Below, piece by piece: positions 1 through 64,000 of a stretch of DNA of 64,000 nucleotides. Made by a program: the position numbers and the translations under genes. The stretch covers positions 2,542,001 through 2,606,000 of the forward strand of contig NZ_CP069620.1 of the NCBI RefSeq assembly GCF_026109735.1, written 5' to 3'. Under the pieces are notes generated by a model. The model did no database searches, was not told the DNA's origin, and saw only the letters and a list, made by a program, of their open reading frames with translations. Every line of letters begins with the position of its first letter. Position 1 is the stretch's first letter. The stretch is from Salinimicrobium tongyeongense (GTDB lineage: Bacteria > Bacteroidota > Bacteroidia > Flavobacteriales > Flavobacteriaceae).

Positions 1-300
1 TTCAGGATTGTCCTGGAGGTCGGCATCCATGGTAATGATCACGTCGCCTTCAGCCTTATCAAAGCCCACGTGGAGGGCCTGGGATTTTCCGTAGTTGCGG
101 TTAAACCTGATTCCTTTAACGCCGGTATCTTCCGCAGCAATTTTTCTAATGACTTTCCAGGAATTATCTGTACTACCGTCATCTATAAAAATGATCTCGT
201 AAGAAAAAGAATTGGACCGCATCACCGATGCGATCCAATTATATAGTTCATTTAAAGATTCTTCTTCGTTGAGAAGAGGGATGACAATAGATAACTGCAT
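1..300 (-). CDS. Family 2 glycosyltransferase, N-terminal part
   Basis: Only the first 100 residues are in the window; the gene runs off the left edge. The start is the ATG at 300. The protein opens with a GT-A fold strand (SIVIPLLNEEESL), has a nucleotide-sugar binding IDDGSTDNS motif at residues 39-47 and the metal-binding DAD at 92-94 followed by LQDNPE, as in DPM1/ArnC-like polyprenyl-phosphate glycosyltransferases. It probably transfers a sugar from a nucleotide donor to a lipid carrier at the inner membrane face. The DUF4199 gene lies 10 bp upstream on the same strand, so the two are probably co-transcribed. The acceptor cannot be told from this fragment. Confidence 0.88.
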   Translation of the reverse strand, partial: MQLSIVIPLLNEEESLNELYNWIASVMRSNSFSYEIIFIDDGSTDNSWKVIRKIAAEDTGVKGIRFNRNYGKSQALHVGFDKAEGDVIITMDADLQDNPE

Positions 301-310
301 TTAAATGTGT

Positions 311-841
311 TTATACTTCGTAAGGCCTGTTCTCCTTCATGATAAGCCCGGCGATCAATCCTATAATCAATCCTCCAAGCATATACAGTACAAGGCCACT
401 GGCAAAGATAATCCATGGAGATTGAAAAGTAGCACTCATTTCCAATGCATCGTCAATTTGTGCATCGGTCATATTAGGGAATTGTTCTACCATTTGTTCC
501 CTCTGCATTTCAGACATCTGCAGCATATAGTCGGGTTCAATTACCGTAGAGAGTAGAATAGACCAAACGCCGCCAATAATTGCCGCAATAAGTCCTATTC
601 CCACCGCGACCTTTATAGCTTCACCCAGACTAAGAAAACCAGCATTTTCCGTTTTAAATGCTTTGATTCCATATACCATAAATGCTATTAGAAGTGCCAG
701 GGTAACGATGGAGAAAGACCAGTGTGGGGCAATATGGTTGTTGGTGACGTACATAATAACGCCTAAAACAACCAGTGCAACCCCTAAAAGAAGACCGTAA
801 TTAAGAACAAATTTGCGTGCTGTTGCTTGTTGTGTTTCCAT
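311..841 (-). CDS. DUF4199 family membrane protein
   Basis: A 176-residue integral membrane protein with hydrophobic segments at roughly residues 12-31, 42-60, 75-98 and 145-168. An acidic, Met-rich stretch between the third and fourth segments (about 100-140) probably lies outside the membrane. The pattern fits DUF4199, a family restricted largely to Bacteroidota with no known function. The glycosyltransferase follows 10 bp downstream on the same strand, an arrangement I associate with this family in flavobacteria, which suggests an envelope role. That is inference from context only. Confidence 0.8.
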   Translation of the reverse strand: METQQATARKFVLNYGLLLGVALVVLGVIMYVTNNHIAPHWSFSIVTLALLIAFMVYGIKAFKTENAGFLSLGEAIKVAVGIGLIAAIIGGVWSILLSTVIEPDYMLQMSEMQREQMVEQFPNMTDAQIDDALEMSATFQSPWIIFASGLVLYMLGGLIIGLIAGLIMKENRPYEV

Positions 842-944
842 TGTAATTATATTTGTTGGTTAATTACGATTAGTAAGCAAATATAACAAAACGTTACACT
901 CGTGCTGCTGCTTTCTTTATAGCTGAAAATTAGAGAAGAAATAC

Positions 945-974
945 TTGCTGATTTAGAAAAATTAATTAAATTTG
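945..974 (+). promoter_or_regulatory. Bacteroidota-type promoter for rpmE2
   Basis: TTG at 945-947 and TAAATTTG at 967-974 are separated by 19 bp, matching the Bacteroidota sigma-A consensus (-33 TTG, -7 TAnnTTTG). The L31 start codon is 38 bp downstream of the -7 box. Confidence 0.7.
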
Positions 975-1012
975 CAGCTCGAAAAAATTACAAGATTTTA
1001 AAGAATAAAGAG

Positions 1013-1264
1013 ATGAAGCAGGGAATCCATCCGGAAAATTATAGATTGGTAGCTTTTAAAGACATGTCAAATGACGAGGTTTTTATCACCAAATCTACCG
1101 CGAACACAAAAGAAACTATTGAAGTTGATGGTGAGAATTATCCTTTGGTGAAGTTGGAGATCTCCAGAACTTCTCACCCATTCTACACCGGGAAAGCCAA
1201 ATTGCTGGATACTGCCGGTCGTATTGACAAGTTCAAGAACAAATACGCGAAATTCAAAAAGTAA
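1013..1264 (+). CDS. rpmE2: 50S ribosomal protein bL31, type B
   Basis: An 83-residue ribosomal protein of the large subunit. It begins [17 protein letters not shown] and carries the [11 protein letters not shown] segment (about 51-61) that marks the L31 family. It has no cysteines, so it is the zinc-free (C-minus, type B) form, longer than the zinc-binding type A form. It stands alone between its own promoter and a strong terminator, so it is likely a monocistronic unit. Start, length and sequence are typical. Confidence 0.97.
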
Positions 1265-1288
1265 TTTTAGCGTCATTATAATTTACAA

Positions 1289-1315
1289 GCCTCCTTACAG
1301 GGAGGCTTTTTTTTT
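1289..1315 (+). terminator. Rho-independent terminator of rpmE2
   Basis: A six-base stem GCCTCC/GGAGGC with a six-base loop is followed by nine T residues, 24 bp after the L31 stop codon. Confidence 0.9.
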
Positions 1316-1385
1316 GTTATACTTTTTTAAAATTTCATGTGTTTTTTTAAAAAACTGTACTTTTAGGCCCATAAAAGAAAAACAG

Positions 1386-2558
1386 ATGAATTATATTCTC
1401 TTTGACGGCTCTGCCCGTGCCCATTTGCTGCCATTCACTTTTACGCGCCCTGTGGCCGAAATTAGAATTGGGATCTTAACCATTCGGGAAAAATGGGAGA
1501 GATATTTAAACACCACTACTTCTACAATTACCGAAGATTACCTTTCTGAAAAATGGCCAATGGTAGAGATGGAAGAGAACATTATGATCAATGCTTCTTT
1601 TTTGCCCACACCCGAACTTGTGGAGCAGGTAAAGAACCTGCAACCCGGCGAAGGGATTTTTCACGAAGAAGATATCGTTGCATTTCATGCCTACGAAGAA
1701 CAGGAGGTAGATTTTGACGACTGCAAACATATCGAGCTTGAAGGAAAACCGGTGGTTGTGGAGCATACATGGGATATCTTCAGGCTGAATGGAGAAGCTA
1801 TTACTGCCGATTTTGAACTGCTGGTACAGGATCGTAGCAGTCAGAAGTTATCTCCTACCAACCAGGTAATAGCCCCCGAAAATGTCTTTTTAGAGGAGGG
1901 GGCAAAGGTAGAATGTGCTATTTTAAATGCTTCCGAAGGTCCTATCTATATTGGAGCTGATGCCCAGATTATGGAAGGCAGCATTGTGCGGGGCCCATTC
2001 GCGTTAGGAGATCACGCTATTGTGAAAATGGGGGCTAAGATTTACGGTTCAACTACAGTGGGGCCGCATTCCAAAGTTGGGGGAGAAGTGAATAATTCTG
2101 TCATTTTTGGATACTCAAATAAAGGGCACGACGGTTATCTTGGCAATTCGGTGCTGGGGGAGTGGTGTAACCTGGGGGCCGATACCAATACTTCAAACTT
2201 AAAGAACAATTATGCCGAAGTGCGCCTGTGGGACTACGCCACCGGCAGGTTTGCGCATACAGGACTTCAGTTTTGCGGACTCATGATGGGAGACCACAGC
2301 AAATGCAGTATCAATACCATGTTCAATACAGGTACCGTGGTTGGTGTGAGCGCCAATATCTTTGGGGCCGGTTTTCCGCGGAATTTCGTGCCCAGTTTTA
2401 GTTGGGGCGGAAGCGGCGGTACTACTACCTACCAAACCTCCAAAGCTTTTGAAGTAGCCGAAAAAGTCATGGAAAGAAAAGGCCTCGAGTTTTCAGAAGA
2501 AGAGAAAGCGATCCTGGAGCAGGTTTTTGAAGACACTAAAAAATACAGGCGCGATTGA
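1386..2558 (+). CDS. GlmU-like sugar nucleotidyltransferase/acyltransferase-fold protein
   Basis: A 390-residue protein starting MNYILFDGSARAHLLPFT. The first part resembles a degenerate nucleotidyltransferase domain with the family-typical FTRPVAEIRIGI segment (about residues 18-29). From about 160 to 330 there are hexapeptide-type repeats (for example GPIYIGADAQIMEGSIVRG) that should form a left-handed beta-helix. This is the TIGR03991-type Bacteroidota GlmU-like family, often annotated as putative glucose-1-phosphate thymidylyltransferase. The classical GlmU pyrophosphorylase signature is not evident, so substrate and reaction are uncertain; an envelope sugar role is inferred. The ATG at 1386 is preferred over in-frame upstream starts, which would lie in the L31 3' region and terminator. 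Confidence 0.85.
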   Translation: MNYILFDGSARAHLLPFTFTRPVAEIRIGILTIREKWERYLNTTTSTITEDYLSEKWPMVEMEENIMINASFLPTPELVEQVKNLQPGEGIFHEEDIVAFHAYEEQEVDFDDCKHIELEGKPVVVEHTWDIFRLNGEAITADFELLVQDRSSQKLSPTNQVIAPENVFLEEGAKVECAILNASEGPIYIGADAQIMEGSIVRGPFALGDHAIVKMGAKIYGSTTVGPHSKVGGEVNNSVIFGYSNKGHDGYLGNSVLGEWCNLGADTNTSNLKNNYAEVRLWDYATGRFAHTGLQFCGLMMGDHSKCSINTMFNTGTVVGVSANIFGAGFPRNFVPSFSWGGSGGTTTYQTSKAFEVAEKVMERKGLEFSEEEKAILEQVFEDTKKYRRD

Positions 2559-2661
2559 TGTTAAACGATCAGTATGCAGTGTTCAGGTGCCCGTTTTGAT
2601 TACTGTGGTGTCCTATATTTCTGCTAATTGATCATCGCAAATTGATCCTTGATTCAGCCAA

Positions 2662-2691
2662 TTGTTCATTGAATTAAAGTTGGTATCTTTG
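2662..2691 (+). promoter_or_regulatory. Bacteroidota-type promoter for mtaB
   Basis: TTG at 2662-2664, 19 bp spacer, then TATCTTTG at 2684-2691, an exact TAnnTTTG match. The predicted transcript would start within or just before the palindrome at 2692-2721. Confidence 0.68.
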
Positions 2692-2721
2692 CAGCCTCTA
2701 AAATGTCATTTTTAGAGGCTG
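2692..2721. repeat. Palindrome of the AAAATGNCATTTT family in the mtaB leader
   Basis: Arms CAGCCTCTAAAATG and CATTTTTAGAGGCTG flank a central T (one arm has one extra base). It lies directly after the promoter -7 box, so it would form a hairpin at the very 5' end of the mtaB mRNA. It shares the AAAATGNCATTTT core with many other palindromes in the window. Confidence 0.75.
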
Positions 2722-2775
2722 TTATATTTAACTGAAATTCTGAAGCCTGGCCTTTAGAATCGTGAATGAGAAGAA

Positions 2776-4110
2776 ATGGAAGATCCCAAAAAAGTAGCTT
2801 TTTATACCCTGGGTTGTAAGCTGAATTTTTCTGAAACCTCTACCATTGCCCGATCTTTTAAAGATGAAGGCTTTGTGCGGGTAGATTTTAGCGAAGCAGC
2901 TGATATATATGTGATCAATACCTGTTCGGTTACCGATAATGCCGATAAAAGGTTCAAGACCATTGTAAAGCAGGCCCAAAAAGCCAATGAAAATGCTTTT
3001 GTGATAGCTGTGGGCTGTTATGCGCAGTTAAAACCCGAAGAGCTGGCAGCTGTAGATGGGGTAGACCTGGTGCTTGGTGCAACCGAAAAATTCAAGATCA
3101 CCAATTACCTTAACGACCTCACCAAAAATGACATGGGAGAGGTACATTCCTGTGAAATCGGGGAAGCCGATTTTTATGTAGGCTCTTACTCTTTTGGGGA
3201 CCGCACAAGGGCTTTTTTGAAGGTGCAGGATGGATGTGATTACAAATGTACTTATTGTACTATCCCTCTTGCGCGGGGCATTTCCCGAAGTGACTCTTTG
3301 GAAAACGTGCTTGAAAATGCGAAGAAAATAAGTGAAAAAGGCATTAAGGAGATTGTGCTTACGGGTGTTAATATTGGGGACTACGGAAAAGGTGAGTTCG
3401 GGAACAAAAAACATGAGCACACTTTTCTTGACCTGGTAAAAGGTCTGGATACGGTAGAAGGAATAGAAAGGCTTCGCATTTCTTCAATAGAGCCCAATCT
3501 GCTGAAGAACGAGACTATAGATTTTGTTGCGCAAAGCAAAGCATTTGTGCCTCATTTTCATATTCCGCTTCAAAGCGGCAATAATGAAGTACTTAAGGCA
3601 ATGCGCCGCCGGTACATGAAAGAACTCTACGTAGACCGGGTAGAAAAGATCAAAGAAGTAATGCCCGATGCCTGTATAGGTGTAGATGTAATTGTAGGCT
3701 TTCCGGGAGAAACCGATGAATATTTTATTGATACCTATAATTTCCTGAACGAGCTGGATATTTCTTACCTCCACGTGTTTACTTATTCGGAAAGGGAAAA
3801 TACCCCGGCGGCAGAAATGGAAGCAGTAGTTCCTTTAAAGGTGCGCAAAAAGAGGAGTAAAATGTTGCGTGGCCTCTCTGCTAAAAAAAGACGGGCTTTT
3901 TATGAGACCCAATTAGGCAAGACAAAAACTGTCCTTTTTGAAGGAGAGAACAAAGAAGGCTACATTCACGGCTTTACAGAGAATTACGTAAAGGTGAAAA
4001 CTCCGTGGGATCCTGCACTGGTCAACACCCTGCACCAGGTAGAGCTGCAGAAGATTGGAGAAGATGGAATTGTTCGCTTCTCTTATGTCGAAGAAAAGGC
4101 AGTGGTCTAG
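2776..4110 (+). CDS. mtaB: tRNA (t6A37) methylthiotransferase MtaB
   Basis: A 444-residue radical-SAM methylthiotransferase that converts t6A to ms2t6A at position 37 of tRNAs reading ANN codons. The N-terminal MTTase domain has the three cluster-binding cysteines at 14 (LGCKLN), 50 (NTCSVT) and 81 (VGCYAQ). The radical-SAM CxxxCxxC is at 154-158-161 (GCDYKCTYC), and a TRAM-like C-terminal region covers about 370-440. The GCKLN and NTCSVT style fits MtaB rather than MiaB or RimO. It is preceded by its own promoter and converges with the next gene, overlapping it by 4 bp. Confidence 0.95.
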   Translation: MEDPKKVAFYTLGCKLNFSETSTIARSFKDEGFVRVDFSEAADIYVINTCSVTDNADKRFKTIVKQAQKANENAFVIAVGCYAQLKPEELAAVDGVDLVLGATEKFKITNYLNDLTKNDMGEVHSCEIGEADFYVGSYSFGDRTRAFLKVQDGCDYKCTYCTIPLARGISRSDSLENVLENAKKISEKGIKEIVLTGVNIGDYGKGEFGNKKHEHTFLDLVKGLDTVEGIERLRISSIEPNLLKNETIDFVAQSKAFVPHFHIPLQSGNNEVLKAMRRRYMKELYVDRVEKIKEVMPDACIGVDVIVGFPGETDEYFIDTYNFLNELDISYLHVFTYSERENTPAAEMEAVVPLKVRKKRSKMLRGLSAKKRRAFYETQLGKTKTVLFEGENKEGYIHGFTENYVKVKTPWDPALVNTLHQVELQKIGEDGIVRFSYVEEKAVV

Positions 4111-4406
4111 ATATTGATGCCTACAGGCAGCATGCCTTTGTATTTTCGGCGGTTCTTTCGCATGAATCTCGCAATGGTAGGGCTGGTAGGCATTACTCTT
4201 ATTTCCCGTTCTTTAATGATGTCCAGAACTTTCTCTATAAAAGGTTCCAGATAGCCTTTTTCCTTAAGCTGATCACTCATTTCAAGTTTGGTCAAAAAGA
4301 TCTTGCGGTCCTGGTTTGCGTATTCAATCTTGGCTAATTCTCCTTCAACCTGAAGTTCAAATTGACGAAGAAATTCATTGTCATTAACAGATAGCTGAGG
4401 GTTCAT
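4107..4406 (-). CDS. Small YjdJ/Acetyltransf_CG-like GNAT protein
   Basis: A 99-residue protein. The segment from about residue 13 (RQFELQVEGELAKIEY) to about 92 follows the layout of the small GNAT fold of PF14542 (human NATD1, bacterial YjdJ): FELxVxGxxAxxxY, then KLEMSDQLKEKGYLEPFIEK, then a KERxIRVMPTSP-type strand and a C-terminal helix. The acetyl-CoA loop normally reads RGxG/GKGI; here it is KEKGY, so catalytic activity is uncertain. It converges with mtaB (4-bp overlap). The family call is by pattern only. Confidence 0.6.
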   Translation of the reverse strand: MNPQLSVNDNEFLRQFELQVEGELAKIEYANQDRKIFLTKLEMSDQLKEKGYLEPFIEKVLDIIKEREIRVMPTSPTIARFMRKNRRKYKGMLPVGINI

Positions 4407-4598
4407 ATGTATGTTTTTTATTAGAGTATCAAAATATCAGCCGTTTTTTTAAGTTATAGAGCTTGATGTTGGCTGAGAGGCCGAAGCCTTCGGGGGAAAT
4501 TTTAATTAATTCTTGATCTGAAGCGCGTAATTTCCCTTAAATTTGAATGTAAAGTTAACGATTTTTGAGCACATTACGGCTGTAGAACCTGCTAAAGT

Positions 4599-5303
4599 AT
4601 GGTGAAAGACCCACTTATCCACGTTTACTGTATGCCCGGCCTGGCCGCCAACCCCAGTATTTTTGAAATGATAAGGCTGCCCGAAGACAGGTTCAAGATC
4701 CACTGGCTTGACTGGGTGCTTCCAAAGCCAAAGGAAAGTTTAAGGGAATACACGAAGAGGTTGAGCATAAAGATTGAACATGAAAAACCGGTGCTTATCG
4801 GTGTATCCTTTGGCGGGGTTATTGTTCAGGAAATGGCCCAGTTTATAAAGGTGCGGCGGGTAATTATTATTTCCAGCGTAAAAAGTGAAAATGAATTGCC
4901 ACGCCGCATGAGGTTCGCCCGCTGTACAGGTGCTTTTAAAATTTTACCCACCTCTCTGGTGCGCCATGTAGATGCTTTGGAGAAAATTGCGCTGGGCGAT
5001 TTTGCGACCAAACGAGCCAAGCTTTACAAAAAGTATCTTTCGGTCACCGATACACGTTATCTCGACTGGGCGATAGAACAGATGGTTTGCTGGGAGAGGC
5101 AGGAGCCTTACCCGGGTGTGGTGCACATTCACGGCGACCGGGATGAGATATTCCCTTACCGGTATATTGACGGGTGTATTACTGTGCCGGGAGGCACGCA
5201 CGTGATGATCATTAACCGGTTTAGATGGTTTAACGAACACCTTGAAGAGATCATCACAACCGGAAAACTGGAAAAAAAGAAAGAAAAAGAAATACATACT
5301 TAA
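4599..5303 (+). CDS. Alpha/beta-hydrolase fold protein
   Basis: A 234-residue cytoplasmic alpha/beta hydrolase without signal peptide. The nucleophile elbow is GVSFGG with Ser70. An acid is likely in the HGDRDEIFP loop (Asp180 or Asp182), and the catalytic His is in GGTHVM (His201). The N-terminal YCMPGLAANPSIFE segment supplies the oxyanion-hole region. The Lys-rich tail (about 222-234) is unusual. The lytic transglycosylase starts one base after this stop codon, so the pair is an operon and may be translationally coupled. The substrate is unknown. Confidence 0.85.
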   Translation: MVKDPLIHVYCMPGLAANPSIFEMIRLPEDRFKIHWLDWVLPKPKESLREYTKRLSIKIEHEKPVLIGVSFGGVIVQEMAQFIKVRRVIIISSVKSENELPRRMRFARCTGAFKILPTSLVRHVDALEKIALGDFATKRAKLYKKYLSVTDTRYLDWAIEQMVCWERQEPYPGVVHIHGDRDEIFPYRYIDGCITVPGGTHVMIINRFRWFNEHLEEIITTGKLEKKKEKEIHT

Positions 5304-5304
5304 A

Positions 5305-6228
5305 ATGAAACTGAAGAATATTTTTATTGGAGGAAGCCTGCTGGTGGTTTGCGGTCTTGGGATCAATGCGGTACAGGATGCGCCCAGTGATGAGAACCAG
5401 GAAAAAAAGATTGCAAATGATTATAATGTATATGCTTTGCCCATGCCCGAAGACCTCGAATTTGCCGGGGAAAAGGTGCCGGTAGAAATCCCCGATGTCT
5501 ACGAAAGAATGGACCGGGAGCTCCTGGTAAATACTTATTGGCAATCCAATACTTTGTTGTTGCTTAAGCGGGCAAATAAATACTTTCCTGTAATAGAACC
5601 AATTCTTGCCGAACACGGGGTGCCCGACGATTTTAAATACCTGGCCGTGATAGAAAGCAGCCTTACCAACGCAGTGTCTCCTGCAGGGGCCAGGGGTTTC
5701 TGGCAGATTATGGAGAGCACCGGTAAAGAGTATGGGCTGGAGATCAACGATAATGTTGATGAACGCTACAACATTGAAAAATCAACCCACGTAGCCGCCG
5801 AATATTTTAAAAAGTCAAAAGAGCGATTTGGGAACTGGACGCTTGCCGCCGCCGCATATAACGCCGGTAATTACGGGGTAGACAGGCAGCGGGAACGGCA
5901 GGATGTAAGCGATTATTACGACCTGCTCCTGGGTGAGGAGACCGGGAGGTATATCTTCAGGATCCTGGCTTTAAAAGAAATCATGGAAAATCCGCAGCAG
6001 TACGGGTTTAACTTCAGGCAAAAAGACCTTTATCAGCACATCCCTTCTTATAAAGTAAAAGTAGATACCGCAGTGACCGATTTTGCACGCTTCGCCCAGA
6101 ATTTCGGAATCAATTACAAGATCCTCAAAATTCACAATCCGTGGTTAAGGGAGGCGCACCTCAATAACCGGTCCCGTAAAGAATATCTGATTGAACTTCC
6201 CGAAGAAGGTTATTACCCGGCTCCATAG
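5305..6228 (+). CDS. Lytic transglycosylase, SLT/MltD-like
   Basis: A 307-residue exported murein hydrolase. The ATG at 5305 gives a clear signal peptide (MKLKNIFIGGSLLVVCGLG) and lies one base after the preceding stop. The SLT domain covers about 100-235, with the catalytic Glu117 in AVIESSLTNAVS, the GARGFWQIM motif and the AAAAYNAGNYGV segment. The last 50 residues (from SYKVKVDTAVTDFARFAQ) look like a degenerate LysM-type wall-binding module. It cleaves peptidoglycan with formation of 1,6-anhydromuramic ends and acts in the periplasm. A Cys at residue 16 in the signal region could instead make it a lipoprotein. Confidence 0.88.
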   Translation: MKLKNIFIGGSLLVVCGLGINAVQDAPSDENQEKKIANDYNVYALPMPEDLEFAGEKVPVEIPDVYERMDRELLVNTYWQSNTLLLLKRANKYFPVIEPILAEHGVPDDFKYLAVIESSLTNAVSPAGARGFWQIMESTGKEYGLEINDNVDERYNIEKSTHVAAEYFKKSKERFGNWTLAAAAYNAGNYGVDRQRERQDVSDYYDLLLGEETGRYIFRILALKEIMENPQQYGFNFRQKDLYQHIPSYKVKVDTAVTDFARFAQNFGINYKILKIHNPWLREAHLNNRSRKEYLIELPEEGYYPAP

Positions 6229-6283
6229 CGATATGGGTTTTGGGGTGGAATCTGAATGTAATAAGTTTCCCTCTCCTTCAGGA

Positions 6284-6985
6284 TTATGGGAAAACTGTTT
6301 TTTCAGCAGTAATGTAACGGCTGCTGTTTTCCATTAATAAAAGGGAAATGGCGCTCGATAAAGAATCGTAATTGAGGGCGAAAGATTTTTCGAATTCAAT
6401 TCCGAAGGGATGGGAGACCTTTCTTCGAATGTCCAGGATTTTTTTACCGCTGTCCAGCAGAAAGGAAGTAGGCAGCCCCAGGGAGTGCTTCATCATTTTT
6501 ACAACATACGGGCTGTTGTTTTGCAGTTCATCTACGTACAGGATCTTTATGTTTTTGTGGTACTTTTTGGCCAGTTTTTTTGTGGTCTCGAAGTTGTCCC
6601 AGAATAGGATGATAAAGTCTATCTGCTCCCCGTATTTTTCTGAAAGTTTATTGAGTGCCGGAATTTCGCCCTCGGTGGGAATGATCCACGAGGCGTAGGT
6701 GGTAAGATATACTGGTTTTTCAAACTCGTTGAGATAAACCGGCTTCTTTTTCAGGTTTGTTACCCTGAAATTATCGAGTACAGAACCTTTAAGTCCGTAA
6801 TTCACCAGAGAGTCGAACAGCTCGTCTGCACGGGCTATATTTTTGTCACGGTAAGCTTTATCGGCGTGTTTGTTGTACTTGGGAAGGTGGATGGCAAGAG
6901 CTTCAGAAAAACTTATCTCATCCTCCTGGGCATGAGCCAGTAAGAAGAAAGATAGCGTAAAGAGAAGTAGTAAAGCTCGCTGCAT
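6284..6985 (-). CDS. Secreted thioredoxin-fold (TlpA-like) protein without CxxC
   Basis: A 233-residue protein beginning MQRALLLLFTLSFFLLAHAQ, a signal peptide ending near residue 19. From about 85 the sequence follows a TlpA/AhpC-TSA fold: VYLNEFEKPVYLTTYASWIIP, then EIPALNKLSEKYGEQIDFIILF and LGLPTSFLLDSGKKILDIR. The position of the redox CxxC (normally WCxPC) reads WIIPTE, so no disulfide exchange is possible there. It may be a structural or chaperone-like relative. An upstream in-frame start at 7009 would place charged residues before the signal peptide and was not chosen. Confidence 0.75.
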   Translation of the reverse strand: MQRALLLLFTLSFFLLAHAQEDEISFSEALAIHLPKYNKHADKAYRDKNIARADELFDSLVNYGLKGSVLDNFRVTNLKKKPVYLNEFEKPVYLTTYASWIIPTEGEIPALNKLSEKYGEQIDFIILFWDNFETTKKLAKKYHKNIKILYVDELQNNSPYVVKMMKHSLGLPTSFLLDSGKKILDIRRKVSHPFGIEFEKSFALNYDSLSSAISLLLMENSSRYITAEKTVFP

Positions 6986-7132
6986 GTGCCGGGAATCCAA
7001 ATTCTGCACTAAGTTACAGAACGCGGCGTCCCGGCTAAAATAAACTCGTTTAACTACAGGTATAATAGTTGAAATACAAAGCAGGAGAAGAGGAAAAAGC
7101 TCCTTGGAAGCGGGGTTTCAAAAATGGCAAAT

Positions 7133-7648
7133 TTAGATCTTTTTCATCTGCTGCTTCATCATCTTGATCTGTTCATCAAGCATATTGTGTTTGTCGAGTT
7201 TTTTGGCTTCCTGTAGCAGCATTTGTGCCTCTCTCTTTCTTCTTTTGGTCATGGCGATGCCCGCAAGGTTGAGTTTTGCCATGGCGAGGTCCTGTTTCAT
7301 TGAAAGTCCCAGTTTCACGGCGCGTTTAAAGAACTTTTCGGCCTGTGTGATGTTGGTTTGGGAGACCATTAAACCGTGTAGGTACCAGTAATATCCCTGT
7401 TGCTTTTGAGTAAGTGCTTTTTCGGGGTCCTTTATTTTATCGAGCCATTTTTTGGCTCCTGCAAAATCCTGCTTCCTAAGCCTCAAAAAGGCCATCAGGA
7501 TCATTTCATTCTTGTAATAGAGGAAAATAAATATACCTGCCAACAGTAATAGGAAAAGCCCATTTCCTATATTGCCTTCAAAAAATTGCCAGACAGCAAC
7601 AATAACAAGGATAGCAGTAATTATTAATTTATAGATTTTATTGAACAT
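7133..7648 (-). CDS. TPR-like inner-membrane protein
   Basis: A 171-residue protein with two N-terminal membrane segments (about 8-24 and 27-46) followed by a helical region. That region has tetratricopeptide-like periodicity (YYWYLHGLMVSQTNITQAEK, FFKRAVKLGLSMKQDLAMAK, LNLAGIAMTKRRKREAQ). The C-terminal 20 residues are rich in Lys and Met. A membrane-anchored scaffold is likely; no specific function is recognised. It is divergent from the L34 gene. Confidence 0.7.
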   Translation of the reverse strand: MFNKIYKLIITAILVIVAVWQFFEGNIGNGLFLLLLAGIFIFLYYKNEMILMAFLRLRKQDFAGAKKWLDKIKDPEKALTQKQQGYYWYLHGLMVSQTNITQAEKFFKRAVKLGLSMKQDLAMAKLNLAGIAMTKRRKREAQMLLQEAKKLDKHNMLDEQIKMMKQQMKKI

Positions 7649-7711
7649 TTGCAGTAAATTTTAAAAACCGCAAAGGTAAGAAAAACAATTGGGAATTATT
7701 TTAAATAAGGG

Positions 7712-7742
7712 TTTGCCTAAGTAAAAACTCTTTGTATATTTG
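7712..7742 (+). promoter_or_regulatory. Bacteroidota-type promoter for rpmH
   Basis: TTTG at 7712-7715, 19 bp spacer and TATATTTG at 7735-7742. The leader to the rpmH start codon is about 65 nt. Confidence 0.72.
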
Positions 7743-7813
7743 CCCGCAGTTTTAAGAGGAGGTCTTAAGGCTGTTTTTCAAAGCGATTTCAAAGAAGATT
7801 AAAGATAATTATC

Positions 7814-7972
7814 ATGAAAAGAACGTTTCAACCATCTAAGAGGAAAAGAAAAAATAAGCACGGTTTCAGAGAGCGTATGGCAAGTGTTAACGGAAGAAAG
7901 GTGCTTGCTCGTAGAAGAGCAAAAGGTAGAAAGAAATTATCTGTTTCCTCTGAGCAAAGGCACAAACACTAG
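7814..7972 (+). CDS. rpmH: 50S ribosomal protein bL34
   Basis: A 52-residue, strongly basic protein starting [18 protein letters not shown] and containing the hallmark [16 protein letters not shown] stretch. It is a component of the large ribosomal subunit. In many bacteria rnpA follows; here a terminator and then carB follow, so rpmH is a single-gene unit with its own promoter. Confidence 0.97.
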
Positions 7973-7994
7973 ATGATAATTCCTCTAAATAATA

Positions 7995-8027
7995 AAGGTG
8001 TTGCTTTTTTAAGTAACGCCTTTTTTT
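7995..8027 (+). terminator. Rho-independent terminator of rpmH
   Basis: AAGGTGTTGCTT pairs with AAGTAACGCCTT (two G-U pairs) across a short T loop and is followed by seven T residues, 22 bp after the rpmH stop. Confidence 0.85.
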
Positions 8028-8075
8028 ATACCCTGTAGGTTCCTATTTTTACAAACACCACACAAAGATTTTCTC

Positions 8076-10928
8076 ATGCCAAAGAACGAAAACCTCAAAA
8101 AAATACTGATTATTGGTTCTGGCCCCATTGTAATTGGTCAGGCCTGTGAATTTGATTATGCCGGTGCACAGGCACTTAAGTCGTTGCGCGAAGAAGGAAT
8201 TGAAACCGTCCTTATAAATTCAAACCCTGCCACCATCATGACCGACCCTTCTATGGCCGATCATGTGTACCTGAGACCCCTTACCACAAAATCTATTATT
8301 GAGATCTTAAAAGATCACCCCGATATTGATGCAGTGCTTCCTACCATGGGAGGGCAAACGGCACTAAATTTATGTATAGAGGCCGAGGAAAAAGGAATCT
8401 GGAACGATTTTAATGTTAAGTTGATTGGGGTAGATATTGATGCTATCAATATTACAGAAGACAGGGAAAAGTTCAAGCAGTTAATGGTACGCCTGGGAGT
8501 AGGTGTGGCCCCTGCACAAACAGTGACTTCTTTCTTAAAAGGGAAGGAAGTGGCGCAGGAATTTGGTTTTCCGCTGGTAATACGCGCTTCGTTTACCCTT
8601 GGGGGGAGCGGTGCCTCTTTTGTACATAAAGAAGAAGATTTTGATGAACTGTTAACAGCCGGCCTTGAAGCTTCCCCTATTCATGAAGTGCTTATAGATA
8701 AAGCCCTTTTAGGCTGGAAAGAATACGAGCTGGAGCTGCTGCGCGATAAGAACGATAACGTGGTGATTATTTGTTCTATCGAGAACATGGACCCTATGGG
8801 AATACACACCGGAGATTCTATTACGGTTGCCCCGGCCATGACCCTTAGTGATACCTGTTTCCAGAGAATGAGAGACCTGGCTATCAAAATGATGCGGAAT
8901 ATTGGTGACTTCGCCGGAGGTTGTAACGTGCAGTTCGCGGTAAGCCCCGACGAAAAAGAAGAGATCATGGCCATTGAAATTAACCCGAGAACTTCAAGGT
9001 CTTCGGCTCTTGCTTCAAAAGCCACGGGTTATCCCATCGCCAAGATTGCGGCTAAACTTGCCATTGGTTATACGCTAGACGAACTTCAGAATCAAATTAC
9101 CAAATCAACCTCGGCACTTTTTGAGCCTACGCTCGATTATGTGATCGTGAAAATACCGCGTTGGAATTTTGATAAATTTGAAGGTAGTGACCGCACCCTT
9201 GGGCTGCAAATGAAATCTGTGGGCGAGGTGATGGGAATAGGAAGATCTTTCCAGGAAGCCCTGCACAAGGCCACTCAGTCGCTCGAGATCAAAAGGAACG
9301 GCCTGGGTGCCGATGGCAAAGGGTATTCCAACTATGATGTAATTCTGGAGAAGCTGAAATTCGCCAGCTGGGATAGGGTTTTTGTGATCTATGATGCCAT
9401 TCAGCTGGGAATTCCGTTAACCAGGATTCACGAGATCACAAAAATTGATATGTGGTTCCTCAAGCAATATGAGGAGCTGTACACCCTCGAAGTAGAAATC
9501 TCAAAATTCAGCATAGATTCTCTTCCTAAAGACCTGCTGCTTGAAGCAAAACAAAAAGGTTTTGCCGACAGGCAGATCGCCTATATGGTAGACTGTCTCG
9601 AAAGCGAGGTCTACAGGAAAAGGGAGGAGATGGGCATTAACCGGGTTTACAAACTCGTTGATACCTGTGCAGCCGAATTCAAAGCGGAAACTCCTTATTA
9701 TTACTCCACTTTTGAAGCCGAAATAGAGACTAAAGAAGGAGTGAAATATGTAGAGAACGACAGTAAGGTTTCCGATAAAAAGAAGATCGTGGTGCTGGGC
9801 TCAGGTCCAAACAGGATTGGGCAGGGAATAGAATTCGATTACTGTTGTGTACACGGGGTACTCGCTGCCAAAGAGTGCGGCTATGAGACCATCATGATCA
9901 ACTGTAACCCTGAAACCGTTTCGACCGACTTTGATGTGGCCGATAAACTTTATTTTGAACCTGTTTTTTGGGAACATATCTACGACATCATCCAGCATGA
10001 AAAACCTGAAGGTGTCATCGTGCAGCTGGGCGGCCAAACGGCTTTAAAACTTGCTGAAAAACTTGATCGCTACGGAATAAAGATCATTGGAACCAGCTTC
10101 CAGTCTCTTGATTTAGCTGAAGACAGAGGATCTTTTTCTAAGCTGCTTCAGGAAAATGATATTCCTTATCCCGAATTTGGGGTAGCCGAAACTGCCGATG
10201 AAGCCCTGGCCCTTGCCGATGAACTCGATTTTCCAATTCTTGTTCGGCCTTCGTACGTGCTTGGAGGCCAGGGGATGAAGATTGTGATCAACAAGCAGGA
10301 GCTTGAAGCTACTGTGGTAGACCTGTTAAGAAAAATCCCGAATAACAAGCTGCTTCTAGATCATTATCTAGATGGGGCCATTGAAGCTGAAGCCGATGCA
10401 ATTTGTGACGGTGAAACCGTGCAGATTATCGGGATCATGGAGCATATCGAACCCTGCGGAATCCACTCGGGAGATTCAAATGCCCTGCTTCCGCCTTTCA
10501 ACCTGGGAGATCTTGTGCTTCAGCAAATAAAAGACCACACCAAGAAAATTGCGCTGGCTTTAAATACTGTGGGGCTCATCAACATTCAGTTTGCCATTAA
10601 AGATGACAAAGTATACATCATAGAAGCAAACCCAAGAGCCTCCCGTACCGTGCCTTTTATAGCTAAAGCTTACGGGCAGCCTTATGTGAATTATGCAACC
10701 AAAGTGATGTTGGGAGAAAGTAAGGTGACCGACTTTAAATTTGAACCAAAACTGGAAGGTTACGCTATTAAACAACCTGTATTCTCTTTCAATAAGTTCC
10801 CCCATGTTAATAAACAGCTGGGGCCAGAAATGAAGAGTACCGGCGAAAGTATCTTATTTATAGACAGCCTGCGGGACGATACTTTCTATGAATTGTACTC
10901 CAGGAGAAAAATGTACCTGACAAAATAA
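8076..10928 (+). CDS. carB: Carbamoyl-phosphate synthase large subunit
   Basis: A 950-residue enzyme that makes carbamoyl phosphate from ammonia, bicarbonate and two ATP, for pyrimidine and arginine synthesis. Two homologous ATP-grasp halves are visible: the first opens ILIIGSGPIVIGQACEFDYA (about 10-29), the second IVVLGSGPNRIGQGIEFDYC (about 570-589). Both carry the MDPMGIHTGDS or IEPCGIHSGDS segments. The protein ends just after the GPEMKSTGE motif, so it lacks the C-terminal methylglyoxal-synthase-like allosteric domain that makes the E. coli enzyme 1073 residues long. I believe this short form is usual in flavobacteria, implying no ornithine/UMP control through that domain. carA is not in the window. 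Confidence 0.97.
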   Translation: MPKNENLKKILIIGSGPIVIGQACEFDYAGAQALKSLREEGIETVLINSNPATIMTDPSMADHVYLRPLTTKSIIEILKDHPDIDAVLPTMGGQTALNLCIEAEEKGIWNDFNVKLIGVDIDAINITEDREKFKQLMVRLGVGVAPAQTVTSFLKGKEVAQEFGFPLVIRASFTLGGSGASFVHKEEDFDELLTAGLEASPIHEVLIDKALLGWKEYELELLRDKNDNVVIICSIENMDPMGIHTGDSITVAPAMTLSDTCFQRMRDLAIKMMRNIGDFAGGCNVQFAVSPDEKEEIMAIEINPRTSRSSALASKATGYPIAKIAAKLAIGYTLDELQNQITKSTSALFEPTLDYVIVKIPRWNFDKFEGSDRTLGLQMKSVGEVMGIGRSFQEALHKATQSLEIKRNGLGADGKGYSNYDVILEKLKFASWDRVFVIYDAIQLGIPLTRIHEITKIDMWFLKQYEELYTLEVEISKFSIDSLPKDLLLEAKQKGFADRQIAYMVDCLESEVYRKREEMGINRVYKLVDTCAAEFKAETPYYYSTFEAEIETKEGVKYVENDSKVSDKKKIVVLGSGPNRIGQGIEFDYCCVHGVLAAKECGYETIMINCNPETVSTDFDVADKLYFEPVFWEHIYDIIQHEKPEGVIVQLGGQTALKLAEKLDRYGIKIIGTSFQSLDLAEDRGSFSKLLQENDIPYPEFGVAETADEALALADELDFPILVRPSYVLGGQGMKIVINKQELEATVVDLLRKIPNNKLLLDHYLDGAIEAEADAICDGETVQIIGIMEHIEPCGIHSGDSNALLPPFNLGDLVLQQIKDHTKKIALALNTVGLINIQFAIKDDKVYIIEANPRASRTVPFIAKAYGQPYVNYATKVMLGESKVTDFKFEPKLEGYAIKQPVFSFNKFPHVNKQLGPEMKSTGESILFIDSLRDDTFYELYSRRKMYLTK

Positions 10929-10931
10929 GTC

Positions 10932-10950
10932 TCAAAAATGCTATTTTTGA
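10932..10950. repeat. TCAAAAATGNCATTTTTGA-family palindrome after carB
   Basis: Reads TCAAAAATGCTATTTTTGA, one mismatch from a perfect palindrome, 4 bp after the carB stop codon. It may add to transcription termination with the adjoining hairpin. Confidence 0.75.
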
Positions 10951-10977
10951 ATGCCATCTTTTTAAGATGGCATTCTT
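10950..10977 (+). terminator. Hairpin terminator of carB
   Basis: AATGCCATCTT pairs perfectly with AAGATGGCATT over a short T loop. The following run is CTTATT rather than a pure T tract, so termination may be partial and allow some read-through into the DUF423 gene. Confidence 0.6.
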
Positions 10978-11006
10978 ATTTACAGAGGTCTCAAAAATGT
11001 GGAATT

Positions 11007-11399
11007 ATGAAAGAATTTATTTTAATATGCGGCGGAGTTTTCGGAACACTGGCAGTGATCTTTGGTGCTTTTGGCGCCCATGGCCTGAAGAAATACCTGG
11101 ATAACGACCAGCTCAAAAGTTTTGAGACCGGTGTCAAATATCAGATGTACCACGCTTTACTGCTCATCCTGGTGGGAGTGATCTTTCCCTTTCAAGGATT
11201 ATCTCAAAACTTCATGGGCTGGTTTCTAGTAATAGGCGTGATATTGTTTTCCTTCAGTATCTACGGGCTTGTGTTGTCTTCGGCAAGGGGGCGAAAAATG
11301 ACATTTTTGGGACCTGTTACTCCACTAGGCGGCCTCCTGCTTGTAATGGGCTGGATCTTGTTTACCGTTAATGTAGCGGGAATTGTGGCCTCGATTTGA
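11007..11399 (+). CDS. DUF423 family small membrane protein
   Basis: A 130-residue membrane protein with four hydrophobic segments (about 3-23, 46-66, 71-89, 101-124). The FGAFGAHGLK motif after the first segment and the GVKYQMYHALLLI segment identify DUF423 (YwdK/YgdD-like). Function is unknown across the family. A copy of the window's palindromic repeat lies inside the gene (about 11293-11309, encoding RKMTFLG). The ATG at 11007 is chosen because it starts the first membrane segment directly; an upstream start would begin in the terminator hairpin. Confidence 0.85.
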   Translation: MKEFILICGGVFGTLAVIFGAFGAHGLKKYLDNDQLKSFETGVKYQMYHALLLILVGVIFPFQGLSQNFMGWFLVIGVILFSFSIYGLVLSSARGRKMTFLGPVTPLGGLLLVMGWILFTVNVAGIVASI

Positions 11400-11402
11400 T
11401 CC

Positions 11403-11504
11403 TGAAACCGTTAAAACGGTTTTTATTTTTATATGCTATTATAGCCCCGGGTTTAAACCCGGGGCTATAGAATAATCTGGAGAGTTTATAATGGTTTAAC
11501 CATT
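11403..11504. repeat. Left triple-palindrome (REP-like) module
   Basis: Three successive palindromes: ACCGTTAAAACGGT, then GCCCCGGGTTTAAACCCGGGGC, then AATGGTTTAACCATT at 11490-11504. The first 68 bp are repeated almost identically, in the same orientation, at 11979-12046. It lies just outside the transposase gene. Confidence 0.85.
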
Positions 11505-11528
11505 TAAAAATGGTGACAACTGGAGAGA

Positions 11529-11963
11529 TTATGAATTGAACAATCCGTAAAGTTTCAGAAAATCCTCGTATTCCTGTTGAAATGTCTTTTTTTGATGGTG
11601 TGCTTTTTGGTTCTGGATGTAGAAAGAAGTCTTCTCTAAGACAGATTCAGAAACAGAAAAAGCAGCATACCCGGTTTGCCACGCAAATTTTTGAGGTATA
11701 AGATTGTGATGGTTTATGTAATGTGAACTACTGCCTTTGATTTGCTTGATCACTTCCGAAATAGATTTTTGTGGATTGAGTAAGAACAGGCAATGAATGT
11801 GATCTGGCATGCCGTTTATAATCCGTACTGGGCAACCAGCTTCACGCAATTGCTGATTGATGTGCTGATGAATTTTATCCTCAACTGAAAGCTCAATTAA
11901 AAGACGCCGGTCTTTGGTTGACCAAATGGCATGAACCCATATTTTATTATACGAATGCCCCAT
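11529..11963 (-). CDS. IS200-like Y1 transposase (REP-associated type)
   Basis: A 144-residue HUH-superfamily transposase of PF01797. The HxH metal site is in MPDHIHCLF (His55, His57), and the candidate nucleophile is Tyr115 in KTSFYIQNQKAHHQ. The C-terminal TFQQEYEDFLKLYGL segment is typical of Bacteroidota REP-associated transposases. These enzymes cut and join single-stranded DNA at hairpin-guided sites. The gene is intact, so the element could still be active. It lies between two direct triple-palindrome modules and has no neighbouring TnpB. Confidence 0.88.
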   Translation of the reverse strand: MGHSYNKIWVHAIWSTKDRRLLIELSVEDKIHQHINQQLREAGCPVRIINGMPDHIHCLFLLNPQKSISEVIKQIKGSSSHYINHHNLIPQKFAWQTGYAAFSVSESVLEKTSFYIQNQKAHHQKKTFQQEYEDFLKLYGLFNS

Positions 11964-11978
11964 TTAAAAAAATGAAAA

Positions 11979-12079
11979 TGAAACCGTTAAAACGGTTTTT
12001 ATTTTTATGTGCTATCATAGCCCCGGGTTTGAACCCGGGGCTATAGGGAAATTAATAAAAAATAATGGCTTTAGCCATT
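11979..12079. repeat. Right triple-palindrome (REP-like) module
   Basis: Direct copy of the module at 11403-11504. Differences from the left copy fall in spacers or loops, or are paired: the third palindrome is AATGGCTTTAGCCATT (12064-12079) against AATGGTTTAACCATT, a compensated change that keeps the stem. Confidence 0.85.
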
Positions 12080-12125
12080 TATCTTCATACCCATAAATAG
12101 CAAAACAATTTGGCATCGTCATATG

Positions 12126-13094
12126 CTATGTAACCGGAAGGTCTTCTCTCTCTGGCCGCTTTCGGTATTTTTCAGCAAAAACGGCAATTACCAGTAGCTG
12201 CAGGATGTGGTAAAGCATAATGGGCAGCAGGTACAGGGCGTTTGCTGCAGAGCTTCCGAAGATTACCTTAACCATTACCGAACCGTGTACCAGAGATTTT
12301 TTGGTGCCGCAAAATTTGGTTGTAATCTCGTCTTCCGTAGAAAAATTTAACCAGCGGGAAATTGCTCCCAGTCCAAAATAAACCACAAAGAACAATATGC
12401 TCACCATTGTGACCAGCTTTAGCAGGTCGTAAAGACCTACACTGCTGAATAATTCTGAAGAAAATGCGGTGCTAAAACTCGAGTACACAATAAGAACGAT
12501 GACCGACTTATCAAATAGGCTGATCTTTTTAGAATTTTTCCGGGCGAGATCTCCTAAAAACTTCTGAAGGAATAGACCAATTATCAACGGCAAAATAATC
12601 TGGAGTACCAGCTTTTGTACCACTGCCGCAAATTCAAATTGGGAGGAGGCTGCCATGAAAAGGCTCATCCAGAGAGGGGTGGCGATGATCCCCAGAAGTC
12701 CCGAAAGACTGGCATTAAAAATGGCTGTGGGAATGTTCCCTCGGGCCAGAGAGACCATGACAATAGAAGAACTTACCGTAGACGGCAGGGCCCCCAGGAA
12801 AAACAGGGCCAGCCAAAGCGACGAACCCGTGCCGCCCTCAAAGAATGGTGCAAACGCAAGGGCCAGCAGCGGGAAAAAGATGAAGGTAGTGAGTTGCACC
12901 AAAATGTGGACCTTATAATTGTACAGTCCGGTTTTAAACTCGGCAGGAGACAATTTTAATCCGTAGAAAAAGAAAATGAAGCCTATCCCCACATCGGTAA
13001 TGAGCTTAAGCGGCAATACTTCGGGGCCTTGTGGGAGAAACCATGAAATGAGGATGGCAAATAGCAGCGCGGCAATGAATCCGTTAAATTTCAC
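12126..13094 (-). CDS. SBF-like (YfeH-type) bile acid:sodium symporter family transporter
   Basis: A 322-residue membrane protein with about ten hydrophobic segments. The N-terminal GIGFIFFFYGLKLSPAEFK and the LGALPSTVSSSIVMVSLARG segments fit the SBF-like family (PF13593). The substrate is unknown; family members move organic anions with sodium. The start is a GTG at 13094 that shares one base with the stop codon of the upstream thioesterase (TAGTG), with an AGGTG-like ribosome site inside that gene's end, so translation is probably coupled. Confidence 0.88.
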   Translation of the reverse strand: MKFNGFIAALLFAILISWFLPQGPEVLPLKLITDVGIGFIFFFYGLKLSPAEFKTGLYNYKVHILVQLTTFIFFPLLALAFAPFFEGGTGSSLWLALFFLGALPSTVSSSIVMVSLARGNIPTAIFNASLSGLLGIIATPLWMSLFMAASSQFEFAAVVQKLVLQIILPLIIGLFLQKFLGDLARKNSKKISLFDKSVIVLIVYSSFSTAFSSELFSSVGLYDLLKLVTMVSILFFVVYFGLGAISRWLNFSTEDEITTKFCGTKKSLVHGSVMVKVIFGSSAANALYLLPIMLYHILQLLVIAVFAEKYRKRPEREDLPVT

Positions 13095-13639
13095 TACACC
13101 TCAATTTTAACGTTATAGGTTTCCACGATGTGCAGGTGCTCTTCAGAAACAAAATCGGTTTCGGTAAATTCTTTGAGGCGCACCCTTTTGTTGTCGTACC
13201 GCTTGATACTTTTTGCAAACCTGCGAATATCATCCCTGGATTTTAAAATAAGCCCCGGCACTTTGACCGATTGTCCTTTTTCATCTTTTGCAACCATGGT
13301 AAAATACGAGGAATTACAATGCTTTAGGGCACCTGTCTGGATATTTTCGGCTTCCACCCGAATCCCGATCTGCATGGAGCTGCTCCCTACAAAATTCACC
13401 GAAGCTTTCATGGTTACCAGCTCGCCAATTTCTATGGGCTTTAAAAAATCTACCGTATCTACGCTGGCGGTAACACAATAGGCCCCCGAGTGTTTGGAAG
13501 CACAGGCAAAGGCAATTTGATCGAGCAGGGACAGTACATAACCCCCGTGTATTTTTCCGTTAAAATTGGAATGTGAGGGCAACATAAGTTCTGATATGGT
13601 TACCTGAGATTCGGCAACTGTCTTGTATTTTTTGGTCAT
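13094..13639 (-). CDS. Acyl-CoA thioesterase, hotdog fold (YciA-like)
   Basis: A 181-residue single-hotdog thioesterase. The signature is near the N-terminus: LPSHSNFNGKIHGGYVLSLL with the expected GGYVL turn and helix, then DQIAFACASKHSG and the VDTVDFLKPIEIGELV strand. Such enzymes hydrolyse acyl-CoA esters in the cytoplasm. It ends one base into the GTG of the transporter gene and follows rmuC by about 65 bp on the same strand, so it is probably part of the long minus-strand operon that begins with btuF. Confidence 0.88.
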   Translation of the reverse strand: MTKKYKTVAESQVTISELMLPSHSNFNGKIHGGYVLSLLDQIAFACASKHSGAYCVTASVDTVDFLKPIEIGELVTMKASVNFVGSSSMQIGIRVEAENIQTGALKHCNSSYFTMVAKDEKGQSVKVPGLILKSRDDIRRFAKSIKRYDNKRVRLKEFTETDFVSEEHLHIVETYNVKIEV

Positions 13640-13704
13640 TCTAATGCTTTTGGTAAAGTAGGTTTATAATTCTCCGGGATATAACCGAAGTGGCTTTTAT
13701 AATG

Positions 13705-15105
13705 TTAGTTTAACTGGTTCTGGTTTTCTTCCCCGTTCGCGCGGGAAAGCCATTTTTGAGACAGCTTTTGCTTGGGGGAGATCCCCAGGCTTTCCAGTTG
13801 ATCTATGTCTTTGATAAGGTTTTGCTGGCCTGTGAGTTTTTTCATGGCATCATCATAGGCCGTGTTGGTAGACCGCAGCCTTTTTCCAAGGGTTTCGAGT
13901 TCATCGAGCAGCAACTTGAATTTATGGTACAAAGAAGCTGCGTGATTGGCGATCTCCAGCGCATTTTGTTGTTGTTTTTCGTTGCTCCACAAGGTGTCAA
14001 TTGTCCGCAGTACAGAGAGCAGGGTGGTGGGGCTTACCAGTAAAATATTTTTTTGAAAAGCGGTGTAAAAGAAAGAACTGTCAAGATTTTGAGCCAGGTA
14101 CAGGGCCGGTTCCACGGGTATGAACATGAGCACAAAATCGGGTGAATCCATCTTGTAGAGGTCCTCGTATTTTTTGGCACTAAGGTCCTGAATATGGCCG
14201 TTAAGCGAACGCAAATGATCTTTGAGGTAACGTGCCCGCTTTTCCTGGTTTTCCTCATTTACGTATTTTTCATAAGCCACCAGCGAAACTTTTGAGTCAA
14301 TGACCATGCGCTTGTCTCCGGGTAAATGCAGAACCACATCGGGCAGCAGTTTTTTGCCTTCTTCGGTCTCGTGGGATTTCTGTAGAAAATATTCCCGGTC
14401 CCTTACCAACCCCGACTTCTCAAGCACGCGCTCCAAAATCAATTCGCCCCAGTTCCCCTGGGTCTTATTCTCGCCTTTTAAAGCTTTGGTAAGGTTATTC
14501 GCCTCTTCGCTAATTTTCACGTTCTGCTCGTGCAGGTATTCTAGTTGCTTGCCCAGCTGTGCGTGCCGCTCGATAAAATCATTGGAGTTTTTCTCCACTT
14601 TTTCCTCAAAAAGTTTGATCTTTTCCTGAAGCGGGGAGAGGATCTGATTGATGTTTTCTTTGTTGATGCTGGTGAATTTCTCCGATTTTTGTTCGAGGAT
14701 TTTATTGGCCAGGTTCTCAAATTCTTTGCTGAATTTTTCCTGAAGTTTTTCCAGTTCCCCTTTTTGTTCTTCCAGTTTTTCCTGAAGGTTTTTTAATTCT
14801 GAAGTCCTTTCGGTTAGTTGGGTGCTTAAAATGTCTTTTTTGCCCCTTATTTCTTCACGTTCATGGCAGGCTTCCAAATATTGCCTGTTGATGGCTTCTT
14901 TTTCCTGCTTTCCCTGCTCTTTTAACTGCAGCACCTGCTCCTGAACCTGGACTTTATAATCCTGATACTGATTATTGAGCTGTTCATTTCGCTCTTTTAG
15001 CACATTTTGAATGCCTTTGCCCCTAAAATTAGCCAGCAAATAGCCTAAAAGGCCTCCAAAAATGAGGATTGCGAGGCAAATTGCCATAAAAGTGGGATCT
15101 GTCAT
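13705..15105 (-). CDS. rmuC: DNA recombination protein RmuC homologue
   Basis: A 466-residue protein with one N-terminal membrane segment (about 7-26), a long coiled coil (about 35-210) and the RmuC domain (about 210-425). The domain carries QGNWGELILERVLEKSGL, LLPDVVLHLPGDKRMVIDSK and LVSPTTLLSVLRTI. RmuC is a predicted membrane-anchored nuclease that limits inversions at short inverted repeats in E. coli. Here it lies 28 bp after btuD on the same strand, an odd partner for a transport operon. A link to the many palindromes in this window is attractive but unproven. Confidence 0.93.
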   Translation of the reverse strand: MTDPTFMAICLAILIFGGLLGYLLANFRGKGIQNVLKERNEQLNNQYQDYKVQVQEQVLQLKEQGKQEKEAINRQYLEACHEREEIRGKKDILSTQLTERTSELKNLQEKLEEQKGELEKLQEKFSKEFENLANKILEQKSEKFTSINKENINQILSPLQEKIKLFEEKVEKNSNDFIERHAQLGKQLEYLHEQNVKISEEANNLTKALKGENKTQGNWGELILERVLEKSGLVRDREYFLQKSHETEEGKKLLPDVVLHLPGDKRMVIDSKVSLVAYEKYVNEENQEKRARYLKDHLRSLNGHIQDLSAKKYEDLYKMDSPDFVLMFIPVEPALYLAQNLDSSFFYTAFQKNILLVSPTTLLSVLRTIDTLWSNEKQQQNALEIANHAASLYHKFKLLLDELETLGKRLRSTNTAYDDAMKKLTGQQNLIKDIDQLESLGISPKQKLSQKWLSRANGEENQNQLN

Positions 15106-15133
15106 GAGCTGAGTTTGCTCAAAGATACTATTT

Positions 15134-15847
15134 TCAGGTTTTTATTCTGAAGGATTCGGTGGCCCTGTCAAAAACTATAAGGTCTGAAGGAAAGATGCTC
15201 TCAAAATGCCCTTTTTGAATGAGCTGTTGGGGCGTGTCCTGTACTACCCCGTCTGGCTTCATCAATATGATCTTATCGCACAGCTGCAGGGCCAGGTTGA
15301 TCTCATGGGTGGCAAAGATCACCGCTTTTTTTGTGCGCAGGCTCAGATCTTTCAGGAGTTTGAGTACCTGTGCCTTGTGGTACATGTCGAGATGGGAAGT
15401 GGGTTCATCGAGGATCATCAAAGGCGTATTCTGCGCGAGGGCACGTGAAATAAGCACTTTTTGCAACTGTCCGTCGCTTAGCTCGTGGCACTTCTTTTCC
15501 TGTATTTCTTCGATCTTAACCAGGGCCAGGGCATCTTTCACTATTTCTTTGTCGGTAGAGGTGAGGCTTCCAATCCAGTTAGTGTAGGGTTGCCTGCCAA
15601 GAGCTACCAGTTCGGCTACGCCCAGGTTCTTTGACAGGGGCTGTTGGGTGAGCACCAGGCTAATCATGGTTGCCAGCCTTTCCGCAGAAATATTTTTTCT
15701 GTTTTCGCCGTTGAGCTCAATCTGCCCCGAAAGTTCAGGCTGTATCCCGCTTAGGGTTCTCAAAAATGTCGATTTTCCCACGCCATTTATGCCTACCACC
15801 GCCACCAGTTCACCTTCAGAAACCGCAATATCAATTCCTGAAGCCAC
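15134..15847 (-). CDS. btuD: ABC transporter ATPase, BtuD/FecE type
   Basis: The ATPase of a cobalamin- or iron-chelate-type importer. Walker A is GINGVGKST, the signature is LSDGQLQKVLISRALAQ, Walker B is PLMILDEPTSHLD, and the H-loop is ATHEIN. The coordinates start at the first canonical codon (GTG at 15847), but that removes the first beta-strands. The frame stays open upstream and encodes HIILKTENLSIGYRKKQ, which is the normal N-terminus of this family. No ATG, GTG or TTG exists in that extension (open to about 15961). The real start is therefore either non-canonical (ATA at 15928 or ATC near 15907) or reached by frameshifting from btuC, or the sequence has an error. It follows btuC and precedes rmuC. 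Confidence 0.88.
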   Translation of the reverse strand: MASGIDIAVSEGELVAVVGINGVGKSTFLRTLSGIQPELSGQIELNGENRKNISAERLATMISLVLTQQPLSKNLGVAELVALGRQPYTNWIGSLTSTDKEIVKDALALVKIEEIQEKKCHELSDGQLQKVLISRALAQNTPLMILDEPTSHLDMYHKAQVLKLLKDLSLRTKKAVIFATHEINLALQLCDKIILMKPDGVVQDTPQQLIQKGHFESIFPSDLIVFDRATESFRIKT

Positions 15848-15938
15848 TGTTTTCTCGAACTGCTTCTTTCTGTAACCTATGGAGAGGTTTTCAGTTTTAA
15901 GGATGATATGTTTCTTATCTGCTGCTATTTCTGAAGTT

Positions 15939-16970
15939 TTAGAAGAGGAATTTTCTTTTTCTTACCAGGAGCCAGATCACCACGGGTGCGCCTACCAGCG
16001 AAGTTACTGCATTTATGGGCAGGGTGTGATCGCTGCCGGGCAGTTGGGCCACGGTGTCGCAGAGTAGCATGAGAATGGCACCGCCAAAGATCACGGCCGG
16101 CAACAGGATGCGGTGATCGTTCACCGGGATCACCTGCCTAATGAGGTGGGGCACTGCCATGCCCACAAAGGCTACCGGCCCTGCAAAAGCAGTGATGCTT
16201 CCGGCTAATATACTTGTCGAGATGATGAGCACGGTTCGGTTTCGGCCAATGTTCATGCCCAGGCTTCGGGCGTATTGTTCCCCCAAAAGCAGGGAGTTGA
16301 GGTTTTTTATGCTGAAGAGGGCAATCATCACTCCAAACACCCAGAAAAAACTCATGATGCCAAGTTCATTCCAGCTGAGATCGCCCACACTTCCGTAGGA
16401 CCAGAAAACATACTGCTGCAGCTGTGCCGCCGGACTAAAATATGCCAGAACGCTTACCACCGCCGAGGTGAGGCTTGCAAACATGAGGCCTATAATGAGA
16501 ATGGCCATGGTGTCTTTAAGCTTTACTGAAGCCAGCATTACCGCCATGAGCACGAGCAAACTGCCAAAGCTGGAAGCAATCACAACGCTCCATTGAGAAA
16601 AGACGGCCCCACCGGCAACACCTCCAAAGATAGTTGCCCCCATAAGTACCAGGGCTACGCCCAGGCTGGCACCGCTGCTCAATCCCAGCACATACGGGCC
16701 GGCTAAAGGGTTCCTGAAAAGCGTTTGCATCAGCATCCCGCTCACCGCAAGGCCAGAGCCGACCAAAATTGAGGTAAAGGCTTTTGGCAGGCGGTATTCC
16801 ATAATAATGTAATGCCAGTTGGTGCTGTTAGCTTCCGAAGAAAAAAGCACTGCCAGCACTTCTTCAAAAGGGATATTTACCGATCCCAGGCTAATATTTA
16901 AAAGCCATGCCGCTACTGTTGCCCCCAACAGGAGAAATAAAACGATAGTATAGGCACGGGTATTTTGCAA
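15939..16970 (-). CDS. btuC: FecCD/BtuC-type ABC transporter permease
   Basis: A 343-residue inner-membrane permease with about ten hydrophobic segments. Family landmarks are the DxRxP-like EYRLPKAFTSILVGSGLAVSG, MQTLFRNPLAGPYVLGLSSGA and GPVAFVGMAVPHLIRQ, where the ATPase contacts the permease. It belongs to the iron-siderophore/B12 class. The start is a TTG at 16970 immediately after the TAG of the binding-protein gene, so the pair is tightly coupled. The gene ends in an A-rich stretch encoding RKRKFLF, where the reading frame of the ATPase overlaps. Confidence 0.93.
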   Translation of the reverse strand: MQNTRAYTIVLFLLLGATVAAWLLNISLGSVNIPFEEVLAVLFSSEANSTNWHYIIMEYRLPKAFTSILVGSGLAVSGMLMQTLFRNPLAGPYVLGLSSGASLGVALVLMGATIFGGVAGGAVFSQWSVVIASSFGSLLVLMAVMLASVKLKDTMAILIIGLMFASLTSAVVSVLAYFSPAAQLQQYVFWSYGSVGDLSWNELGIMSFFWVFGVMIALFSIKNLNSLLLGEQYARSLGMNIGRNRTVLIISTSILAGSITAFAGPVAFVGMAVPHLIRQVIPVNDHRILLPAVIFGGAILMLLCDTVAQLPGSDHTLPINAVTSLVGAPVVIWLLVRKRKFLF

Positions 16971-18116
16971 CTATTCCAGGGGTTTATAAAAAGTAGTGGT
17001 GTAGTTGGGGAGCAGCTGGGGATGAAAGACAGAAATCATGTCTTTCAAGACCAGATCGGGCCGTAAAGGGGCGAGCTCATAAAATATTACCCCGCCGGTA
17101 CTCCCTTTTTCGCTGGCAAATGTGTAGATATCCCTGTTCTCAAAAGCCTCAAACCTTGCATAATGGGGAGAGGCCTGCAGCATTTCGGTATAAGCTGTGA
17201 ACTGGCCGGGGCCCATCCAAAAATCGGCATGTGCGGCCTGGGTGAGTACGTTTTCAAAAGAAAGGGAAAGGCTGCCTGTGCCTTCTGTCTGGTCAAAAAG
17301 GTAATTGGCATGGGCATCTTTTATGAAAATGGCCTGCCAGGAATTGCCTGCGGGCAGGTACCACTGGTCCTGGTACATGGCACCGGCAACCACCTCGGGT
17401 TTGTTTTCGGCTTTTTTTGCCAGCTCTTTGGCGTTGAGGTATTCCTTTTCTATCCCTTCAAAAAAGGCATTTGCTTGATCCATTTTTCCCAGGAAGGCGC
17501 CAAAGAATTTTATCCATTCGGCTTTTCCCAAAGGGGTATTCTCTGTCCAGTCGGCGTTGAACACCACCGGGATTCCGGTTTTTTGGAGCAGGTCGAGGCT
17601 TTTGTTGCTGCCATCTACCGAAAAACCAATCACCACATCGGGCTGGAGGTTGAGCAGGCTTTCGGTATTGAGGGCTTCATTCTTGCCTATTTCCCTGATT
17701 TTGCCAGCTGCAATGCGTTTGCGGGTTTTTTCGGAAGAAATATAATCCAAACCGGGAAAGCCCACCAGCAGTTCTTCAGAATTTAAAATCTCGAGCGCCG
17801 GGATATGCGTCGTGGAAGTGACCACAATTTTTTTAACGGGAATTTGCACCCGCTGGTCAAATTTTACGTCTTGTGGTACCTTGGCCCCTTCTTCTGCCAG
17901 CAGGTACCGGTAGGTTCTGTCGGCATTGGGCCAGGGGTTCTCCACGCTAATGATCATATGGTCGTTAAAATCAACGATGTGCAGGCCCGAGGCGTATTTT
18001 ACTGCTATCTCTTCCCCCTGTTTGGATAAGAGCGGAGCTTTTTCCTGTTTGTCAGATCTACATCCAAAGGAGATGAAAAGGAGTAGGAGGCTGTATATGT
18101 AGAGGCTGTTCTTCAT
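16971..18116 (-). CDS. btuF: Periplasmic cobalamin-type ABC substrate-binding lipoprotein
   Basis: A 381-residue Peripla_BP_2 protein. The N-terminus is a lipoprotein signal with SFGC at the lipobox (Cys at about residue 19), so it is membrane-anchored on the periplasmic side. Landmarks are KIVVTSTTHIPALEILN, the EALNTESLLNLQPDVVIG segment and a C-terminal lobe ending in APLRPDLVLKDMISVFHP. Divergent orientation to a riboswitch-controlled TonB receptor suggests B12 as ligand; an iron chelate is the alternative. The ATG at 18116 is preferred to a GTG two codons upstream. Confidence 0.88.
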   Translation of the reverse strand: MKNSLYIYSLLLLFISFGCRSDKQEKAPLLSKQGEEIAVKYASGLHIVDFNDHMIISVENPWPNADRTYRYLLAEEGAKVPQDVKFDQRVQIPVKKIVVTSTTHIPALEILNSEELLVGFPGLDYISSEKTRKRIAAGKIREIGKNEALNTESLLNLQPDVVIGFSVDGSNKSLDLLQKTGIPVVFNADWTENTPLGKAEWIKFFGAFLGKMDQANAFFEGIEKEYLNAKELAKKAENKPEVVAGAMYQDQWYLPAGNSWQAIFIKDAHANYLFDQTEGTGSLSLSFENVLTQAAHADFWMGPGQFTAYTEMLQASPHYARFEAFENRDIYTFASEKGSTGGVIFYELAPLRPDLVLKDMISVFHPQLLPNYTTTFYKPLE

Positions 18117-18190
18117 TGGCACTTCAAAAGTAAGATTATTTAAAATTATTGAAGTAAAAAGCCCTAAAATGTTTATTTTCGCTTTGAATT

Positions 18191-18503
18191 TTGGTTCGAT
18201 TGTTTTCTGAAGAAGTTTCAGAAAGAAAAGACATCGATTAAAAGGGAATCAGGGGAATTTGAAGTTAGAAGTACGAAGTTAGATTTACGAAGTACAGTGA
18301 TTCGAATTCCGAAGCGATTATTAGTGTGAGTTACTTCTAACTTCATACTTCTAAAATCTACCTTCAAACAAGCCTGAGCTGTTCCCGCAACTGTAAGCTT
18401 AGTTCCGATGCGTCGGAATGCCTTTTGTACACTTCATACCACTGTCCTGCCAGCTAATGGGATGGGAAGGTTCACAAAAAGGACGCGAGCCAGGAGACCT
18501 GCC
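18191..18503 (+). promoter_or_regulatory. Cobalamin (AdoCbl) riboswitch with extended stem
   Basis: The 3' end carries the B12 box, GCGAGCCAGGAGACCTGCC at 18485-18503. Upstream are the conserved CTGTTCCCGCAACTGTAAGC core (about 18378-18398), an ACTGTCCTGCCAGC arm and GATGGGAAGGTT. The 5' half has TTGGT (18191) and AAAAGGGAATCAGGGGAA (about 18239-18256). This is an AdoCbl-binding leader that represses the downstream receptor when B12 is plentiful. The 5' boundary is approximate. One stem is lengthened by a repeat insertion at about 18259-18358. Confidence 0.92.
18259..18358. repeat. Imperfect inverted repeat inserted in a riboswitch stem
   Basis: GAAGTTAGAAGTACGAAGTT on the 5' side is complementary, with one or two mismatches, to the ACTTCTAACTTCATACTTCT stretch on the 3' side. 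The GAAGT words recur with a period of about ten bases. The two sides enclose about 55 bases and lie where the conserved riboswitch core normally has a short stem. Confidence 0.7.
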
Positions 18504-18551
18504 ATTTTTCATTAATTAAAAACCTTTGGCTTTCGGGAAAAAAGCCTGCGG

Positions 18552-20390
18552 ATGATGAAAAAAAGCATTCTCTACCTACTATTTTTGAGCCTGTTTCACT
18601 GGACGCCCTCTTTTGCCCAGCTTGACTCTATCAACTATCTCGAAGAGGTTTTTTTGAGCGATGTTAAACTTCGTGAGTTTTCAACCGGCCAAACCCTTAT
18701 TAAAATTGATGATTCCGTCACTAAACTCAGCCGTCCTGCCCTAGGCGAGGTCCTGCAGTTCAATTCGCCCATTTATTTTAAGCAGAACGGGTTGGGTATG
18801 GTCTCTTCGCCCTCTTTCCGCGGAACCACGGCTTCACAAACTGCAGTTTTGTGGAACGGGATCAATATAAATTCGCAGTTCAACGGGCAGACAGATTTCA
18901 ATATAATTAATACGGCAGGGGTCGATGAAGTGGCCCTGCGCGGTGGCGGCGGAAGTGTTATTTACGGGACAGGAGCCATTGGCGGAACGGTTCACCTCAA
19001 CAATAGGCTTAAGTTTAACCAGGGCTTCAAAAATGAGATTTTTTTGCAGTATGGCAGCTATAACAGCCTTGATGCCAGGTACAGTTTAGAGGCCTCGGGC
19101 GAAGTGTGGAGTTTGTCTGTAGCGGGAGCAAGGAACAGCTCAGACAATGATTACGATTACCCCGAAAAAGGGGAGAACCTGAATGGGCAGTTCTACAATA
19201 ACAGCCTTGATGTGGGGCTGGCCTACAAGATCGCCCCTAAAAATTACCTGCGGGCCTTCAGCAGTTTTTCTCATGCAGACAGGCATTTTTCGCTCATTAG
19301 ACCATCTGAGACACCTACAAAATACCGGGATGTGAACAGCAGGAACCTGCTGGAGTGGGAAACAGGGGTTTCCAAATTTAAATCGACTACCAAGATTGCC
19401 TTTTTAGATGAAAGCTACAGGTATTATGAGAATCTGAGTTCTAAGCGCTTTTCTTTTGGAGAGGCTGAAACTTTCATTGCCCGAAATGACCTGGAATATT
19501 TTGGTTTTAAAAACCTTCAGCTAGCTTCGGTACTTTCAAATACCCATACAGCTGGCGAGGGTTCGGGTATTGATGACAACAGCCGGAATATTTTTTCCGC
19601 AGCATTTCTTCTGAAGCATCAGCCAGCACAAGAATTCTCTTATGAAGCGGGGCTTCGGAAGGAACTGACCAATAATTATGAGAGCCCGCTATTATTTTCA
19701 GCAGGAGCAAAGTACAGGTTTTCTTCTTTTTATAGCCTGAAGCTGAATGCCTCCAAAAATTTTAGAATCCCCACCTATAATGACCTTTACTGGAACCCGG
19801 GAGGAAATACCAGTTTAAGACCGGAAACTTCGCTGCAGGCCGAAATTGGCAACAGTTTTAGATGGCAGAATTTAGGCCTTGACCTTACCGCTTATTACAT
19901 AGACATTCAGGATATGATAAGGTGGCTGCCCGAAAGTGGTGGAAACTGGCGGCCTCATAATGAAGATGAGGTGCGGTCTTATGGCCTGGAAGCACTTTTA
20001 GGATGGGAGAAAAAAGTGGGCAGCGGATTGTTAAACCTTAAAGGGATCTATGCCTATACAGCATCTGAAAACCAAAAGACCGGTAAGCAGTTAATTTACG
20101 TTCCTTACCACAAAGCAACGGCCGCTGCGGGTTATACTTATGGCAGGTGGAATTTTGATTACCAGTTCCTTTTTAATGGGGAGGTTTTCACACGTTCAGA
20201 CAATGATCCAAAATACAACCTGAAAGCTTATACAATTTCAAATTTGTCCACTTCTTATGCTTTCGGCCGTGAAGGTTCATACAGGTTAGGGGCGCGGGTG
20301 AGAAACCTTTTCGATGAAGCATACCAAAACGTAGAAGACCGCTGGATGCCCGGCGTTAATTTCAATATTTATTTAAATCTTAATTTTTAA
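18552..20390 (+). CDS. btuB: TonB-dependent outer-membrane cobalamin receptor, BtuB-like
   Basis: A 612-residue receptor with signal peptide (cleavage after PSFAQ, about residue 24). A plug domain covers about 40-150 (LGEVLQFNSPIYFKQNG, SFRGTTASQTAVLWNGI, VIYGTGAIGGTVHL) and a 22-strand-type barrel follows, ending in a typical aromatic terminus (NFNIYLNLNF). It imports its ligand across the outer membrane using TonB energy. The upstream AdoCbl riboswitch makes cobalamin or a corrinoid the likely ligand. There are two adjacent ATG codons (18552 and 18555); either may start translation. The next gene starts three bases after the stop. Confidence 0.92.
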   Translation: MMKKSILYLLFLSLFHWTPSFAQLDSINYLEEVFLSDVKLREFSTGQTLIKIDDSVTKLSRPALGEVLQFNSPIYFKQNGLGMVSSPSFRGTTASQTAVLWNGININSQFNGQTDFNIINTAGVDEVALRGGGGSVIYGTGAIGGTVHLNNRLKFNQGFKNEIFLQYGSYNSLDARYSLEASGEVWSLSVAGARNSSDNDYDYPEKGENLNGQFYNNSLDVGLAYKIAPKNYLRAFSSFSHADRHFSLIRPSETPTKYRDVNSRNLLEWETGVSKFKSTTKIAFLDESYRYYENLSSKRFSFGEAETFIARNDLEYFGFKNLQLASVLSNTHTAGEGSGIDDNSRNIFSAAFLLKHQPAQEFSYEAGLRKELTNNYESPLLFSAGAKYRFSSFYSLKLNASKNFRIPTYNDLYWNPGGNTSLRPETSLQAEIGNSFRWQNLGLDLTAYYIDIQDMIRWLPESGGNWRPHNEDEVRSYGLEALLGWEKKVGSGLLNLKGIYAYTASENQKTGKQLIYVPYHKATAAAGYTYGRWNFDYQFLFNGEVFTRSDNDPKYNLKAYTISNLSTSYAFGREGSYRLGARVRNLFDEAYQNVEDRWMPGVNFNIYLNLNF

Positions 20391-20393
20391 TTT

Positions 20394-21443
20394 ATGAAGC
20401 TTAGAAAACTATTCTTGTTCGGACTCCTTGGTGGGTTTTTCCTTAATTCGTGTAGCAGCGATGACGATAATGTGAACCCAGAACCCAAACCCGAAACCGG
20501 ATCTTATGCCGAAGGTATCTTTGTACTCAATGAAGGTTCCCAAACTGCAGGCACTGTAACATATTTGAGCGAAGACCTTAGCACTGTAGCACATGAGATC
20601 TACCAGGCAAATAACGATGACGATCTGGGGAAATTTCTCCAGTCAATGTTCTTTCACGAGGAGAATGCGTATATCATATCTAACGGGTCAAATCTCATCA
20701 CCGCGGTAGACCGTAATACTTTTGAAGTTGTTGGCAAGGTAGACAGTGGCCTCAAAGTTCCCTATTATGCAGCAGTAGTTGGTGAAACAGCTTATGTTAC
20801 AAACCTGGCTGAAGTAGTAAATGCGCCCAATGATGATTACATAGCAGTTATAGATCTTAAAAACCTGGAGGTTACCGGTACCATAGCACTTAATGCTCCC
20901 GCTGCAAAAGTTTTGGCCGAAGACGGATTCATCTATGTTCAGAATTCTTCTTATGGAGTGGGCAATACCATAACTGTAATAAATTCAGCTACAAACGCAG
21001 TAGTGAAAACCCTGGAGGTCAATGACGGACTCACAGATATGGAGATAGAAAATGATTACCTGTATGTGCTGGGTACAGAAAGTTTTGAAACTATTGATCT
21101 TACCACGGGTCAAAAAGTTTCAGAGGTTATATTTACAGAAGACCTGCAGGGAGTTTCAAACCTGGAGGTTGAAGACGGTGCAGCTTATTTTACATTGGGT
21201 AATGCGGTTTATACAATGGCAGTTGGAGCTGCCGCCGGCCCTGCTGCTCCTGTTATTGAGTATACCAGTAACTCCCAATGGGGAAAAATGTACGGGTTTG
21301 AAGTAGAAGATGGGAGGATCTATATTGGGGATGCAGGTGATTTTGCTTCAAATGGGTTTATTGAGGTATATACCACTTCAGGTGAGTTTGTTAAAAAGAT
21401 CAACGTTGGAGTAGGGCCAAACGGGTTTTACTTCAATGATTAA
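20394..21443 (+). CDS. BtuG-like surface lipoprotein, YncE/DUF5074 beta-propeller
   Basis: A 349-residue lipoprotein: the signal ends FFLNSC with Cys at about residue 20, followed by SSDDDN, an acidic stretch like the Bacteroidota surface-export signal. The rest is repeated beta-propeller blades (NLITAVDRNTFEVVGKV, DYIAVIDLKNLEVTGTI, NTITVINSATNAVVKTL), as in YncE/DUF5074 proteins. In Bacteroides a seven-bladed surface propeller, BtuG, captures B12 with extreme affinity and hands it to BtuB. The position three bases after a riboswitch-controlled BtuB-like gene supports that role here by analogy. Confidence 0.85.
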   Translation: MKLRKLFLFGLLGGFFLNSCSSDDDNVNPEPKPETGSYAEGIFVLNEGSQTAGTVTYLSEDLSTVAHEIYQANNDDDLGKFLQSMFFHEENAYIISNGSNLITAVDRNTFEVVGKVDSGLKVPYYAAVVGETAYVTNLAEVVNAPNDDYIAVIDLKNLEVTGTIALNAPAAKVLAEDGFIYVQNSSYGVGNTITVINSATNAVVKTLEVNDGLTDMEIENDYLYVLGTESFETIDLTTGQKVSEVIFTEDLQGVSNLEVEDGAAYFTLGNAVYTMAVGAAAGPAAPVIEYTSNSQWGKMYGFEVEDGRIYIGDAGDFASNGFIEVYTTSGEFVKKINVGVGPNGFYFND

Positions 21444-21460
21444 CATAGAAATTTGTACAT

Positions 21461-21490
21461 AAAAAAATCCCGCAAAAGCGGGATTTTTTC
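21461..21490. terminator. Bidirectional terminator between the BtuG-like and S41 genes
   Basis: AAAAAATCCCGC pairs perfectly with GCGGGATTTTTT around a four-base loop. The A/T tracts on both sides let it serve both converging genes. Confidence 0.9.
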
Positions 21491-21513
21491 GTTTAAGCTT
21501 TTTCCAGGTCCAA

Positions 21514-22977
21514 TTACTTCCTTGCAGGCACCTCATTGGTGTACATTCTTTGGTAAGTAGGCTGAAACATGTCGCTCTCTCCTTCAATCTTAAACCTGTC
21601 ATTGAGCATCCTCTTATGTGCGGCAGTGGTAGCTTCCCCGCCAGTCTCTCCTGAAATGGCATTCAAAGCAACCTTTAGTAGCGGTTCTTCTCTATCTCCC
21701 AAAGGTAGATAGTTCAGTCCTTCTGAAGCATTGATATCGGGAGTTAATCCGTCTTCGTAATCACTTTTTCCTACAGAGTTGGCAACCTTTGAAATGAGCG
21801 GCTGGATGGCATATTTATGCGAAGGGTTGACGTTCTCTTTGGCGAACATGATGTGATTTGAGTCGTACAGCGTTCTTGAACTCTGGTATTTTCCGGCAGT
21901 TTTCTCACCAATGTGAATTACCTCAATATAAGGATCAAGGCCGTTGATCAATAATTCACTCGCCGAAGCCGAACCACGGGTGGCAATCACGTAAACCCTT
22001 CCCAGGTTAAGGCTGTTAATGGCTTCCCCGGTATGTATCTTGTCATTAAACCTGAATTTTACATATTCGGGAGCTTCCTCTTCATAGATGGCTTTCCATT
22101 TCTCATTCATAATCAATTCGGCAAGTAACTGGCCTTTAAATCCGCCGGTGATCATAGATGAAAGGTCTGAGGCTGTTTCAACCGATCCTCCTCCGTTGTA
22201 CCTCAGGTCTATTACCAGTTCATCAACGCCTTCGGCCTTAAAGAAACCAAAGGCTTCGTTAAGTTGAGGGTCAAAATCTGAAGTAAATCCGTTGTACATA
22301 AGGTAGCCCACATTCAACCCGTTGTGTTTTATGACTTTGGCCAGGTGCACCGGATTTTCAGCCAGTTCTACACTTGTAAGCTGCGCTGTTTTTCCGCTTA
22401 AACCAATCATATTGTTATTAATTTCGGCATAAGAAACGCTAAAGCTATCCTGTGATAGAAGATCCCATAAATTAGCTGATGTTAGTTGTTTCCCGTTCAC
22501 TTCCAGGAAAACATCGCCGCGTTTAATTCCTGCCTGGTCTGCAGGAGAACCGGGCACAACATATCGCGTGATGATAAAGGCGTCGCTTCCACCTCCAATC
22601 GTTCCATAGGCAAAAACCATCCCTGTTGTTTTCTCTATCCCGCTGTAAAGCAATTTTTCCAGCTCGGTATAATCATCCCACATAAAACTGAACCTGTCAT
22701 GAGATGCTTTTAAATTTTCATAGGTCTCTTCAGGATCATCAAAACCTGTGAAAAAATCCTTTTTTTCCTGAAGGTTTTTGAAATAACCTTCCTGTAGTTC
22801 GGGTACCTCGGCTTCATACAGGTACCAATCGGCCATTGCGCGATGCATAAACAAGTCTACAGTGAAATCCCGCGCATCGGGAGTGACTTCAGGTTCTTTT
22901 TCCTGTACATCGTCATCTTTTGAGCAGGAGGTGAAAAAAATTCCCAGCAGGAATATCGGCATAAATAATCTCTTCAT
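21514..22977 (-). CDS. S41 family peptidase lipoprotein, copy 1
   Basis: A 487-residue C-terminal-processing-type peptidase. The signal ends FFTSC with Cys at about residue 18, then SKDDD, so it is an exported lipoprotein, perhaps surface-exposed. A PDZ-like region lies at about 130-180 (PGSPADQAGIKRGDVFLEVNG). The catalytic core has LVIDLRYNGGGSVETASDL, the nucleophile in TRGSASASELLINGL and the Lys in HIGEKTAGKY. It is a clear paralogue of the next upstream gene, with matching ends (DYEDGLTPDI against DYSEGLTPDV). The substrate is unknown. Confidence 0.9.
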   Translation of the reverse strand: MKRLFMPIFLLGIFFTSCSKDDDVQEKEPEVTPDARDFTVDLFMHRAMADWYLYEAEVPELQEGYFKNLQEKKDFFTGFDDPEETYENLKASHDRFSFMWDDYTELEKLLYSGIEKTTGMVFAYGTIGGGSDAFIITRYVVPGSPADQAGIKRGDVFLEVNGKQLTSANLWDLLSQDSFSVSYAEINNNMIGLSGKTAQLTSVELAENPVHLAKVIKHNGLNVGYLMYNGFTSDFDPQLNEAFGFFKAEGVDELVIDLRYNGGGSVETASDLSSMITGGFKGQLLAELIMNEKWKAIYEEEAPEYVKFRFNDKIHTGEAINSLNLGRVYVIATRGSASASELLINGLDPYIEVIHIGEKTAGKYQSSRTLYDSNHIMFAKENVNPSHKYAIQPLISKVANSVGKSDYEDGLTPDINASEGLNYLPLGDREEPLLKVALNAISGETGGEATTAAHKRMLNDRFKIEGESDMFQPTYQRMYTNEVPARK

Positions 22978-23049
22978 TTAAAATATGTTTAGTGGTGGCT
23001 AAAACTAAGATAATCGCGATTAGTACCAAAGAAAAATGCAAAATATATG

Positions 23050-24498
23050 TTAAAATTCAACTTTCGAGCTGCCTGGCAGATCAGGATCTTCGGTATACAT
23101 CATTTGGTGAAGTAGGTCGTAACTCCTGCTTTCTCCTAACACCTCAAAAATGCCATTTTTGACGCTCATTTGGGGAATGCGTCCTTCTATGAGGCTTAAC
23201 ACCGCTGCCAGCAAAGGCTCCTGCGGGTCTCCCAGCACTCCCAGGTTTGTAAAATCTTCTTTAATTTCTACATCTGGCGTAAGCCCTTCGGAATAATCGG
23301 TGACATTATTGGCATTCAGGCTTTTGTAAATGAGGGGCTGTACCGCATAAGAATGACCTGTATTAACCCTGTTCCTTCGGAAGTCGGGCGAATCGTAAAG
23401 CGTGGTGGAAGCCTGAAATTTTCCGGTGGTATTTTCCCCCACCTGAATTACTTCAATATAAGGTTTGAGTCCGTGGATCACCAGCTCACTTGCCGAAGCA
23501 GTTCTTAAAGTAGTGATAAAGTAAACCCTGTTAAGCCCAAGGCTGTTAATGGCTGCGCCTGTTCTTATCTGGTCGTCAAAACGGTTGTTCAGGCTCTCGG
23601 GGGCAGTAGTTTCCAGGAAGTTCTGGTAATCTTGGTTCCACTGTTCTTTGCTGAAGATTTCGCCGGTAAACTGGCCGGTGATCATGCTTGCCAGGTCACT
23701 GGCAGTTTCAACCGAGCCGCCGCTATTGTACCGCAGGTCAACAATGAGGTCTTCTATTCCTTCAGCCTGAAAATAGCCGAAAGTATTATTTAAAACATCA
23801 TCAAAACTGCCTGTAAACCCGTTGTACATCAGGTAGCCGGCGGTTCCTTCCGAAGTTTCAAGCGTACTGGCGATATAAACGGGATTGGTAGAATATTCCT
23901 CTTTTTGGAGGCTTATACTTTCACCTGTAGCCACGATTCCGCTTTCAGTAAATTCAGCCAGCTCTATGGTGTAGCTTTGCGGTTGCAGCAGCCGGGAATA
24001 ATTCTCGCGGGTAAGGGCTGTACCGTCTACGCCGCTAAACAGGCCCCCTCTTTTAATGCCCTGCTCTTCGGCTGAAGTATTGGGCAAAACATAACGCACG
24101 TAACCCACTACATTTTGGGAACCCGGAGGATAAGCCACCAGGCCGTACTGCATTCCGTTTGAAATATTGATGCCGTCAAATGACCTTTCCAAAACCCTGT
24201 AGTCCTGCACCAAAAAACTGAAATCATCAAAATCGGCTACCAGGCCTTCGTAAAAAAGTTCTTCCGGAGATGAAAAGCTGCGCAAAAAGGCATTCAGCTC
24301 TTCCTGGGAGGCAAAGCGATCATCGACAAGATTGGGAACATCGGCCTTGTAGAGGTACATGTCGTTCATGGCTTTCCAGATAAAGTTTTTGATCTCGAGT
24401 TCATCTGAAGCCGTAATCACATCATCCCTATCGTCATGGCAGGCACTGGTGAGAATGATTGCAAAAAAAGATAAGAGTAATTTCAGGGTAGATTTCAT
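23050..24498 (-). CDS. S41 family peptidase lipoprotein, copy 2
   Basis: A 482-residue paralogue of the downstream peptidase. The ATG at 24498 gives a lipoprotein signal (LLLSFFAIILTSAC, then HDDRDD). A PDZ-like part is at about 140-190 (LPNTSAEEQGIKRGGLF); the catalytic segments are LIVDLRYNSGGSVETASDL, TLRTASASELVIHGL and QVGENTTGKF. A copy of the window's palindrome lies inside the coding region near the C-terminus (23144-23162, encoding VKNGIFEV). It is divergent from the ECF sigma gene with a 131-bp spacer, so a shared regulatory region is plausible. Confidence 0.9.
   Translation of the reverse strand: MKSTLKLLLSFFAIILTSACHDDRDDVITASDELEIKNFIWKAMNDMYLYKADVPNLVDDRFASQEELNAFLRSFSSPEELFYEGLVADFDDFSFLVQDYRVLERSFDGINISNGMQYGLVAYPPGSQNVVGYVRYVLPNTSAEEQGIKRGGLFSGVDGTALTRENYSRLLQPQSYTIELAEFTESGIVATGESISLQKEEYSTNPVYIASTLETSEGTAGYLMYNGFTGSFDDVLNNTFGYFQAEGIEDLIVDLRYNSGGSVETASDLASMITGQFTGEIFSKEQWNQDYQNFLETTAPESLNNRFDDQIRTGAAINSLGLNRVYFITTLRTASASELVIHGLKPYIEVIQVGENTTGKFQASTTLYDSPDFRRNRVNTGHSYAVQPLIYKSLNANNVTDYSEGLTPDVEIKEDFTNLGVLGDPQEPLLAAVLSLIEGRIPQMSVKNGIFEVLGESRSYDLLHQMMYTEDPDLPGSSKVEF
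23144..23162. repeat. Perfect palindrome core inside the second S41 gene
   Basis: TCAAAAATGCCATTTTTGA, a perfect 9-bp-arm palindrome, lies within coding sequence and encodes KNGIFE on the minus strand. Confidence 0.9.
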
Positions 24499-24629
24499 AG
24501 CTTTATCCACATTGTTCAGGATAAATGTAACACGAATAAGCAAACTTTTTAAACTTTTACGGTAACAAATAAAGTTGATAGCCGTCGTAAAGGAAAGGAG
24601 CCCTAAAAAAGCCCGCCAACCCAACCAAA

Positions 24630-25145
24630 ATGAAACAGCATACTTTCATAAGTCTCATGAAACCGGTGCAGGACAAGATGTACAGGCTTGCCTTGAGGTT
24701 ACTCGTTTCAAAAGAGGCTGCTGAGGATGCAACGCAGGAAGTAATGTTAAAGCTGTGGAGCCGAAAGGAACAATTGAGCTCTTACAACAATCTGGAGGCT
24801 TTTGCCATGACGGTAACCAGGAACCATTGTCTCGATCAACTCAAACTGAAACAGAACAATAACCTGCGGATTGTGCACAGCAATTATGAATGCGGTGAAA
24901 CCTCGCTACAGCACAAAGTGGAGATACAGGACGATCTCAACTGGGTAGAGAAGATCATAGCCAATTTGCCTGAACAACAAAAGACACTAATCCAGTTAAG
25001 GGAGGTAGAGCAGTATGAGTATGAAGAGATAGCCAAGATGACCCAAATGAACCAGACAGCCATACGCGTAGCCTTAAGCAGGGCCCGCAAAAAAATAAAA
25101 GAAGAAATGATTAAAAGACACCGCTATGGAATCGCAAATAATTGA
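24630..25145 (+). CDS. ECF-type RNA polymerase sigma factor
   Basis: A 171-residue sigma-70 family protein. Region 2 covers about 10-75 (AEDATQEVMLKLW, then the SYNNLEAFAMTVTRNHCLD core-binding and -10 recognition helix). Region 4 covers about 105-160 (LPEQQKTLIQLREVEQYEYEEIA and the helix-turn-helix MNQTAIRVALSRARKKI). It lacks region 3, as ECF factors do. It begins a four-gene run: a putative anti-sigma membrane protein overlapping by 20 bp, then two DUF4252 genes. Confidence 0.93.
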   Translation: MKQHTFISLMKPVQDKMYRLALRLLVSKEAAEDATQEVMLKLWSRKEQLSSYNNLEAFAMTVTRNHCLDQLKLKQNNNLRIVHSNYECGETSLQHKVEIQDDLNWVEKIIANLPEQQKTLIQLREVEQYEYEEIAKMTQMNQTAIRVALSRARKKIKEEMIKRHRYGIANN

Positions 25146-25578
25146 AAAACTGTTAGACCGCTATTTCGAAGCCGAGACCACAGGAGAAGAAGAAACTACC
25201 CTGAAGAATTACTTTAGGTCGGAAGAGGTCGCGCCACACCTGCAGCAGTATATTCCCATGTTCTGTTTCTTTGACCAGGCAAAGACCGAGAAGCTCGAAA
25301 AAGAAGTAAGTTATGCCCCTCAACAAAAAAAGCTGAGGTTTGGCAGGAAAAAAGTGTACTCCTGGGTGGCCATAGCCGCTTCTATTGTGATCTTCCTGGG
25401 AGTGGTGGTACAGCAGGAAAACCAGGTGAGCGAGTTTGGCACCTATGAAGATCCCGAACTGGCCATGCAAAAGACCAGAGAAGCCCTTGAAATGATGTCC
25501 CTGTACATGAATGCCGGCACCGAGGATCTCGGCTACCTTGAAGAATTCAATAACACCAAAGATAAAATTGTAAAGTAA
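25126..25578 (+). CDS. Putative anti-sigma factor, single-pass membrane protein
   Basis: A 150-residue protein. The N-terminus (IIEKLLDRYFEAETTGEEE) resembles the short helical start of Bacteroidota anti-sigma factors. A basic stretch (KKLRFGRKKVYSW) precedes one membrane helix (about 80-97), and a periplasmic acidic helical tail follows. No zinc-binding HxxxCxxC motif is visible. It overlaps the sigma gene by 20 bp, which implies coupled translation, and this context is the main reason for the call. Confidence 0.65.
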   Translation: MESQIIEKLLDRYFEAETTGEEETTLKNYFRSEEVAPHLQQYIPMFCFFDQAKTEKLEKEVSYAPQQKKLRFGRKKVYSWVAIAASIVIFLGVVVQQENQVSEFGTYEDPELAMQKTREALEMMSLYMNAGTEDLGYLEEFNNTKDKIVK

Positions 25579-25594
25579 CCTTAAAATCAAAACC

Positions 25595-26119
25595 ATGAAA
25601 AAGTTCAGCCTTGCCTTACTGGCACTTATACTACCCTTTCTTTCCGGCGCCCAGTCTTTTGATAAGTACGAAAGCATGAAAGAAGTAGATGCGGTAGTGG
25701 TAACGAGCAAAATGTTCAAGTTGCTCACCAAAATAGACCTTAATGCCGATGATCCCGAAACCCAGGCTTACATTGACCTTATTGAGAACCTCAAGGAGAT
25801 GAAAGTTCTTTCAACAACCAAAGAGAACATTCGCCAGCAAATGGCCCTTGATGTGGCTTCCTACATCAAAAAAGGAAGTATGGAAGAGCTTATGAGGGTT
25901 TCTGAAGATGGCAAGACCGTTCGCTTCTATTACAAACCCGGCAAAAATGACGATTATGTGAGCCAGTTGTTTATGTTCATGGAAGGCCAGGACAAAAATA
26001 AGCCCATGTCGGTCATCCTGAATATTACCGGAGAGATCAACCTTGCACAGGTGTCAAAACTGGCAAATGACTTCAAGATTCCGGGTGGGGAAGAACTCGA
26101 AAAAGTTGAAACAAATTAA
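25595..26119 (+). CDS. DUF4252 family exported protein
   Basis: A 174-residue protein with an Sec signal peptide (MKKFSLALLALILPFLSGAQ, cleavage after residue 19 or 20). The body matches DUF4252 in style: KMFKLLTKIDLNADDPETQ, then LKEMKVLSTTKENIRQQM and a C-terminal ITGEINLAQVSKLANDFKI segment. The family is found in Bacteroidota, usually beside ECF sigma genes, with no proven function. The following gene starts one base after the stop and is a second family member. Confidence 0.82.
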   Translation: MKKFSLALLALILPFLSGAQSFDKYESMKEVDAVVVTSKMFKLLTKIDLNADDPETQAYIDLIENLKEMKVLSTTKENIRQQMALDVASYIKKGSMEELMRVSEDGKTVRFYYKPGKNDDYVSQLFMFMEGQDKNKPMSVILNITGEINLAQVSKLANDFKIPGGEELEKVETN

Positions 26120-26120
26120 G

Positions 26121-26654
26121 ATGAAAAAGTCAGTTTTTATACTGGTGCTGCTATGCCTTGGCTTTGCTTCGTGTAATAATGAGACCAGCCTGCAGGAGTT
26201 TTATGTAGAGCACCAAAACGACAACCAGTACCTGGCGTTCGACATACCGGTGAGTTTGTTAACGGGCGATAATACCACGCTCAACGCCGAGCAAAAAGCC
26301 ACTTTGGAAACCATCAGGAAAGTGAATATCCTCGGATTTCCACTGAAAACAGAAAATAAAGAAGAATATGAAACCGAAAAAGAACGTTTATCTTCTATTC
26401 TGAAAGCCGATAAATACCAGCAGCTTATGCGCTACGGCGGGGGCACCAGAAAGGCTGAACTCTATTACCTGGGTGAAGAAGACGCCATAGATGAACTGAT
26501 CGTCTTTGGAAGCGACGATGAAAAAGGCTTCGGAATTGCCCGCCTTACCGGGAATGACATGAACCCTGAAGCCCTTATACGACTCCTGAAGTCTTTCGAA
26601 AAAGGAGAACTTGATGTAGCCGGATTGCCCAAATTAGAAGGCTTCCTCGATTAA
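26121..26654 (+). CDS. DUF4252-like lipoprotein
   Basis: A 177-residue lipoprotein (signal ending LGFASC, Cys at about residue 18). It has the same segment order as its upstream neighbour: SVDIP-like N-terminal strand, VNILGFPLKTENKEEYETEKERL, then a terminal ARLTGNDMNPEALIRLLKSF helix. It is probably an old tandem duplicate, one copy soluble in the periplasm and one membrane-anchored. It is the last gene of the ECF sigma run and is followed by the hairpin disrupted by the IS3 element. The start ATG follows the previous stop by one base. Confidence 0.78.
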   Translation: MKKSVFILVLLCLGFASCNNETSLQEFYVEHQNDNQYLAFDIPVSLLTGDNTTLNAEQKATLETIRKVNILGFPLKTENKEEYETEKERLSSILKADKYQQLMRYGGGTRKAELYYLGEEDAIDELIVFGSDDEKGFGIARLTGNDMNPEALIRLLKSFEKGELDVAGLPKLEGFLD

Positions 26655-26671
26655 AACCTTATCCTGCAAAA

Positions 26672-26703
26672 AAAAGAAGAGGTCTCAAAAATGCCATTTT
26701 TGG
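26672..26703. repeat. Left half of a palindrome split by the IS3 element
   Basis: AAAAGAAGAGGTCTCAAAAAT at 26672-26692 is perfectly complementary to the sequence at 28134-28154 on the other side of the insertion. The left flank also contains a complete core, TCAAAAATGCCATTTTTGG. Confidence 0.85.
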
Positions 26704-26733
26704 ACTAGCCCCCAAAAGTTGGACGGTTTATAA

Positions 26734-27510
26734 TTAGATTAAATTTTCTACGTGAGCTCGATATTGTATCGGGCTCATTCCATTTAGGTTTAGTCTTATT
26801 CTGTCATAATTGTAGTATTTTATATAATCTTTTATATCCTGCTTTAGTTGATCTACAGTGTTATATTGATTTAGGTAATACAGCTCAGATTTTAGAGTTC
26901 CAAAGAAGTTTTCTGCCACGGCATTGTCTAAACAGTTTCCTTTTCTCGACATGCTTTGGGTGATGTTCTTTTTCTGTAGGGTCTTTTGATATTGCTTCAT
27001 TTGATACTGCCATCCTTGGTCAGAATGAAGAATAAGCCCCTGTTTTTCCTGTTTGCTACACTTATTAATCATATCCATTACCTGTTTAAAATTAGGTCTC
27101 TCAGAGATGGTAAAGCTTAGGACTTCTCCATTGAAGAGATCTATAATAGGTGATAAATAAAGCTTTTTGTCTTTGACTTTGAACTCTGTAACATCAGTTG
27201 CCCATTTTAGGTTAGGTCTATCGGCTTTAAAATTTTGCTTTAACAAGTTAGCCGCTATTTTCCCTTGGTTTCCTCTGTAGGAAGTATATTTCTTGACCCT
27301 TATCAAACTGCTGATCCCTAGCTCCTGCATGAGCTTAAACACAGTCTTGTGATTCACTACATAGCCTTTGTTCTTCAGAGTTAACTGGATTCTCCTGTAC
27401 CCATAGCGTCCCTTGTGTAGATCATATATAGATCTGATTTCTTTACGAAGAACCTCATACTTATCCTGTTTACTGGCCTTTAAGTGATAGTAAAAGGTAC
27501 TACGTGCCAT
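26734..27510 (-). CDS. IS3 family transposase OrfB (DDE integrase)
   Basis: A 258-residue catalytic part with an rve-type DDE core. The first Asp is in WATDVTEF, the second in LHSDQGWQYQ and the Glu in NFFGTLKSELYY with the IS3-typical spacing. The frame stays open upstream of the ATG and encodes IIQELRQEHALEKLLKHAGM, the normal junction region of IS3 OrfAB. The active enzyme would thus arise by a -1 frameshift from orfA in the A-rich stretch near 27571-27580. The domain itself is intact. Confidence 0.92.
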   Translation of the reverse strand: MARSTFYYHLKASKQDKYEVLRKEIRSIYDLHKGRYGYRRIQLTLKNKGYVVNHKTVFKLMQELGISSLIRVKKYTSYRGNQGKIAANLLKQNFKADRPNLKWATDVTEFKVKDKKLYLSPIIDLFNGEVLSFTISERPNFKQVMDMINKCSKQEKQGLILHSDQGWQYQMKQYQKTLQKKNITQSMSRKGNCLDNAVAENFFGTLKSELYYLNQYNTVDQLKQDIKDYIKYYNYDRIRLNLNGMSPIQYRAHVENLI

Positions 27511-27551
27511 CCCGGCATGCTTTAGTAGTTTTTCTAGCGCATGCTCTTGCC

Positions 27552-28090
27552 TTAATTCCTGGATGATTTGCGTTTTTCTTCTTTCTCTTTTTCTGATTGA
27601 ACTAAGGCATGAAGCTTTTTTAGATAAGCATTTTCTGCTTTAAGATCAGCTAACTCATCCAAAAGTTGCTCCTCTCGGGTCATAGGTTTTTTAGGCTTTC
27701 TAGGCATAGATTTAGGTTTTCCTCGTTTTTCTATTGATAAACCTTCTGGCCCTTTCTCTTCATAAATCTTCAACCATCGCTTAAAGGTTTCCTCGGTTGG
27801 AATCTTGAAGAGCACACAAGTTTCTTGGTAAGATAGAGATTTCTCTTTCATCTCCAGAACTACTCTCGCCTTAAATTTTTCTGAATATTTATTTCTAATA
27901 GGTCGTAATCCTTTAGCACCGTGAGCCTTATAAAACCTAACCCATTTTTGCACTAATGACTTACGTAGACCATGCTTGTTACCTGTAGACCATGCTTGTT
28001 ACCTACTGAATAACACGATAATCCCTTCTTGATAACTTCTAAGACTATAGTCCTTTTAAATTTATAGTCATACTTTACTCTTTTATCCAT
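27552..28090 (-). pseudogene. IS3 family transposase OrfA, broken by a 20-bp tandem duplication
   Basis: The gene should begin at the ATG at 28090 (MDKRVKYDYKFKRTIVLEV). A perfect 20-bp tandem duplication at 27965-28004 shifts the frame and leads to a stop soon after. Removing one copy joins SVGNKHGL to RKSLVQKWVRFYKAHGAKGL and restores a 172-residue OrfA with two helix-turn-helix regions, as in IS150-like elements. As it stands only the part from 27953 to 27552 remains open (133 residues including the second HTH and the Lys-rich linker). Confidence 0.85.
27965..28004. repeat. Perfect 20-bp tandem duplication inside orfA
   Basis: Two adjacent identical 20-mers (27965-27984 and 27985-28004). 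Twenty is not a multiple of three, so the second copy inactivates the transposase frame. Confidence 0.95.
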
Positions 28091-28133
28091 AAAAAATGCC
28101 CCCAATAAGTGTCTAACTTTTTGGGGGCACTCT

Positions 28134-28154
28134 ATTTTTGAGACCTCTTCTTTT
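28134..28154. repeat. Right half of the palindrome split by the IS3 element
   Basis: Perfect reverse complement of 26672-26692. Before insertion the two halves would have formed one long hairpin, probably a bidirectional terminator between the DUF4252 gene and purB. Confidence 0.85.
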
Positions 28155-28206
28155 ATAGAGTATCTTTAGTTCCAGAAATTTTTTTTACTGATCACTGCCC
28201 ACTGAA

Positions 28207-29544
28207 TTAAATTCCAGTGTAGTTCTGCGGACTTATTTGTCGCAGCTCCTGCTTGATAGCTTCAGAAACATCAAGTTGCCCTATGAATTCAGAAATACTG
28301 TTTTTATCGATTTTTTCATTGGTGCGGGTGAGGCCTTTAAGGGCTTCATAAGGGTTGGGGTAGCCTTCCCTTCTCAAAATGGTCTGGATGGCTTCGGCAA
28401 CCACAGCCCAGTTCCTTTCAAGGTCTTCATCTAATTTGGCTTCGTTCAGCAGCAGTTTGTTGAGGCCTTTTAAGGTAGACGCAAACCCGATGAACGTATG
28501 CCCAAACGGGACCCCGATATTGCGCAAAACGGTACTGTCAGTAAGGTCGCGCTGCAGGCGGCTTACCGGCAATTTTGCCGATAGGTGCTCAAAAAGGGCA
28601 TTTGCAATGCCTAAATTTCCTTCGCTGTTTTCAAAGTCTATAGGGTTCACTTTATGCGGCATAGCCGAAGATCCAACTTCCCCTTTTTTGATCTTTTGCT
28701 TGAAATAATCCATGGAGACGTAAGACCAGATATCTTTGTCGAGGTCCAAAATAATGGTGTTGATACGTTTTAAGGCATCAAAAAGCGAAGCCATGTGGTC
28801 GTAATGTTCAATTTGGGTAGTGGGGAAAGAGTAGTGGAGGCCAAGCGAGCCTTCAACAAAATCTTTTCCGAAGCTCTTCCAGTTAATGTGCGGAAAAGCC
28901 ACTTTATGCGCATTGAAGTTTCCTGTAGCCCCACCAAATTTGGCCGCGTTGGGAATATTCTGCAAAAACTTGATCTGTTCTTTAAGCCTTACCACAAAAA
29001 CCTTGATCTCTTTTCCCAGGCGGGTAGGAGAGGCCGGCTGGCCGTGGGTTCTTGCCAGCATAGGCACATCCTTCCAGTCGGTAGCCAGTTGTTCGAGCTT
29101 TTCGAGCAGGCTGGAAAGTGCCGGATTGTAAACTTCTTCGAGCGCTTCCTTAATGCTAAGGGGTACAGCCGTGTTGTTAATGTCCTGGGAAGTTAGGCCA
29201 AAGTGAATGAACTCTTTATAAGCTGAAAGCTTCAGCTGGTCGAATTTACCCTTAATAAAATATTCAACCGCCTTGACATCGTGGTTGGTGGTGGCTTCAA
29301 TCTTTTTGATTTCCCGGGCATCTTCCGTAGAAAATTCAGAATAAATTTTGCGCAAATCGGGAAACACCGATTCGTCTACTTCCTGCAATTGCGCCAGCCC
29401 GTGTTCGGCCAGGGCAATAAAATATTCAATTTCTACCCGTACCCTGTACTTTATTAAGGCCTGTTCGCTAAAATAGTTTGCCAGTTGCTGAGTTTTGGAT
29501 GAATACCTGCCGTCTATGGGAGATATTGCCTGAAGAGAAGTCAT
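28207..29544 (-). CDS. purB: Adenylosuccinate lyase
   Basis: A 445-residue fumarase/aspartase superfamily enzyme. It acts twice in purine synthesis, on SAICAR and on adenylosuccinate, releasing fumarate. The signature loop is GEVGSSAMPHKVNPIDFEN (about 289-307). The opening SLQAISPIDGRYSSKTQQLA and TRTHGQPASPT-like segment (LARTHGQPASPTRLG) are typical of the E. coli-like longer class. The gene is monocistronic in appearance, ending near the split hairpin at the IS3 element. Confidence 0.96.
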   Translation of the reverse strand: MTSLQAISPIDGRYSSKTQQLANYFSEQALIKYRVRVEIEYFIALAEHGLAQLQEVDESVFPDLRKIYSEFSTEDAREIKKIEATTNHDVKAVEYFIKGKFDQLKLSAYKEFIHFGLTSQDINNTAVPLSIKEALEEVYNPALSSLLEKLEQLATDWKDVPMLARTHGQPASPTRLGKEIKVFVVRLKEQIKFLQNIPNAAKFGGATGNFNAHKVAFPHINWKSFGKDFVEGSLGLHYSFPTTQIEHYDHMASLFDALKRINTIILDLDKDIWSYVSMDYFKQKIKKGEVGSSAMPHKVNPIDFENSEGNLGIANALFEHLSAKLPVSRLQRDLTDSTVLRNIGVPFGHTFIGFASTLKGLNKLLLNEAKLDEDLERNWAVVAEAIQTILRREGYPNPYEALKGLTRTNEKIDKNSISEFIGQLDVSEAIKQELRQISPQNYTGI

Positions 29545-29612
29545 GAAAATTGGTTAAAAATTTAAAGGCTAAAGATACATTTTAAGGTTCAACCGTAAAA
29601 AGTATTTATTCT

Positions 29613-30305
29613 TTAAGTTTTATCTTGATCCTGCAGCAGCTGCTTTACCAGTTTTGGAACGCCGGTAGAGGCCTTTTCTGAAAAGATCTTTAGGTGTTTG
29701 GTCTCGCTTACCGAAGGTTTGGGGTCTATGAAATACACCGGGATTTCGCTGGGCGCGTAATGCAGCAGCCCTGCGGCAGGATACACCTGCATGGAAGTTC
29801 CTATAATGATGAGGATATCGGCTTCCATAGTGATCTCCATAGCGGGTTCCATCATGGGAACTGCTTCTCCAAACCAAACCACGTGTGGCCGCAGCTGCCG
29901 GTTGTGTTCACAAAAATCGCCCGCAACCAGATCGCCTTCCCAATCGAGCACCAGGTCTTCATCAAAAGTACTGCGGACTTTCTTGAGCTCGCCGTGAAGA
30001 TGGATCACGTTTTTACTGCCGGCCCGCTCATGCAAATCGTCTACATTCTGGGTGATGATGTGCACCTCGTACTTTTTCTCGAGTTCTTTAAGTGCTTTAT
30101 GAGCAGCATTGGGGTCTACGGTATGGAGCTGCCGCCGCCGTTTATTGTAAAAATCGAGCACAAGTTCCTGGTTACGTTCCCAGCCAATGGGCGAGGCAAC
30201 TTCCATGACGTCATGGCCTTCCCACAGGCCATTGGCGTCTCTAAATGTGCTAATTCCGCTTTCTGCACTAATTCCGGCACCGGTGAGTACTACTACTTTT
30301 TTCAT
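29613..30305 (-). CDS. cobB: Sir2-family NAD-dependent deacylase, CobB-like, without zinc cysteines
   Basis: A 230-residue sirtuin. The NAD-binding GAGISAESGISTFRDANGLW is at residues 9-28, TQNVDDLHERAGS contains the NAD-site QNVD, and the catalytic His is in VIHLHGEL. The YNKRRRQL segment has the Tyr-x-x-Arg pair typical of class III enzymes with desuccinylase activity. There is only one cysteine (in GDFCEHN), so the usual four-Cys zinc site is absent. The ATG at 30305 starts right at the first beta-strand; an in-frame start at 30356 is possible but adds an unrelated tail. Confidence 0.92.
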   Translation of the reverse strand: MKKVVVLTGAGISAESGISTFRDANGLWEGHDVMEVASPIGWERNQELVLDFYNKRRRQLHTVDPNAAHKALKELEKKYEVHIITQNVDDLHERAGSKNVIHLHGELKKVRSTFDEDLVLDWEGDLVAGDFCEHNRQLRPHVVWFGEAVPMMEPAMEITMEADILIIIGTSMQVYPAAGLLHYAPSEIPVYFIDPKPSVSETKHLKIFSEKASTGVPKLVKQLLQDQDKT

Positions 30306-30427
30306 TTCAGAAATGATTTGATCTGTAAAATGTAAGCAGTTTTCTTCAGAAATCATAACCTGGAAAAATCAATTTCCGCAGGGCTCAAAAAGGGCAAAAT
30401 CGCTAAGGATTTGCTATTTTCGCCCAC

Positions 30428-31084
30428 ATGGAAGAGCACCTCAAATTGCTGTCATATCTCGAAAGTTTTCTCACTCCCCGTAGAAAAGAGCTTTTTAAGC
30501 AGGTTATTGAAAAACGCACCAACCATTTTACCGTGGCCACGCAAGACGTGTATCAACTTCACAACACCAGTGCCGTGATTCGCAGCTGCGATGTGTTTGG
30601 GGTGCAAAATGTGCATGTGGTAGAGGAGGTGAACCTCAAAAAGATTGACCGGGAGATTGCCATGGGCGCGCAAAAGTGGGTGGATATAAACCGCTATACT
30701 TCTACGGAAAGTTGCGTTAAACACCTGCGGAAGAACGGGTACAGGATTATTGCAACATCCCCGCATGAAGGTACACTGCTTCAGGATTTTGACATTTCAC
30801 AGCCCGCTGCACTTTTCTTTGGTACCGAAACCAAAGGCCTTTCGCAGGAAGTGCTCGAAGAAGCCGATGAATTTTTACAAATACCTATGGTGGGCTTTAC
30901 CGAGAGCCTGAATATATCGGTTTCCGCAGCCATAATTTTACAGAGTTTAAGCAGTAGGTTGCGCAACAGTGATATCAACTGGCAACTTTTGCCCGAAGAA
31001 CAGGTGAAGAAACAGATCGACTGGGCAAAGAAGAATTTGAAAAATTCTGCCGAAATTCTCGCGCGTTATGAGGCAACACAATAA
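30428..31084 (+). CDS. trmH: TrmH/SpoU-type tRNA 2'-O-ribose methyltransferase
   Basis: A 218-residue SPOUT methylase. The three family motifs are present: NTSAVIRSCDVFGVQNVHVV (about 46-65), FFGTETKGLSQEVL and PMVGFTESLNISVSAAIIL. The N-terminal TPRRKELFKQVIEKRTNHFT and motif order fit TrmH, which methylates G18 of tRNAs with SAM, rather than the 23S enzyme RlmB. The start is about 7 bp after a weak -7-like box (TATTTTCG), so the leader may be very short. Confidence 0.88.
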   Translation: MEEHLKLLSYLESFLTPRRKELFKQVIEKRTNHFTVATQDVYQLHNTSAVIRSCDVFGVQNVHVVEEVNLKKIDREIAMGAQKWVDINRYTSTESCVKHLRKNGYRIIATSPHEGTLLQDFDISQPAALFFGTETKGLSQEVLEEADEFLQIPMVGFTESLNISVSAAIILQSLSSRLRNSDINWQLLPEEQVKKQIDWAKKNLKNSAEILARYEATQ

Positions 31085-31118
31085 ATTTATTTACATTTAG
31101 GTCCCTATATAGAAGAAT

Positions 31119-31649
31119 ATGACTCTTTTCTTTTATGTCATCATTGGCATTATCACCTTTGTGGCATTTTTACATGCGTGGGCAAAGAAAGAATACAACG
31201 TAAGCCGCACGGTGGTGATCAACCGGCCAAAAGCTGAAGTTTACGCTTTTATTCGCCAGCTAAAGAAACAGCCGCTATGGATTCCCTGGTACCTTGATGA
31301 CCCAAAAGTGGTGATCAAATTTAAAGGTGAAGACGGGAAAGTGGGGGCAACTTCTTACTGGAAAGCCCGCAATAATGTTGAAGGCATCCAAAAAGTGGTC
31401 AAAATAAAGGAAGGTAAGGTCTTCGAAACTCAATTGTTCTTTATTAGGCCCTATAAATCTTTGTCGCTTCTTTATGTCGCCGTAAAAGAACTGGAACCCG
31501 AACGCACCAAAATGGTGTGGGGCGTAAAGGGAGTACATAAATTTCCGGCATCGGTCATTATGCTTTTCTACGGAATGGACCGGGCTTTGGGAAAGCATTT
31601 TGAAGCAGGTTTGTACAACCTGAAGACTTACCTGGAGAAAAATAAATAA
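31119..31649 (+). CDS. SRPBCC (START/Bet v1-like) family protein
   Basis: A 176-residue protein with one N-terminal hydrophobic helix (about 3-18) and an SRPBCC-fold domain. SRTVVINRPKAEVYAFIRQL is the usual first strand and helix, VGATSYWKARNNVEGIQKVV the central strands, and SVIMLFYGMDRALGKHFEAGLYNLKTYLE the long C-terminal helix. Such proteins bind hydrophobic ligands. It follows trmH by 34 bp, so it may be co-transcribed. The function is not known. Confidence 0.85.
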   Translation: MTLFFYVIIGIITFVAFLHAWAKKEYNVSRTVVINRPKAEVYAFIRQLKKQPLWIPWYLDDPKVVIKFKGEDGKVGATSYWKARNNVEGIQKVVKIKEGKVFETQLFFIRPYKSLSLLYVAVKELEPERTKMVWGVKGVHKFPASVIMLFYGMDRALGKHFEAGLYNLKTYLEKNK

Positions 31650-31707
31650 AGAACCACTGAAGTTTTTCAGGAGCTCTGAAGCAAACAGGTAGCCTGAACA
31701 AATAGTA

Positions 31708-31758
31708 AAAAAGAGGGGTGCCAAAAATGACATTTTTGGCACCCCTCTTTTTTTTAGT
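31708..31758. terminator. Large bidirectional terminator built on the palindrome family
   Basis: A perfect inverted repeat with 19-bp arms (31711-31729 and 31731-31749) around a single A. The inner core is CAAAAATGACATTTTTG. The A tract before it and T tract after it give terminators in both directions, for the SRPBCC gene and the converging carboxypeptidase-regulatory-like gene. Confidence 0.93.
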
Positions 31759-31766
31759 AGATTCTA

Positions 31767-32522
31767 TTATCGGTTTAACACCTTGTATTCTTCATAACAC
31801 CCGCTCATCGCATCAAGTATCTGCAGGTCGTTGGCCGAATTAATAAAATCGGTCGAATAATTGCAGCGGCGCAGCACTTCATCTATGTCCATCCGGTTGA
31901 TTCCCAGAACGGCCATAAGCGTTTGCCGGTCAAATTTGCTTTGCAAAAGATTCCTGATCTCGTCATCTTCTTTCATTTCCCTTAGCTTTTTCATTTGCCT
32001 GGGCTGGCGTCCAAAGATGTTATAAAGCGCATCGGCCGGATTAAATACGGCGCCCAAAGCCCTTGACAGGGCATTGGGGCTGTGTTCCCCGCCTTCGTAA
32101 CCCTGGTTGAGCCCCGAAATGCTGTACCGGTAATTCTCGTAAATTGGAATGTTCTTGGCATCAATCTCCAGGTAGCCCGTTAACTGAACCGGGCTTACCA
32201 CCACTTCTTCAAGTGCGATCCCCAGTTCGGTCATTTTTACTTTTACGTCACCATACTTCAGCCAGTCGTTGGTAACCCTCACCCGAATAGATTTAAATCC
32301 GAGGTAAGAGAAATACAGGGTGTCGTTGACTTCGGCCTGGATCTTAAAATGACCATCTTCAGCCGAAACAGCACCAATTACCTGGTTGAGGTTTACAATA
32401 TGTGCATTCTCAATTGGCACATCGTTGGCGGCATTAAGTACCTTTCCTGTTACCACAGTAGCTTCCTGGCCAGATGCCATGAAACTAAAGAGCAGGAAGA
32501 GTGGGGCGAAAAACTTTTTCAT
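31767..32522 (-). CDS. Secreted protein with carboxypeptidase-regulatory-like domain
   Basis: A 251-residue exported protein (signal MKKFFAPLFLLFSFMASGQ). Residues about 23-105 form a CarboxypepD_reg-like beta-sandwich (VVTGKVLNAANDVPIENAHI, ISAEDGHFKIQAEVNDTLYF, FKSIRVRVTN), the domain that opens SusC-like receptors. The remainder (about 130-251) is helical, with Arg-rich RQPRQMKKLREMKEDDEIR. No plug or barrel follows, so it is not a receptor. Such stand-alone proteins are common in flavobacteria and uncharacterised. Confidence 0.8.
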   Translation of the reverse strand: MKKFFAPLFLLFSFMASGQEATVVTGKVLNAANDVPIENAHIVNLNQVIGAVSAEDGHFKIQAEVNDTLYFSYLGFKSIRVRVTNDWLKYGDVKVKMTELGIALEEVVVSPVQLTGYLEIDAKNIPIYENYRYSISGLNQGYEGGEHSPNALSRALGAVFNPADALYNIFGRQPRQMKKLREMKEDDEIRNLLQSKFDRQTLMAVLGINRMDIDEVLRRCNYSTDFINSANDLQILDAMSGCYEEYKVLNR

Positions 32523-32581
32523 GCTACGGGTTAAGCTGTTTTTGTACTTCTTAAAAATTGTACCAAAAATGCATTACAGGA

Positions 32582-34408
32582 TTACTTTTTTGATCTTCTT
32601 CTTTTAATTGAATTTTCAATGCTGCTGCTACGGCTGCCGCTCTTTTTGCCTTTGCGGCTGCCACCGGCTGCATCGGCAGACCTTCTTCGGCCTCCCGAAG
32701 GGGCGTCAGATGATCTTCTTCTGCCTTTGTCGGCTCCTTTTGATGATTTTTCAAAACCGCGGCCTCCTTTGTCTTTTCCTTTGAACCCGCCTTTGCGGCC
32801 GCTGCGTTCTTTTCCGGCACTTTTCTTGGTAACCTCCACATTTATGTGTCTGCCCTGGTGCTTAAAATCCTGGAAAATGCGAAGTACCTCTTCGGCCTTT
32901 GAGCTGGCTACATTAAAGAACGAGAAGCTGTCTTTTACCTCCACGCGGTTAATATCATCCCTTCCAAGATCTAGGGTTGCCTTTAAGAAGTCTTTCAGGC
33001 TCATCCAGTCAAAATCGTCTTTAGCCCCTACATTAATAAAGAACCTGGTGCTGTCACCTTCGTCTTCATAATTGTCGTTAGAGGCCTTGGCGTTAAGGTC
33101 CTGAGCGTTGTTGTAGTAGTTGAAGAACCTGGTAAATTCTACCGAAAAGAATTTTTTCAGCAATTCTTCTTTTGAAAGGCCTTCAAAAAGTTCGGCTATG
33201 CTGGGTAAATATTTATCGATCTCGTGGTTGATCTCGGTCTTGCTAATCTCGTTGGCAAGGTGGAACAGCTGTACTTCGCAGATCTCCCTTCCGTCAGGAA
33301 TTTCTTTTCGCTCAAACGACTGGCCAATGATACGCTCAATACCTTTGATCTTTCTTACTTCACTTTTGGAAACAATAACCATAGAAACCCCGCTTTTTCC
33401 GGCTCTACCGGTACGGCCACTCCTGTGGGTATAGGTTTCGATCTCATCGGGCAACTGGTAGTTGATCACATGGGTAATATCGTCAACGTCAATTCCGCGT
33501 GCAGCCACATCGGTAGCTACCAGCATCTGGATTTGCCTCGCCCTAAAGCTCTTCATCACCAGGTCACGCTGGTTCTGGCTCAGGTCGCCGTGAAGGGCTG
33601 CAGCGTTGTAGCCGTCTTCAATTAACTGCTCGGCCACTTTTTGGGTATCGCGTTTGGTGCGGCAGAAAATAACCGAGAAAATATCGGGGTTTGCGTCTGC
33701 AAGCCTTTTAAGGGCCGCATAACGGTCACGGGCATTAACAATATAGTATTCATGAGAAACATTTGATGTTCCCATGTTCTTGGTTCCTACAGTGATTTCT
33801 ATAGGAGTACGCATAAATTTTTTGGCAATAGTGGCAACCTCTTTTGGCATGGTAGCCGAAAATAACCAGGTGCTCTTTTCTGAAGGCGTATGCGAGAGGA
33901 TCTCGGTAATATCTTCATAAAAGCCCATGTTCAGCATTTCATCGGCCTCGTCTAGTACACAATATTGAATTGCCGAAATGTCTACCAGCTTTCTGTTTAC
34001 CATATCCTGCATACGGCCGGGAGTGGCAACAATGATCTGGGCTCCTTTTTTAATTTGCGCAGCCTGGTCGGTAATGCTGGCACCGCCATAGATGGCTACG
34101 GTATTAAGGCCTTTAAAGTATTTGCTGTAATTCTTTAATTCGTTGGTGATCTGTAAACACAACTCACGGGTTGGTGACAGAATAAGGCCCTGTGTCTTTC
34201 TGCTGTCTACATTGATTTTTTGGATAAGCGGAAAACCAAATGCTGCGGTTTTTCCGGTTCCGGTTTGTGCAAGGGCCACCATGTCTGTGTCTTCCTGCAG
34301 TAAAATTGGGATTGCTTTTTCCTGTACTTCGCTCGGGCTTTCAAAACCCATGTCTTTAATTGCCTGTAACAGGGCGTCATTCAATCCTAATAATTCAAAA
34401 TTATTCAT
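32582..34408 (-). CDS. deaD: DEAD-box RNA helicase, CsdA/DbpA-like
   Basis: A 608-residue ATP-dependent RNA helicase. The Q motif is near the N-terminus, motif I is ALAQTGTGKTAA, motif II VLDEADEML, motif III SATM and motif VI YTHRSGRTGRAGKSG. After the RecA pair comes a DbpA-type RNA-binding domain (about 470-550, with FINVGAKDDFDWMSLKDFL) and a basic Gly/Lys/Arg/Ser-rich tail (about 555-608). It probably acts in ribosome assembly or cold adaptation. A TACCTTTG box on the minus strand (34428-34435) precedes the gene. rdgB ends about 56 bp upstream. Confidence 0.93.
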   Translation of the reverse strand: MNNFELLGLNDALLQAIKDMGFESPSEVQEKAIPILLQEDTDMVALAQTGTGKTAAFGFPLIQKINVDSRKTQGLILSPTRELCLQITNELKNYSKYFKGLNTVAIYGGASITDQAAQIKKGAQIIVATPGRMQDMVNRKLVDISAIQYCVLDEADEMLNMGFYEDITEILSHTPSEKSTWLFSATMPKEVATIAKKFMRTPIEITVGTKNMGTSNVSHEYYIVNARDRYAALKRLADANPDIFSVIFCRTKRDTQKVAEQLIEDGYNAAALHGDLSQNQRDLVMKSFRARQIQMLVATDVAARGIDVDDITHVINYQLPDEIETYTHRSGRTGRAGKSGVSMVIVSKSEVRKIKGIERIIGQSFERKEIPDGREICEVQLFHLANEISKTEINHEIDKYLPSIAELFEGLSKEELLKKFFSVEFTRFFNYYNNAQDLNAKASNDNYEDEGDSTRFFINVGAKDDFDWMSLKDFLKATLDLGRDDINRVEVKDSFSFFNVASSKAEEVLRIFQDFKHQGRHINVEVTKKSAGKERSGRKGGFKGKDKGGRGFEKSSKGADKGRRRSSDAPSGGRRRSADAAGGSRKGKKSGSRSSSIENSIKRRRSKK

Positions 34409-34464
34409 ACATATCTAATAAGCGGCAAAGGTAATGATTAGTTAGCAGCTTATTACATTTATAT

Positions 34465-35046
34465 TTATGGCTCCCTGGAAGCAAGAAACTCAATGAGTTG
34501 CCGGGTTGCGCGTGCACGGTGGCTTATCTTCGATTTTTCCTGAAGGTGCATTTCGGCAAATGTGAGCTCTTTTCCTTCGGGTTGAAAAACAGGATCATAG
34601 CCAAAACCTTCCGAACCTTTCCTCTCAAAAATGATATTTCCGGAGCAAATTCCGGTGAAGCTGTGAAGCTTTCCTTCAAAGTGCAGTGCAATTACTGTTT
34701 TGAAGCGGGCACTGCGATCTTCTTTGCCCTTGAGTTCCTGCAGCAGCTTTTCAATATTGGCCTCGCTGCTTTTCTCTTCGCCTGCATACCTGGCCGAATA
34801 TACTCCCGGTGCCCCGTTTAGAGCCGCAACTTCAAGCCCTGTGTCATCGGCAAAGCAATCGAAGCCGTATTTTTCCTTTACATAATCGGCTTTTTGAACC
34901 GCGTTTCCTTCAATAGTAGGCGAAGTTTCAGGGATATCTTCACTACAGCCAATATCTTCGAGTGAAAGCAGCTCGATACCTTTGGGCATGAGGGCCTGAA
35001 TTTCTCTTACTTTATTTTTGTTTTGGGTGGCAAAAACCAGTTTCAT
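34465..35046 (-). CDS. rdgB: XTP/dITP diphosphatase (RdgB/HAM1)
   Basis: A 193-residue house-cleaning pyrophosphatase that removes dITP and XTP from the nucleotide pool. Family segments: LVFATQNKNKVREIQALMP at the N-terminus, CFADDTGLEVAALNGAPGVY with SARYAGE (about 65-90), and GSEGFGYDPVFQPEG (about 138-152). The C-terminal SHRARATRQL is also typical. It starts 6 bp after the rlmH stop codon, so the two form an operon. Confidence 0.95.
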   Translation of the reverse strand: MKLVFATQNKNKVREIQALMPKGIELLSLEDIGCSEDIPETSPTIEGNAVQKADYVKEKYGFDCFADDTGLEVAALNGAPGVYSARYAGEEKSSEANIEKLLQELKGKEDRSARFKTVIALHFEGKLHSFTGICSGNIIFERKGSEGFGYDPVFQPEGKELTFAEMHLQEKSKISHRARATRQLIEFLASREP

Positions 35047-35052
35047 AAGAAT

Positions 35053-35526
35053 TTATTTATGGTGGTAGGGTTCATTTCTAAGAATGCTAAAGGCGCGGTA
35101 GAGCTGCTCTACAAAAAACAACCTCACCATCTGGTGTGAAAATGTCATTTTTGAGAGGGAGATTTTGGCGTCGGCTCGTGCATACACTTCTTCGGAAAAA
35201 CCGTAGGGCCCGCCAATGACAAACATGAGCTGCTTCATGCCGCTGTTCAGCCGCTTCTGAATGTATTCTGAAAAAGCTTCCGAAGTAAATTGTTTTCCGT
35301 TTTCATCAAGCAATACCACTACGTCTGAAGTGGTTACTTTCTCCAGGATTAGTTTGCCTTCCGCAGTTTTTTGCTGGTCTACAGATAGGTTTTTGGTCTT
35401 CTTGAGATCGGGGATGATCTCAAATTCAAACCTGTTGTAATGTCCCAGCCTGTTGACATAGGTGTCGATGAGGTTTTGCAGGGCCTTATCATCGGTTTTT
35501 CCTATAGTCAGCAATTTTATGGTCAT
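35053..35526 (-). CDS. rlmH: 23S rRNA pseudouridine-1915 N3-methyltransferase
   Basis: A 157-residue SPOUT methylase acting on 23S rRNA helix 69. It starts MTIKLLTIGKTDDKALQNL. The SAM knot is MFVIGGPYGFSEEVYARA and MTFSHQMVRLFFVEQLYRAF, and the protein ends in the diagnostic RNEPYHH. The ATG at 35526 matches the family N-terminus; an upstream start at 35586 would run into the nadC promoter region. A TATTTTTG box on the minus strand (35560-35567) lies upstream, overlapping the divergent nadC leader. Confidence 0.95.
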   Translation of the reverse strand: MTIKLLTIGKTDDKALQNLIDTYVNRLGHYNRFEFEIIPDLKKTKNLSVDQQKTAEGKLILEKVTTSDVVVLLDENGKQFTSEAFSEYIQKRLNSGMKQLMFVIGGPYGFSEEVYARADAKISLSKMTFSHQMVRLFFVEQLYRAFSILRNEPYHHK

Positions 35527-35576
35527 GGTAAAATTTAAGTGTTTACTTTGTAACTTTAGCAAAAATAGGTACTCCA

Positions 35577-36434
35577 ATGATTTCAAAAGAACAATTTGAA
35601 AAGGAAATTGAATTAATTATTGAAAATGCATTAAGGGAAGATATAGGAGATGGCGATCACAGTTCCCTGGCCTGTATCCCGGCAGATGCCCTGGGAAAGG
35701 CAAAATTACTGGTGAAAGACACAGGTATTCTTGCGGGGGTAGACTTTGCGCAAAGGGTTTTTGAAAAAGTAGACCCGCAAATAAAAATGGAGGTTTTAAT
35801 GAAAGACGGCAGCCGTATCAAACCCGGAGATATTGCCTTCTACATTGAGGGAGCTTCACAGTCTATTCTCAAAGCCGAGCGGCTGGTGCTCAACGCCATG
35901 CAGCGCATGAGTGCCATAGCCACAAAAACCCGGACTTTTGCCGATAAACTTGAAGGCACCCGAACCAGGATCTTAGATACGAGAAAAACCACGCCGGGCA
36001 TTAGAGCCCTCGAAAAATGGGCGGTAAAGATAGGCGGAGGAGAAAATCACCGGTTTGCCCTCTATGATATGATCATGCTCAAAGATAACCACATAGATTT
36101 TGCAGGCGGTATAGAAACTGCGGTTGCCAAAACGCATCATTACCTGGCGCGGCATAACTTAAACCTGAAGATCATTGTGGAGGCCCGCGACATTCAGGAA
36201 ATTAAACAGATTTTGAATGCCGGTGGCGTAGACCGTATTTTACTTGATAACTTTAGCTATGAAGAGACCAGTAAAGCAGTTGCTCTAATCAATGGCCGTT
36301 GTGAAACCGAATCTAGTGGCGGCATCACCCTCGATACCGCCAGAAGGTACGCCGAATGTGGGGTTGATTTTATTTCGAGCGGGGCTTTGACGCATTCGGT
36401 GTATAACCTCGATCTCAGCTTAAAGGCTGTGTAG
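35577..36434 (+). CDS. nadC: Nicotinate-nucleotide pyrophosphorylase (carboxylating)
   Basis: A 285-residue enzyme converting quinolinate and PRPP to nicotinate mononucleotide in NAD synthesis. Landmarks are ALREDIGDGDHSSLACIP (about 17-34), the LDTRKTTPGIRALEKWAVKI motif with GGGENHRFALYD, and the C-terminal SGGITLDTARRYAECGVDFI. It is divergent from rlmH and followed three bases later by the BrkB-family gene, so those two are co-transcribed. The length is normal. Confidence 0.96.
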   Translation: MISKEQFEKEIELIIENALREDIGDGDHSSLACIPADALGKAKLLVKDTGILAGVDFAQRVFEKVDPQIKMEVLMKDGSRIKPGDIAFYIEGASQSILKAERLVLNAMQRMSAIATKTRTFADKLEGTRTRILDTRKTTPGIRALEKWAVKIGGGENHRFALYDMIMLKDNHIDFAGGIETAVAKTHHYLARHNLNLKIIVEARDIQEIKQILNAGGVDRILLDNFSYEETSKAVALINGRCETESSGGITLDTARRYAECGVDFISSGALTHSVYNLDLSLKAV

Positions 36435-36437
36435 TAG

Positions 36438-37364
36438 ATGGCTAAGGGCGAAACAAAAGGTGCAAAAAAAAGAAAGGGCTTTACCCACTGGTGGACCAGC
36501 CGGGCGAAAAAGGTAATCCTGCCCGGGCTGGAAGGCCTGTCCCTTTATGATCTCTACATTATTTTTTATGCGGGGATTGTAAAAGGCACTTTTTCGGCCC
36601 GGGCCAGTGCCATTTCCTTCAGCTTCTTTATGGCGCTTTTCCCGTTCCTGTTGTTTATTCTTAACCTTATTCCGTTCATAGATTTTATAGACGACTTTCA
36701 GCTGGAATTCCTCGCCTTTGTAGATTCCCTGCTCCCGCCCGAGACCAGCGAATTCTTTAATGATATTTTCTATGACATCGCAGCCAGGAAAAGGGGGGGC
36801 TTACTTTCTATCGTCTTTGTGCTTTCCATTTTTCTTATGGCCAATGGGGTTAATGCCGTTTTTACGGGATTTGAGTTCTCTTACCATACCAAAAAGAACC
36901 GCTCTATTATTAGGCAATATATCATTGCAGTGGGTGTTTCTTTAATTCTGGCCCTGTTATTGCTCATCACTGTTGTAGTGTGGGTATATCTCACTTACCT
37001 TACCGAAGACCTCAAAATGCTAAGGGTGGTAAACGATGCAGTGATTTGGGCCAACCTGGGCAGGTACGTGATCTTTACGTCGATGATTTACCTGGCCGTG
37101 GCGATACTCTACTATTTTGGGACCAAAGAAAGCAGGTTAAGCCGTTTCTTTTCAATTGGCGCTTTCTTTTGCACGATCTTTATTTTACTGAATACTTATC
37201 TCTTTGGGTTATATATTGAAAATTTTTCAGCCTACAACGAGTTATACGGCTCAATTGGGGCATTATTGATCCTGATGTTCTATATATGGATAAATTCTAA
37301 TATATTGTTGCTGGGTTTTGAACTCAACGCTTCTTTGATGAAGCTGAAAAGGAACAAAAAGTAA
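36438..37364 (+). CDS. YihY/BrkB-family inner-membrane protein
   Basis: A 308-residue protein with six predicted membrane segments. The family signature is near the first segment (GTFSARASAISFSFFMALFPFLLFILN), and the C-terminal part has YGSIGALLILMFYIWINSNILLLGFELNASL. The N-terminal 35 residues are very basic. The family was once annotated as ribonuclease BN, but that assignment does not hold for YihY proteins; the function is unknown. It follows nadC by three bases. Confidence 0.9.
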   Translation: MAKGETKGAKKRKGFTHWWTSRAKKVILPGLEGLSLYDLYIIFYAGIVKGTFSARASAISFSFFMALFPFLLFILNLIPFIDFIDDFQLEFLAFVDSLLPPETSEFFNDIFYDIAARKRGGLLSIVFVLSIFLMANGVNAVFTGFEFSYHTKKNRSIIRQYIIAVGVSLILALLLLITVVVWVYLTYLTEDLKMLRVVNDAVIWANLGRYVIFTSMIYLAVAILYYFGTKESRLSRFFSIGAFFCTIFILLNTYLFGLYIENFSAYNELYGSIGALLILMFYIWINSNILLLGFELNASLMKLKRNKK

Positions 37365-37386
37365 ACTTTAAACTAAAAACGATTTT

Positions 37387-37950
37387 ATGAAAAAACTGCT
37401 TTTACTATTAGTGGCTGTAGTGGTATCTTCTACAGCGGTGGCGCAAAAAAAGGTGGGCGGGGTTGTACTTCCTGCCACTCAGAATTTCCAGGACCACACG
37501 CTGTACCTTAATGGGGCCGGCGTAAGGGAGAAACTGTGGATAGACCTTTATGCCGCCGGACTTTATCTCGACAAAAAGAACAACAATGCACAGGAGATCC
37601 TCAATGCCGATAAACCCATGGCCATAAGGCTTCACATTGTCTCAAAATTGATCACCAGCGACAAAATGGTAGACGCAGTGACCGAAGGTTTTGAAAACTC
37701 TACCGGTGGCAATACCGCACCCATTCAAAATGAAATAGATAAACTTCTTGGGTTCTTCAGGGAAGATATCCAGAAAAATGACATTTTTGACCTGGTATAC
37801 CTTCCCGGAAAAGGAGTGGTGGCCTACAAGAATGGAAAAGAACGCGGGGTGGTGACAGGAAAAGACTTCAAAAAAGGCCTTTTTGGGATCTGGTTGTCTA
37901 ACCGCCCGGCAGATGACGGACTCAAAGATGACCTCTTAGCCGCAAACTAA
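37387..37950 (+). CDS. Secreted chalcone-isomerase-like protein
   Basis: A 187-residue exported protein (signal MKKLLLLLVAVVVSSTAVAQ). The body follows the bacterial chalcone-isomerase-like family (PF16036): KVGGVVLPATQNFQDHTLYLNGAGVREKL, then WIDLYAAGLYLDKK and a C-terminal KGLFGIWLSNRPADDGLKDDL. Bacterial members bind fatty-acid-like ligands in related folds; isomerase activity on flavonoids is not expected. A copy of the palindrome (37774-37790, encoding KNDIFDL) lies inside the gene. Confidence 0.87.
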   Translation: MKKLLLLLVAVVVSSTAVAQKKVGGVVLPATQNFQDHTLYLNGAGVREKLWIDLYAAGLYLDKKNNNAQEILNADKPMAIRLHIVSKLITSDKMVDAVTEGFENSTGGNTAPIQNEIDKLLGFFREDIQKNDIFDLVYLPGKGVVAYKNGKERGVVTGKDFKKGLFGIWLSNRPADDGLKDDLLAAN

Positions 37951-38027
37951 GAAATCCCATATTAATTTTCAGTGTTGATCAAGCGAAACGATCCTGGTCC
38001 TTTCCCTAAACAACAGTGAAAAATCTC

Positions 38028-38059
38028 ATAAACCATTCTTTTCAGGATGGTTTATTTTT
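38028..38059 (+). terminator. Terminator after the chalcone-isomerase-like gene
   Basis: ATAAACCAT pairs with ATGGTTTAT over a ten-base loop and is followed by TTTT. The 3' half overlaps a TATTTTTG sequence (38053-38060) that could be the -7 box of priA. Confidence 0.75.
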
Positions 38060-38102
38060 GCAGTAATTCCTTATATTTTTGCCCAAACCAAGAGCCTCAA
38101 AA

Positions 38103-40565
38103 ATGCCTTTTTTCATCAATGTTATTTTGCCCCTGCCGCTGGAGAAACATTTTACTTACAGCGTTTCGCAAGACGAGGCCCAATTTTTGAAGCCGGGCAT
38201 GCGTGTGGCTGTTCCCTTCGGAAAATCAAAGATTTATACCGGGATTGTTTCCGAAGTACATCAAAAAGCCCCTGAAGTTTACGAGGCCAAACCCATAGAA
38301 CAGATCCTGGACAAGACCCCCGTGGTTACTACGGGTCAGCTGAAATTCTGGAGTTGGGTAGCTTCCTATTATATGTGTTCGGAAGGGGAGGTGCTTAGGG
38401 CAGCTTTGCCCGGTCCCTTTCTTTTGGAAAGCGAAACCATAGTACAGCTTGTAAAAGACGCAGAAATTGATGATGATGCCCTAAGCGACGACGAATTTTT
38501 GCTGATGGAAGCCCTGCAAACCAAATCGTCTTTGAAGATCAACGAGATCATGCAGCTGCTAGATAAGAAAACAGTGCTCCCGGTGATTAATTCGCTAGTT
38601 GAAAAGAAGCTGGCGCTGGTGAACCAGGAAATTTACGAGCAGTACAAGCCTAAAGTTGAGCGCTTTGTAAAACTTCATGACAGGTATTTAGAAGAAGCGG
38701 CCATGCATGAGTTGCTCGATGATTTGAGCCGCGCACCCAAACAAAGGGAAGTAATTTTTGCCCTTTTTGGAATCTCGGCAAAATCGGTTAAGGGAAAATC
38801 TTCAGTAAAAGTTTCTGAACTCGCCAAAAAGAGCGGTGCTTCAGCTTCAGTAATAAAATCCCTTATAGATAAAGGGATTCTGGAAGAGCTGAAAATTGAA
38901 ACTTCCCGTTTCAGTTTTGATCTTGAAAACCACCAAAAAAAACTGCAGCTCAACGAATATCAGCAACAGGCTTTACAGGAAATTGAATCTTCTTTTGAAG
39001 CCCAGGATGTATGCTTGCTCCACGGGATCACTTCTTCCGGAAAAACTGAAATTTATGTAAAGCTCATTGAAAAAGCCCTTTCCCGGGGGAAACAGGTTTT
39101 GTATTTGTTGCCAGAGATCGCCCTTACCGCCCAGCTTATTGCGAGGTTGCAAGATTATTTTGGGGAGCAGGTGTTGATCTTCCACAGCAAATATTCTGTG
39201 AATGAAAGGGTGGAGGTGTACAAAAGCGTGTTGCAGAACAAGGAGACGGCGCGGATCGTGATTGGGGTGCGCTCCAGTATTTTTCTCCCGTTTCACGATC
39301 TGGGCTTGATCATCGTAGATGAGGAGCATGAACCTACTTTTAAACAATATGATCCGGCACCGAGGTATCATGCGCGTGACACGGCTGTTGTGCTGGGAAA
39401 ACTTCAGGATGCCAAAGTGCTGCTGGGTTCGGCTACTCCCTCGCTGGAATCTTACTTCAATGCCAGCCATTCCAAGTACGAACTGGTGAACCTGTCGCGG
39501 CGTTACGGGGACGTGCTTTTGCCCGAAATCGAGATTGTAGATATAAAGGAGAAGCATCGCAAAAAACGCATGACCGGACATTTTTCTGACAGGCTGCTCG
39601 AGGAAATTAAAGAAACCCTGAAAAATAAGGAGCAGGTAATCCTTTTTCAAAATAGGCGTGGGTTTAGTCCCATTTTGGAATGCAACACCTGTGGCCATTC
39701 GCCGCAGTGCCCCAATTGCGATGTGAGTTTGACCTATCACAGCCACAGCAACCAGTTGCGTTGTCATTATTGTGGATACCACATGGCGATGCAGCAAAAG
39801 TGTATGGCCTGCGGCAGCCCCGAACTTTCTACAAAAGGCCTGGGCACCGAACAGGTAGAAACCGAACTAAAAGCCCTGTTTCCCGACCATAAGATTGGCC
39901 GGATGGACCTCGATACCACCCGCGGAAAAATGGGATATGAAAAAATTATTACTGCCTTTGAGGAAGAAAAGATCGATATCCTGGTGGGAACACAAATGGT
40001 CACCAAGGGGCTTGATTTTAGAAATGTGCGGCTGGTGGGAATTATGAATGCCGATACTCTTTTGAACTTCCCCGATTTTAGGGCTCATGAGCGCAGTTTC
40101 CAGTTGATGCTGCAGGTGGCAGGCCGGGCAGGAAGGACCCAAAAAAGAGGTTTGGTGCTTATCCAGACATTTAACCCTCATCATCAAATTGTGCAGCAGG
40201 TATCTACCAACAGCTATCACGAGATGTATAAGGAACAACTGGAGGAGCGGCGCAATTACAAATATCCGCCCTTCTACAGGCTTATTAAAATTACGCTGAA
40301 AGGCAGGGATTATTCAAGGGTAAATGAAGGGGCCGACTGGCTGGCGGTTTCTTTGAAAAATACCTTCGGGGAGCACGTTTTAGGGCCTGAATTTCCGCCG
40401 GTGGCCAGAATACGGAACGAGTATTACAAAAATATCCTGGTTAAAATTCCGCAGGGACAGTCTTTATCAAAGACAAAGCAGTTGATTAGCAGGGTTCTGC
40501 AGAGTTTTAAAGCTATAGGAGCTTATAGGGGGGTAAAATCGGTAATAAATGTTGATCCTTATTGA
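38103..40565 (+). CDS. priA: Primosomal protein N', replication restart helicase
   Basis: An 820-residue 3'-5' helicase that reloads the replisome at stalled forks. An N-terminal 3'-DNA-binding domain covers about 1-110. Walker A is GITSSGKTEIY, the DEEHE box is VDEEHEPTFKQY, and eight zinc-binding cysteines sit in two clusters (CNTCGHSPQCPNC, then CHYCGY and CMACG). The chosen ATG at 38103 lies inside a copy of the window's palindromic repeat (CTCAAAAATGCC). A TTG eight codons upstream is the alternative. The gene overlaps the converging LytTR gene by 7 bp. Confidence 0.95.
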   Translation: MPFFINVILPLPLEKHFTYSVSQDEAQFLKPGMRVAVPFGKSKIYTGIVSEVHQKAPEVYEAKPIEQILDKTPVVTTGQLKFWSWVASYYMCSEGEVLRAALPGPFLLESETIVQLVKDAEIDDDALSDDEFLLMEALQTKSSLKINEIMQLLDKKTVLPVINSLVEKKLALVNQEIYEQYKPKVERFVKLHDRYLEEAAMHELLDDLSRAPKQREVIFALFGISAKSVKGKSSVKVSELAKKSGASASVIKSLIDKGILEELKIETSRFSFDLENHQKKLQLNEYQQQALQEIESSFEAQDVCLLHGITSSGKTEIYVKLIEKALSRGKQVLYLLPEIALTAQLIARLQDYFGEQVLIFHSKYSVNERVEVYKSVLQNKETARIVIGVRSSIFLPFHDLGLIIVDEEHEPTFKQYDPAPRYHARDTAVVLGKLQDAKVLLGSATPSLESYFNASHSKYELVNLSRRYGDVLLPEIEIVDIKEKHRKKRMTGHFSDRLLEEIKETLKNKEQVILFQNRRGFSPILECNTCGHSPQCPNCDVSLTYHSHSNQLRCHYCGYHMAMQQKCMACGSPELSTKGLGTEQVETELKALFPDHKIGRMDLDTTRGKMGYEKIITAFEEEKIDILVGTQMVTKGLDFRNVRLVGIMNADTLLNFPDFRAHERSFQLMLQVAGRAGRTQKRGLVLIQTFNPHHQIVQQVSTNSYHEMYKEQLEERRNYKYPPFYRLIKITLKGRDYSRVNEGADWLAVSLKNTFGEHVLGPEFPPVARIRNEYYKNILVKIPQGQSLSKTKQLISRVLQSFKAIGAYRGVKSVINVDPY

Positions 40566-41269
40566 TTTGCGGCCAAAGCTTCAATGAGGTTTGACTTTTT
40601 GTGCCTGCTCAACGGGATTTGCTGCTTATCGATCTCGATATTCCTGCTGTTATAGCGTTCAATTTTATCCAGGTTTACAATGTAAGACTTGTGTATTCTA
40701 AGGAATTTATTTGAAGGCAGCTGGTTTTCAAAAGATTTCATTGTGGCAAGTACCACGAAATTATCTTTTTCGGTCACAAACTTCACATAATCGCCAAGTG
40801 CTTCTATATATTTCAGCTTATTGAGAAATACCTTACGGTTCTTCAGGTTGCTTTTTACGAAAATGTAATTGTCATCTTCTGGCGGTGCACCTTCGTGCTT
40901 AAGGCGGTAAAGATTGATCGCTTTTGAAGCAGCATTAAGGAACCTGTCTTTAGAGATAGGTTTGTGCAGGTAATCTACCGCATCATAATCAAATGCTTTA
41001 AACGCGTACTTTGTTTTACCGGTAACAAAGATAATTTGAGGTTTGTTGGGAAGGTCATCGAGCAGGTCGAAACCCGAGAGAATAGGCATTTCTATATCCA
41101 GAAAGATAAGGTCAACTTCGGTGTCGAGTAGGCCGTTCTTGGTCTCAATGGCATTGTTATATTCGGCCACGAGCTTGAGATTGGGATGATCTTTAATGAG
41201 TTTGACAATAGAAAGTCTTTGCAAACTGGAATCATCGACGACCGCGCATTTGAGTATAACTTCTTCCAC
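40559..41269 (-). CDS. LytTR-type response regulator
   Basis: A 236-residue two-domain regulator. The receiver (about 5-122) has the acidic pair VVDDS, the phosphoacceptor Asp58 in LIFLDIEMPILSG and the Lys in LHKPIS. The LytTR DNA-binding domain (about 135-232) carries IEALGDYVKFVTEKDNFVV and KFLRIHKSYIVNLDKIER. No partner kinase is adjacent. The start is a GTG at 41269, since no ATG is available before the receiver. Confidence 0.92.
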   Translation of the reverse strand: MEEVILKCAVVDDSSLQRLSIVKLIKDHPNLKLVAEYNNAIETKNGLLDTEVDLIFLDIEMPILSGFDLLDDLPNKPQIIFVTGKTKYAFKAFDYDAVDYLHKPISKDRFLNAASKAINLYRLKHEGAPPEDDNYIFVKSNLKNRKVFLNKLKYIEALGDYVKFVTEKDNFVVLATMKSFENQLPSNKFLRIHKSYIVNLDKIERYNSRNIEIDKQQIPLSRHKKSNLIEALAANQ

Positions 41270-41372
41270 TTATTACAGGTTAACATTAGCAATAATAACT
41301 AAAAATACTTATAAAAAAAAGAAAAAGCTACTTTCATCGATTAAAAAAGCAGTTTGCCTTGTCAGTTTCTTT

Positions 41373-41403
41373 TTTGTAATATGAAAGATTAATGTTACTT
41401 TTG
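41373..41403 (+). promoter_or_regulatory. Bacteroidota-type promoter of the rpsF operon
   Basis: TTTG at 41373-41376, a 19-bp spacer and TACTTTTG at 41396-41403. The leader to the rpsF ATG is about 25 nt. Confidence 0.75.
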
Positions 41404-41432
41404 CAGCCAATTTAATTTAAAGTAGATTTTTT

Positions 41433-41771
41433 ATGAATCATTATGAAACTGTTTTCATCTTGAATCCCGTTTTATCTGATGACCAGATAAAGGAAACAGT
41501 TAAGAAATACGAAGATTTTCTTGTTTCTAACGGTGCCGAGATGATATCAAAAGAGAACTGGGGGCTAAAAAAACTGGCTTATCCAATTCAGCACAAGAAA
41601 AGTGGATTTTACCATCTTTTTGAATTCACCGCTCCCGGTGAAGCGATTAACCCTCTAGAGGTAGAATTCCGCAGAGATGAGCGTATGATGCGTTACCTAA
41701 CTGTAAAGTTAGACAAGCACGCAGTAGCCTGGGCTGAGAAGAGAAGAAACAGAAACAAAGAAAAAGCGTAA
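41433..41771 (+). CDS. rpsF: 30S ribosomal protein bS6
   Basis: A 112-residue small-subunit protein that binds together with S18 at the platform. It begins MNHYETVFILNPVLSDDQIK and has the KLAYPIQHKKSGFYHLFEF strand region. The basic C-terminal tail (AEKRRNRNKEKA) is typical of flavobacteria. It is the first gene of the rpsF-rpsR-rplI operon, with the rpsR start three bases after the stop. No single-stranded-DNA-binding protein gene is present between them. Confidence 0.97.
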   Translation: MNHYETVFILNPVLSDDQIKETVKKYEDFLVSNGAEMISKENWGLKKLAYPIQHKKSGFYHLFEFTAPGEAINPLEVEFRRDERMMRYLTVKLDKHAVAWAEKRRNRNKEKA

Positions 41772-41774
41772 GGT

Positions 41775-42071
41775 ATGTCATCAATTGAACAACAAGCCAA
41801 AGGAAAGAAAGACGGAGAGATCAGGTATCTAACTCCTCTTAATATCGAGACCAGCAAGACAAAGAAGTACTGTCGTTTTAAAAGATCTGGGATTAAGTAT
41901 ATTGATTACAAAGATCCAGATTTCTTGATGAGCTTTGTAAACGAGCAGGGGAAGCTTTTACCTCGTCGTTTAACAGGAACTTCTTTGAAATATCAAAGAA
42001 AAGTGGCGGTTGCCGTTAAGCGTGCACGTCACTTAGCATTAATGCCTTACGTTGGCGATTTACTAAAATAA
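41775..42071 (+). CDS. rpsR: 30S ribosomal protein bS18
   Basis: A 98-residue small-subunit protein. The core is [21 protein letters not shown], then [20 protein letters not shown] and [12 protein letters not shown], matching the S18 consensus. It has about 20 more N-terminal residues than the E. coli form. It is the middle gene of the operon; rplI starts 12 bp later. Confidence 0.97.
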
Positions 42072-42083
42072 AAAGGGGCTATT

Positions 42084-42533
42084 ATGGAATTGATATTAAA
42101 GAAAGACGTAGAGAAATTAGGATTTAAAGATGATGTGGTAACGGTAAAACCGGGATACGGCAGAAACTTTTTAATTCCTCAAGGTGCTGCTGTACTGGCA
42201 ACCCCTTCTGCCAGAAAAGTTCTTGAAGAGACTTTGAAGCAGCGTTCATACAAAGAGAAAAAACAAATTGACGAGGCCAAAGCCCAGGCTGCAAAGCTAC
42301 AGGGCATTGAGATCACGTTAACAGCTAAAGCCGGTGCAGGTGATAAGATCTACGGATCTGTAACCGATGCCGATCTTGCTGAAGCTCTTGCAAAAGAAGG
42401 TGTAAACATCGAAAAGAAATACATCTCTATTGCAGGTGGTAACATCAAACGTTTAGGGCAATATGAAGCTACTTTGCGTTTTCACCGCGAGGTGGTTACC
42501 AACTTCAACTTTGAAGTTGTAGCTGAAGCTTAA
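42084..42533 (+). CDS. rplI: 50S ribosomal protein bL9
   Basis: A 149-residue protein of the large subunit. The N-terminal rRNA-binding domain reads MELILKKDVEKLGFKDDVVT with VKPGYGRNFLIPQG. A long connecting helix follows (about 41-75), then the C-terminal domain (KAGAGDKIYGSVTDADLAEAL). It is the last gene of the operon and is followed by a terminator. Confidence 0.97.
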   Translation: MELILKKDVEKLGFKDDVVTVKPGYGRNFLIPQGAAVLATPSARKVLEETLKQRSYKEKKQIDEAKAQAAKLQGIEITLTAKAGAGDKIYGSVTDADLAEALAKEGVNIEKKYISIAGGNIKRLGQYEATLRFHREVVTNFNFEVVAEA

Positions 42534-42553
42534 TTGCTGAACATCTTGAATAT

Positions 42554-42588
42554 AAGCCTGCTTCTAACGGAGTGGGCTTTTTTTTTTT
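42554..42588 (+). terminator. Terminator of the rpsF-rpsR-rplI operon
   Basis: AAGCCTGCT pairs with AGTGGGCTT (with G-U pairs) and is followed by about ten T residues, 21 bp after the rplI stop. Confidence 0.85.
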
Positions 42589-42589
42589 A

Positions 42590-42716
42590 ATTAAGAATCA
42601 AGAGCCAGGAATCAAGATGTAAGGCTTTTGAAGTGCTAAAATGGACTTATGTCAGTTTTTTACAGCCTTTCATTTTGATTAAAGAACCTTGAATTTTGAA
42701 CCTTGAATTTTTGAAT
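42590..42716. repeat. Imperfect word-repeat hairpin upstream of the DUF6495 gene
   Basis: The left side has the words AATCAAGA-GCCAGGA-ATCAAGA; the right side has CTTGAATTTTGAACCTTGAATTTTTGA. Internal repeats have a period of about ten to fourteen bases, and the two sides are loosely complementary. No gene is seen in it. Confidence 0.5.
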
Positions 42717-42718
42717 CT

Positions 42719-43195
42719 ATGAAGTACGCCCGATTAACAAAAGAGCAATTTGAAGAGTTGCACCAGGAATTTATCAACTTTTTGGCTACCCAGTCCATAA
42801 CAGGGGAAGAGTGGAAGGAAATAAAGGCTGACAAGCCTGAAGTGGCCGAACAGGAACTCGATGTGTTTAGCGACCTGGTGTGGGAAGGAGTACTCAATAA
42901 AGCTGAATATCTTGAACATTTTTCCCCCAATCAAATCTACCTGTTCAAGATCACCGAGCTCACCATAAACCTTATTGCCATAGAGGTAAAAAATGAGGCC
43001 GTTGATGTTACCACCCGTCACGGCTATGCCTGGCTGCAGCAAAATTTAATGGATGACCGGGTCTCTTTATACACTTCTGCAAAAAACATGAGTGACGATC
43101 GCAACAAAGATATCTTTGCGCTCATTCAGCAGGGAGCGGTGATTACAAAGGGAGATTTATATAACTTCTTTGAGAAACACCTCAATCTTAGTTAA
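42719..43195 (+). CDS. DUF6495-like conserved protein
   Basis: A 158-residue soluble, acidic protein without signal or membrane segments. It reads MKYARLTKEQFEELHQEFI at the start, with a central DLVWEGVLNKAEYLEHFSP and C-terminal DRNKDIFALIQQGAVITKGDLY. I believe it to be the Bacteroidota family DUF6495, of unknown function. It is flanked on both sides by word-repeat hairpins (42590-42716 and 43196-43261). Confidence 0.72.
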   Translation: MKYARLTKEQFEELHQEFINFLATQSITGEEWKEIKADKPEVAEQELDVFSDLVWEGVLNKAEYLEHFSPNQIYLFKITELTINLIAIEVKNEAVDVTTRHGYAWLQQNLMDDRVSLYTSAKNMSDDRNKDIFALIQQGAVITKGDLYNFFEKHLNLS

Positions 43196-43261
43196 GAGTT
43201 TGGAGTTAAGAGTTCAGAGTTAATCATCATTCATAACTCATAACTCATAACTCATAACTCA
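43196..43261. repeat. Imperfect hairpin with a TCATAAC tandem tract
   Basis: A tandem TCATAAC heptamer (four units plus TC, 43231-43260) follows GAGTTAAGAGTTCAGAGTTA, which is nearly its reverse complement. The whole may fold as a long imperfect hairpin between the converging DUF6495 and permease genes. Confidence 0.7.
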
Positions 43262-43263
43262 AA

Positions 43264-44502
43264 TTATTCGTACCTAAGTGATTCTATAGGATCTTGTTTG
43301 GCAGCTTTGGCGGCAGGGTAACTTCCGGCTAATACGGCAACAATGATCGTAATTGCCGTGGCCCATATTATCGCCATCCAGGGGGTGGTGAAATCAAAAC
43401 CTACCGAAGTGGAAACTGCCAGGCCAATTAGAATTCCGAGGATAATTCCAATAATTCCGCCCATTTGTCCAATAATGAGCGTTTCCATAAAAAATTGAAA
43501 GGCAATAGTGTTCTTTTTGGCACCTAAAGCTTTTCGTACCCCAATTTCGCGGGTGCGCTCACTCACCGATACCAGCATGATATTCATAAGGGCAATGGAG
43601 GAGCCAAAAATAGTGATGATAGAGATCACCCAGGCTGCAATGTTAAGGTATTGGGTGATGGAAAATATGCGGTTGAGTAAATCGTCACTTTTTGCAATCC
43701 CAAAGTTGTTCTCTTCCACCGGATTTAACCCGCGAACATTTCTGAAAGTGATAATGGCTTCGTCCTGTGCGCCTTCAAGCATCTCCTGGTTTTCTACCCG
43801 CACACTCACATTGTAGTTGATATTGGCATTGGTAAACATAGACCGGGCCACCTGCAGCGGGATAAGCACCCTTAGGTCCTGGTTGTTCCCAAAAGTTGAG
43901 CCCTTTGACTCCAGCACCCCAATCACCCTGAATTTCACGCCGCGGATGGATATGATCTTGTCCAGCGGATTCACTCCTTCAAGGATCCCGTTTTTTACAT
44001 CGGCCCCAATTATGGCAACGTTGTTATTGTTCTCAATGTCAAAAATGCTGAAATCCCGCCCTTCTTCTACGTTTAGGCCCGAGTTGGTGACGTAGTTCTC
44101 ATTTACTCCCAAAACACTTGCTTCAGGATCTGTTTTTTCACTTTCATATTTGAGCTCGGCACTCGAGGTTCCCGTAAATGATATAGACACCTGCGTTTGT
44201 GGGTACAAATAATTATCCCTGAATTCCTTCACTTCCCGGTAGCTAATAATGGGGTTTATCCTGTCCCTTTCGCCACCATTCACCCGTATCTGCGAATCGT
44301 AGCGCTGCAGGTTAAAAGTATTGGTCCCCATAGAAGCAAAATCGCTGGTGATGGTATTTTCAAGAGCCGAAACCGCGCTTAAAATTCCTACAAGGGCCGT
44401 GATCCCAATGGCGATGATCATCACCGTGAGCACTGTTCTTAATACCTGACTTTTAATGGAAAAGAAGGCAATTCGGATATTTTCTTTAAAAAGTGGAAAC
44501 AT
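43264..44502 (-). CDS. MacB/FtsX-family ABC transporter permease
   Basis: A 412-residue permease. One membrane segment lies near the N-terminus (about 20-42), a MacB-type periplasmic domain covers about 45-270, and three C-terminal segments include SVSERTREIGVRKALGAKKNTI, the family's cytoplasmic coupling loop. It ends in AKAAKQDPIESLRYE, typical of this class. It probably exports lipids, peptides or toxins together with a separate ATPase, which is not in the window. It is divergent from hisS. Confidence 0.92.
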   Translation of the reverse strand: MFPLFKENIRIAFFSIKSQVLRTVLTVMIIAIGITALVGILSAVSALENTITSDFASMGTNTFNLQRYDSQIRVNGGERDRINPIISYREVKEFRDNYLYPQTQVSISFTGTSSAELKYESEKTDPEASVLGVNENYVTNSGLNVEEGRDFSIFDIENNNNVAIIGADVKNGILEGVNPLDKIISIRGVKFRVIGVLESKGSTFGNNQDLRVLIPLQVARSMFTNANINYNVSVRVENQEMLEGAQDEAIITFRNVRGLNPVEENNFGIAKSDDLLNRIFSITQYLNIAAWVISIITIFGSSIALMNIMLVSVSERTREIGVRKALGAKKNTIAFQFFMETLIIGQMGGIIGIILGILIGLAVSTSVGFDFTTPWMAIIWATAITIIVAVLAGSYPAAKAAKQDPIESLRYE

Positions 44503-44626
44503 ACAGAAGTTTCAATTTAGGAGTTAGACGCATTTATTCGGCTGTTGTTACAAAACCTGCGGCAAATCCTCCTGCGGGATTCTTTTTATTTTTCAGATAT
44601 TTGTGCTTTAAAGAACAAGATCAAAA

Positions 44627-46366
44627 ATGGCCCAAAAACCTTCCATACCCAAAGGAACCCGAGATTTTTCACCTGCCGAAGTAGCAAAAAGAAATTATAT
44701 AATTCAAACCATTCGGCAGCAGTTCGAAAAATTCGGGTTTCAGCCTATCGAGACCCCAAGTTTCGAGAACAGTGATACCTTGATGGGAAAATATGGAGAG
44801 GAAGGTGACCGCCTTATATTTAAAATATTGGACTCTGGAGAATTCATAGAAAAATCTGAATTTGATGTTAAGTTAAAGACTTATTTGGATAAGTTGTTTG
44901 ATGTCAATTTTTTTAGTGATTTATATGATGAATTACCCAAGAATTTTTTTAGAGGTGCTGACGATATTATTTCTGAATTGGATAGTTATCAACTTGAATC
45001 TATAGAAAGTGATTTGACTATTAAACTTGCTAATTATAGGAGTAATTATCTTAAAAAACTAAAGGAGATTGATGAACCAATAGGTGAAAGGATTGATCAA
45101 ATTCTTGGAACAAGGATGGAGGAAATTAGCAAAGCAACTCAGTTAATACTTTTACAGTTACATTTCTATCCAGAAGCCAAAATTCTTCCAATTTCAAATA
45201 TTAATCGATTAATTGTAAAATTAATTAGTGAAAGAGAAAATCCAAATTTTTCTGCCTTTTTAGGTGGTAAAATTTCGGGTAAAGCTTTACGTTACGACCT
45301 CACCGTGCCGTTTGCACGCTACGTGGTGCAGCATAGAAATGAGATCGAATTTCCCTTTAAACGTTACCAGATCCAGCCCGTGTGGCGGGCAGACAGGCCT
45401 CAAAAAGGGCGTTTTAGAGAGTTCTTTCAGTGTGATGCCGATGTGGTGGGGAGCGACAGCCTGTGGCAGGAAGTTGAATTCGTGCAGTTGTACGATGCCG
45501 TTTTTTCTTCTTTGGGTCTAAAAGGAGTGACCATAAAAATGAACAACCGCAAGGTGCTTTCAGGTTTTGCTGAAGTCATTGGAGAATCTGATAAACTTAT
45601 AGATTTCACGGTGGCTTTAGATAAACTCGACAAAATAGGCGAGGCCGGCGTAAAGAAAGAAATGCAGGAAAAGGGAATTTCTTCGGAAGCCATTGAAAAA
45701 ATTCAGAAGGTGTTCGATTTACAAGGAAGTTTTTCAGAAAAAATCGAGGTGCTAAAAGACATTTTAGCCACTTCTGAAGTTGGCAAAAAAGGAATTGAGG
45801 AACTCGAGTTCATCAACAACGCACTCGCCGAACTGGGGCTTTATGAAGCCCGGCTCGATCTTGATGTGACCCTTGCCCGCGGATTGAACTATTACACAGG
45901 TGCCATTTTTGAGGTCTCAGCCCCCAAAGGTGTCGCCATGGGAAGCATTGGCGGCGGCGGAAGGTATGACGACCTCACCGGGATCTTCGGGATGAGCGGG
46001 GTGAGCGGCGTGGGAATTTCTTTCGGTCTTGACCGTATTTACCTGGTGCTCGAAGAACTAAATCTTTTCCCCGAAACCGTGGCCGGAAATGTACGCGCGC
46101 TCTTCATCAACTTCGGAAACGAAGAGAGCCTTTATTGCCTTAAAGCCATAAAAGCTTTGCGCGCTGCCGGAATTGCCGCCGAACTCTACCCTGAAGAAGC
46201 CAAGATGAAAAAGCAGATGAACCACGCCAATAAAAGGGAAATCCCCTTTGTGGTGCTGGCCGGAACCAAAGAAATGGAAGACGGGCAGTTTACCCTTAAA
46301 AATATGGCGAGCGGCGAACAGGCTACAGTAAAGCTTGACGAACTAAAGGAGAAGATAAACCGGTAA
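44627..46366 (+). CDS. hisS: Histidyl-tRNA synthetase with a large AT-rich insertion
   Basis: A 579-residue class II synthetase, about 120 residues longer than normal. The start [16 protein letters not shown], motif 1 region, motif 2 ([13 protein letters not shown]), the [14 protein letters not shown] histidine-binding segment and the GGGGRYDDL and [12 protein letters not shown] motifs are all intact. A normal protein has about 26 residues between DRLIFKIL and [14 protein letters not shown]; here there are about 148 (residues 70-218, roughly 44843-45277). The inserted DNA is visibly AT-rich: 14 G/C in the 60 bases from 44881, against 29 in the 60 bases from 45301. The frame is open throughout. 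Confidence 0.93.
44843..45277 (+). other. In-frame AT-rich insertion in hisS
   Basis: It encodes about 145 residues replacing a short loop between motif 1 and the [10 protein letters not shown] strand. The protein is rich in Leu, Ile, Asp, Lys and Asn, with helical segments ([32 protein letters not shown]). No known domain is recognised, and no intein or transposase motifs are seen. Confidence 0.8.
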
Positions 46367-46468
46367 CAGGAAAGTTTTCAGGAGTTTCTGAAGGTTTTGG
46401 GTGAAAATAAACCTGCCAGAGGTGTCAAAAATGACATTTTTAAAGTCCTTTTTTGAAAAGTATTTCTG

Positions 46469-47035
46469 TTAAGCAGGGGCTTTCTCTGTGATTTCAGCTT
46501 TGCTTTTCTCGTGTAGGGAATAAAGTTCTTCCGCGAACTCTTCAACTCTTTTCCAGTTGGTATACTCTATAGGTTCTGGCGTTTTGGTGGGGCCGCCGGT
46601 GAATTTCATGATGGCCCTTATCATTAGCCGGTCAAAAAAACCGTATTTTTTGTAGTCCAGGCTGCCGGCGAAAACTGCAGCAAGATCGGGCTGCCAGTTA
46701 ATTTCTTGGAGGAATTTAATAAGGTAAGGATTGGTGTCGGGGGTATTTTTATCATCTTTTCGGGCCACAAGGTTTACCGAAAAGAAGACTACATTCAGTT
46801 TTTCCAGTTCCTGCCGGTTTTCAGTAATCAATTTCCCTACTCCAGGCTTGTGTTTCCCGTACCTGATGCTGGCCCCGATAACCAGCGTCTCAAATCTTGA
46901 TATTTTCTCTTTAAAGCTGTCGATAGGGCAGAGCTCAACAGGCTGGTTTTTCCGGTTCAGGTACTCAGCAATGTACTGACAGATCTTTTTGGTCTGCCCA
47001 TCTACTGTCGAGTATAGCAAAGCAATGGGTTTCAT
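46469..47035 (-). CDS. hemG: Flavodoxin-fold protoporphyrinogen dehydrogenase, HemG-like
   Basis: A 188-residue flavodoxin-like protein. The FMN phosphate loop is LYSTVDGQTKKI near the N-terminus. The HemG-type SIRYGKHKPGVGKLI segment, NLVARKDDKNTPDTNPYL and KYGFFDRLMIRAIMKFTGG long loop are present. HemG oxidises protoporphyrinogen IX to protoporphyrin IX with quinone as acceptor, in haem synthesis. The ATG at 47035 is preferred over a TTG three codons upstream. Confidence 0.87.
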   Translation of the reverse strand: MKPIALLYSTVDGQTKKICQYIAEYLNRKNQPVELCPIDSFKEKISRFETLVIGASIRYGKHKPGVGKLITENRQELEKLNVVFFSVNLVARKDDKNTPDTNPYLIKFLQEINWQPDLAAVFAGSLDYKKYGFFDRLMIRAIMKFTGGPTKTPEPIEYTNWKRVEEFAEELYSLHEKSKAEITEKAPA

Positions 47036-47230
47036 AAGCTTCAAGAGAGTATTTTTTCCCCCGAAAATTTTAAAATAGGAAGCCGGTCCGTAAGATCATT
47101 TTCCTCTTTAAAGGTACAAAATCCCGCAGGAATAAATGCTTCGGAAATGAAGGTTTTAAACAGGATTTTTCTCAGAAAAAAATAAATCCTGCTGCAAATC
47201 TTTACCCTTAGCTACATGTTTAAAACAGAA

Positions 47231-48169
47231 TTATTTGCTTAGCCGTTGCATTTCTTCTTCCGAAAGCCGAAGCTTTACAGCTTCTTCAAAAGCCTGCAGG
47301 TGGCTTTCCCTTGTCGCGCTTGCTATGGGGGCAGTAACTGTGGGGCGCTGCATTAACCAGCGCAGGGCCACAGCCGCATTGGTAACACCGTGGTTTTTGG
47401 AGATCTCATCCAGAATTTGAAGTTTGTTCAGGCCTTCTTCATTAAAGTAGTTTTTTACCATTTCTTCGCGCGCCCCTTTCAAATCTTCTTTTTTGCGGTA
47501 TTTGCCGGTAAGAAAACCGCTGGCAAGCGAGAAATAGGTGATCACGCCCAGCCCGTTCTTTTCGGCAATGGGTTGGTATTCTTCTTCAAATTTAGCTTTT
47601 TCTACCAGGTTGTATTCCGGTTGTAAAACTGTGTATTTGGGGAGGTTGAGTTCATCGGCCTTTTTTAAGGAAGTCCTGATTCTTTCGGGAGAAAGGTTGG
47701 AAGCTCCAATATGGCGTACTTTTCCCTGCTGAATGAGCTGCTCATAAGCCCGAAGACTTTCTTCCACGGGCGTGTCTTCATTGTCCCAATGCGTGAAATA
47801 AAGGTCAATACAGTCTGTTTGCAGGCGGTTCAGGGAATCTTCGGCTGCCTTTAAAATGTAGTCTTTAGAGACATCCCGTCCTTGCTTGCCCGGGTTTGAG
47901 CCTACTTTGGTAGCAATGGTAAGATCTTCCCGATTGCCTCTTGCTTTCATCCATTTCCCGATGATGGCCTCGCTCTCACCGCCTTTATTGCCGGGAGCCC
48001 AATGAGAATAAGAATCGGCAGTATCTATAGTGCGGAAGCCTTTTTCAAAGAGCTGATCAAGTATCCTGAATGATTCCTTTTCATCAAGCGTCCAGCCAAA
48101 CACGTTTCCCCCAAAAACTATGGGCGAAATTTCTAAGTTGGTTTTTTCGAGTTTCTTTTTCTGCATCAT
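47231..48169 (-). CDS. Aldo/keto reductase
   Basis: A 312-residue TIM-barrel NADPH oxidoreductase. The catalytic Asp and Tyr are in TIDTADSYSHW, the Lys in TIATKVGSNPGK, and the His-equivalent segment is DLYFTHWDNEDTP. The C-terminal coenzyme part is PTVTAPIASATRESHLQAF. It fits the YajO/Tas-like class; the substrate is unknown. Translation could start at 48169 or 48166 (MMQKKKLEKTNLEIS) or at an ATG at 48193. A still longer frame to 48259 reads through the palindrome and is unlikely to be genuine. Confidence 0.9.
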   Translation of the reverse strand: MMQKKKLEKTNLEISPIVFGGNVFGWTLDEKESFRILDQLFEKGFRTIDTADSYSHWAPGNKGGESEAIIGKWMKARGNREDLTIATKVGSNPGKQGRDVSKDYILKAAEDSLNRLQTDCIDLYFTHWDNEDTPVEESLRAYEQLIQQGKVRHIGASNLSPERIRTSLKKADELNLPKYTVLQPEYNLVEKAKFEEEYQPIAEKNGLGVITYFSLASGFLTGKYRKKEDLKGAREEMVKNYFNEEGLNKLQILDEISKNHGVTNAAVALRWLMQRPTVTAPIASATRESHLQAFEEAVKLRLSEEEMQRLSK

Positions 48170-48229
48170 TGGTTTTTCTTCAAATGTAGACATGATAATC
48201 GGGAGGGTAAAATTTTTCTGCGGAAGGAT

Positions 48230-48264
48230 CAAAGGTGTCAAAAATGGCATTTTTGACACCTTTG
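48230..48264. repeat. Perfect 35-bp palindrome of the interspersed family
   Basis: Arms of 17 bp (CAAAGGTGTCAAAAATG) around a single G, with no mismatches. It lies between two genes on the minus strand. It lacks a long T tract, so it is not an ordinary terminator, although it would form a very stable hairpin. Confidence 0.95.
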
Positions 48265-48306
48265 CTGCTTTTTAAACTTGTTTTCTTCCGAAGCAAATCA
48301 GATATC

Positions 48307-48705
48307 TTAATTGCCGTTGTTTTGAGGGGGAGCAGTGGCCTGGGCTTCTTCGCGCAAAATGAGCAGGTAGCGGTCAAACTGGGGTTTGGTAAGGATGTCC
48401 CTGAGTTCACGGGTCTCTAAAATCTTCAGGTCTTTTAGCCGGTTGAGCCTTTGCTCGTCAGATAAATTCTCTCCCAGTAATTTTTCGCGTTTAATGTCAA
48501 ATTCCACGAACTTCTTTTCCATCAAAATGGCTTGTTTTGCCCGCAAAGAAAGCTCCTTTTCCCATTTTTCGACCCGGTTCTTGGCCGACATTTCCATCTG
48601 CGGATTGTTGGAGTTCTGCATAATATCCTGGGCGGTGGCCACACTGCTGAATATCATAATAAGGCTGAGGCTTAAGACCAGCCGGAGGGTTTTAATATTT
48701 TTCAT
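48307..48705 (-). CDS. Secreted Spy/CpxP-like small helical protein
   Basis: A 132-residue exported protein (signal MKNIKTLRLVLSLSLIMIFSSVATA). The mature part is helical and charged: RVEKWEKELSLRAKQAILMEKKF, then LLGENLSDEQRLNRLKDLKILETRE and LTKPQFDRYLLIL. This is the layout of periplasmic Spy/CpxP-like sensors or chaperones in Bacteroidota, although the LTxxQ motif appears only as LTKPQ. The function is inferred weakly. Confidence 0.65.
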   Translation of the reverse strand: MKNIKTLRLVLSLSLIMIFSSVATAQDIMQNSNNPQMEMSAKNRVEKWEKELSLRAKQAILMEKKFVEFDIKREKLLGENLSDEQRLNRLKDLKILETRELRDILTKPQFDRYLLILREEAQATAPPQNNGN

Positions 48706-48789
48706 GCTTCTTTATTTGGTTCAACTTGTTCTTTCTAAAAAACTTCTTCAAAATGGCATTTTTGGGTAACAGCCAGCGAAAGCTGTGGG

Positions 48790-49086
48790 TCACTGCAGGT
48801 AATTCTTTTCCCGAATGATCACAGAATCTAAAGCTTCCTTGAGGTAGGTGAGTGCCAGGTCTTTCTGGTCTTTTAGGTCTCCGTGGGTTTTGCCGTTCCT
48901 TATTTGCATGAGGATGTCAAAACTTTTGGCCGTCCAGCTTACTTCCTGCTGGTCGTCAACCTCGCTTAACTGGCTTGTGGTTCTATCCAGCAGCTGCATC
49001 AGTGAATTTGAAAAGTTTTCATCATTGGCATTCAGCTTTTCAACTTCAGTTCTTACCTGTTCAAGTTCTTTTATTTTTTCTTCCAT
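48790..49086 (-). CDS. Small coiled-coil protein of unknown function
   Basis: A 98-residue soluble protein starting MEEKIKELEQVRTEVEKL with heptad-like helix patterns through residue 60 and a C-terminal KDLALTYLKEALDSVIIREK helix. I do not recognise the family. A longer frame starts at 49140 (MSFLTGLLRKKINKK), but that ATG belongs to a copy of the interspersed palindrome (TGTCAAAAATGACATTTCG on the plus strand). Either start may be real. Confidence 0.6.
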   Translation of the reverse strand: MEEKIKELEQVRTEVEKLNANDENFSNSLMQLLDRTTSQLSEVDDQQEVSWTAKSFDILMQIRNGKTHGDLKDQKDLALTYLKEALDSVIIREKNYLQ

Positions 49087-49140
49087 GTTCTGTAATTTCT
49101 TATTGATCTTCTTCCGAAGCAAACCTGTCAAAAATGACAT

Positions 49141-49476
49141 TTCGTGATAAGATTTTCAGGTTCAGTAAATTTCCATTTCCTTTAAAATTACCTGCTAGAA
49201 TGACCGATTGCAAGAAGTTTAAGAAAGAATTAGGGGAAAATAATATTCAATTAACAGGACAGCAGTTTCTTGTGTGTAATTGCTTATTTATTTGAAATTA
49301 AAGCAGTTAAATAAAACGTAAAACAGGTATAAAAGAGGGATTCCTTTTCTAGCTTAGCTTCTTTTGTCCAGGTTTTGTAACTTAATTTGGCTGCCAGGCG
49401 CAGAAGTCATTTTAGTGCTGAATGATATCTTGAAATAAAGTTTAAAAAGGGCACTTTTCAGGAAAAAACCATATTT
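49141..49476. other. Intergenic region without recognised gene
   Basis: About 330 bases, AT-rich, between a minus-strand small gene and the AI-2E-family gene. I see no ORF with coding character, no RNA gene and no clear terminator. A TTAATTTGG sequence near 49382-49390 is a one-mismatch -7-like box, so the region probably holds the promoter for the downstream transporter with a leader of about 85 nt. Confidence 0.5.
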
Positions 49477-50535
49477 ATGAGTAGGGGATTAAGAATTGGA
49501 ATTAAGGTTTTTATGCTTGTAATGGGGCTCTATTTCTTTTTTGAAGGCCTGGCAGCTGCAAAGGGGTTTCTGGCACCCCTGGCTCTGGCTATTGTGCTTG
49601 CCCTGGTAGTACTCCCCGCAGCCAGGAAGCTTGAGAAACTTATTGGGCACAGGGGATTTTCTGCTATTCTCGGCACTCTGCTTATCTTTATATTCTCCCT
49701 TGGTTTTTTGACCCTTTGCTCGATGCAAATACAGAGTTTCTTTAACCAATGGCCGGTGATCAAGCAGGCAATGGCCCCCGAAGTGGAGAGTTTTAAAAGT
49801 TTCCTTTTCGAGCACACACCTTTAAGTAAAGAGTCGCTTCAGAATTACTATTCTTCAGGTTCGATCCCTTTTTTTGAAGAACAGGTCATTGAAGCGGCCC
49901 GGGCTTTGTCTTTTTTGAGGTCGTCGCTTAACTTCATGGGCACCTATCTCATCACCTTTATTTATATTTTTTTCCTGCTTTACTACCGAAGGCACTTTAA
50001 AGAGTTTATTCTTTCCTACTTCAGCGATAAGAAAAGAGCAAAAGCCGGGCAGGTGCTTGAGTCTTCAGCAAAAAGGGTACAGGATTATCTTTTAGGAAGG
50101 TTGATCTTAATGGCGATTCTTGCGGTGCTTTATTCTTTGGGTTTAGGGCTATCGGGCGTGCATAATTATCTCCTGGTGGGCGTTATTGCATCGGTCCTGA
50201 CCCTTATTCCGTGGATAGGAAATATTATTGGCTTTGCCATGGCCATGGTCTTTGGTTACCTCACTTCGGGAAATCTCGATGTGTTGTGGGGGATCGTGAT
50301 CACCTTTACGGTTTCCCAGTTTTTAGAGAGCTATGTGCTTCAGCCTTATGTGGTGGGAGATAAGGTGGGGCTGCATCCGTTTTTTGTGATCCTGTTCGTG
50401 ATCATGGGAGGGGCAATTTGGGGGCTGGTGGGAATGGTGCTGGCCATTCCCGTAATGGCTATGGCCACGGTAATCTTTAATCATGTGGATGTTCTAAAAC
50501 CATTGGGTTTCCTGTTCAGCAAGCAAAAGGATTGA
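49477..50535 (+). CDS. AI-2E family transporter
   Basis: A 352-residue membrane protein of PF01594, with about eight hydrophobic segments, including an N-terminal pair (about 8-45) and a C-terminal cluster. Landmarks are LVGVIASVLTLIPWIGNIIG, SQFLESYVLQPYVVGDKVGLHP and GGAIWGLVGMVLAIPVMAMA. Some family members export autoinducer-2, others act as Na+/H+ antiporters; this sequence does not tell which. It converges with the dicarboxylate symporter. Confidence 0.9.
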   Translation: MSRGLRIGIKVFMLVMGLYFFFEGLAAAKGFLAPLALAIVLALVVLPAARKLEKLIGHRGFSAILGTLLIFIFSLGFLTLCSMQIQSFFNQWPVIKQAMAPEVESFKSFLFEHTPLSKESLQNYYSSGSIPFFEEQVIEAARALSFLRSSLNFMGTYLITFIYIFFLLYYRRHFKEFILSYFSDKKRAKAGQVLESSAKRVQDYLLGRLILMAILAVLYSLGLGLSGVHNYLLVGVIASVLTLIPWIGNIIGFAMAMVFGYLTSGNLDVLWGIVITFTVSQFLESYVLQPYVVGDKVGLHPFFVILFVIMGGAIWGLVGMVLAIPVMAMATVIFNHVDVLKPLGFLFSKQKD

Positions 50536-50552
50536 GACGACAGGTTAGAAGC

Positions 50553-51854
50553 TTACGGCTTAAATTTTGGAACAACGTCTAGTGATTCCGTCACCTGGCT
50601 TACAGACTTAGCGACGATACCGGAAACAGCGGCGTCTCCAGAGACATTTACCACCGTTCTGCACATATCCAGAGGCCGGTCTACGCCAAAGATGAGGGCA
50701 AGGCCGGCTTCGGGAATTCCTGCCTGTGCGAGCACGATCACCAGCATCACCATTCCGGCCCCCGGAACTGCAGCCGAGCCTATAGATGCCAGTGTGGCCG
50801 TGGCAATGATGCCCAGCTGGGTGCCCAGGGAGAGGTCAAGCCCAAAGGCCTGGGCAATAAAAACTGCAGCCACAGCCTGGTAAAGGCTGGTACCATCCAT
50901 ATTTATTGTGGCGCCCACGGGAAGTACAAAACTTGCTACTTCTTTTGGTACCCCCAGATGCCCGGTCACCCTTTCCATCGTTACCGGAAGTGTTGCCGCG
51001 CTTGAACTGGTAGAAAATGCCAGGAGCTGTGCCGGGGCAATTGCCCTGTAAAAAGCCAGGGGAGACCTTTTGGTAAACAGGTAGAGCATGAGGCCATACA
51101 CGCCCAGCATGAGGATGAGGCCCAAAACCACCGTGAGGGCGTACATTCCCAGGGCGGCAAAGAGATCAATACTTGGAGAATCAATAATTAGGGCTGCCAG
51201 CAGGGCAAATACCCCATAGGGAGCCGAGAGCATGATAATATCAATCATCTTTAAAATGACCTCGTTAAAACCATCAAAGAAATCTTTTACCGGTTTTGCG
51301 GTTTCTGCCGGGATAAGGATGAGGCCTACACCTATAAACAGGGCGAAAAAGATCACCTGCAGCATGTTTCGATTATCGGCAGCAGCGGCCATAAAGTTTT
51401 CAGGGACTATATCTACCAGACCCTGCAAAGGCCCTGTGTCCTGCCGGGCAACTGCCTTATTGATATTGGTGGAGGCTTCAGTTTCATAGCCGTACAGCAG
51501 GTCTGTCCTTGTTTCCGAAGAAATAGAAGCGCCCGGTTTGATAAGGCTAACCAGTAGCAGGCCAATACTTACTGCCGCGACTGTGGTGAGTATAAAAGTA
51601 AAGACCGTGCGAAATCCCATTTTTGAGAGGTTAGTGAGATCTTTAAGATCAGACACTCCTTTGATCAGCGATGCGATGATGAGCGGTACGGCAATAAGTT
51701 TTAGCGCGTTGATGAAGATATTACCAAAGGGTTTTATCCAGTCGCGCACAAAAGACGGCCCCCAGTTGAACTGAGATAACACCAGGCCTGCAATAACGCC
51801 AAGGCTCATCCCGATAAGGATCTTCCAGTGCATTGGCATTCTCTTTTTCTTCAT
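50553..51854 (-). CDS. Dicarboxylate/amino acid:cation symporter (GltP/DctA type)
   Basis: A 433-residue DAACS-family symporter. The two helical hairpins are visible: the Ser-rich STSSSAATLPVTMERV (HP1), and PGAGMVMLVIVLAQAGIP (HP2). The NMDGTSLYQ substrate/cation motif of TM7 and FGVDRPLDMCRTVVNVSGD of TM8 are intact. It couples glutamate, aspartate or C4-dicarboxylate uptake to Na+ or H+. A degenerate palindrome copy lies inside the gene (about 51611-51629). Confidence 0.93.
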   Translation of the reverse strand: MKKKRMPMHWKILIGMSLGVIAGLVLSQFNWGPSFVRDWIKPFGNIFINALKLIAVPLIIASLIKGVSDLKDLTNLSKMGFRTVFTFILTTVAAVSIGLLLVSLIKPGASISSETRTDLLYGYETEASTNINKAVARQDTGPLQGLVDIVPENFMAAAADNRNMLQVIFFALFIGVGLILIPAETAKPVKDFFDGFNEVILKMIDIIMLSAPYGVFALLAALIIDSPSIDLFAALGMYALTVVLGLILMLGVYGLMLYLFTKRSPLAFYRAIAPAQLLAFSTSSSAATLPVTMERVTGHLGVPKEVASFVLPVGATINMDGTSLYQAVAAVFIAQAFGLDLSLGTQLGIIATATLASIGSAAVPGAGMVMLVIVLAQAGIPEAGLALIFGVDRPLDMCRTVVNVSGDAAVSGIVAKSVSQVTESLDVVPKFKP

Positions 51855-51884
51855 GCTTCAAAATTAAATTATGGCGCTAAAAAC

Positions 51885-52841
51885 CTACAGTTCTATAAGT
51901 ACCAGGTAAGTAGTGTAGGCAAAGTACAGCAGCAGCAAAACACCTGATTCCCATCTTTCAAGTTTTCTTTTGCCGCCCATGAACATGAACAGGAACAGCA
52001 GCACTGTACCGCCAAGCAACAGGTAAAGATCTGTGTTGAAAACCGTGTTATACCCAATTGGCCTCAGCAGGGCACTTAAGCCCAAAATGAAGAAAATATT
52101 GAAGATGTTTGAACCCACAATGTTTCCTACAGCTATGTCATTATTCTTTTTAAAGGCTGCAATTACTGAAGTTGCCAGTTCGGGTAAGGAAGTTCCGGCG
52201 GCAACTATGGTGATCCCGATGATCTTTTCACTCACCCCAAGGCTGGATGCAATATCCATGGCATTTTCAACCACCAGCCTGCCTCCAATGATAAGGCCGG
52301 CAAGACCAAGTACAATAAAGCCAAAGATCCTGGTGTTGGAGATTTTTTTTACCACTTCGGGCGAAGTGGAGGGCACATGCTTTAGCTGGGTATAAACATA
52401 GAAAAGGAAGGCCAGGAAGAACAGGATCAGGATAAAGGCATCGGCCCTGCCAAGAAGTCCTTCAGAATCTAAAAAGAAGTTATTTACCAGGAAAAAAAGT
52501 ACAACCGCAGCCAACAACGAAATCGGGATCTCTTTCCAAACCGTGGTTTGCTGTACCAGCAACGGGGAAATGAGTCCTGCAACACCAAGTATAAAAAAAA
52601 GGTTGAAGTTGTTGCTTCCTATCACGTTCCCAAAAACGATATCTGCGTGCCCTTCAAAAGCCGCAACCACGTTCACCACAAGTTCGGGTGCCGAGGTGCC
52701 AAAAGCAACGATGGTAAGGCCTATGGCAAGATTTGAAACCTTCTTTTTTCGGGCAAAGGCCGAAGCATTCTCCACCAGCCAGTCGGCACCTTTGATCAAT
52801 AACAGGAGTCCGGCAATCAATAATAAAAACTGTAGTATCAT
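51885..52841 (-). CDS. YrbG-type calcium/sodium antiporter
   Basis: A 318-residue CaCA-family exchanger with ten predicted membrane segments in two inverted halves. The alpha repeats are GTSAPELVVNV with FGNVIGSNNFN and GTSLPELATSV with VGNIVGSNIFN. It exchanges Ca2+ for Na+ or H+ across the inner membrane. The ATG at 52841 starts the first membrane segment (MILQFLLLIAGLLLLIKGAD); an in-frame extension to 52973 overlaps the neighbouring gene and lacks family support. Confidence 0.93.
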   Translation of the reverse strand: MILQFLLLIAGLLLLIKGADWLVENASAFARKKKVSNLAIGLTIVAFGTSAPELVVNVVAAFEGHADIVFGNVIGSNNFNLFFILGVAGLISPLLVQQTTVWKEIPISLLAAVVLFFLVNNFFLDSEGLLGRADAFILILFFLAFLFYVYTQLKHVPSTSPEVVKKISNTRIFGFIVLGLAGLIIGGRLVVENAMDIASSLGVSEKIIGITIVAAGTSLPELATSVIAAFKKNNDIAVGNIVGSNIFNIFFILGLSALLRPIGYNTVFNTDLYLLLGGTVLLFLFMFMGGKRKLERWESGVLLLLYFAYTTYLVLIEL

Positions 52842-52917
52842 TATTTTAAAAGTTAAGATTAGTTCAGTAAGCAAAAAGAGAAGAGAAGCTGGAAAATATG
52901 TTCTTCTCCAAATGCAT

Positions 52918-53421
52918 TTAAGCAGCAGAATTGAGGGTAGGCCGAAATGCCACCAGCGAATTGATGATCGCATTCCATTTTTCAGCGTGTTTCAGCTCAT
53001 AATCCTGTGCAAAATTCTCCTCACAATCGTAGAGGCCTAAAATTTGTTCGCTGCCATTGTGCAATTTCAATCTCAGCTCCAGTTTTTGCAGGATATCTTC
53101 TGTACGTTGATCGACTTTTATGGTCTGAACATCTTTGAACACTTCCGAGGCCCGTACTTCCTTAAGAGCTATGATTTCTGAAAGAATCCCTGACTTCTTT
53201 TGCTGAACAAAAAGGATTTTAGCACTTTTTTTATCCAGCCCCATGATGTTATTGTTCCAGCTGGTTTTCTCGTCGAAGCTTAGCTGGTGCTTTTTCGCTT
53301 CTTCGGAAAATTTATTTTTGAGTTTTTTTACTTCCCTGTTCCCAACCCATATAAAAAGCAGGTAAGGAACAAATACTGCTGCCACAAGGGCAAGGTCTAC
53401 AATGATGATATCCAGTTTCAT
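52918..53421 (-). CDS. Single-pass membrane protein of unknown function
   Basis: A 167-residue protein with one N-terminal membrane helix (about 7-26) and a cytoplasmic domain. The domain has a basic helical part (EVKKLKNKFSEEAKKHQ) followed by a beta-rich part (KSAKILFVQQKKSG, VQTIKVDQRTEDILQKLELRLKL, EQILGLYDCEEN) that looks like a small PH-like or similar fold. The family is not recognised. It precedes the Ca/Na antiporter on the same strand and may be co-transcribed with it. Confidence 0.7.
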   Translation of the reverse strand: MKLDIIIVDLALVAAVFVPYLLFIWVGNREVKKLKNKFSEEAKKHQLSFDEKTSWNNNIMGLDKKSAKILFVQQKKSGILSEIIALKEVRASEVFKDVQTIKVDQRTEDILQKLELRLKLHNGSEQILGLYDCEENFAQDYELKHAEKWNAIINSLVAFRPTLNSAA

Positions 53422-53525
53422 TTTCTTTATGTTTAAAATTCAGGTATTGATTTATGCTGTCTACCGGCTGAAGGTGACATATGTGTGCGGAAGGTTTACT
53501 TCCGGAAAAAACTGAAGCTTAAGCT

Positions 53526-53882
53526 TTAAAGAAAAACATGGAAAGGAAAAATGACCTTTTTGACACCTAAACCCGGAAATATATAGCGGGAGCGCTTAAT
53601 ATAGCTTAGGGAGGTGAACGTGTGGTTGTGAATGCGGGCATTAAAATCTTCTGCAAGACCAGCGCCGGCAATTACAAAGACCGGGTTTTTATGGTATGGC
53701 AGAATAGACTCAAACAGATTGCCTGCCTGTTCTTCAAAAGAGTCTTCTAAAACTTCCTGCGGAAGGGGTTTTTCCTGCGGAATAAGACCTGTTGTATTTT
53801 CAGAAAAAAGGCTGCTGCTACTGCTTAAAAGCAGCAGGAGCAGGAAAATCCTGTGGTTTAGAAGAAACAGGCATTTGATCAT
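53526..53882 (-). CDS. Small exported protein of unknown function
   Basis: A 118-residue protein with a long hydrophobic, Leu/Ser-rich N-terminus (FLLNHRIFLLLLLLSSSSSL) that is either a signal peptide or an anchor. An acidic part follows (LEDSFEEQAGNLFESILPYHKNP), then VFVIAGAGLAEDFNARIHNH. The C-terminal residues are encoded by a degenerate palindrome copy (about 53545-53566). A start four codons upstream (53894) is also possible. I do not recognise the family. Confidence 0.5.
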   Translation of the reverse strand: MIKCLFLLNHRIFLLLLLLSSSSSLFSENTTGLIPQEKPLPQEVLEDSFEEQAGNLFESILPYHKNPVFVIAGAGLAEDFNARIHNHTFTSLSYIKRSRYIFPGLGVKKVIFPFHVFL

Positions 53883-54144
53883 TTTCACGATCAAATGTAC
53901 TACATAGTTCTGTTAAAAAAACATCACAAAAATAAATTATGAGGCGGGAAGAAGAGAAATTCATAGTTCTAAAAGAGACGATTAAAATGGTAGCCTTAGC
54001 TCCTGTTGGTTTAACCGGACAACCCGGGTTTTAAAATATTGATTAGAATTTTTTTTCTAAGGTAACAGGGTGCAGACTTTTGTATTTCCTTTAGTAATTT
54101 CCCAGGTTCCAATTTCTTAACTTGTGAAGAGCTACAAGTAAATC

Positions 54145-54828
54145 ATGTTTGGAATAGCTGATATCCCAAAATTCTTCCTGGCATTCTTTCTGGTCCTGCC
54201 GCTTATTTCCATTCTGCACGAAGGGGGACATGTATTTTTTGCCTGGCTTTTGGGTGCGAAAAAGATTCAGGTCACTATTGGAACAGGGAAGCCGGTGTTG
54301 AAGTGGGGAATGATCGAGATACGCAAATACTATTTCTGGTACGGCCTGTGCACATACGAGAATTTGAGGATCAACAGGAGGTGGAGCAATGTTGTCATTT
54401 TTGGTGGGGGCAGCTTTTTTAACCTTATAGGGGTGCTCACCGTAATGATCCTGGTAGAGCAGGAGATGATAGGGACTAATATGTTCACCTACCAATTCAC
54501 CTACTTCTCGTTTTATTTCATATTTTTTGCCCTGCTACCCATGACCTACCCGGGCGGAAATTACAGCGACGGAAAAATTATCCTAAACCTTTTAAAGGAC
54601 AAAGAATTCGCGGTTTTTCAAAGAACTTTTTGGGTGCAGTGGGATGAGGAAAAAAGGCAGTGGCAGGTGCTTGATCACGACCAGAAAATGATACAGGCTT
54701 TTGAAAGGGAAGATGAAGCTTCAGAAAAAGCAAGAGGTATTGCCAAAGACCAGCGGCCCAGCCGGGTGGTGAGTTTTAAAAATGGGGAAGAAAAGGAGAT
54801 TCAGAATTACCCCAGAATCCCCCTCTAA
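54145..54828 (+). CDS. M50-like (site-2-protease-type) membrane metalloprotease
   Basis: A 227-residue protein. The zinc motif HExxH appears as HEGGH in the first membrane segment (LISILHEGGHVFFAWLLGAK, about 21-40). A second motif, NYSDGKIILNLL (about 139-150), sits where the third zinc ligand (NxxPDG/DG) lies in the family. There are about four membrane segments and a charged cytoplasmic tail (about 160-227). It may cleave membrane-bound substrates or have lost activity. A palindrome-like TCTAAAATGCTATTTTA spans its stop codon and the converging USP gene end. Confidence 0.78.
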   Translation: MFGIADIPKFFLAFFLVLPLISILHEGGHVFFAWLLGAKKIQVTIGTGKPVLKWGMIEIRKYYFWYGLCTYENLRINRRWSNVVIFGGGSFFNLIGVLTVMILVEQEMIGTNMFTYQFTYFSFYFIFFALLPMTYPGGNYSDGKIILNLLKDKEFAVFQRTFWVQWDEEKRQWQVLDHDQKMIQAFEREDEASEKARGIAKDQRPSRVVSFKNGEEKEIQNYPRIPL

Positions 54829-54832
54829 AATG

Positions 54833-55693
54833 CTATTTTACAACCCATAGCGGTACCCCGTAATTCTCGTTAAAAAGTTCTTCGGTCACACTTCCTACCG
54901 AAAAAGGGGAAAAAGTGTTGCCTCCCTTATCGGAAACTACAAGTAAGTCTGCGTCAGACTTTTTGATGTTGGCGATGATCTTTTGCGCGGCGCCAGATTG
55001 CCTTCCGAGGAAAAACAAGGGTTCTATCTGGTTTGGATAATCAAGTTTCCTGATGAACTTCTCGAGCTTTTCTTTTACGTGTTTTTCTACTTTTGGCGCC
55101 ATAGATTCGGGGGAAACATAAGGTGAAAATTGCACGGGCACACTGTAGATATGCACCAGTTTAAGCCGGGAAGAATTTTCCTTTTGTAAGATTTTGGTAA
55201 CGTTGAAGATCTTCCGGGAATCGGGTGAAAAATCGGTTCCGGCCCAAATGGTTTCAATTTGGGGTTTTGCTACCCGCGGCACTGCCAGGATATCACACCT
55301 TAGCAGCCTCAGTAATTTTCCGCTTACCAGCCCGGTACCGTTCTCGTGCTTTTTGTTCCCAACAATGGTTAGTTGAATAGCGTATTTATCAACCACATAT
55401 TTAATTAGGGATTCGCTGTAGGGATCTTCAGAAATTAGTACTTCAAATTCGGCTTCAGCTTTAAAATGTTCTTCTACTTTTTCGTTGAGTTCGTCGCCTA
55501 TCAGCTTATCAAGATTGATGTCCTTCAACTGTTCCTCAAAAAGTTCAGAAATCTCATACTTCTTGATATTATGCACAAAATAGACCTTTTCAGCCTTTAA
55601 TCGCGTGGCCATAAAGGAAGCGTATTTAATAAGCACTTCATCGAGGTCTGAAAGATCAAGCGCAACGAGTATATTCTTGTAATTCTTAGTCAT
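54833..55693 (-). CDS. Tandem-domain universal stress protein
   Basis: A 286-residue cytoplasmic protein with two USP domains. Domain 1 (about 1-137) starts NYKNILVALDLSDLDEVLIK and ends with the LTIVGNKKHENGTGLVSGKL loop. Domain 2 (about 145-286) starts ETIWAGTDFSPDSRKIFN and ends LLVVSDKGGNTFSPFSVGSV. The GxxxxGxxxxS/T nucleotide loop is only partly conserved, so ATP binding is uncertain. It follows the BCCT gene by 17 bp on the same strand and may regulate that transporter. Confidence 0.9.
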   Translation of the reverse strand: MTKNYKNILVALDLSDLDEVLIKYASFMATRLKAEKVYFVHNIKKYEISELFEEQLKDINLDKLIGDELNEKVEEHFKAEAEFEVLISEDPYSESLIKYVVDKYAIQLTIVGNKKHENGTGLVSGKLLRLLRCDILAVPRVAKPQIETIWAGTDFSPDSRKIFNVTKILQKENSSRLKLVHIYSVPVQFSPYVSPESMAPKVEKHVKEKLEKFIRKLDYPNQIEPLFFLGRQSGAAQKIIANIKKSDADLLVVSDKGGNTFSPFSVGSVTEELFNENYGVPLWVVK

Positions 55694-55710
55694 GGTTTCT
55701 ATGGAAGTTT

Positions 55711-57321
55711 TTATTTTTCTGCACCGCGTTTTTTAATAATATCTGCTACCCGGGTTTCGTAGCTTTCCCATTCTTTCTGGGCTTTGCGCTCTTCGGTTTT
55801 TTGATGTTCATCCCTAAGTCCTGTGTAAAGCGAGTAGCACATGAACAGAAGGATAAAAGCGAAGGGCAGGCCGGTGGCTATAGATGCCGTTTGCAGTGCC
55901 TGCAAACCGCCCCCGATGAGCAGTACTGCAGCCACGGCTCCTTCTGCCAGGGCCCAGAATATTCTTTGGCCCACGGGAGCATCAATCTTTCCGCCCGATG
56001 TAAGGCTGTCTACCACCAGGGACCCCGAATCTGAAGAAGTTACAAAGAATCCCGCGATAAGAATAACTCCAATCACATTGAGTGCCACGGCAAACGGATA
56101 ATCTTCAAGAAAGACAAAAAGAGCCGTTGCAACATTGTCTTCAACTGCGTTTAACACATGAAGATCGCCGGTTAACGCCTGCTGAATAGAGGTGCTCCCA
56201 AAGGCAGTGATCCAGAAAAAGGTGATGAGGGAAGGTACTATGAGTACTCCCAGAATAAATTCCTGGATGGTTCGGCCTTTTGAGATACGGGCGATGAACA
56301 TGCCCACAAAAGGAGACCAGGCGATCCACCAGCCCCAGTAAAAGACCGTCCACGCATTTTGCCAGTCGTTGCCCGTATAACTTTCTGTCCAGGTAGAGAT
56401 CTGCAAAAAGCTGTAGAAGTAGTTTCCGGTATTTTGCACGAACGATTGAAAAATAAAGATAGAAGGCCCTAAAACCAGAACCAGCAGGAGTAAGATCACT
56501 GCTACCCTCATGTTCCATTCGCTCAGGAACTTTACGCCTTTGTCAACTCCCAGCACCACCGAAATCGTGGCGACAAGAGTTATCCCCACAATTAGAGAGA
56601 TCTGGGTCACAAGGCCACTGCTAATACCAAATACATGCGACAAACCCGCGGCTATTTGCTGTACCCCCAGGCCAAGAGATGTGGCCAGCCCAAAAACGGT
56701 GGCCAGGACCGCAAAAATGTCAATAATGTCTCCAATTTTTCCGTAGATCTTATCTCCCAGCACAGGATAAAAGACAGAGCGAATGGTGAGTGGTAAACCG
56801 TGGGAATAGGTGAAATAAGCGAGGGCAAGGCCCACGAGCGCGTAAATACCCCAGGCATGAAAACCCCAATGTAAAAATGTAAAATTCATGGCTTCCTGGG
56901 CGGCCAAAGCAGTACCTCCTTCGGCAAGCGGCGGGTTCATAAAATGCGTGACAGGTTCGGCGATGCTCCAAAAAAGTAACCCAATTCCCATCCCGGCACT
57001 AAACAACATGGCAAACCACGACAGCGTTTTAAATTCGGGTTTGGCGTCTTTTCCGCCTATTCGAATGTAGCCATACTTGCTGAAGGCGAGGTAAAGCATA
57101 AAGATTAGAAAAATATTCACACAAAGCACAAAAAACCAACCCACGGTATTTGATATGAAATTCTGAATCTCGTTAAAATAGTTTTCGGCCTGCTCCTGAA
57201 AGATCAGTGTAAGGGTGATGCTTACGATGATAAAAAAGGAGGAGGTAAAGAAAACCGGACCGTTAACATCCAGTCCCATGATTGATTTCCTCTCGTCGCT
57301 TCTTAGAATTTTCTTAGCCAT
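55711..57321 (-). CDS. BCCT family betaine/choline/carnitine transporter
   Basis: A 536-residue transporter with 12 predicted membrane segments. The family signature is WTVFYWGWWIAWSPFVGMFIARISKGRTIQEF (written here in pieces: FYWGWWIAWSPFVGMF, then IARISKGRTIQEF). The first segments include SAGMGIGLLFWSIAEPVTHF with the Gly-rich cation site. It imports a trimethylammonium compound such as glycine betaine with Na+ or H+ and acts in osmoprotection. The gene lies between a porin-like gene (40 bp upstream) and the USP gene. Confidence 0.93.
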   Translation of the reverse strand: MAKKILRSDERKSIMGLDVNGPVFFTSSFFIIVSITLTLIFQEQAENYFNEIQNFISNTVGWFFVLCVNIFLIFMLYLAFSKYGYIRIGGKDAKPEFKTLSWFAMLFSAGMGIGLLFWSIAEPVTHFMNPPLAEGGTALAAQEAMNFTFLHWGFHAWGIYALVGLALAYFTYSHGLPLTIRSVFYPVLGDKIYGKIGDIIDIFAVLATVFGLATSLGLGVQQIAAGLSHVFGISSGLVTQISLIVGITLVATISVVLGVDKGVKFLSEWNMRVAVILLLLVLVLGPSIFIFQSFVQNTGNYFYSFLQISTWTESYTGNDWQNAWTVFYWGWWIAWSPFVGMFIARISKGRTIQEFILGVLIVPSLITFFWITAFGSTSIQQALTGDLHVLNAVEDNVATALFVFLEDYPFAVALNVIGVILIAGFFVTSSDSGSLVVDSLTSGGKIDAPVGQRIFWALAEGAVAAVLLIGGGLQALQTASIATGLPFAFILLFMCYSLYTGLRDEHQKTEERKAQKEWESYETRVADIIKKRGAEK

Positions 57322-57360
57322 ATAAAGGTTTTGTTCTTCTGAAATTAAATTTTGATCCTT

Positions 57361-58500
57361 TTAAAAATAGTATCCAATATTGATGTTGAACCGCGCTTCC
57401 CAGTTTGCATTGGGCGTTCCGCGGCTAAAATCATCAATGTAATTTCCTCCCAGCCAGGAGTGGTTGTACCCGGCGGCGTAATCTATATAAGTATAGATAT
57501 TCCCGGCAGTTAACAGTACGCCGGTCACGTTCATGTATGAATCTTCAAAGTCGTCTTCCTGCTTCTGCATATATCCAAAATCGTTATAAAACTGAAGTGC
57601 CGACACCGGACCCCAGTTTACCGGAACATTGCGGGATAAAGTCAGGGTATAGATATTAAAATCGGCAGCAACTTCATAGGCGGCGCCATAAGCAGCCATT
57701 AAAATCGTATCATCTGGGGTGGAGGCTGCGTTTTCAGGATTATGGGCAATGTTCATGGCTTCAGCTTTGAGGTTCCAGTCTTTGTAAGAAGCCTCGTAGT
57801 GCAGGGCGAGCCCGTAATGATTTCCGCTTTCTTCGGTGTCCAGGTTGTAAAGGCTGCCGTATTGTGCTGAAAATCCAATTCTTTGCAAAACATTTCCGCC
57901 GAACTTGTAAATGAACTTTCCATTAAACTGGTTGATCTCCTTGTTTCTTCCGGCCACATCGTAAGAATACCGGCTATGGGAGATTTCCGAATCATTACCA
58001 AAACGCAGTTCTTCGGCATTTTTAAAGAAAGCCAGCTGATATTCTGTTTTCTCTCCCGTGTAGATATATTTGATGCCCATATCATGATCATCTTCGAGAC
58101 CTACATAATAGGTGAGATTGAAAAACCAGTTGTTGGAGTTGTACTGCTGAATTCCAAAAGGCACCTGTGTAAGCCCTACCTGCAATTCCTTGTTTTTACT
58201 GAAGTGATACCCAAACCAGCCCTGCTTGAGCATGCCACCTCCAAAGCCATCAGAGTACCACCTGTATTCGGCGTTTAGATAAATGCCTTTATAAGCCGCA
58301 TTGGCATTTATTCTGAAGAGGTCATAGCCAAAATCTCCGCCCCGGGTTTTTTGTTCAGGTTTCCAGGAAGAAAGGTTGTAATTGAAGCGCAGGGCACCGC
58401 CAATATCCACTTCGGGAGATTCCTGTGCCTGAAGGGGAGGAACAAAAAAGCAGGTGCACAGCACCAGGAAAAAAGCCGGTTTCAGGACCAAATTAATCAT
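57361..58500 (-). CDS. Outer-membrane porin-like beta-barrel protein
   Basis: A 379-residue exported protein (signal ending FVPPLQAQ, about residue 26). The mature part consists of alternating strands with aromatic girdles (ALRFNYNLSSWKPEQ, IYLNAEYRWYSDGFGG, YQLAFFKNAEELRF, WEARFNINIGYYF at the end), as in phosphate-selective porin-like or OprO-type barrels. It is the first gene of a probable porin-BCCT-USP operon, so it may admit betaines or other osmolytes. The ligand is inferred from context. Confidence 0.8.
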   Translation of the reverse strand: MINLVLKPAFFLVLCTCFFVPPLQAQESPEVDIGGALRFNYNLSSWKPEQKTRGGDFGYDLFRINANAAYKGIYLNAEYRWYSDGFGGGMLKQGWFGYHFSKNKELQVGLTQVPFGIQQYNSNNWFFNLTYYVGLEDDHDMGIKYIYTGEKTEYQLAFFKNAEELRFGNDSEISHSRYSYDVAGRNKEINQFNGKFIYKFGGNVLQRIGFSAQYGSLYNLDTEESGNHYGLALHYEASYKDWNLKAEAMNIAHNPENAASTPDDTILMAAYGAAYEVAADFNIYTLTLSRNVPVNWGPVSALQFYNDFGYMQKQEDDFEDSYMNVTGVLLTAGNIYTYIDYAAGYNHSWLGGNYIDDFSRGTPNANWEARFNINIGYYF

Positions 58501-58704
58501 AAAATTCTTTTGTTCCTGTAATTTAAAACCAATCCTATAGAAAACAGTGTTATAGCCTATAAAATTCTGTTAAGACGTAGATAATGCCAAGAGATTTGCT
58601 GGTGAAATTTAATTTAAGTCAGCCGGAACAGAGTTGATTATGAGCAGGAGCTACTGGAACTATAGATCCTGCTGCCCTCTCAAAAATAGCATTTTAAGCA
58701 CTTA

Positions 58705-58890
58705 TTATTTTTTCCTGGAGCGGGAAAGCTGCCGCTTTTCATATCTATCTAATACCGGAACGAGAAAGATCATGAGGTAACCCACAGCGAGCAGATATTT
58801 ATTTATGTAGGAGTTATTTGGAATGTATAAAGTGAAAACAATAATACTTAGTAGTAAAAAAAGGTATTTCAGAAATTTTAAATACTTCAT
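58705..58890 (-). CDS. Small two-helix membrane protein
   Basis: A 61-residue protein with two membrane helices (about 8-25 and 31-46, YLFLLLSIIVFTLYIP and YLLAVGYLMIFLVPVL) and a basic tail (DRYEKRQLSRSRKK). The ATG at 58890 places the first helix correctly; the frame is open to an ATG at 58929. I do not recognise the family. Coding status is probable from the clear membrane-protein pattern. Confidence 0.55.
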   Translation of the reverse strand: MKYLKFLKYLFLLLSIIVFTLYIPNNSYINKYLLAVGYLMIFLVPVLDRYEKRQLSRSRKK

Positions 58891-59076
58891 GGCTGATGAG
58901 ATTTGGAGGTACTGGGGTAGGTGATTCAATCGGTTTTCAAGATTCTAAAATTTTACAGCTTACCTGCTATTTCTAATGATTCCATTAATCCCACTAATAT
59001 AATCATTTATTGATTTTACAGGGTTCAAGAAACCTGGTGGGAGCCAATTTTTACAAAAGTGCCAAAATTGAAAAGC

Positions 59077-59120
59077 ATAAAAAAATCCGCAACTACTTTA
59101 TTATCAGTGTGTTGCGGATT
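59077..59120 (-). terminator. Terminator of tRNA-Arg
   Basis: On the minus strand AATCCGCAAC pairs perfectly with GTTGCGGATT over a 17-base loop and is followed by a T tract, immediately after the tRNA 3' end. Confidence 0.88.
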
Positions 59121-59127
59121 AAATCTG

Positions 59128-59201
59128 TGACCTCGCCAGGATTCAAACCTGGAACCTTCTGAGCCGTAATCAGATGCGCTATTCAGTTGCGCCACGAGGC
59201 C
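59128..59201 (-). tRNA. tRNA-Arg (anticodon ACG)
   Basis: A complete cloverleaf on the minus strand. The acceptor is GGCCTCG/CGAGGTC with discriminator A, the D arm GCGC..GCGC and the anticodon stem TCTGA/TCAGA, with loop TTACGGC giving anticodon ACG. The T arm is CCAGG/CCTGG with a TTTGAAT loop. CCA is not encoded. Confidence 0.95.
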
Positions 59202-59314
59202 GTTTTGCGGGTGCAAATATAGGCTATTTTGTAAAAAACAAAAATTTTTTTGCGCTAAATAAAACATATTTTCTTCCCCAATTATTCAGTGGCATATTCA
59301 GCAAAATCCGCTAC

Positions 59315-59340
59315 CTCCTGAAAATGGCATTTTTGAGAGG
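59315..59340. repeat. Interspersed palindrome copy upstream of the alanine symporter
   Basis: CTCCTGAAAATGGCATTTTTGAGAGG: core with one mismatch, CTC/GAG outer pairs. It lies between the tRNA-Arg gene and the symporter promoter. Confidence 0.8.
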
Positions 59341-59389
59341 TGAAAGTCCCTGATAACTAAAGAAATGATGGGCATCGAAGTTCCCGGAC

Positions 59390-59419
59390 TTGCAAAGTAG
59401 CCCGCAAGTGCTATATTTG
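59390..59419 (+). promoter_or_regulatory. Bacteroidota-type promoter at the alanine symporter start
   Basis: TTG at 59390-59392, 19 bp spacer and TATATTTG at 59412-59419. The ATG of the symporter is at 59424, four bases after the -7 box, so the mRNA may be leaderless. Confidence 0.65.
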
Positions 59420-59423
59420 CTTT

Positions 59424-60818
59424 ATGGCAAAATTAGATGAGTTCATAGCTCAATTCGCCTCCTTTGTTTGGGGCCTTCCGCTTTTAATCTTACTTACGGG
59501 TGGCGGATTATATCTTCTAATACTTTCAAAATTCCTTCCTTTCAGGTACCTGGGGCATTCCCTGGAGGTGCTTCGGGGAAAATACGATGATCCTAACGAC
59601 CCGGGGGAGATCAATCATTTTAAGGCGCTTTCCACGGCATTGTCTTCCACTATTGGGATGGGAAATATCGCCGGTGTGGCAGTGGCAATCGCCATTGGAG
59701 GCCCTGGTGCCATGTTCTGGTTGTGGATAAGTGCCATAATTGGGATGGCTACAAAGTTTTTTACCAATACCTTGGCAGTGATGTACCGCGGAAAAGATTC
59801 CGAAGGCAAACTTCAGGGCGGGCCTATGTATTTTATCACCGAAGGCCTCGGCCGAAAATGGTGGATCATGGCCGCATTTTTTAGTGTTGCCGGACTTGTT
59901 GGGGCTTTGCCGGTCTTCAACGTTAACCAGCTTACCCAGGCCATAAATTACATTCTGTTAACACCCAACGGGATCGAAATTACGCTTACTTCAAACCTTA
60001 TCATTGGAGTCATCCTGGCCATGATCACCGCAGTGGTGATCTACGGCGGTCTCACCCGTATAAGTAACACGGTTTCAAAGATGGTTCCGGTAATGGTGGG
60101 GCTTTATTTTGTGGCCGTGCTCATTATCCTTTTCGTGAATCTCGAGCAGGTGCCTTACTACTTTAAACTGATCTTCACCGATGCCTTTGCAGCTGAAAAT
60201 TACGCAGGGGAGCCATTTTTGGGAGGTATGCTGGGCGGGTTAATAATTTTGGGAATTCGCCGCGGCGCTTTTTCAAATGAAGCGGGGATAGGTACTGCGC
60301 CTATGGCCCACGGTGCTGCAAAAACTGCCGAACCTGTGCGCGAAGGTCTCGTTGCCATGCTGGGGCCGGCCATAGATACGCTCATTGTGTGCTCCCTTAC
60401 CGGGATGGCCATTCTGGTTACCGGGGTTTGGCAAACACACGATGTGAACGGGGTGAGCCTAACAGCTGCGGCTTTCAACGCTTCCATTCCGGGTTACGGC
60501 AACTACCTGCTGCTGGTGTGTATTGCGATCTTCAGTATCTCTTCGCTGTTCTCTTATTCTTACTACGGAAGCAAATGTCTTTCGTTCTTGATTGGTGCCC
60601 AAAACAAGCATTACTACAATTATTTCTACATTCTGAGTATACTCTTAGGGGCGACCACCTCGCTGAGTATGATGATCAACCTTATCGACGGATTTTTTGC
60701 ATTGATGGCAATTCCCACCATGACCGCTACGCTCATCATGGCCCCGCGTGTACTGAAGGAGGCAAAAAGATATTTCCTGAAACTAAAGGAAGCGGGAAAA
60801 CCTCTCAGCCAAAAGTGA
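59424..60818 (+). CDS. Alanine/glycine:cation symporter (AGCS family)
   Basis: A 464-residue transporter with about 11 membrane segments. The family segments GNIAGVAVAIAIGGPGAMFW and RRGAFSNEAGIGTAPMAHGA are intact, as is GGPMYFITEGLG. It imports alanine or glycine with Na+. The start MAKLDEFIAQFASFVWGLP is normal for the family. A strong promoter box ends only four bases before the ATG. The gene overlaps the converging oxidoreductase by 14 bp. Confidence 0.94.
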   Translation: MAKLDEFIAQFASFVWGLPLLILLTGGGLYLLILSKFLPFRYLGHSLEVLRGKYDDPNDPGEINHFKALSTALSSTIGMGNIAGVAVAIAIGGPGAMFWLWISAIIGMATKFFTNTLAVMYRGKDSEGKLQGGPMYFITEGLGRKWWIMAAFFSVAGLVGALPVFNVNQLTQAINYILLTPNGIEITLTSNLIIGVILAMITAVVIYGGLTRISNTVSKMVPVMVGLYFVAVLIILFVNLEQVPYYFKLIFTDAFAAENYAGEPFLGGMLGGLIILGIRRGAFSNEAGIGTAPMAHGAAKTAEPVREGLVAMLGPAIDTLIVCSLTGMAILVTGVWQTHDVNGVSLTAAAFNASIPGYGNYLLLVCIAIFSISSLFSYSYYGSKCLSFLIGAQNKHYYNYFYILSILLGATTSLSMMINLIDGFFALMAIPTMTATLIMAPRVLKEAKRYFLKLKEAGKPLSQK

Positions 60819-61851
60819 TCACCCGGCGCTCATCATGACTTTGCTGGGCAGCCTCTATAACCCTAATTACGTCTCGTGCCTGTTGAGGTGTTACTGCGGG
60901 GCTTTCGCCGCGGGTAAGCACGTTGTATAGGTTCTGGTACAAGAACGGGTAATTTCCGCGTTCACTTTCCACGAGCCTTTCTTCATTTATGGTATTAAGC
61001 CTGCCCCAGATTTCTTTCGGTTCCATACCCCAGTTAGGGGTGTCTTTTGGGCTTATGCCATTTTTCAGAAATTCTTCCTGCGGGTCGGCACCGTATTTTA
61101 CAAAACTGCCGCGGGTGCCAAAAACCTGGTAAGTCGGCCCTTTTTCTTTGACCAGCGTGCCTGCTTTTAAAGTGACCTTTAGCTGAGGGTAGAAGAGGAG
61201 GAGTTCAAAGGCATCGGGTACTGTTGCGCCGTCCCGTTGGGTTCTTATATCGGCAAAGATCTCCTGCGGAAGTCCGAAAAGGTTGAGTGCCTGGTCTATG
61301 AGGTGGCTGCCCAGGTCGTAGAGTATTCCGCTGCCGGGATTTTCTTTCTGTTCTTTCCAGCCGCTTTTCACCTGGTTCCTGAAACGGTCAAAATGGGCTT
61401 CATATTCTACCACCCTGCCTAAAAGGCCATTTTCAACAACTTTTTTTAGACTTAGATAATCGCTGTCCCAGCGCCGGTTGTGGTGAACGCTGAGCAGCAG
61501 GTTTTTTTCATGCGCCAGCTTAATGAGTTCATTGGCTTCCCGCACGTGGGGCGTAAAAGGCTTCTCTGTTAACACATTTTTTCCTGCCTTTAAGGCCTTT
61601 TCAGCAAAATCGAAGTGAAGGTGGTTGGGAAGTACCAAAATAACAAGCTCAATTTCGGGATCTTCAAGGATCTTTGAATAGTTGCTTACAATTTCAGCCT
61701 TCGGAAAGTCCTTTTTTGCGGCTTCAATATTCTTAGGGCTTGAGGTGAGTATCTTTTTGACTGTAAAGCCTTCTACGCTCTTAAGTATGGGGGCGTTATA
61801 GATGCTTCCGCCCGAACCGTATCCTGCAAAGGCAGTAATTACCTGCTTCAT
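60805..61851 (-). CDS. Gfo/Idh/MocA family oxidoreductase
   Basis: A 348-residue NAD(P)-dependent enzyme. The Rossmann fold starts VITAFAGYGSGGSIYN, slightly unusual because GxGxxG reads GYGSGGS. The EKP motif is NVLTEKPFTPHVREAN with the catalytic-type Lys, and the C-terminal domain has GSGILYDLGSHLIDQALNLFG, where the His is the proton-donor candidate. Members oxidise or reduce sugars and sugar acids. The substrate is unknown. Confidence 0.92.
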   Translation of the reverse strand: MKQVITAFAGYGSGGSIYNAPILKSVEGFTVKKILTSSPKNIEAAKKDFPKAEIVSNYSKILEDPEIELVILVLPNHLHFDFAEKALKAGKNVLTEKPFTPHVREANELIKLAHEKNLLLSVHHNRRWDSDYLSLKKVVENGLLGRVVEYEAHFDRFRNQVKSGWKEQKENPGSGILYDLGSHLIDQALNLFGLPQEIFADIRTQRDGATVPDAFELLLFYPQLKVTLKAGTLVKEKGPTYQVFGTRGSFVKYGADPQEEFLKNGISPKDTPNWGMEPKEIWGRLNTINEERLVESERGNYPFLYQNLYNVLTRGESPAVTPQQARDVIRVIEAAQQSHDERRVITFG

Positions 61852-61890
61852 TTTTGCTTCAAGGTAAATATTTCTGAAGAATAAATGAGC

Positions 61891-61910
61891 TTGAAAATGC
61901 CATTTTTGAC
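61891..61910. repeat. Interspersed palindrome copy between oxidoreductase and regulator genes
   Basis: TTGAAAATGCCATTTTTGAC, a core with one mismatch, lies in the 68-bp spacer between two minus-strand genes. Confidence 0.8.
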
Positions 61911-61919
61911 ACCCAGGCT

Positions 61920-62369
61920 CTAGTTTTCCTGATTTTCTTCCACATTGCGGAAAAAGAATTTCCGCAGGGCTTCAAGGTTTTTGATCTTCAGGGTGCAGGC
62001 CACGGTGAGGGGTTTTCGGCAATAGTGTATCACGTGTTGATACTTCTGGGCTCTTGCGAAATCCTGGTGATTGATGGAAGAAGTTACCACTACCACAAAA
62101 ACTTCGGCTTGCATCGGATTTTTCTTAAGCTGTTTCAGGACTTTCCAGCCGTCAAGCACGGGCATGTTAAGGTCTAGCAGGAGGAGAAAGTGCTTATTGG
62201 GCCTGTCATTCTTCCGAAGATAATCAAGCGCCTCCCTGCCGTTGTAGCAAAGTACTGGAGATGGTTCAATTCTGGCAGATTTCAGGCTGTTCTTGTGCAA
62301 TAAAGTAACTACCTTATCGTCATCAACTACCAGAATTTCCAAGCAACCTGCATTATCTGGCTTCAACAT
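61920..62369 (-). CDS. Single-domain response regulator (CheY-like)
   Basis: A 149-residue receiver. The acidic pair is EILVVDDDKVV, the phosphoacceptor Asp is in LLLLDLNMPVLDGW, Thr is in VVVVTSSIN and Lys in YCRKPLT. There is no output domain; the tail (about 130-149) is basic then acidic. Its start overlaps the end of the PAS sensor gene by 17 bp, so the two proteins are made together and probably exchange phosphate. Confidence 0.92.
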   Translation of the reverse strand: MLKPDNAGCLEILVVDDDKVVTLLHKNSLKSARIEPSPVLCYNGREALDYLRKNDRPNKHFLLLLDLNMPVLDGWKVLKQLKKNPMQAEVFVVVVTSSINHQDFARAQKYQHVIHYCRKPLTVACTLKIKNLEALRKFFFRNVEENQEN

Positions 62370-64000
62370 TAATCTTTTCAGTTTTTTCTACAATATTGCG
62401 AATGATATCATCAAGCTCGTTAGCCGATTCTTTCATGTGAAAAAGAACTTCTTCTTTTGACATTTCCTGGAAAAGCTCTTCTTCCAGCAGGTGCAAAAGG
62501 CCTTTTATGCGTGCCAGTGGGGCCCGCACCACGTGAGATTGTTCCCAGGCAATTTCCTTCAAAACCTTGTTTTGTTTTTGCACTTTTTGGAGCAGCCTCC
62601 TGGAATTGGTAACATCGAGCACCGCGCCCACCATTCTGGTAGCTTTGCCGTTGCTGTCACGCAAAATGTAGCCGCGGTCTATAATGTGGGCAATGCTGCC
62701 GTCGGCCTTTATAAAGCGGTATTCAAGCTTCCATTTTTTAACATCGGTATTGTTTACGGCATAGGCGAGAGAACGTTGCACCTTTTCCCTGTCTTCGTCA
62801 ACCACTTTTTTAAGCCAGAAAGAGTGAACCGTGGTGGCCTGGGTGGCATCGTACCCAAAGATCTTTTTGTAGCCCTTGCTTCGGGTCACCGAGTCGGTCG
62901 CGATGTCCCAGTCCCAAATCATCTCATTAGTGGCTTTCATGGCCATTTTGAAACGTTTGTTGGCGATCTTTAAAGCCTCTTTTTTGGTGGTGATTTCTGA
63001 AATATCGCTGGTGGCACCAATGAGCCGAACCGCTTTGCCGGTATTGTCCCTAATGATGTACCCGCGGTCTACCACGCGGGCATAAGTGCCGTCGGCCTTC
63101 CTGAAGCGGTATTCTGTTTTGATAAAATCTTCTGCAGGATTGGAGATGATAGAGGCCAGTTTTTTCTTTTCAGCCGGTTTATCTTCGGGGTGCACGTTAT
63201 TTCTCCAGAAATCGTAGCGGTTTACCACTTCAGCAGAATACCCGAACAACTCCTGCGGCCCTCTGTGGAAACGGGTGACTTCATTTTTCTCGAGGTCCCA
63301 GTCGTAAATAAGGTCTTGCGTGGCAGTTGCCGCCAGTTGATAGCGTTCGTTGATATGCTCAATTTCCCTGGCCTGCTCAATTACTGTGGTGATATCTCGC
63401 GAATTGGCAACAATTCCTTTAACGGCAGAATCTTTTAAAAGGTTTGTGGCTGTGGTTTGTACCCAGCGGTAATCGTGGTTCTTGTCTTTAAACCTGAAAG
63501 GTGAGATCTTCACCTGTTTTTGGTCTTTTAGATGATAAAACTGCTTCCTTACCCTGGGCCAGTCTTCGGGGTGAATGAACTCATGTGCGTTCTTCCCGAT
63601 GAGCTCCTGCGGATCAAAGCCCAGGATCTTCTTGTAATTTTCACTTACAAATGAATAGTTCCCGTAAATGTCGAGAATCCCAATAAGATCGGATCCTTCC
63701 TGCACCAGCGCACGGAATTTCTGTTCGCTCAGTTTGAGTTCTTCCTCGCTAAGCCTTGCCTTCTTCAAAGCGGCATTGCGCTCAAAGGCATTGGTGAGGT
63801 TTTGGGTAAGGCTCCTCAGGAAGGTGATTTCTTCTTCTTTCCATATACGTTGAGAAGTACAGTCATCAAACCCCACAAAGCCTGTGAGGCAATCTCCCAC
63901 AAAAATGGGGAGCAGCAGGATAGACTTAATTTGCTGCTCAATGAAAATATCTCTTAATTCCCCCGGGGCCAGCTCGTCAAAAGTGGCAGTAAACGGGAGG
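62353..64000 (-). CDS. GAF-PAS sensor with histidine box but no ATPase domain, 5' end outside window
   Basis: The frame is open to the right edge, so the start is missing. From the edge inward: a GAF-like domain (SILLLPIFVGDCLTGFVGF), then three PAS/PAC units with LIGILDIYGNYSFVSENYKK, LIYDWDLEKNEVTRFHRG and MIWDWDIATDSVTRSKGY starts. A short final helix pair carries the HisKA-like H box SHVVRAPLARIKGLLHLLEE. Only about 55 residues follow it, with no N, G1 or G2 boxes, so no HATPase domain is present. The protein may act as a phosphotransfer or scaffold partner for the overlapping response regulator. Confidence 0.88.
   Translation of the reverse strand, partial: LPFTATFDELAPGELRDIFIEQQIKSILLLPIFVGDCLTGFVGFDDCTSQRIWKEEEITFLRSLTQNLTNAFERNAALKKARLSEEELKLSEQKFRALVQEGSDLIGILDIYGNYSFVSENYKKILGFDPQELIGKNAHEFIHPEDWPRVRKQFYHLKDQKQVKISPFRFKDKNHDYRWVQTTATNLLKDSAVKGIVANSRDITTVIEQAREIEHINERYQLAATATQDLIYDWDLEKNEVTRFHRGPQELFGYSAEVVNRYDFWRNNVHPEDKPAEKKKLASIISNPAEDFIKTEYRFRKADGTYARVVDRGYIIRDNTGKAVRLIGATSDISEITTKKEALKIANKRFKMAMKATNEMIWDWDIATDSVTRSKGYKKIFGYDATQATTVHSFWLKKVVDEDREKVQRSLAYAVNNTDVKKWKLEYRFIKADGSIAHIIDRGYILRDSNGKATRMVGAVLDVTNSRRLLQKVQKQNKVLKEIAWEQSHVVRAPLARIKGLLHLLEEELFQEMSKEEVLFHMKESANELDDIIRNIVEKTEKINVEAR

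Follow-up and report, generated by a model that had tools for sequence, protein, structure and literature searches.

A genus-restricted interspersed palindrome in Salinimicrobium and its possible role as a DNA-uptake tag

Introduction

The window analysed here is a 64-kb stretch from the genome of Salinimicrobium tongyeongense (Flavobacteriaceae), which consists of a single contig of 3.51 Mb. A palindrome recurs across this window in genes as well as in spacers, which raises the question of what kind of element it is and how its copies came to be where they are. An earlier note on the same DNA had listed 19 coordinates for the core and had considered a REP-like mobile repeat, a termination signal and a nucleoid-protein site.

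Abundance and copies in the window

The core is the 17-letter palindrome CAAAAATGNCATTTTTG. The window holds 17 matches at up to two mismatches compared with 0.10 expected, and none of 100 shuffles reached 17, as the earlier note had supposed in calling the recurrence too frequent for chance in 64 kb. Across the whole genome we counted 683 copies at the same threshold, or about one per 5 kb, which is far above the 8 copies of the reversed control. A 464-kb sample of the genome, made up of the window and 20 evenly spaced stretches of 20 kb (21 stretches), contained 19, 34 and 44 copies at 0, 1 and 2 mismatches, compared with 0, 0 and 1 for the reversed control. In the same sample, four other palindromes of like composition were found 0, 1, 4 and 2 times when as many as two mismatches were allowed. 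The recurrence is confirmed as real and far from chance. All 19 of the coordinates listed earlier have the core within 9 bp: at 15 of them it carries at most two mismatches, and weaker copies with three mismatches lie at 15201..15217 (coding), 49129..49145 and 58681..58697 and one with four at 54825..54841.

The copies are given without a strand. Exact copies lie in a coding sequence at 23145..23161 (common to the relative G004, absent without a gap in G005 and G008, and aligned with a gap in G010), in convergent-gene spacers at 26686..26702 and 31722..31738, and in an intergenic region at 48239..48255. The last two have long arms, which at 31722 are joined by a T-run in the shape of a terminator; G004 keeps the core in both cases, with a different stem at 31722. 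One mismatch was found at 10933..10949 (intergenic, adjoining a gene end and aligned without gaps in G004, G008 and G011), 11293..11309 (coding, with gapless variants in 6 relatives), 37773..37789 (coding) and 46426..46442 (convergent-gene spacer, common to G004). The copies with two mismatches are located in coding sequence at 19028..19044, 35137..35153 (gapless in 11 relatives) and 37869..37885, at a called gene start at 38098..38114, near the 3' end of a called gene at 53546..53562, between divergent genes at 59319..59335, and in other intergenic positions at 2698..2714, 48748..48764 and 61892..61908. The copies at 19028 and 37869 were missing from the earlier list. Downstream of the copy at 35137 a second motif, TTCTTCGGAA, occupies 35188..35197 on the + strand.

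Site architecture and placement

Coding and intergenic copies have in common a symmetric pattern of about 40 bp in the order A-tract, AGGT or ACCT, CAAAAATGNCATTTTTG, AGGT or ACCT, and T-tract; the consensus fades beyond about 22 bp from the palindrome centre. The half-site was rejected as the unit: outside masked sites CAAAAATG has just 106 copies (z 1.9), which points to the whole palindrome. A Chi-like site was set aside by reasoning on form, because the site is palindromic.

Shorter sub-words bear on whether the palindrome could be over-represented through mutational or repair bias and not through function. Cyanobacterial HIP1, which is 8 bp long, tied to DNA methyltransferases and the subject of a proposed repair-bias model (PMC4390886), is a precedent. 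With sites of up to three mismatches masked, the sub-palindromes AATGNCATT (24 copies vs 4 and 8 in controls) and ATGNCAT (123 vs 24-69) are still enriched, which fits such a bias, as does the gain of copies by substitution described below. However, enrichment is slight for TGNCA at the very centre (1785 vs 780-1591) and AAAATGNCATTTT does not occur at all beyond the masked sites; a repair ratchet would be expected to yield something shorter than a 17-bp core whose flanks extend to 40 bp, and neither the preference for convergent spacers nor the loading of cassette arrays would be explained. We regard this account as improbable.

In the 464-kb sample 51 of the 97 copies fall in coding sequence, where they are spread across all deciles, and 46 are intergenic. 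Intergenic density is highest in convergent spacers with 1.89 per kb and lowest in divergent (promoter) spacers with 0.47 per kb. The peak in convergent spacers would suit a family of intrinsic terminators with a common hairpin top, and so would the full stems and U-tracts found at some copies, such as that at 31722, and the correlation between left and right arm types of intergenic copies (22 alike vs 6 unlike). The coding copies speak against it: the copies are not confined to ordinary terminators, and in genes the pairing of the outer arms equals the independent expectation (n=59), although 9 of 51 copies do form a stem of 12 when one mispair is allowed and G-T is counted as a pair. Even among intergenic copies a stem of at least 12 occurs in just 11 of 46, and a U-tract as well in 6 of those 11, so that a G+C stem followed by a U-tract downstream of genes describes a minority. 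The suggestion of a termination signal therefore stands for this minority and falls for the rest, and as the sole explanation it is largely refuted by the coding copies and the scarcity of stems; we consider it very improbable that terminators account for the family. The description of outer arms that differ in sequence and stay complementary was likewise overstated: allowing at most two mispairs out to 23 positions from the centre, we found such arms at 31722 and 48239 and not elsewhere in the window.

A further reading, which takes up the nucleoid-protein site of the earlier note, is that a lineage-specific dimeric protein, either a nucleoid organiser or a very broad regulator, binds the palindrome, and that the hundreds of copies are maintained by selection on chromosome structure. 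It is a serious rival. The whole palindrome and not the half-site is the unit, the symmetric 40-bp pattern with its A-tracts is found in coding copies too, and the spacing is slightly even (variance 1.69 around a mean of 2.09 in 46 bins of 10 kb). Against it stand the low density in promoter spacers and the lack, by eye, of an origin or terminus trend in the 21 sampled stretches. The sign of the GC skew switches twice, once between 1.36 and 1.54 Mb and once between 3.16 and 3.34 Mb. The exact 15-mer has 0 copies in a 159-kb region between 550.8 and 709.7 kb, and no copy at up to two mismatches was found in two 20-kb stretches of it (L153 and L222). This desert (551-709 kb) coincides with neither skew switch, and a site linked to origin or terminus was rejected.

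Distribution, gain and loss

Among 12 Salinimicrobium genomes the number of exact 15-mers ranges from 0 to 296, with 246 and 296 in two species and 0 in the deepest branch; a range this wide inside one genus is another point against a nucleoid or regulator site. In 296 Flavobacteriaceae genomes outside the genus the palindrome occurs at control level, and within the genomes searched it is a Salinimicrobium feature. Replacement 'dialect' palindromes were not evident in 100 kb from each of three genomes of sister genera (G163, G059 and G041; G050 was left out of this comparison as its masked stretch was read as N). In viral contigs we found 21 stretches with one palindrome site each.

Coding copies aligned with other sequences without a gap across the site in 91 of 94 cases, and this includes 37 of the 40 alignments in which the other sequence lacks the site (the 40 derive from 16 query sites, some of them orthologous to each other). 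At 37773 relatives carry stepwise intermediates with 1-5 mismatches. These alignments show that coding copies are gained and lost by substitution. The earlier suggestion of a REP-like mobile repeat consequently fails for the coding copies, since about half of all copies lie in genes and spread by insertion into essentially intergenic places does not describe them; intergenic copies may have spread by insertion. A REP-like or MITE-like repeat spread by a transposase would draw on the uneven copy number among species, on the gaps in 18 of the 19 intergenic presence/absence alignments and on matches to Y1 transposase in 9 of 12 genus genomes, including one in the window at 11529-11963. However, the transposase counts do not track palindrome copy number (G010 has 108 exact sites and no Y1_Tnp match, which leaves the repeat with no cognate transposase there), and there is no clear consensus past about 22 bp from the centre. 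We find such a repeat scarcely probable at all. As about half of the copies are coding, turn over by substitution there and have arms that pair at expectation, the palindrome is for the most part neither a set of terminators nor an inserted repeat.

Conservation is higher in the core than in its flanks. In a like-for-like comparison at syntenic loci of the 12 genomes, spacer copies had a core identity of 0.887 (35 pairs; 14 of 18 sites) and gene copies one of 0.827 (87 pairs; 11 of 11 sites), compared with flank identities of 0.703 and 0.705, respectively; random controls gave 0.752/0.752 and 0.767/0.760. The flanks are thus somewhat less conserved than the controls, which suggests that the copies lie in permissive DNA. 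A wider, less matched comparison, with sites and controls from different pools, agrees with this outcome. A nucleoid or regulator site would fit all conservation data equally well.

Competence genes, cassette arrays and a second motif

ComEC is full-length with an open frame in all 10 genus genomes that hold at least 14 exact copies, and DprA is present in all 10 of these species. In G002, which has 4 exact copies, comEC survives as a relic flanked by conserved neighbours. In G009, which has 0 exact copies and a genome just 74% complete, comEC was not found and only a match below the cut-off was obtained. Because G002 and G009 branch off deepest in the genus, the link between comEC and copy number is confounded with phylogeny. 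In other Flavobacteriaceae genera ComEC is near-universal, missing in just 2 of 43 genomes.

The genome G001 carries integron-like cassette arrays with 27 palindrome copies in 23 kb, compared with 112 in the entire genome, and a nucleoid or regulator site alone would not explain arrays loaded in this way. Matches to the integron integrase model TIGR02249 were below the cut-off in 12 of 12 genus genomes and in 14 of 14 control genomes, so a classical integron integrase was rejected and the label 'integron-like' is based, by visual inspection, on the arrangement of the arrays and on their attC-like repeats. S. tongyeongense has a recombinase frame as in the array genomes, with no attC-like word or array in 40 kb around it.

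A second over-represented word, the 11-mer TTTCTTCGGAA, is found at +10 to +50 from the palindrome in the same orientation 22 times compared with 3.4 expected, six times expectation, and none of 500 random placements reached 22.

Possible function

We tentatively favour the reading of the palindrome as a DNA-uptake or self-recognition tag over that of a nucleoid or regulator site, which we consider possible and somewhat doubtful. Like uptake sequences, the palindrome is strongly over-represented throughout the genome of a restricted lineage, occurs in coding and intergenic DNA, is gained by substitution and is conserved. A putative dimeric protein of the competence machinery would prefer DNA with the 40-bp site; the reader is probably a dimer because the site is symmetric. 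If tagged DNA were taken up and recombined preferentially, sites could build up by substitution where the sequence is tolerant, that is, between genes, at gene ends and at tolerant codons, and some of the gene-end copies may then act as terminators. We infer all three of the competence protein as reader, the competence of the cells and uptake as the cause of the spread.

We counted in favour of the tag the 683 interspersed copies, their turnover by substitution, the conserved core with permissive flanks, the ComEC pattern, the loaded cassette arrays, the co-location with TTTCTTCGGAA and the self-preferring transformation reported in the family. The loading of arrays is what one would expect if mobile DNA benefits from the tag. 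Counted against it were G002, which despite its dead comEC still has 43 copies at up to two mismatches compared with 5 in the control, G001, whose ComEC is intact and which has just 112 copies, and the phylogenetic confounding. So were the behaviour of TTTCTTCGGAA, which has not decayed in G002 and is nearly absent from the arrays richest in the palindrome, and the stepwise intermediates, as opposed to the origin by recombination argued for many uptake sequences of Neisseria on the ground that they are too divergent from their homologues for point mutation (PMC2397512). That source also places Neisserial uptake sequences in more divergent regions, reports them absent from recently acquired genes and lets them double as terminators. 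The 159-kb region empty of exact copies would fit such an absence if it were a recent acquisition, whereas the cassette arrays, DNA of a mobile type, are rich in the palindrome. In the same family as Salinimicrobium, Riemerella columbina is reported to show natural transformation that prefers self DNA; in that study Flavobacterium johnsoniae, treated alike, showed no competence, which counts against the tag (PMC7965970). As self-preferring transformation was measured in the family with no known signal, the palindrome offers a concrete sequence to test.

The full proposal, in which a symmetric 40-bp site is matched by a dimeric receptor, cassettes carry extra copies for uptake and capture by relatives and TTTCTTCGGAA makes the signal composite, is unlikely as a whole. 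If the palindrome is an uptake tag, it would suggest that genome self-marking evolved independently in Bacteroidota and with a palindromic grammar, its origin would be traceable inside one genus, and natural transformation would be tied to the traffic of integron cassettes. If it is a protein site instead, it would point to an abundant and so far undescribed DNA-binding protein of a single genus.

Comparison with known systems

The impression that this is not a described element held: the motif letters, searched in six versions in the full-text literature, were not found in print. Literature on uptake sequences and on interspersed or palindromic repeats in Flavobacteriaceae and Bacteroidota did not describe the element among the matches listed, no integron literature on Salinimicrobium was among the matches listed, and for three letter strings of the second word the matches listed look unrelated by title. 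A palindromic DNA-uptake tag, if the element is one, would to our knowledge have no counterpart in other organisms, the rest of Bacteroidota included.

Sites of the SlmA, Noc and MatP type are palindromic and both coding and intergenic, as here. They number tens, with a terminus-related distribution, in contrast to the roughly 680 sites of Salinimicrobium, which show no evident trend in the sampled stretches. REP/RAYT systems share the interspersed palindromes and the Y1 transposase matches in 9 of 12 genus genomes, whereas the Salinimicrobium copies in genes turn over by substitution and the transposase count is untied to them. With HIP1 (GCGATCGC) of cyanobacteria the palindrome shares a scattered, genome-wide over-representation and an unsettled function; unlike HIP1, it is longer and restricted to a genus. 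Known uptake sequences are 9-12 bp long, asymmetric and not palindromic, another point against the tag. The Salinimicrobium site differs from the DUS and USS of Neisseriaceae and Pasteurellaceae in its 17-bp palindromic core and symmetric 40-bp pattern, in its occurrence in Bacteroidota and in the second over-represented word in the genome. It resembles them in its hundreds of copies in genes and spacers, its restriction to a lineage, the many one-off copies, the few copies that may double as terminators and the location in more divergent regions.

Abundance and gene context

The 17-bp palindrome CAAAAATGNCATTTTTG was found 17 times in the window, which spans bases 2,542,001-2,606,000 of the genome, at ≤2 mismatches, compared to 0.10 expected occurrences. 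Across the whole genome of S. tongyeongense (G000, a single contig of 3,509,958 bases) we counted 683 copies at the same threshold and 8 for the reversed pattern, our control. The recurrence beyond chance claimed in an earlier note, a reading of the sequence alone, is thus borne out, and the core is present at all 19 positions which that note had named, at 15 of them with ≤2 mismatches. A sample of 464 kb, consisting of the window and 20 evenly spaced 20-kb stretches, holds 97 core copies (19, 34 and 44 at 0, 1 and 2 mismatches) compared to 0, 0 and 1 for the control.

The same genome contains a 159-kb stretch (G000:C1:550,843-709,705) without exact copies of the 15-mer AAAAATGNCATTTTT. In two sampled parts of it (GC 0.414 and 0.374) the palindrome was not found at ≤2 mismatches, and a second over-represented word, TTTCTTCGGAA, had 0 copies in the first part and 1 in the second.

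Genes were called with a simple coding-score caller (90% coding). By this annotation 51 of the 97 copies are coding, and the others are divided among tandem (24), convergent (15) and divergent (7) spacers. The density is 0.12 copies per kb in coding DNA and 1.01, 1.89 and 0.47 in the three spacer types, respectively. Coding copies were found across all gene deciles. In a set of 59 coding copies we observed 36 in one reading frame, 19 in the second and 4 in the third. A stem of at least 12 occurred in 11 of 46 intergenic copies, 6 of which also had a U-tract; the corresponding numbers for the 51 coding copies were 9 and 1. A termination signal, one of the options in the earlier note, suits a minority of the copies.

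Origin and conservation of copies

We aligned every distinct site at ≤1 mismatch (250 sites, 102 of them coding) and obtained 94 usable alignments for coding sites. The counterpart carried the site in 54, all gapless, and lacked it in 40, of which 37 were gapless; these 40 go back to 16 sites used as queries, some of which are orthologues of each other. At window position 37773 relatives carry intermediate states. For the coding copies this speaks against a REP-like mobile repeat, another suggestion of the note. Copies in spacers may have been inserted, as 18 of 19 site-absent intergenic alignments are gapped.

The core is maintained amid somewhat faster-changing surroundings, as its identity exceeds that of both flanks and random positions. 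At syntenic loci of 12 genomes, spacers gave a between-species identity of 0.887 for the core and 0.703 for the flanks (35 pairs; 14 of 18 sites could be aligned), and genes 0.827 and 0.705 (87 pairs; 11 of 11 sites). The pairs are related by descent and do not count as independent. Random positions at the same loci gave 0.752/0.752 (spacers) and 0.767/0.760 (genes).

Other window features are a Y1 (REP-type) transposase gene at 11529-11963 (-), a cobalamin riboswitch (RF00174, 80.5 bits) at 18175-18520 (+) and a spacer sequence of ~70 bp at 43191-43260, which has several matches in two congeners (G003 and G006), with synteny broken there at the same point.

Distribution among genomes

Exact AAAAATGNCATTTTT counts in the 12 Salinimicrobium genomes were 246 (own), 14, 4, 60, 296, 108, 49, 93, 104, 0, 108 and 113, with controls at 0-1. 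In the 296 genomes outside the genus, from a family sample of 299, both pattern and control gave 0-4 matches. When one genome of each species was scanned, at least 119 stretches had matches; among the matches listed Salinimicrobium accounted for 39 of 80 and the remainder was scattered. At ≤2 mismatches we counted 325 core copies in G007 (control 3), 112 in G001 (4), 43 in G002 (5) and 2 in G009 (2), and 6-15 in five other genera (control 4-23). Seventeen window proteins, all from one 20-kb region, were used with 11 outgroups to build a tree, which had the topology (G009,(G002,(G001,(G007,(the other eight))))); outgroup rows cover 596-1090 of 5244 positions. The deepest branch therefore lacks the palindrome, the next two have few copies and the others have many.

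Copies also accumulate in arrays of small genes, with 45 in 55.8 kb across eight stretches, delimited by hand, from six species. In G001 two low-GC contigs (L210, L211) carry small genes almost all on the same strand, separated by repeated imperfect palindromes of attC-like look, and an IS110-family transposase each. On L210, visual inspection places 15 of 17 copies within attC-like repeats. A frame of 378-469 aa for a tyrosine recombinase occurs close to contig ends in G001, G002, G010 and G011 and ~8 kb away in G003; as it always scored below the integron-integrase cut-off, we term the arrays integron-like. G000 has the recombinase, but no array was seen in the 40 kb that surround it. The copy-poor G002 carries some palindromes in array-type DNA (L221, L266). 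Arrays with attC-like repeats were seen on L210, L211, L263, L265, L264, L260 and L221, and contigs often terminate there.

A second over-represented word

The non-palindromic TTTCTTCGGAA (for example at window 35188-35197) also emerges from unbiased word counts of G000. Counting both strands, we found 341 exact copies there; ten congeners have 90-300 each and G009 has 3. It is also frequent in four other genera (331, 245, 167 and 122 in G049, G022, G037 and G041), and the remaining 74 genomes searched had 0-51. Within +10 to +50 of 113 palindrome centres, TTTCTTCGGAA at ≤1 mismatch occurred 22 times in the same orientation compared to 3.4 expected (0 of 500 random placements), in a sample of 554 kb of which 90 kb were chosen otherwise than by even sampling. 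At -60 to -10, across the palindrome, the count was 10 compared to 4.4 expected. Two G001 arrays are almost devoid of the word (1 in 25 kb).

Competence genes

The palindrome fits a DNA-uptake-sequence-like tag better than the other classes considered. Its copies are dispersed over genes and spacers, arise by substitution, are conserved and lineage-bound, reach their highest density between convergent genes, are terminator-like in some cases and are loaded in cassette arrays. We favour this reading tentatively. ComEC (PF03772) is open and full-length in all 10 genus genomes having at least 14 exact copies. In G002 comEC is reduced to fragments between conserved neighbours (L268, G002:C11:28001-38000; genome 99% complete), and in G009, 74% complete, we found nothing beyond a below-cut-off match. 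DprA is absent only from G009, and its frame in G002 has 281 aa compared to 339-393. As 41 of 43 family genomes outside the genus have ComEC, its loss is unusual. However, both losses sit on the two deepest branches, one of them in the incomplete G009, and G002 retains its 43 copies at ≤2 mismatches and an undecayed TTTCTTCGGAA, all of which count against an uptake tag.

Structure of the site

Pooled sites display a symmetric pattern of ~40 bp. On one side of the core there is an A-tract (-16 to -20), followed by a purine, two positions with G or C (-13/-12) and a T (-11); the other side mirrors this. Coding copies (59) and intergenic copies (62) had comparable flank preferences. The note described complementary outer arms. 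Between genes the arm types on the two sides are correlated (GG with GG 10, CC with CC 12, unlike 6); in coding copies the arms paired no more than independent columns would, with 15 alike and 10 unlike arm types. In 17 of 34 single-mismatch copies the sole difference is at an outermost C or G, and the half-site elsewhere is at most weakly enriched (106 copies, z 1.9).

The palindromic form suggests a dimeric reader protein. This would suit a nucleoid or regulator protein just as well, so that we keep the two readings close and regard a binding site of this kind as a somewhat less probable candidate than the uptake tag.

Comparison with known systems

HIP1 (PMC4390886) shows that methylation and repair may also leave a scattered palindrome behind; for the Salinimicrobium palindrome such an origin would be much less likely than either of the two readings above. 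Six versions of its letters had no occurrence in the literature searched by full text, a body largely without subscription papers, which agrees with the note's remark that this is not a described element. Among the matches listed for uptake sequences and for interspersed or palindromic repeats in Flavobacteriaceae or Bacteroidota we likewise found no description. In the same family Riemerella columbina is reported to be naturally transformable, with its own DNA preferred; the study, whose word counts went up to ~10 bases, left the signal open and reported Flavobacterium johnsoniae as not competent under the conditions used for R. columbina (PMC7965970). Neisserial uptake sequences are described as missing from recently acquired genes, doubling as terminators and sitting in more divergent regions, and many are argued to come from recombination and not point mutation (PMC2397512). 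Like them, the Salinimicrobium palindrome lies in somewhat faster-changing surroundings and has some terminator-like copies. As an interspersed genome tag it would have an unusual palindromic grammar.
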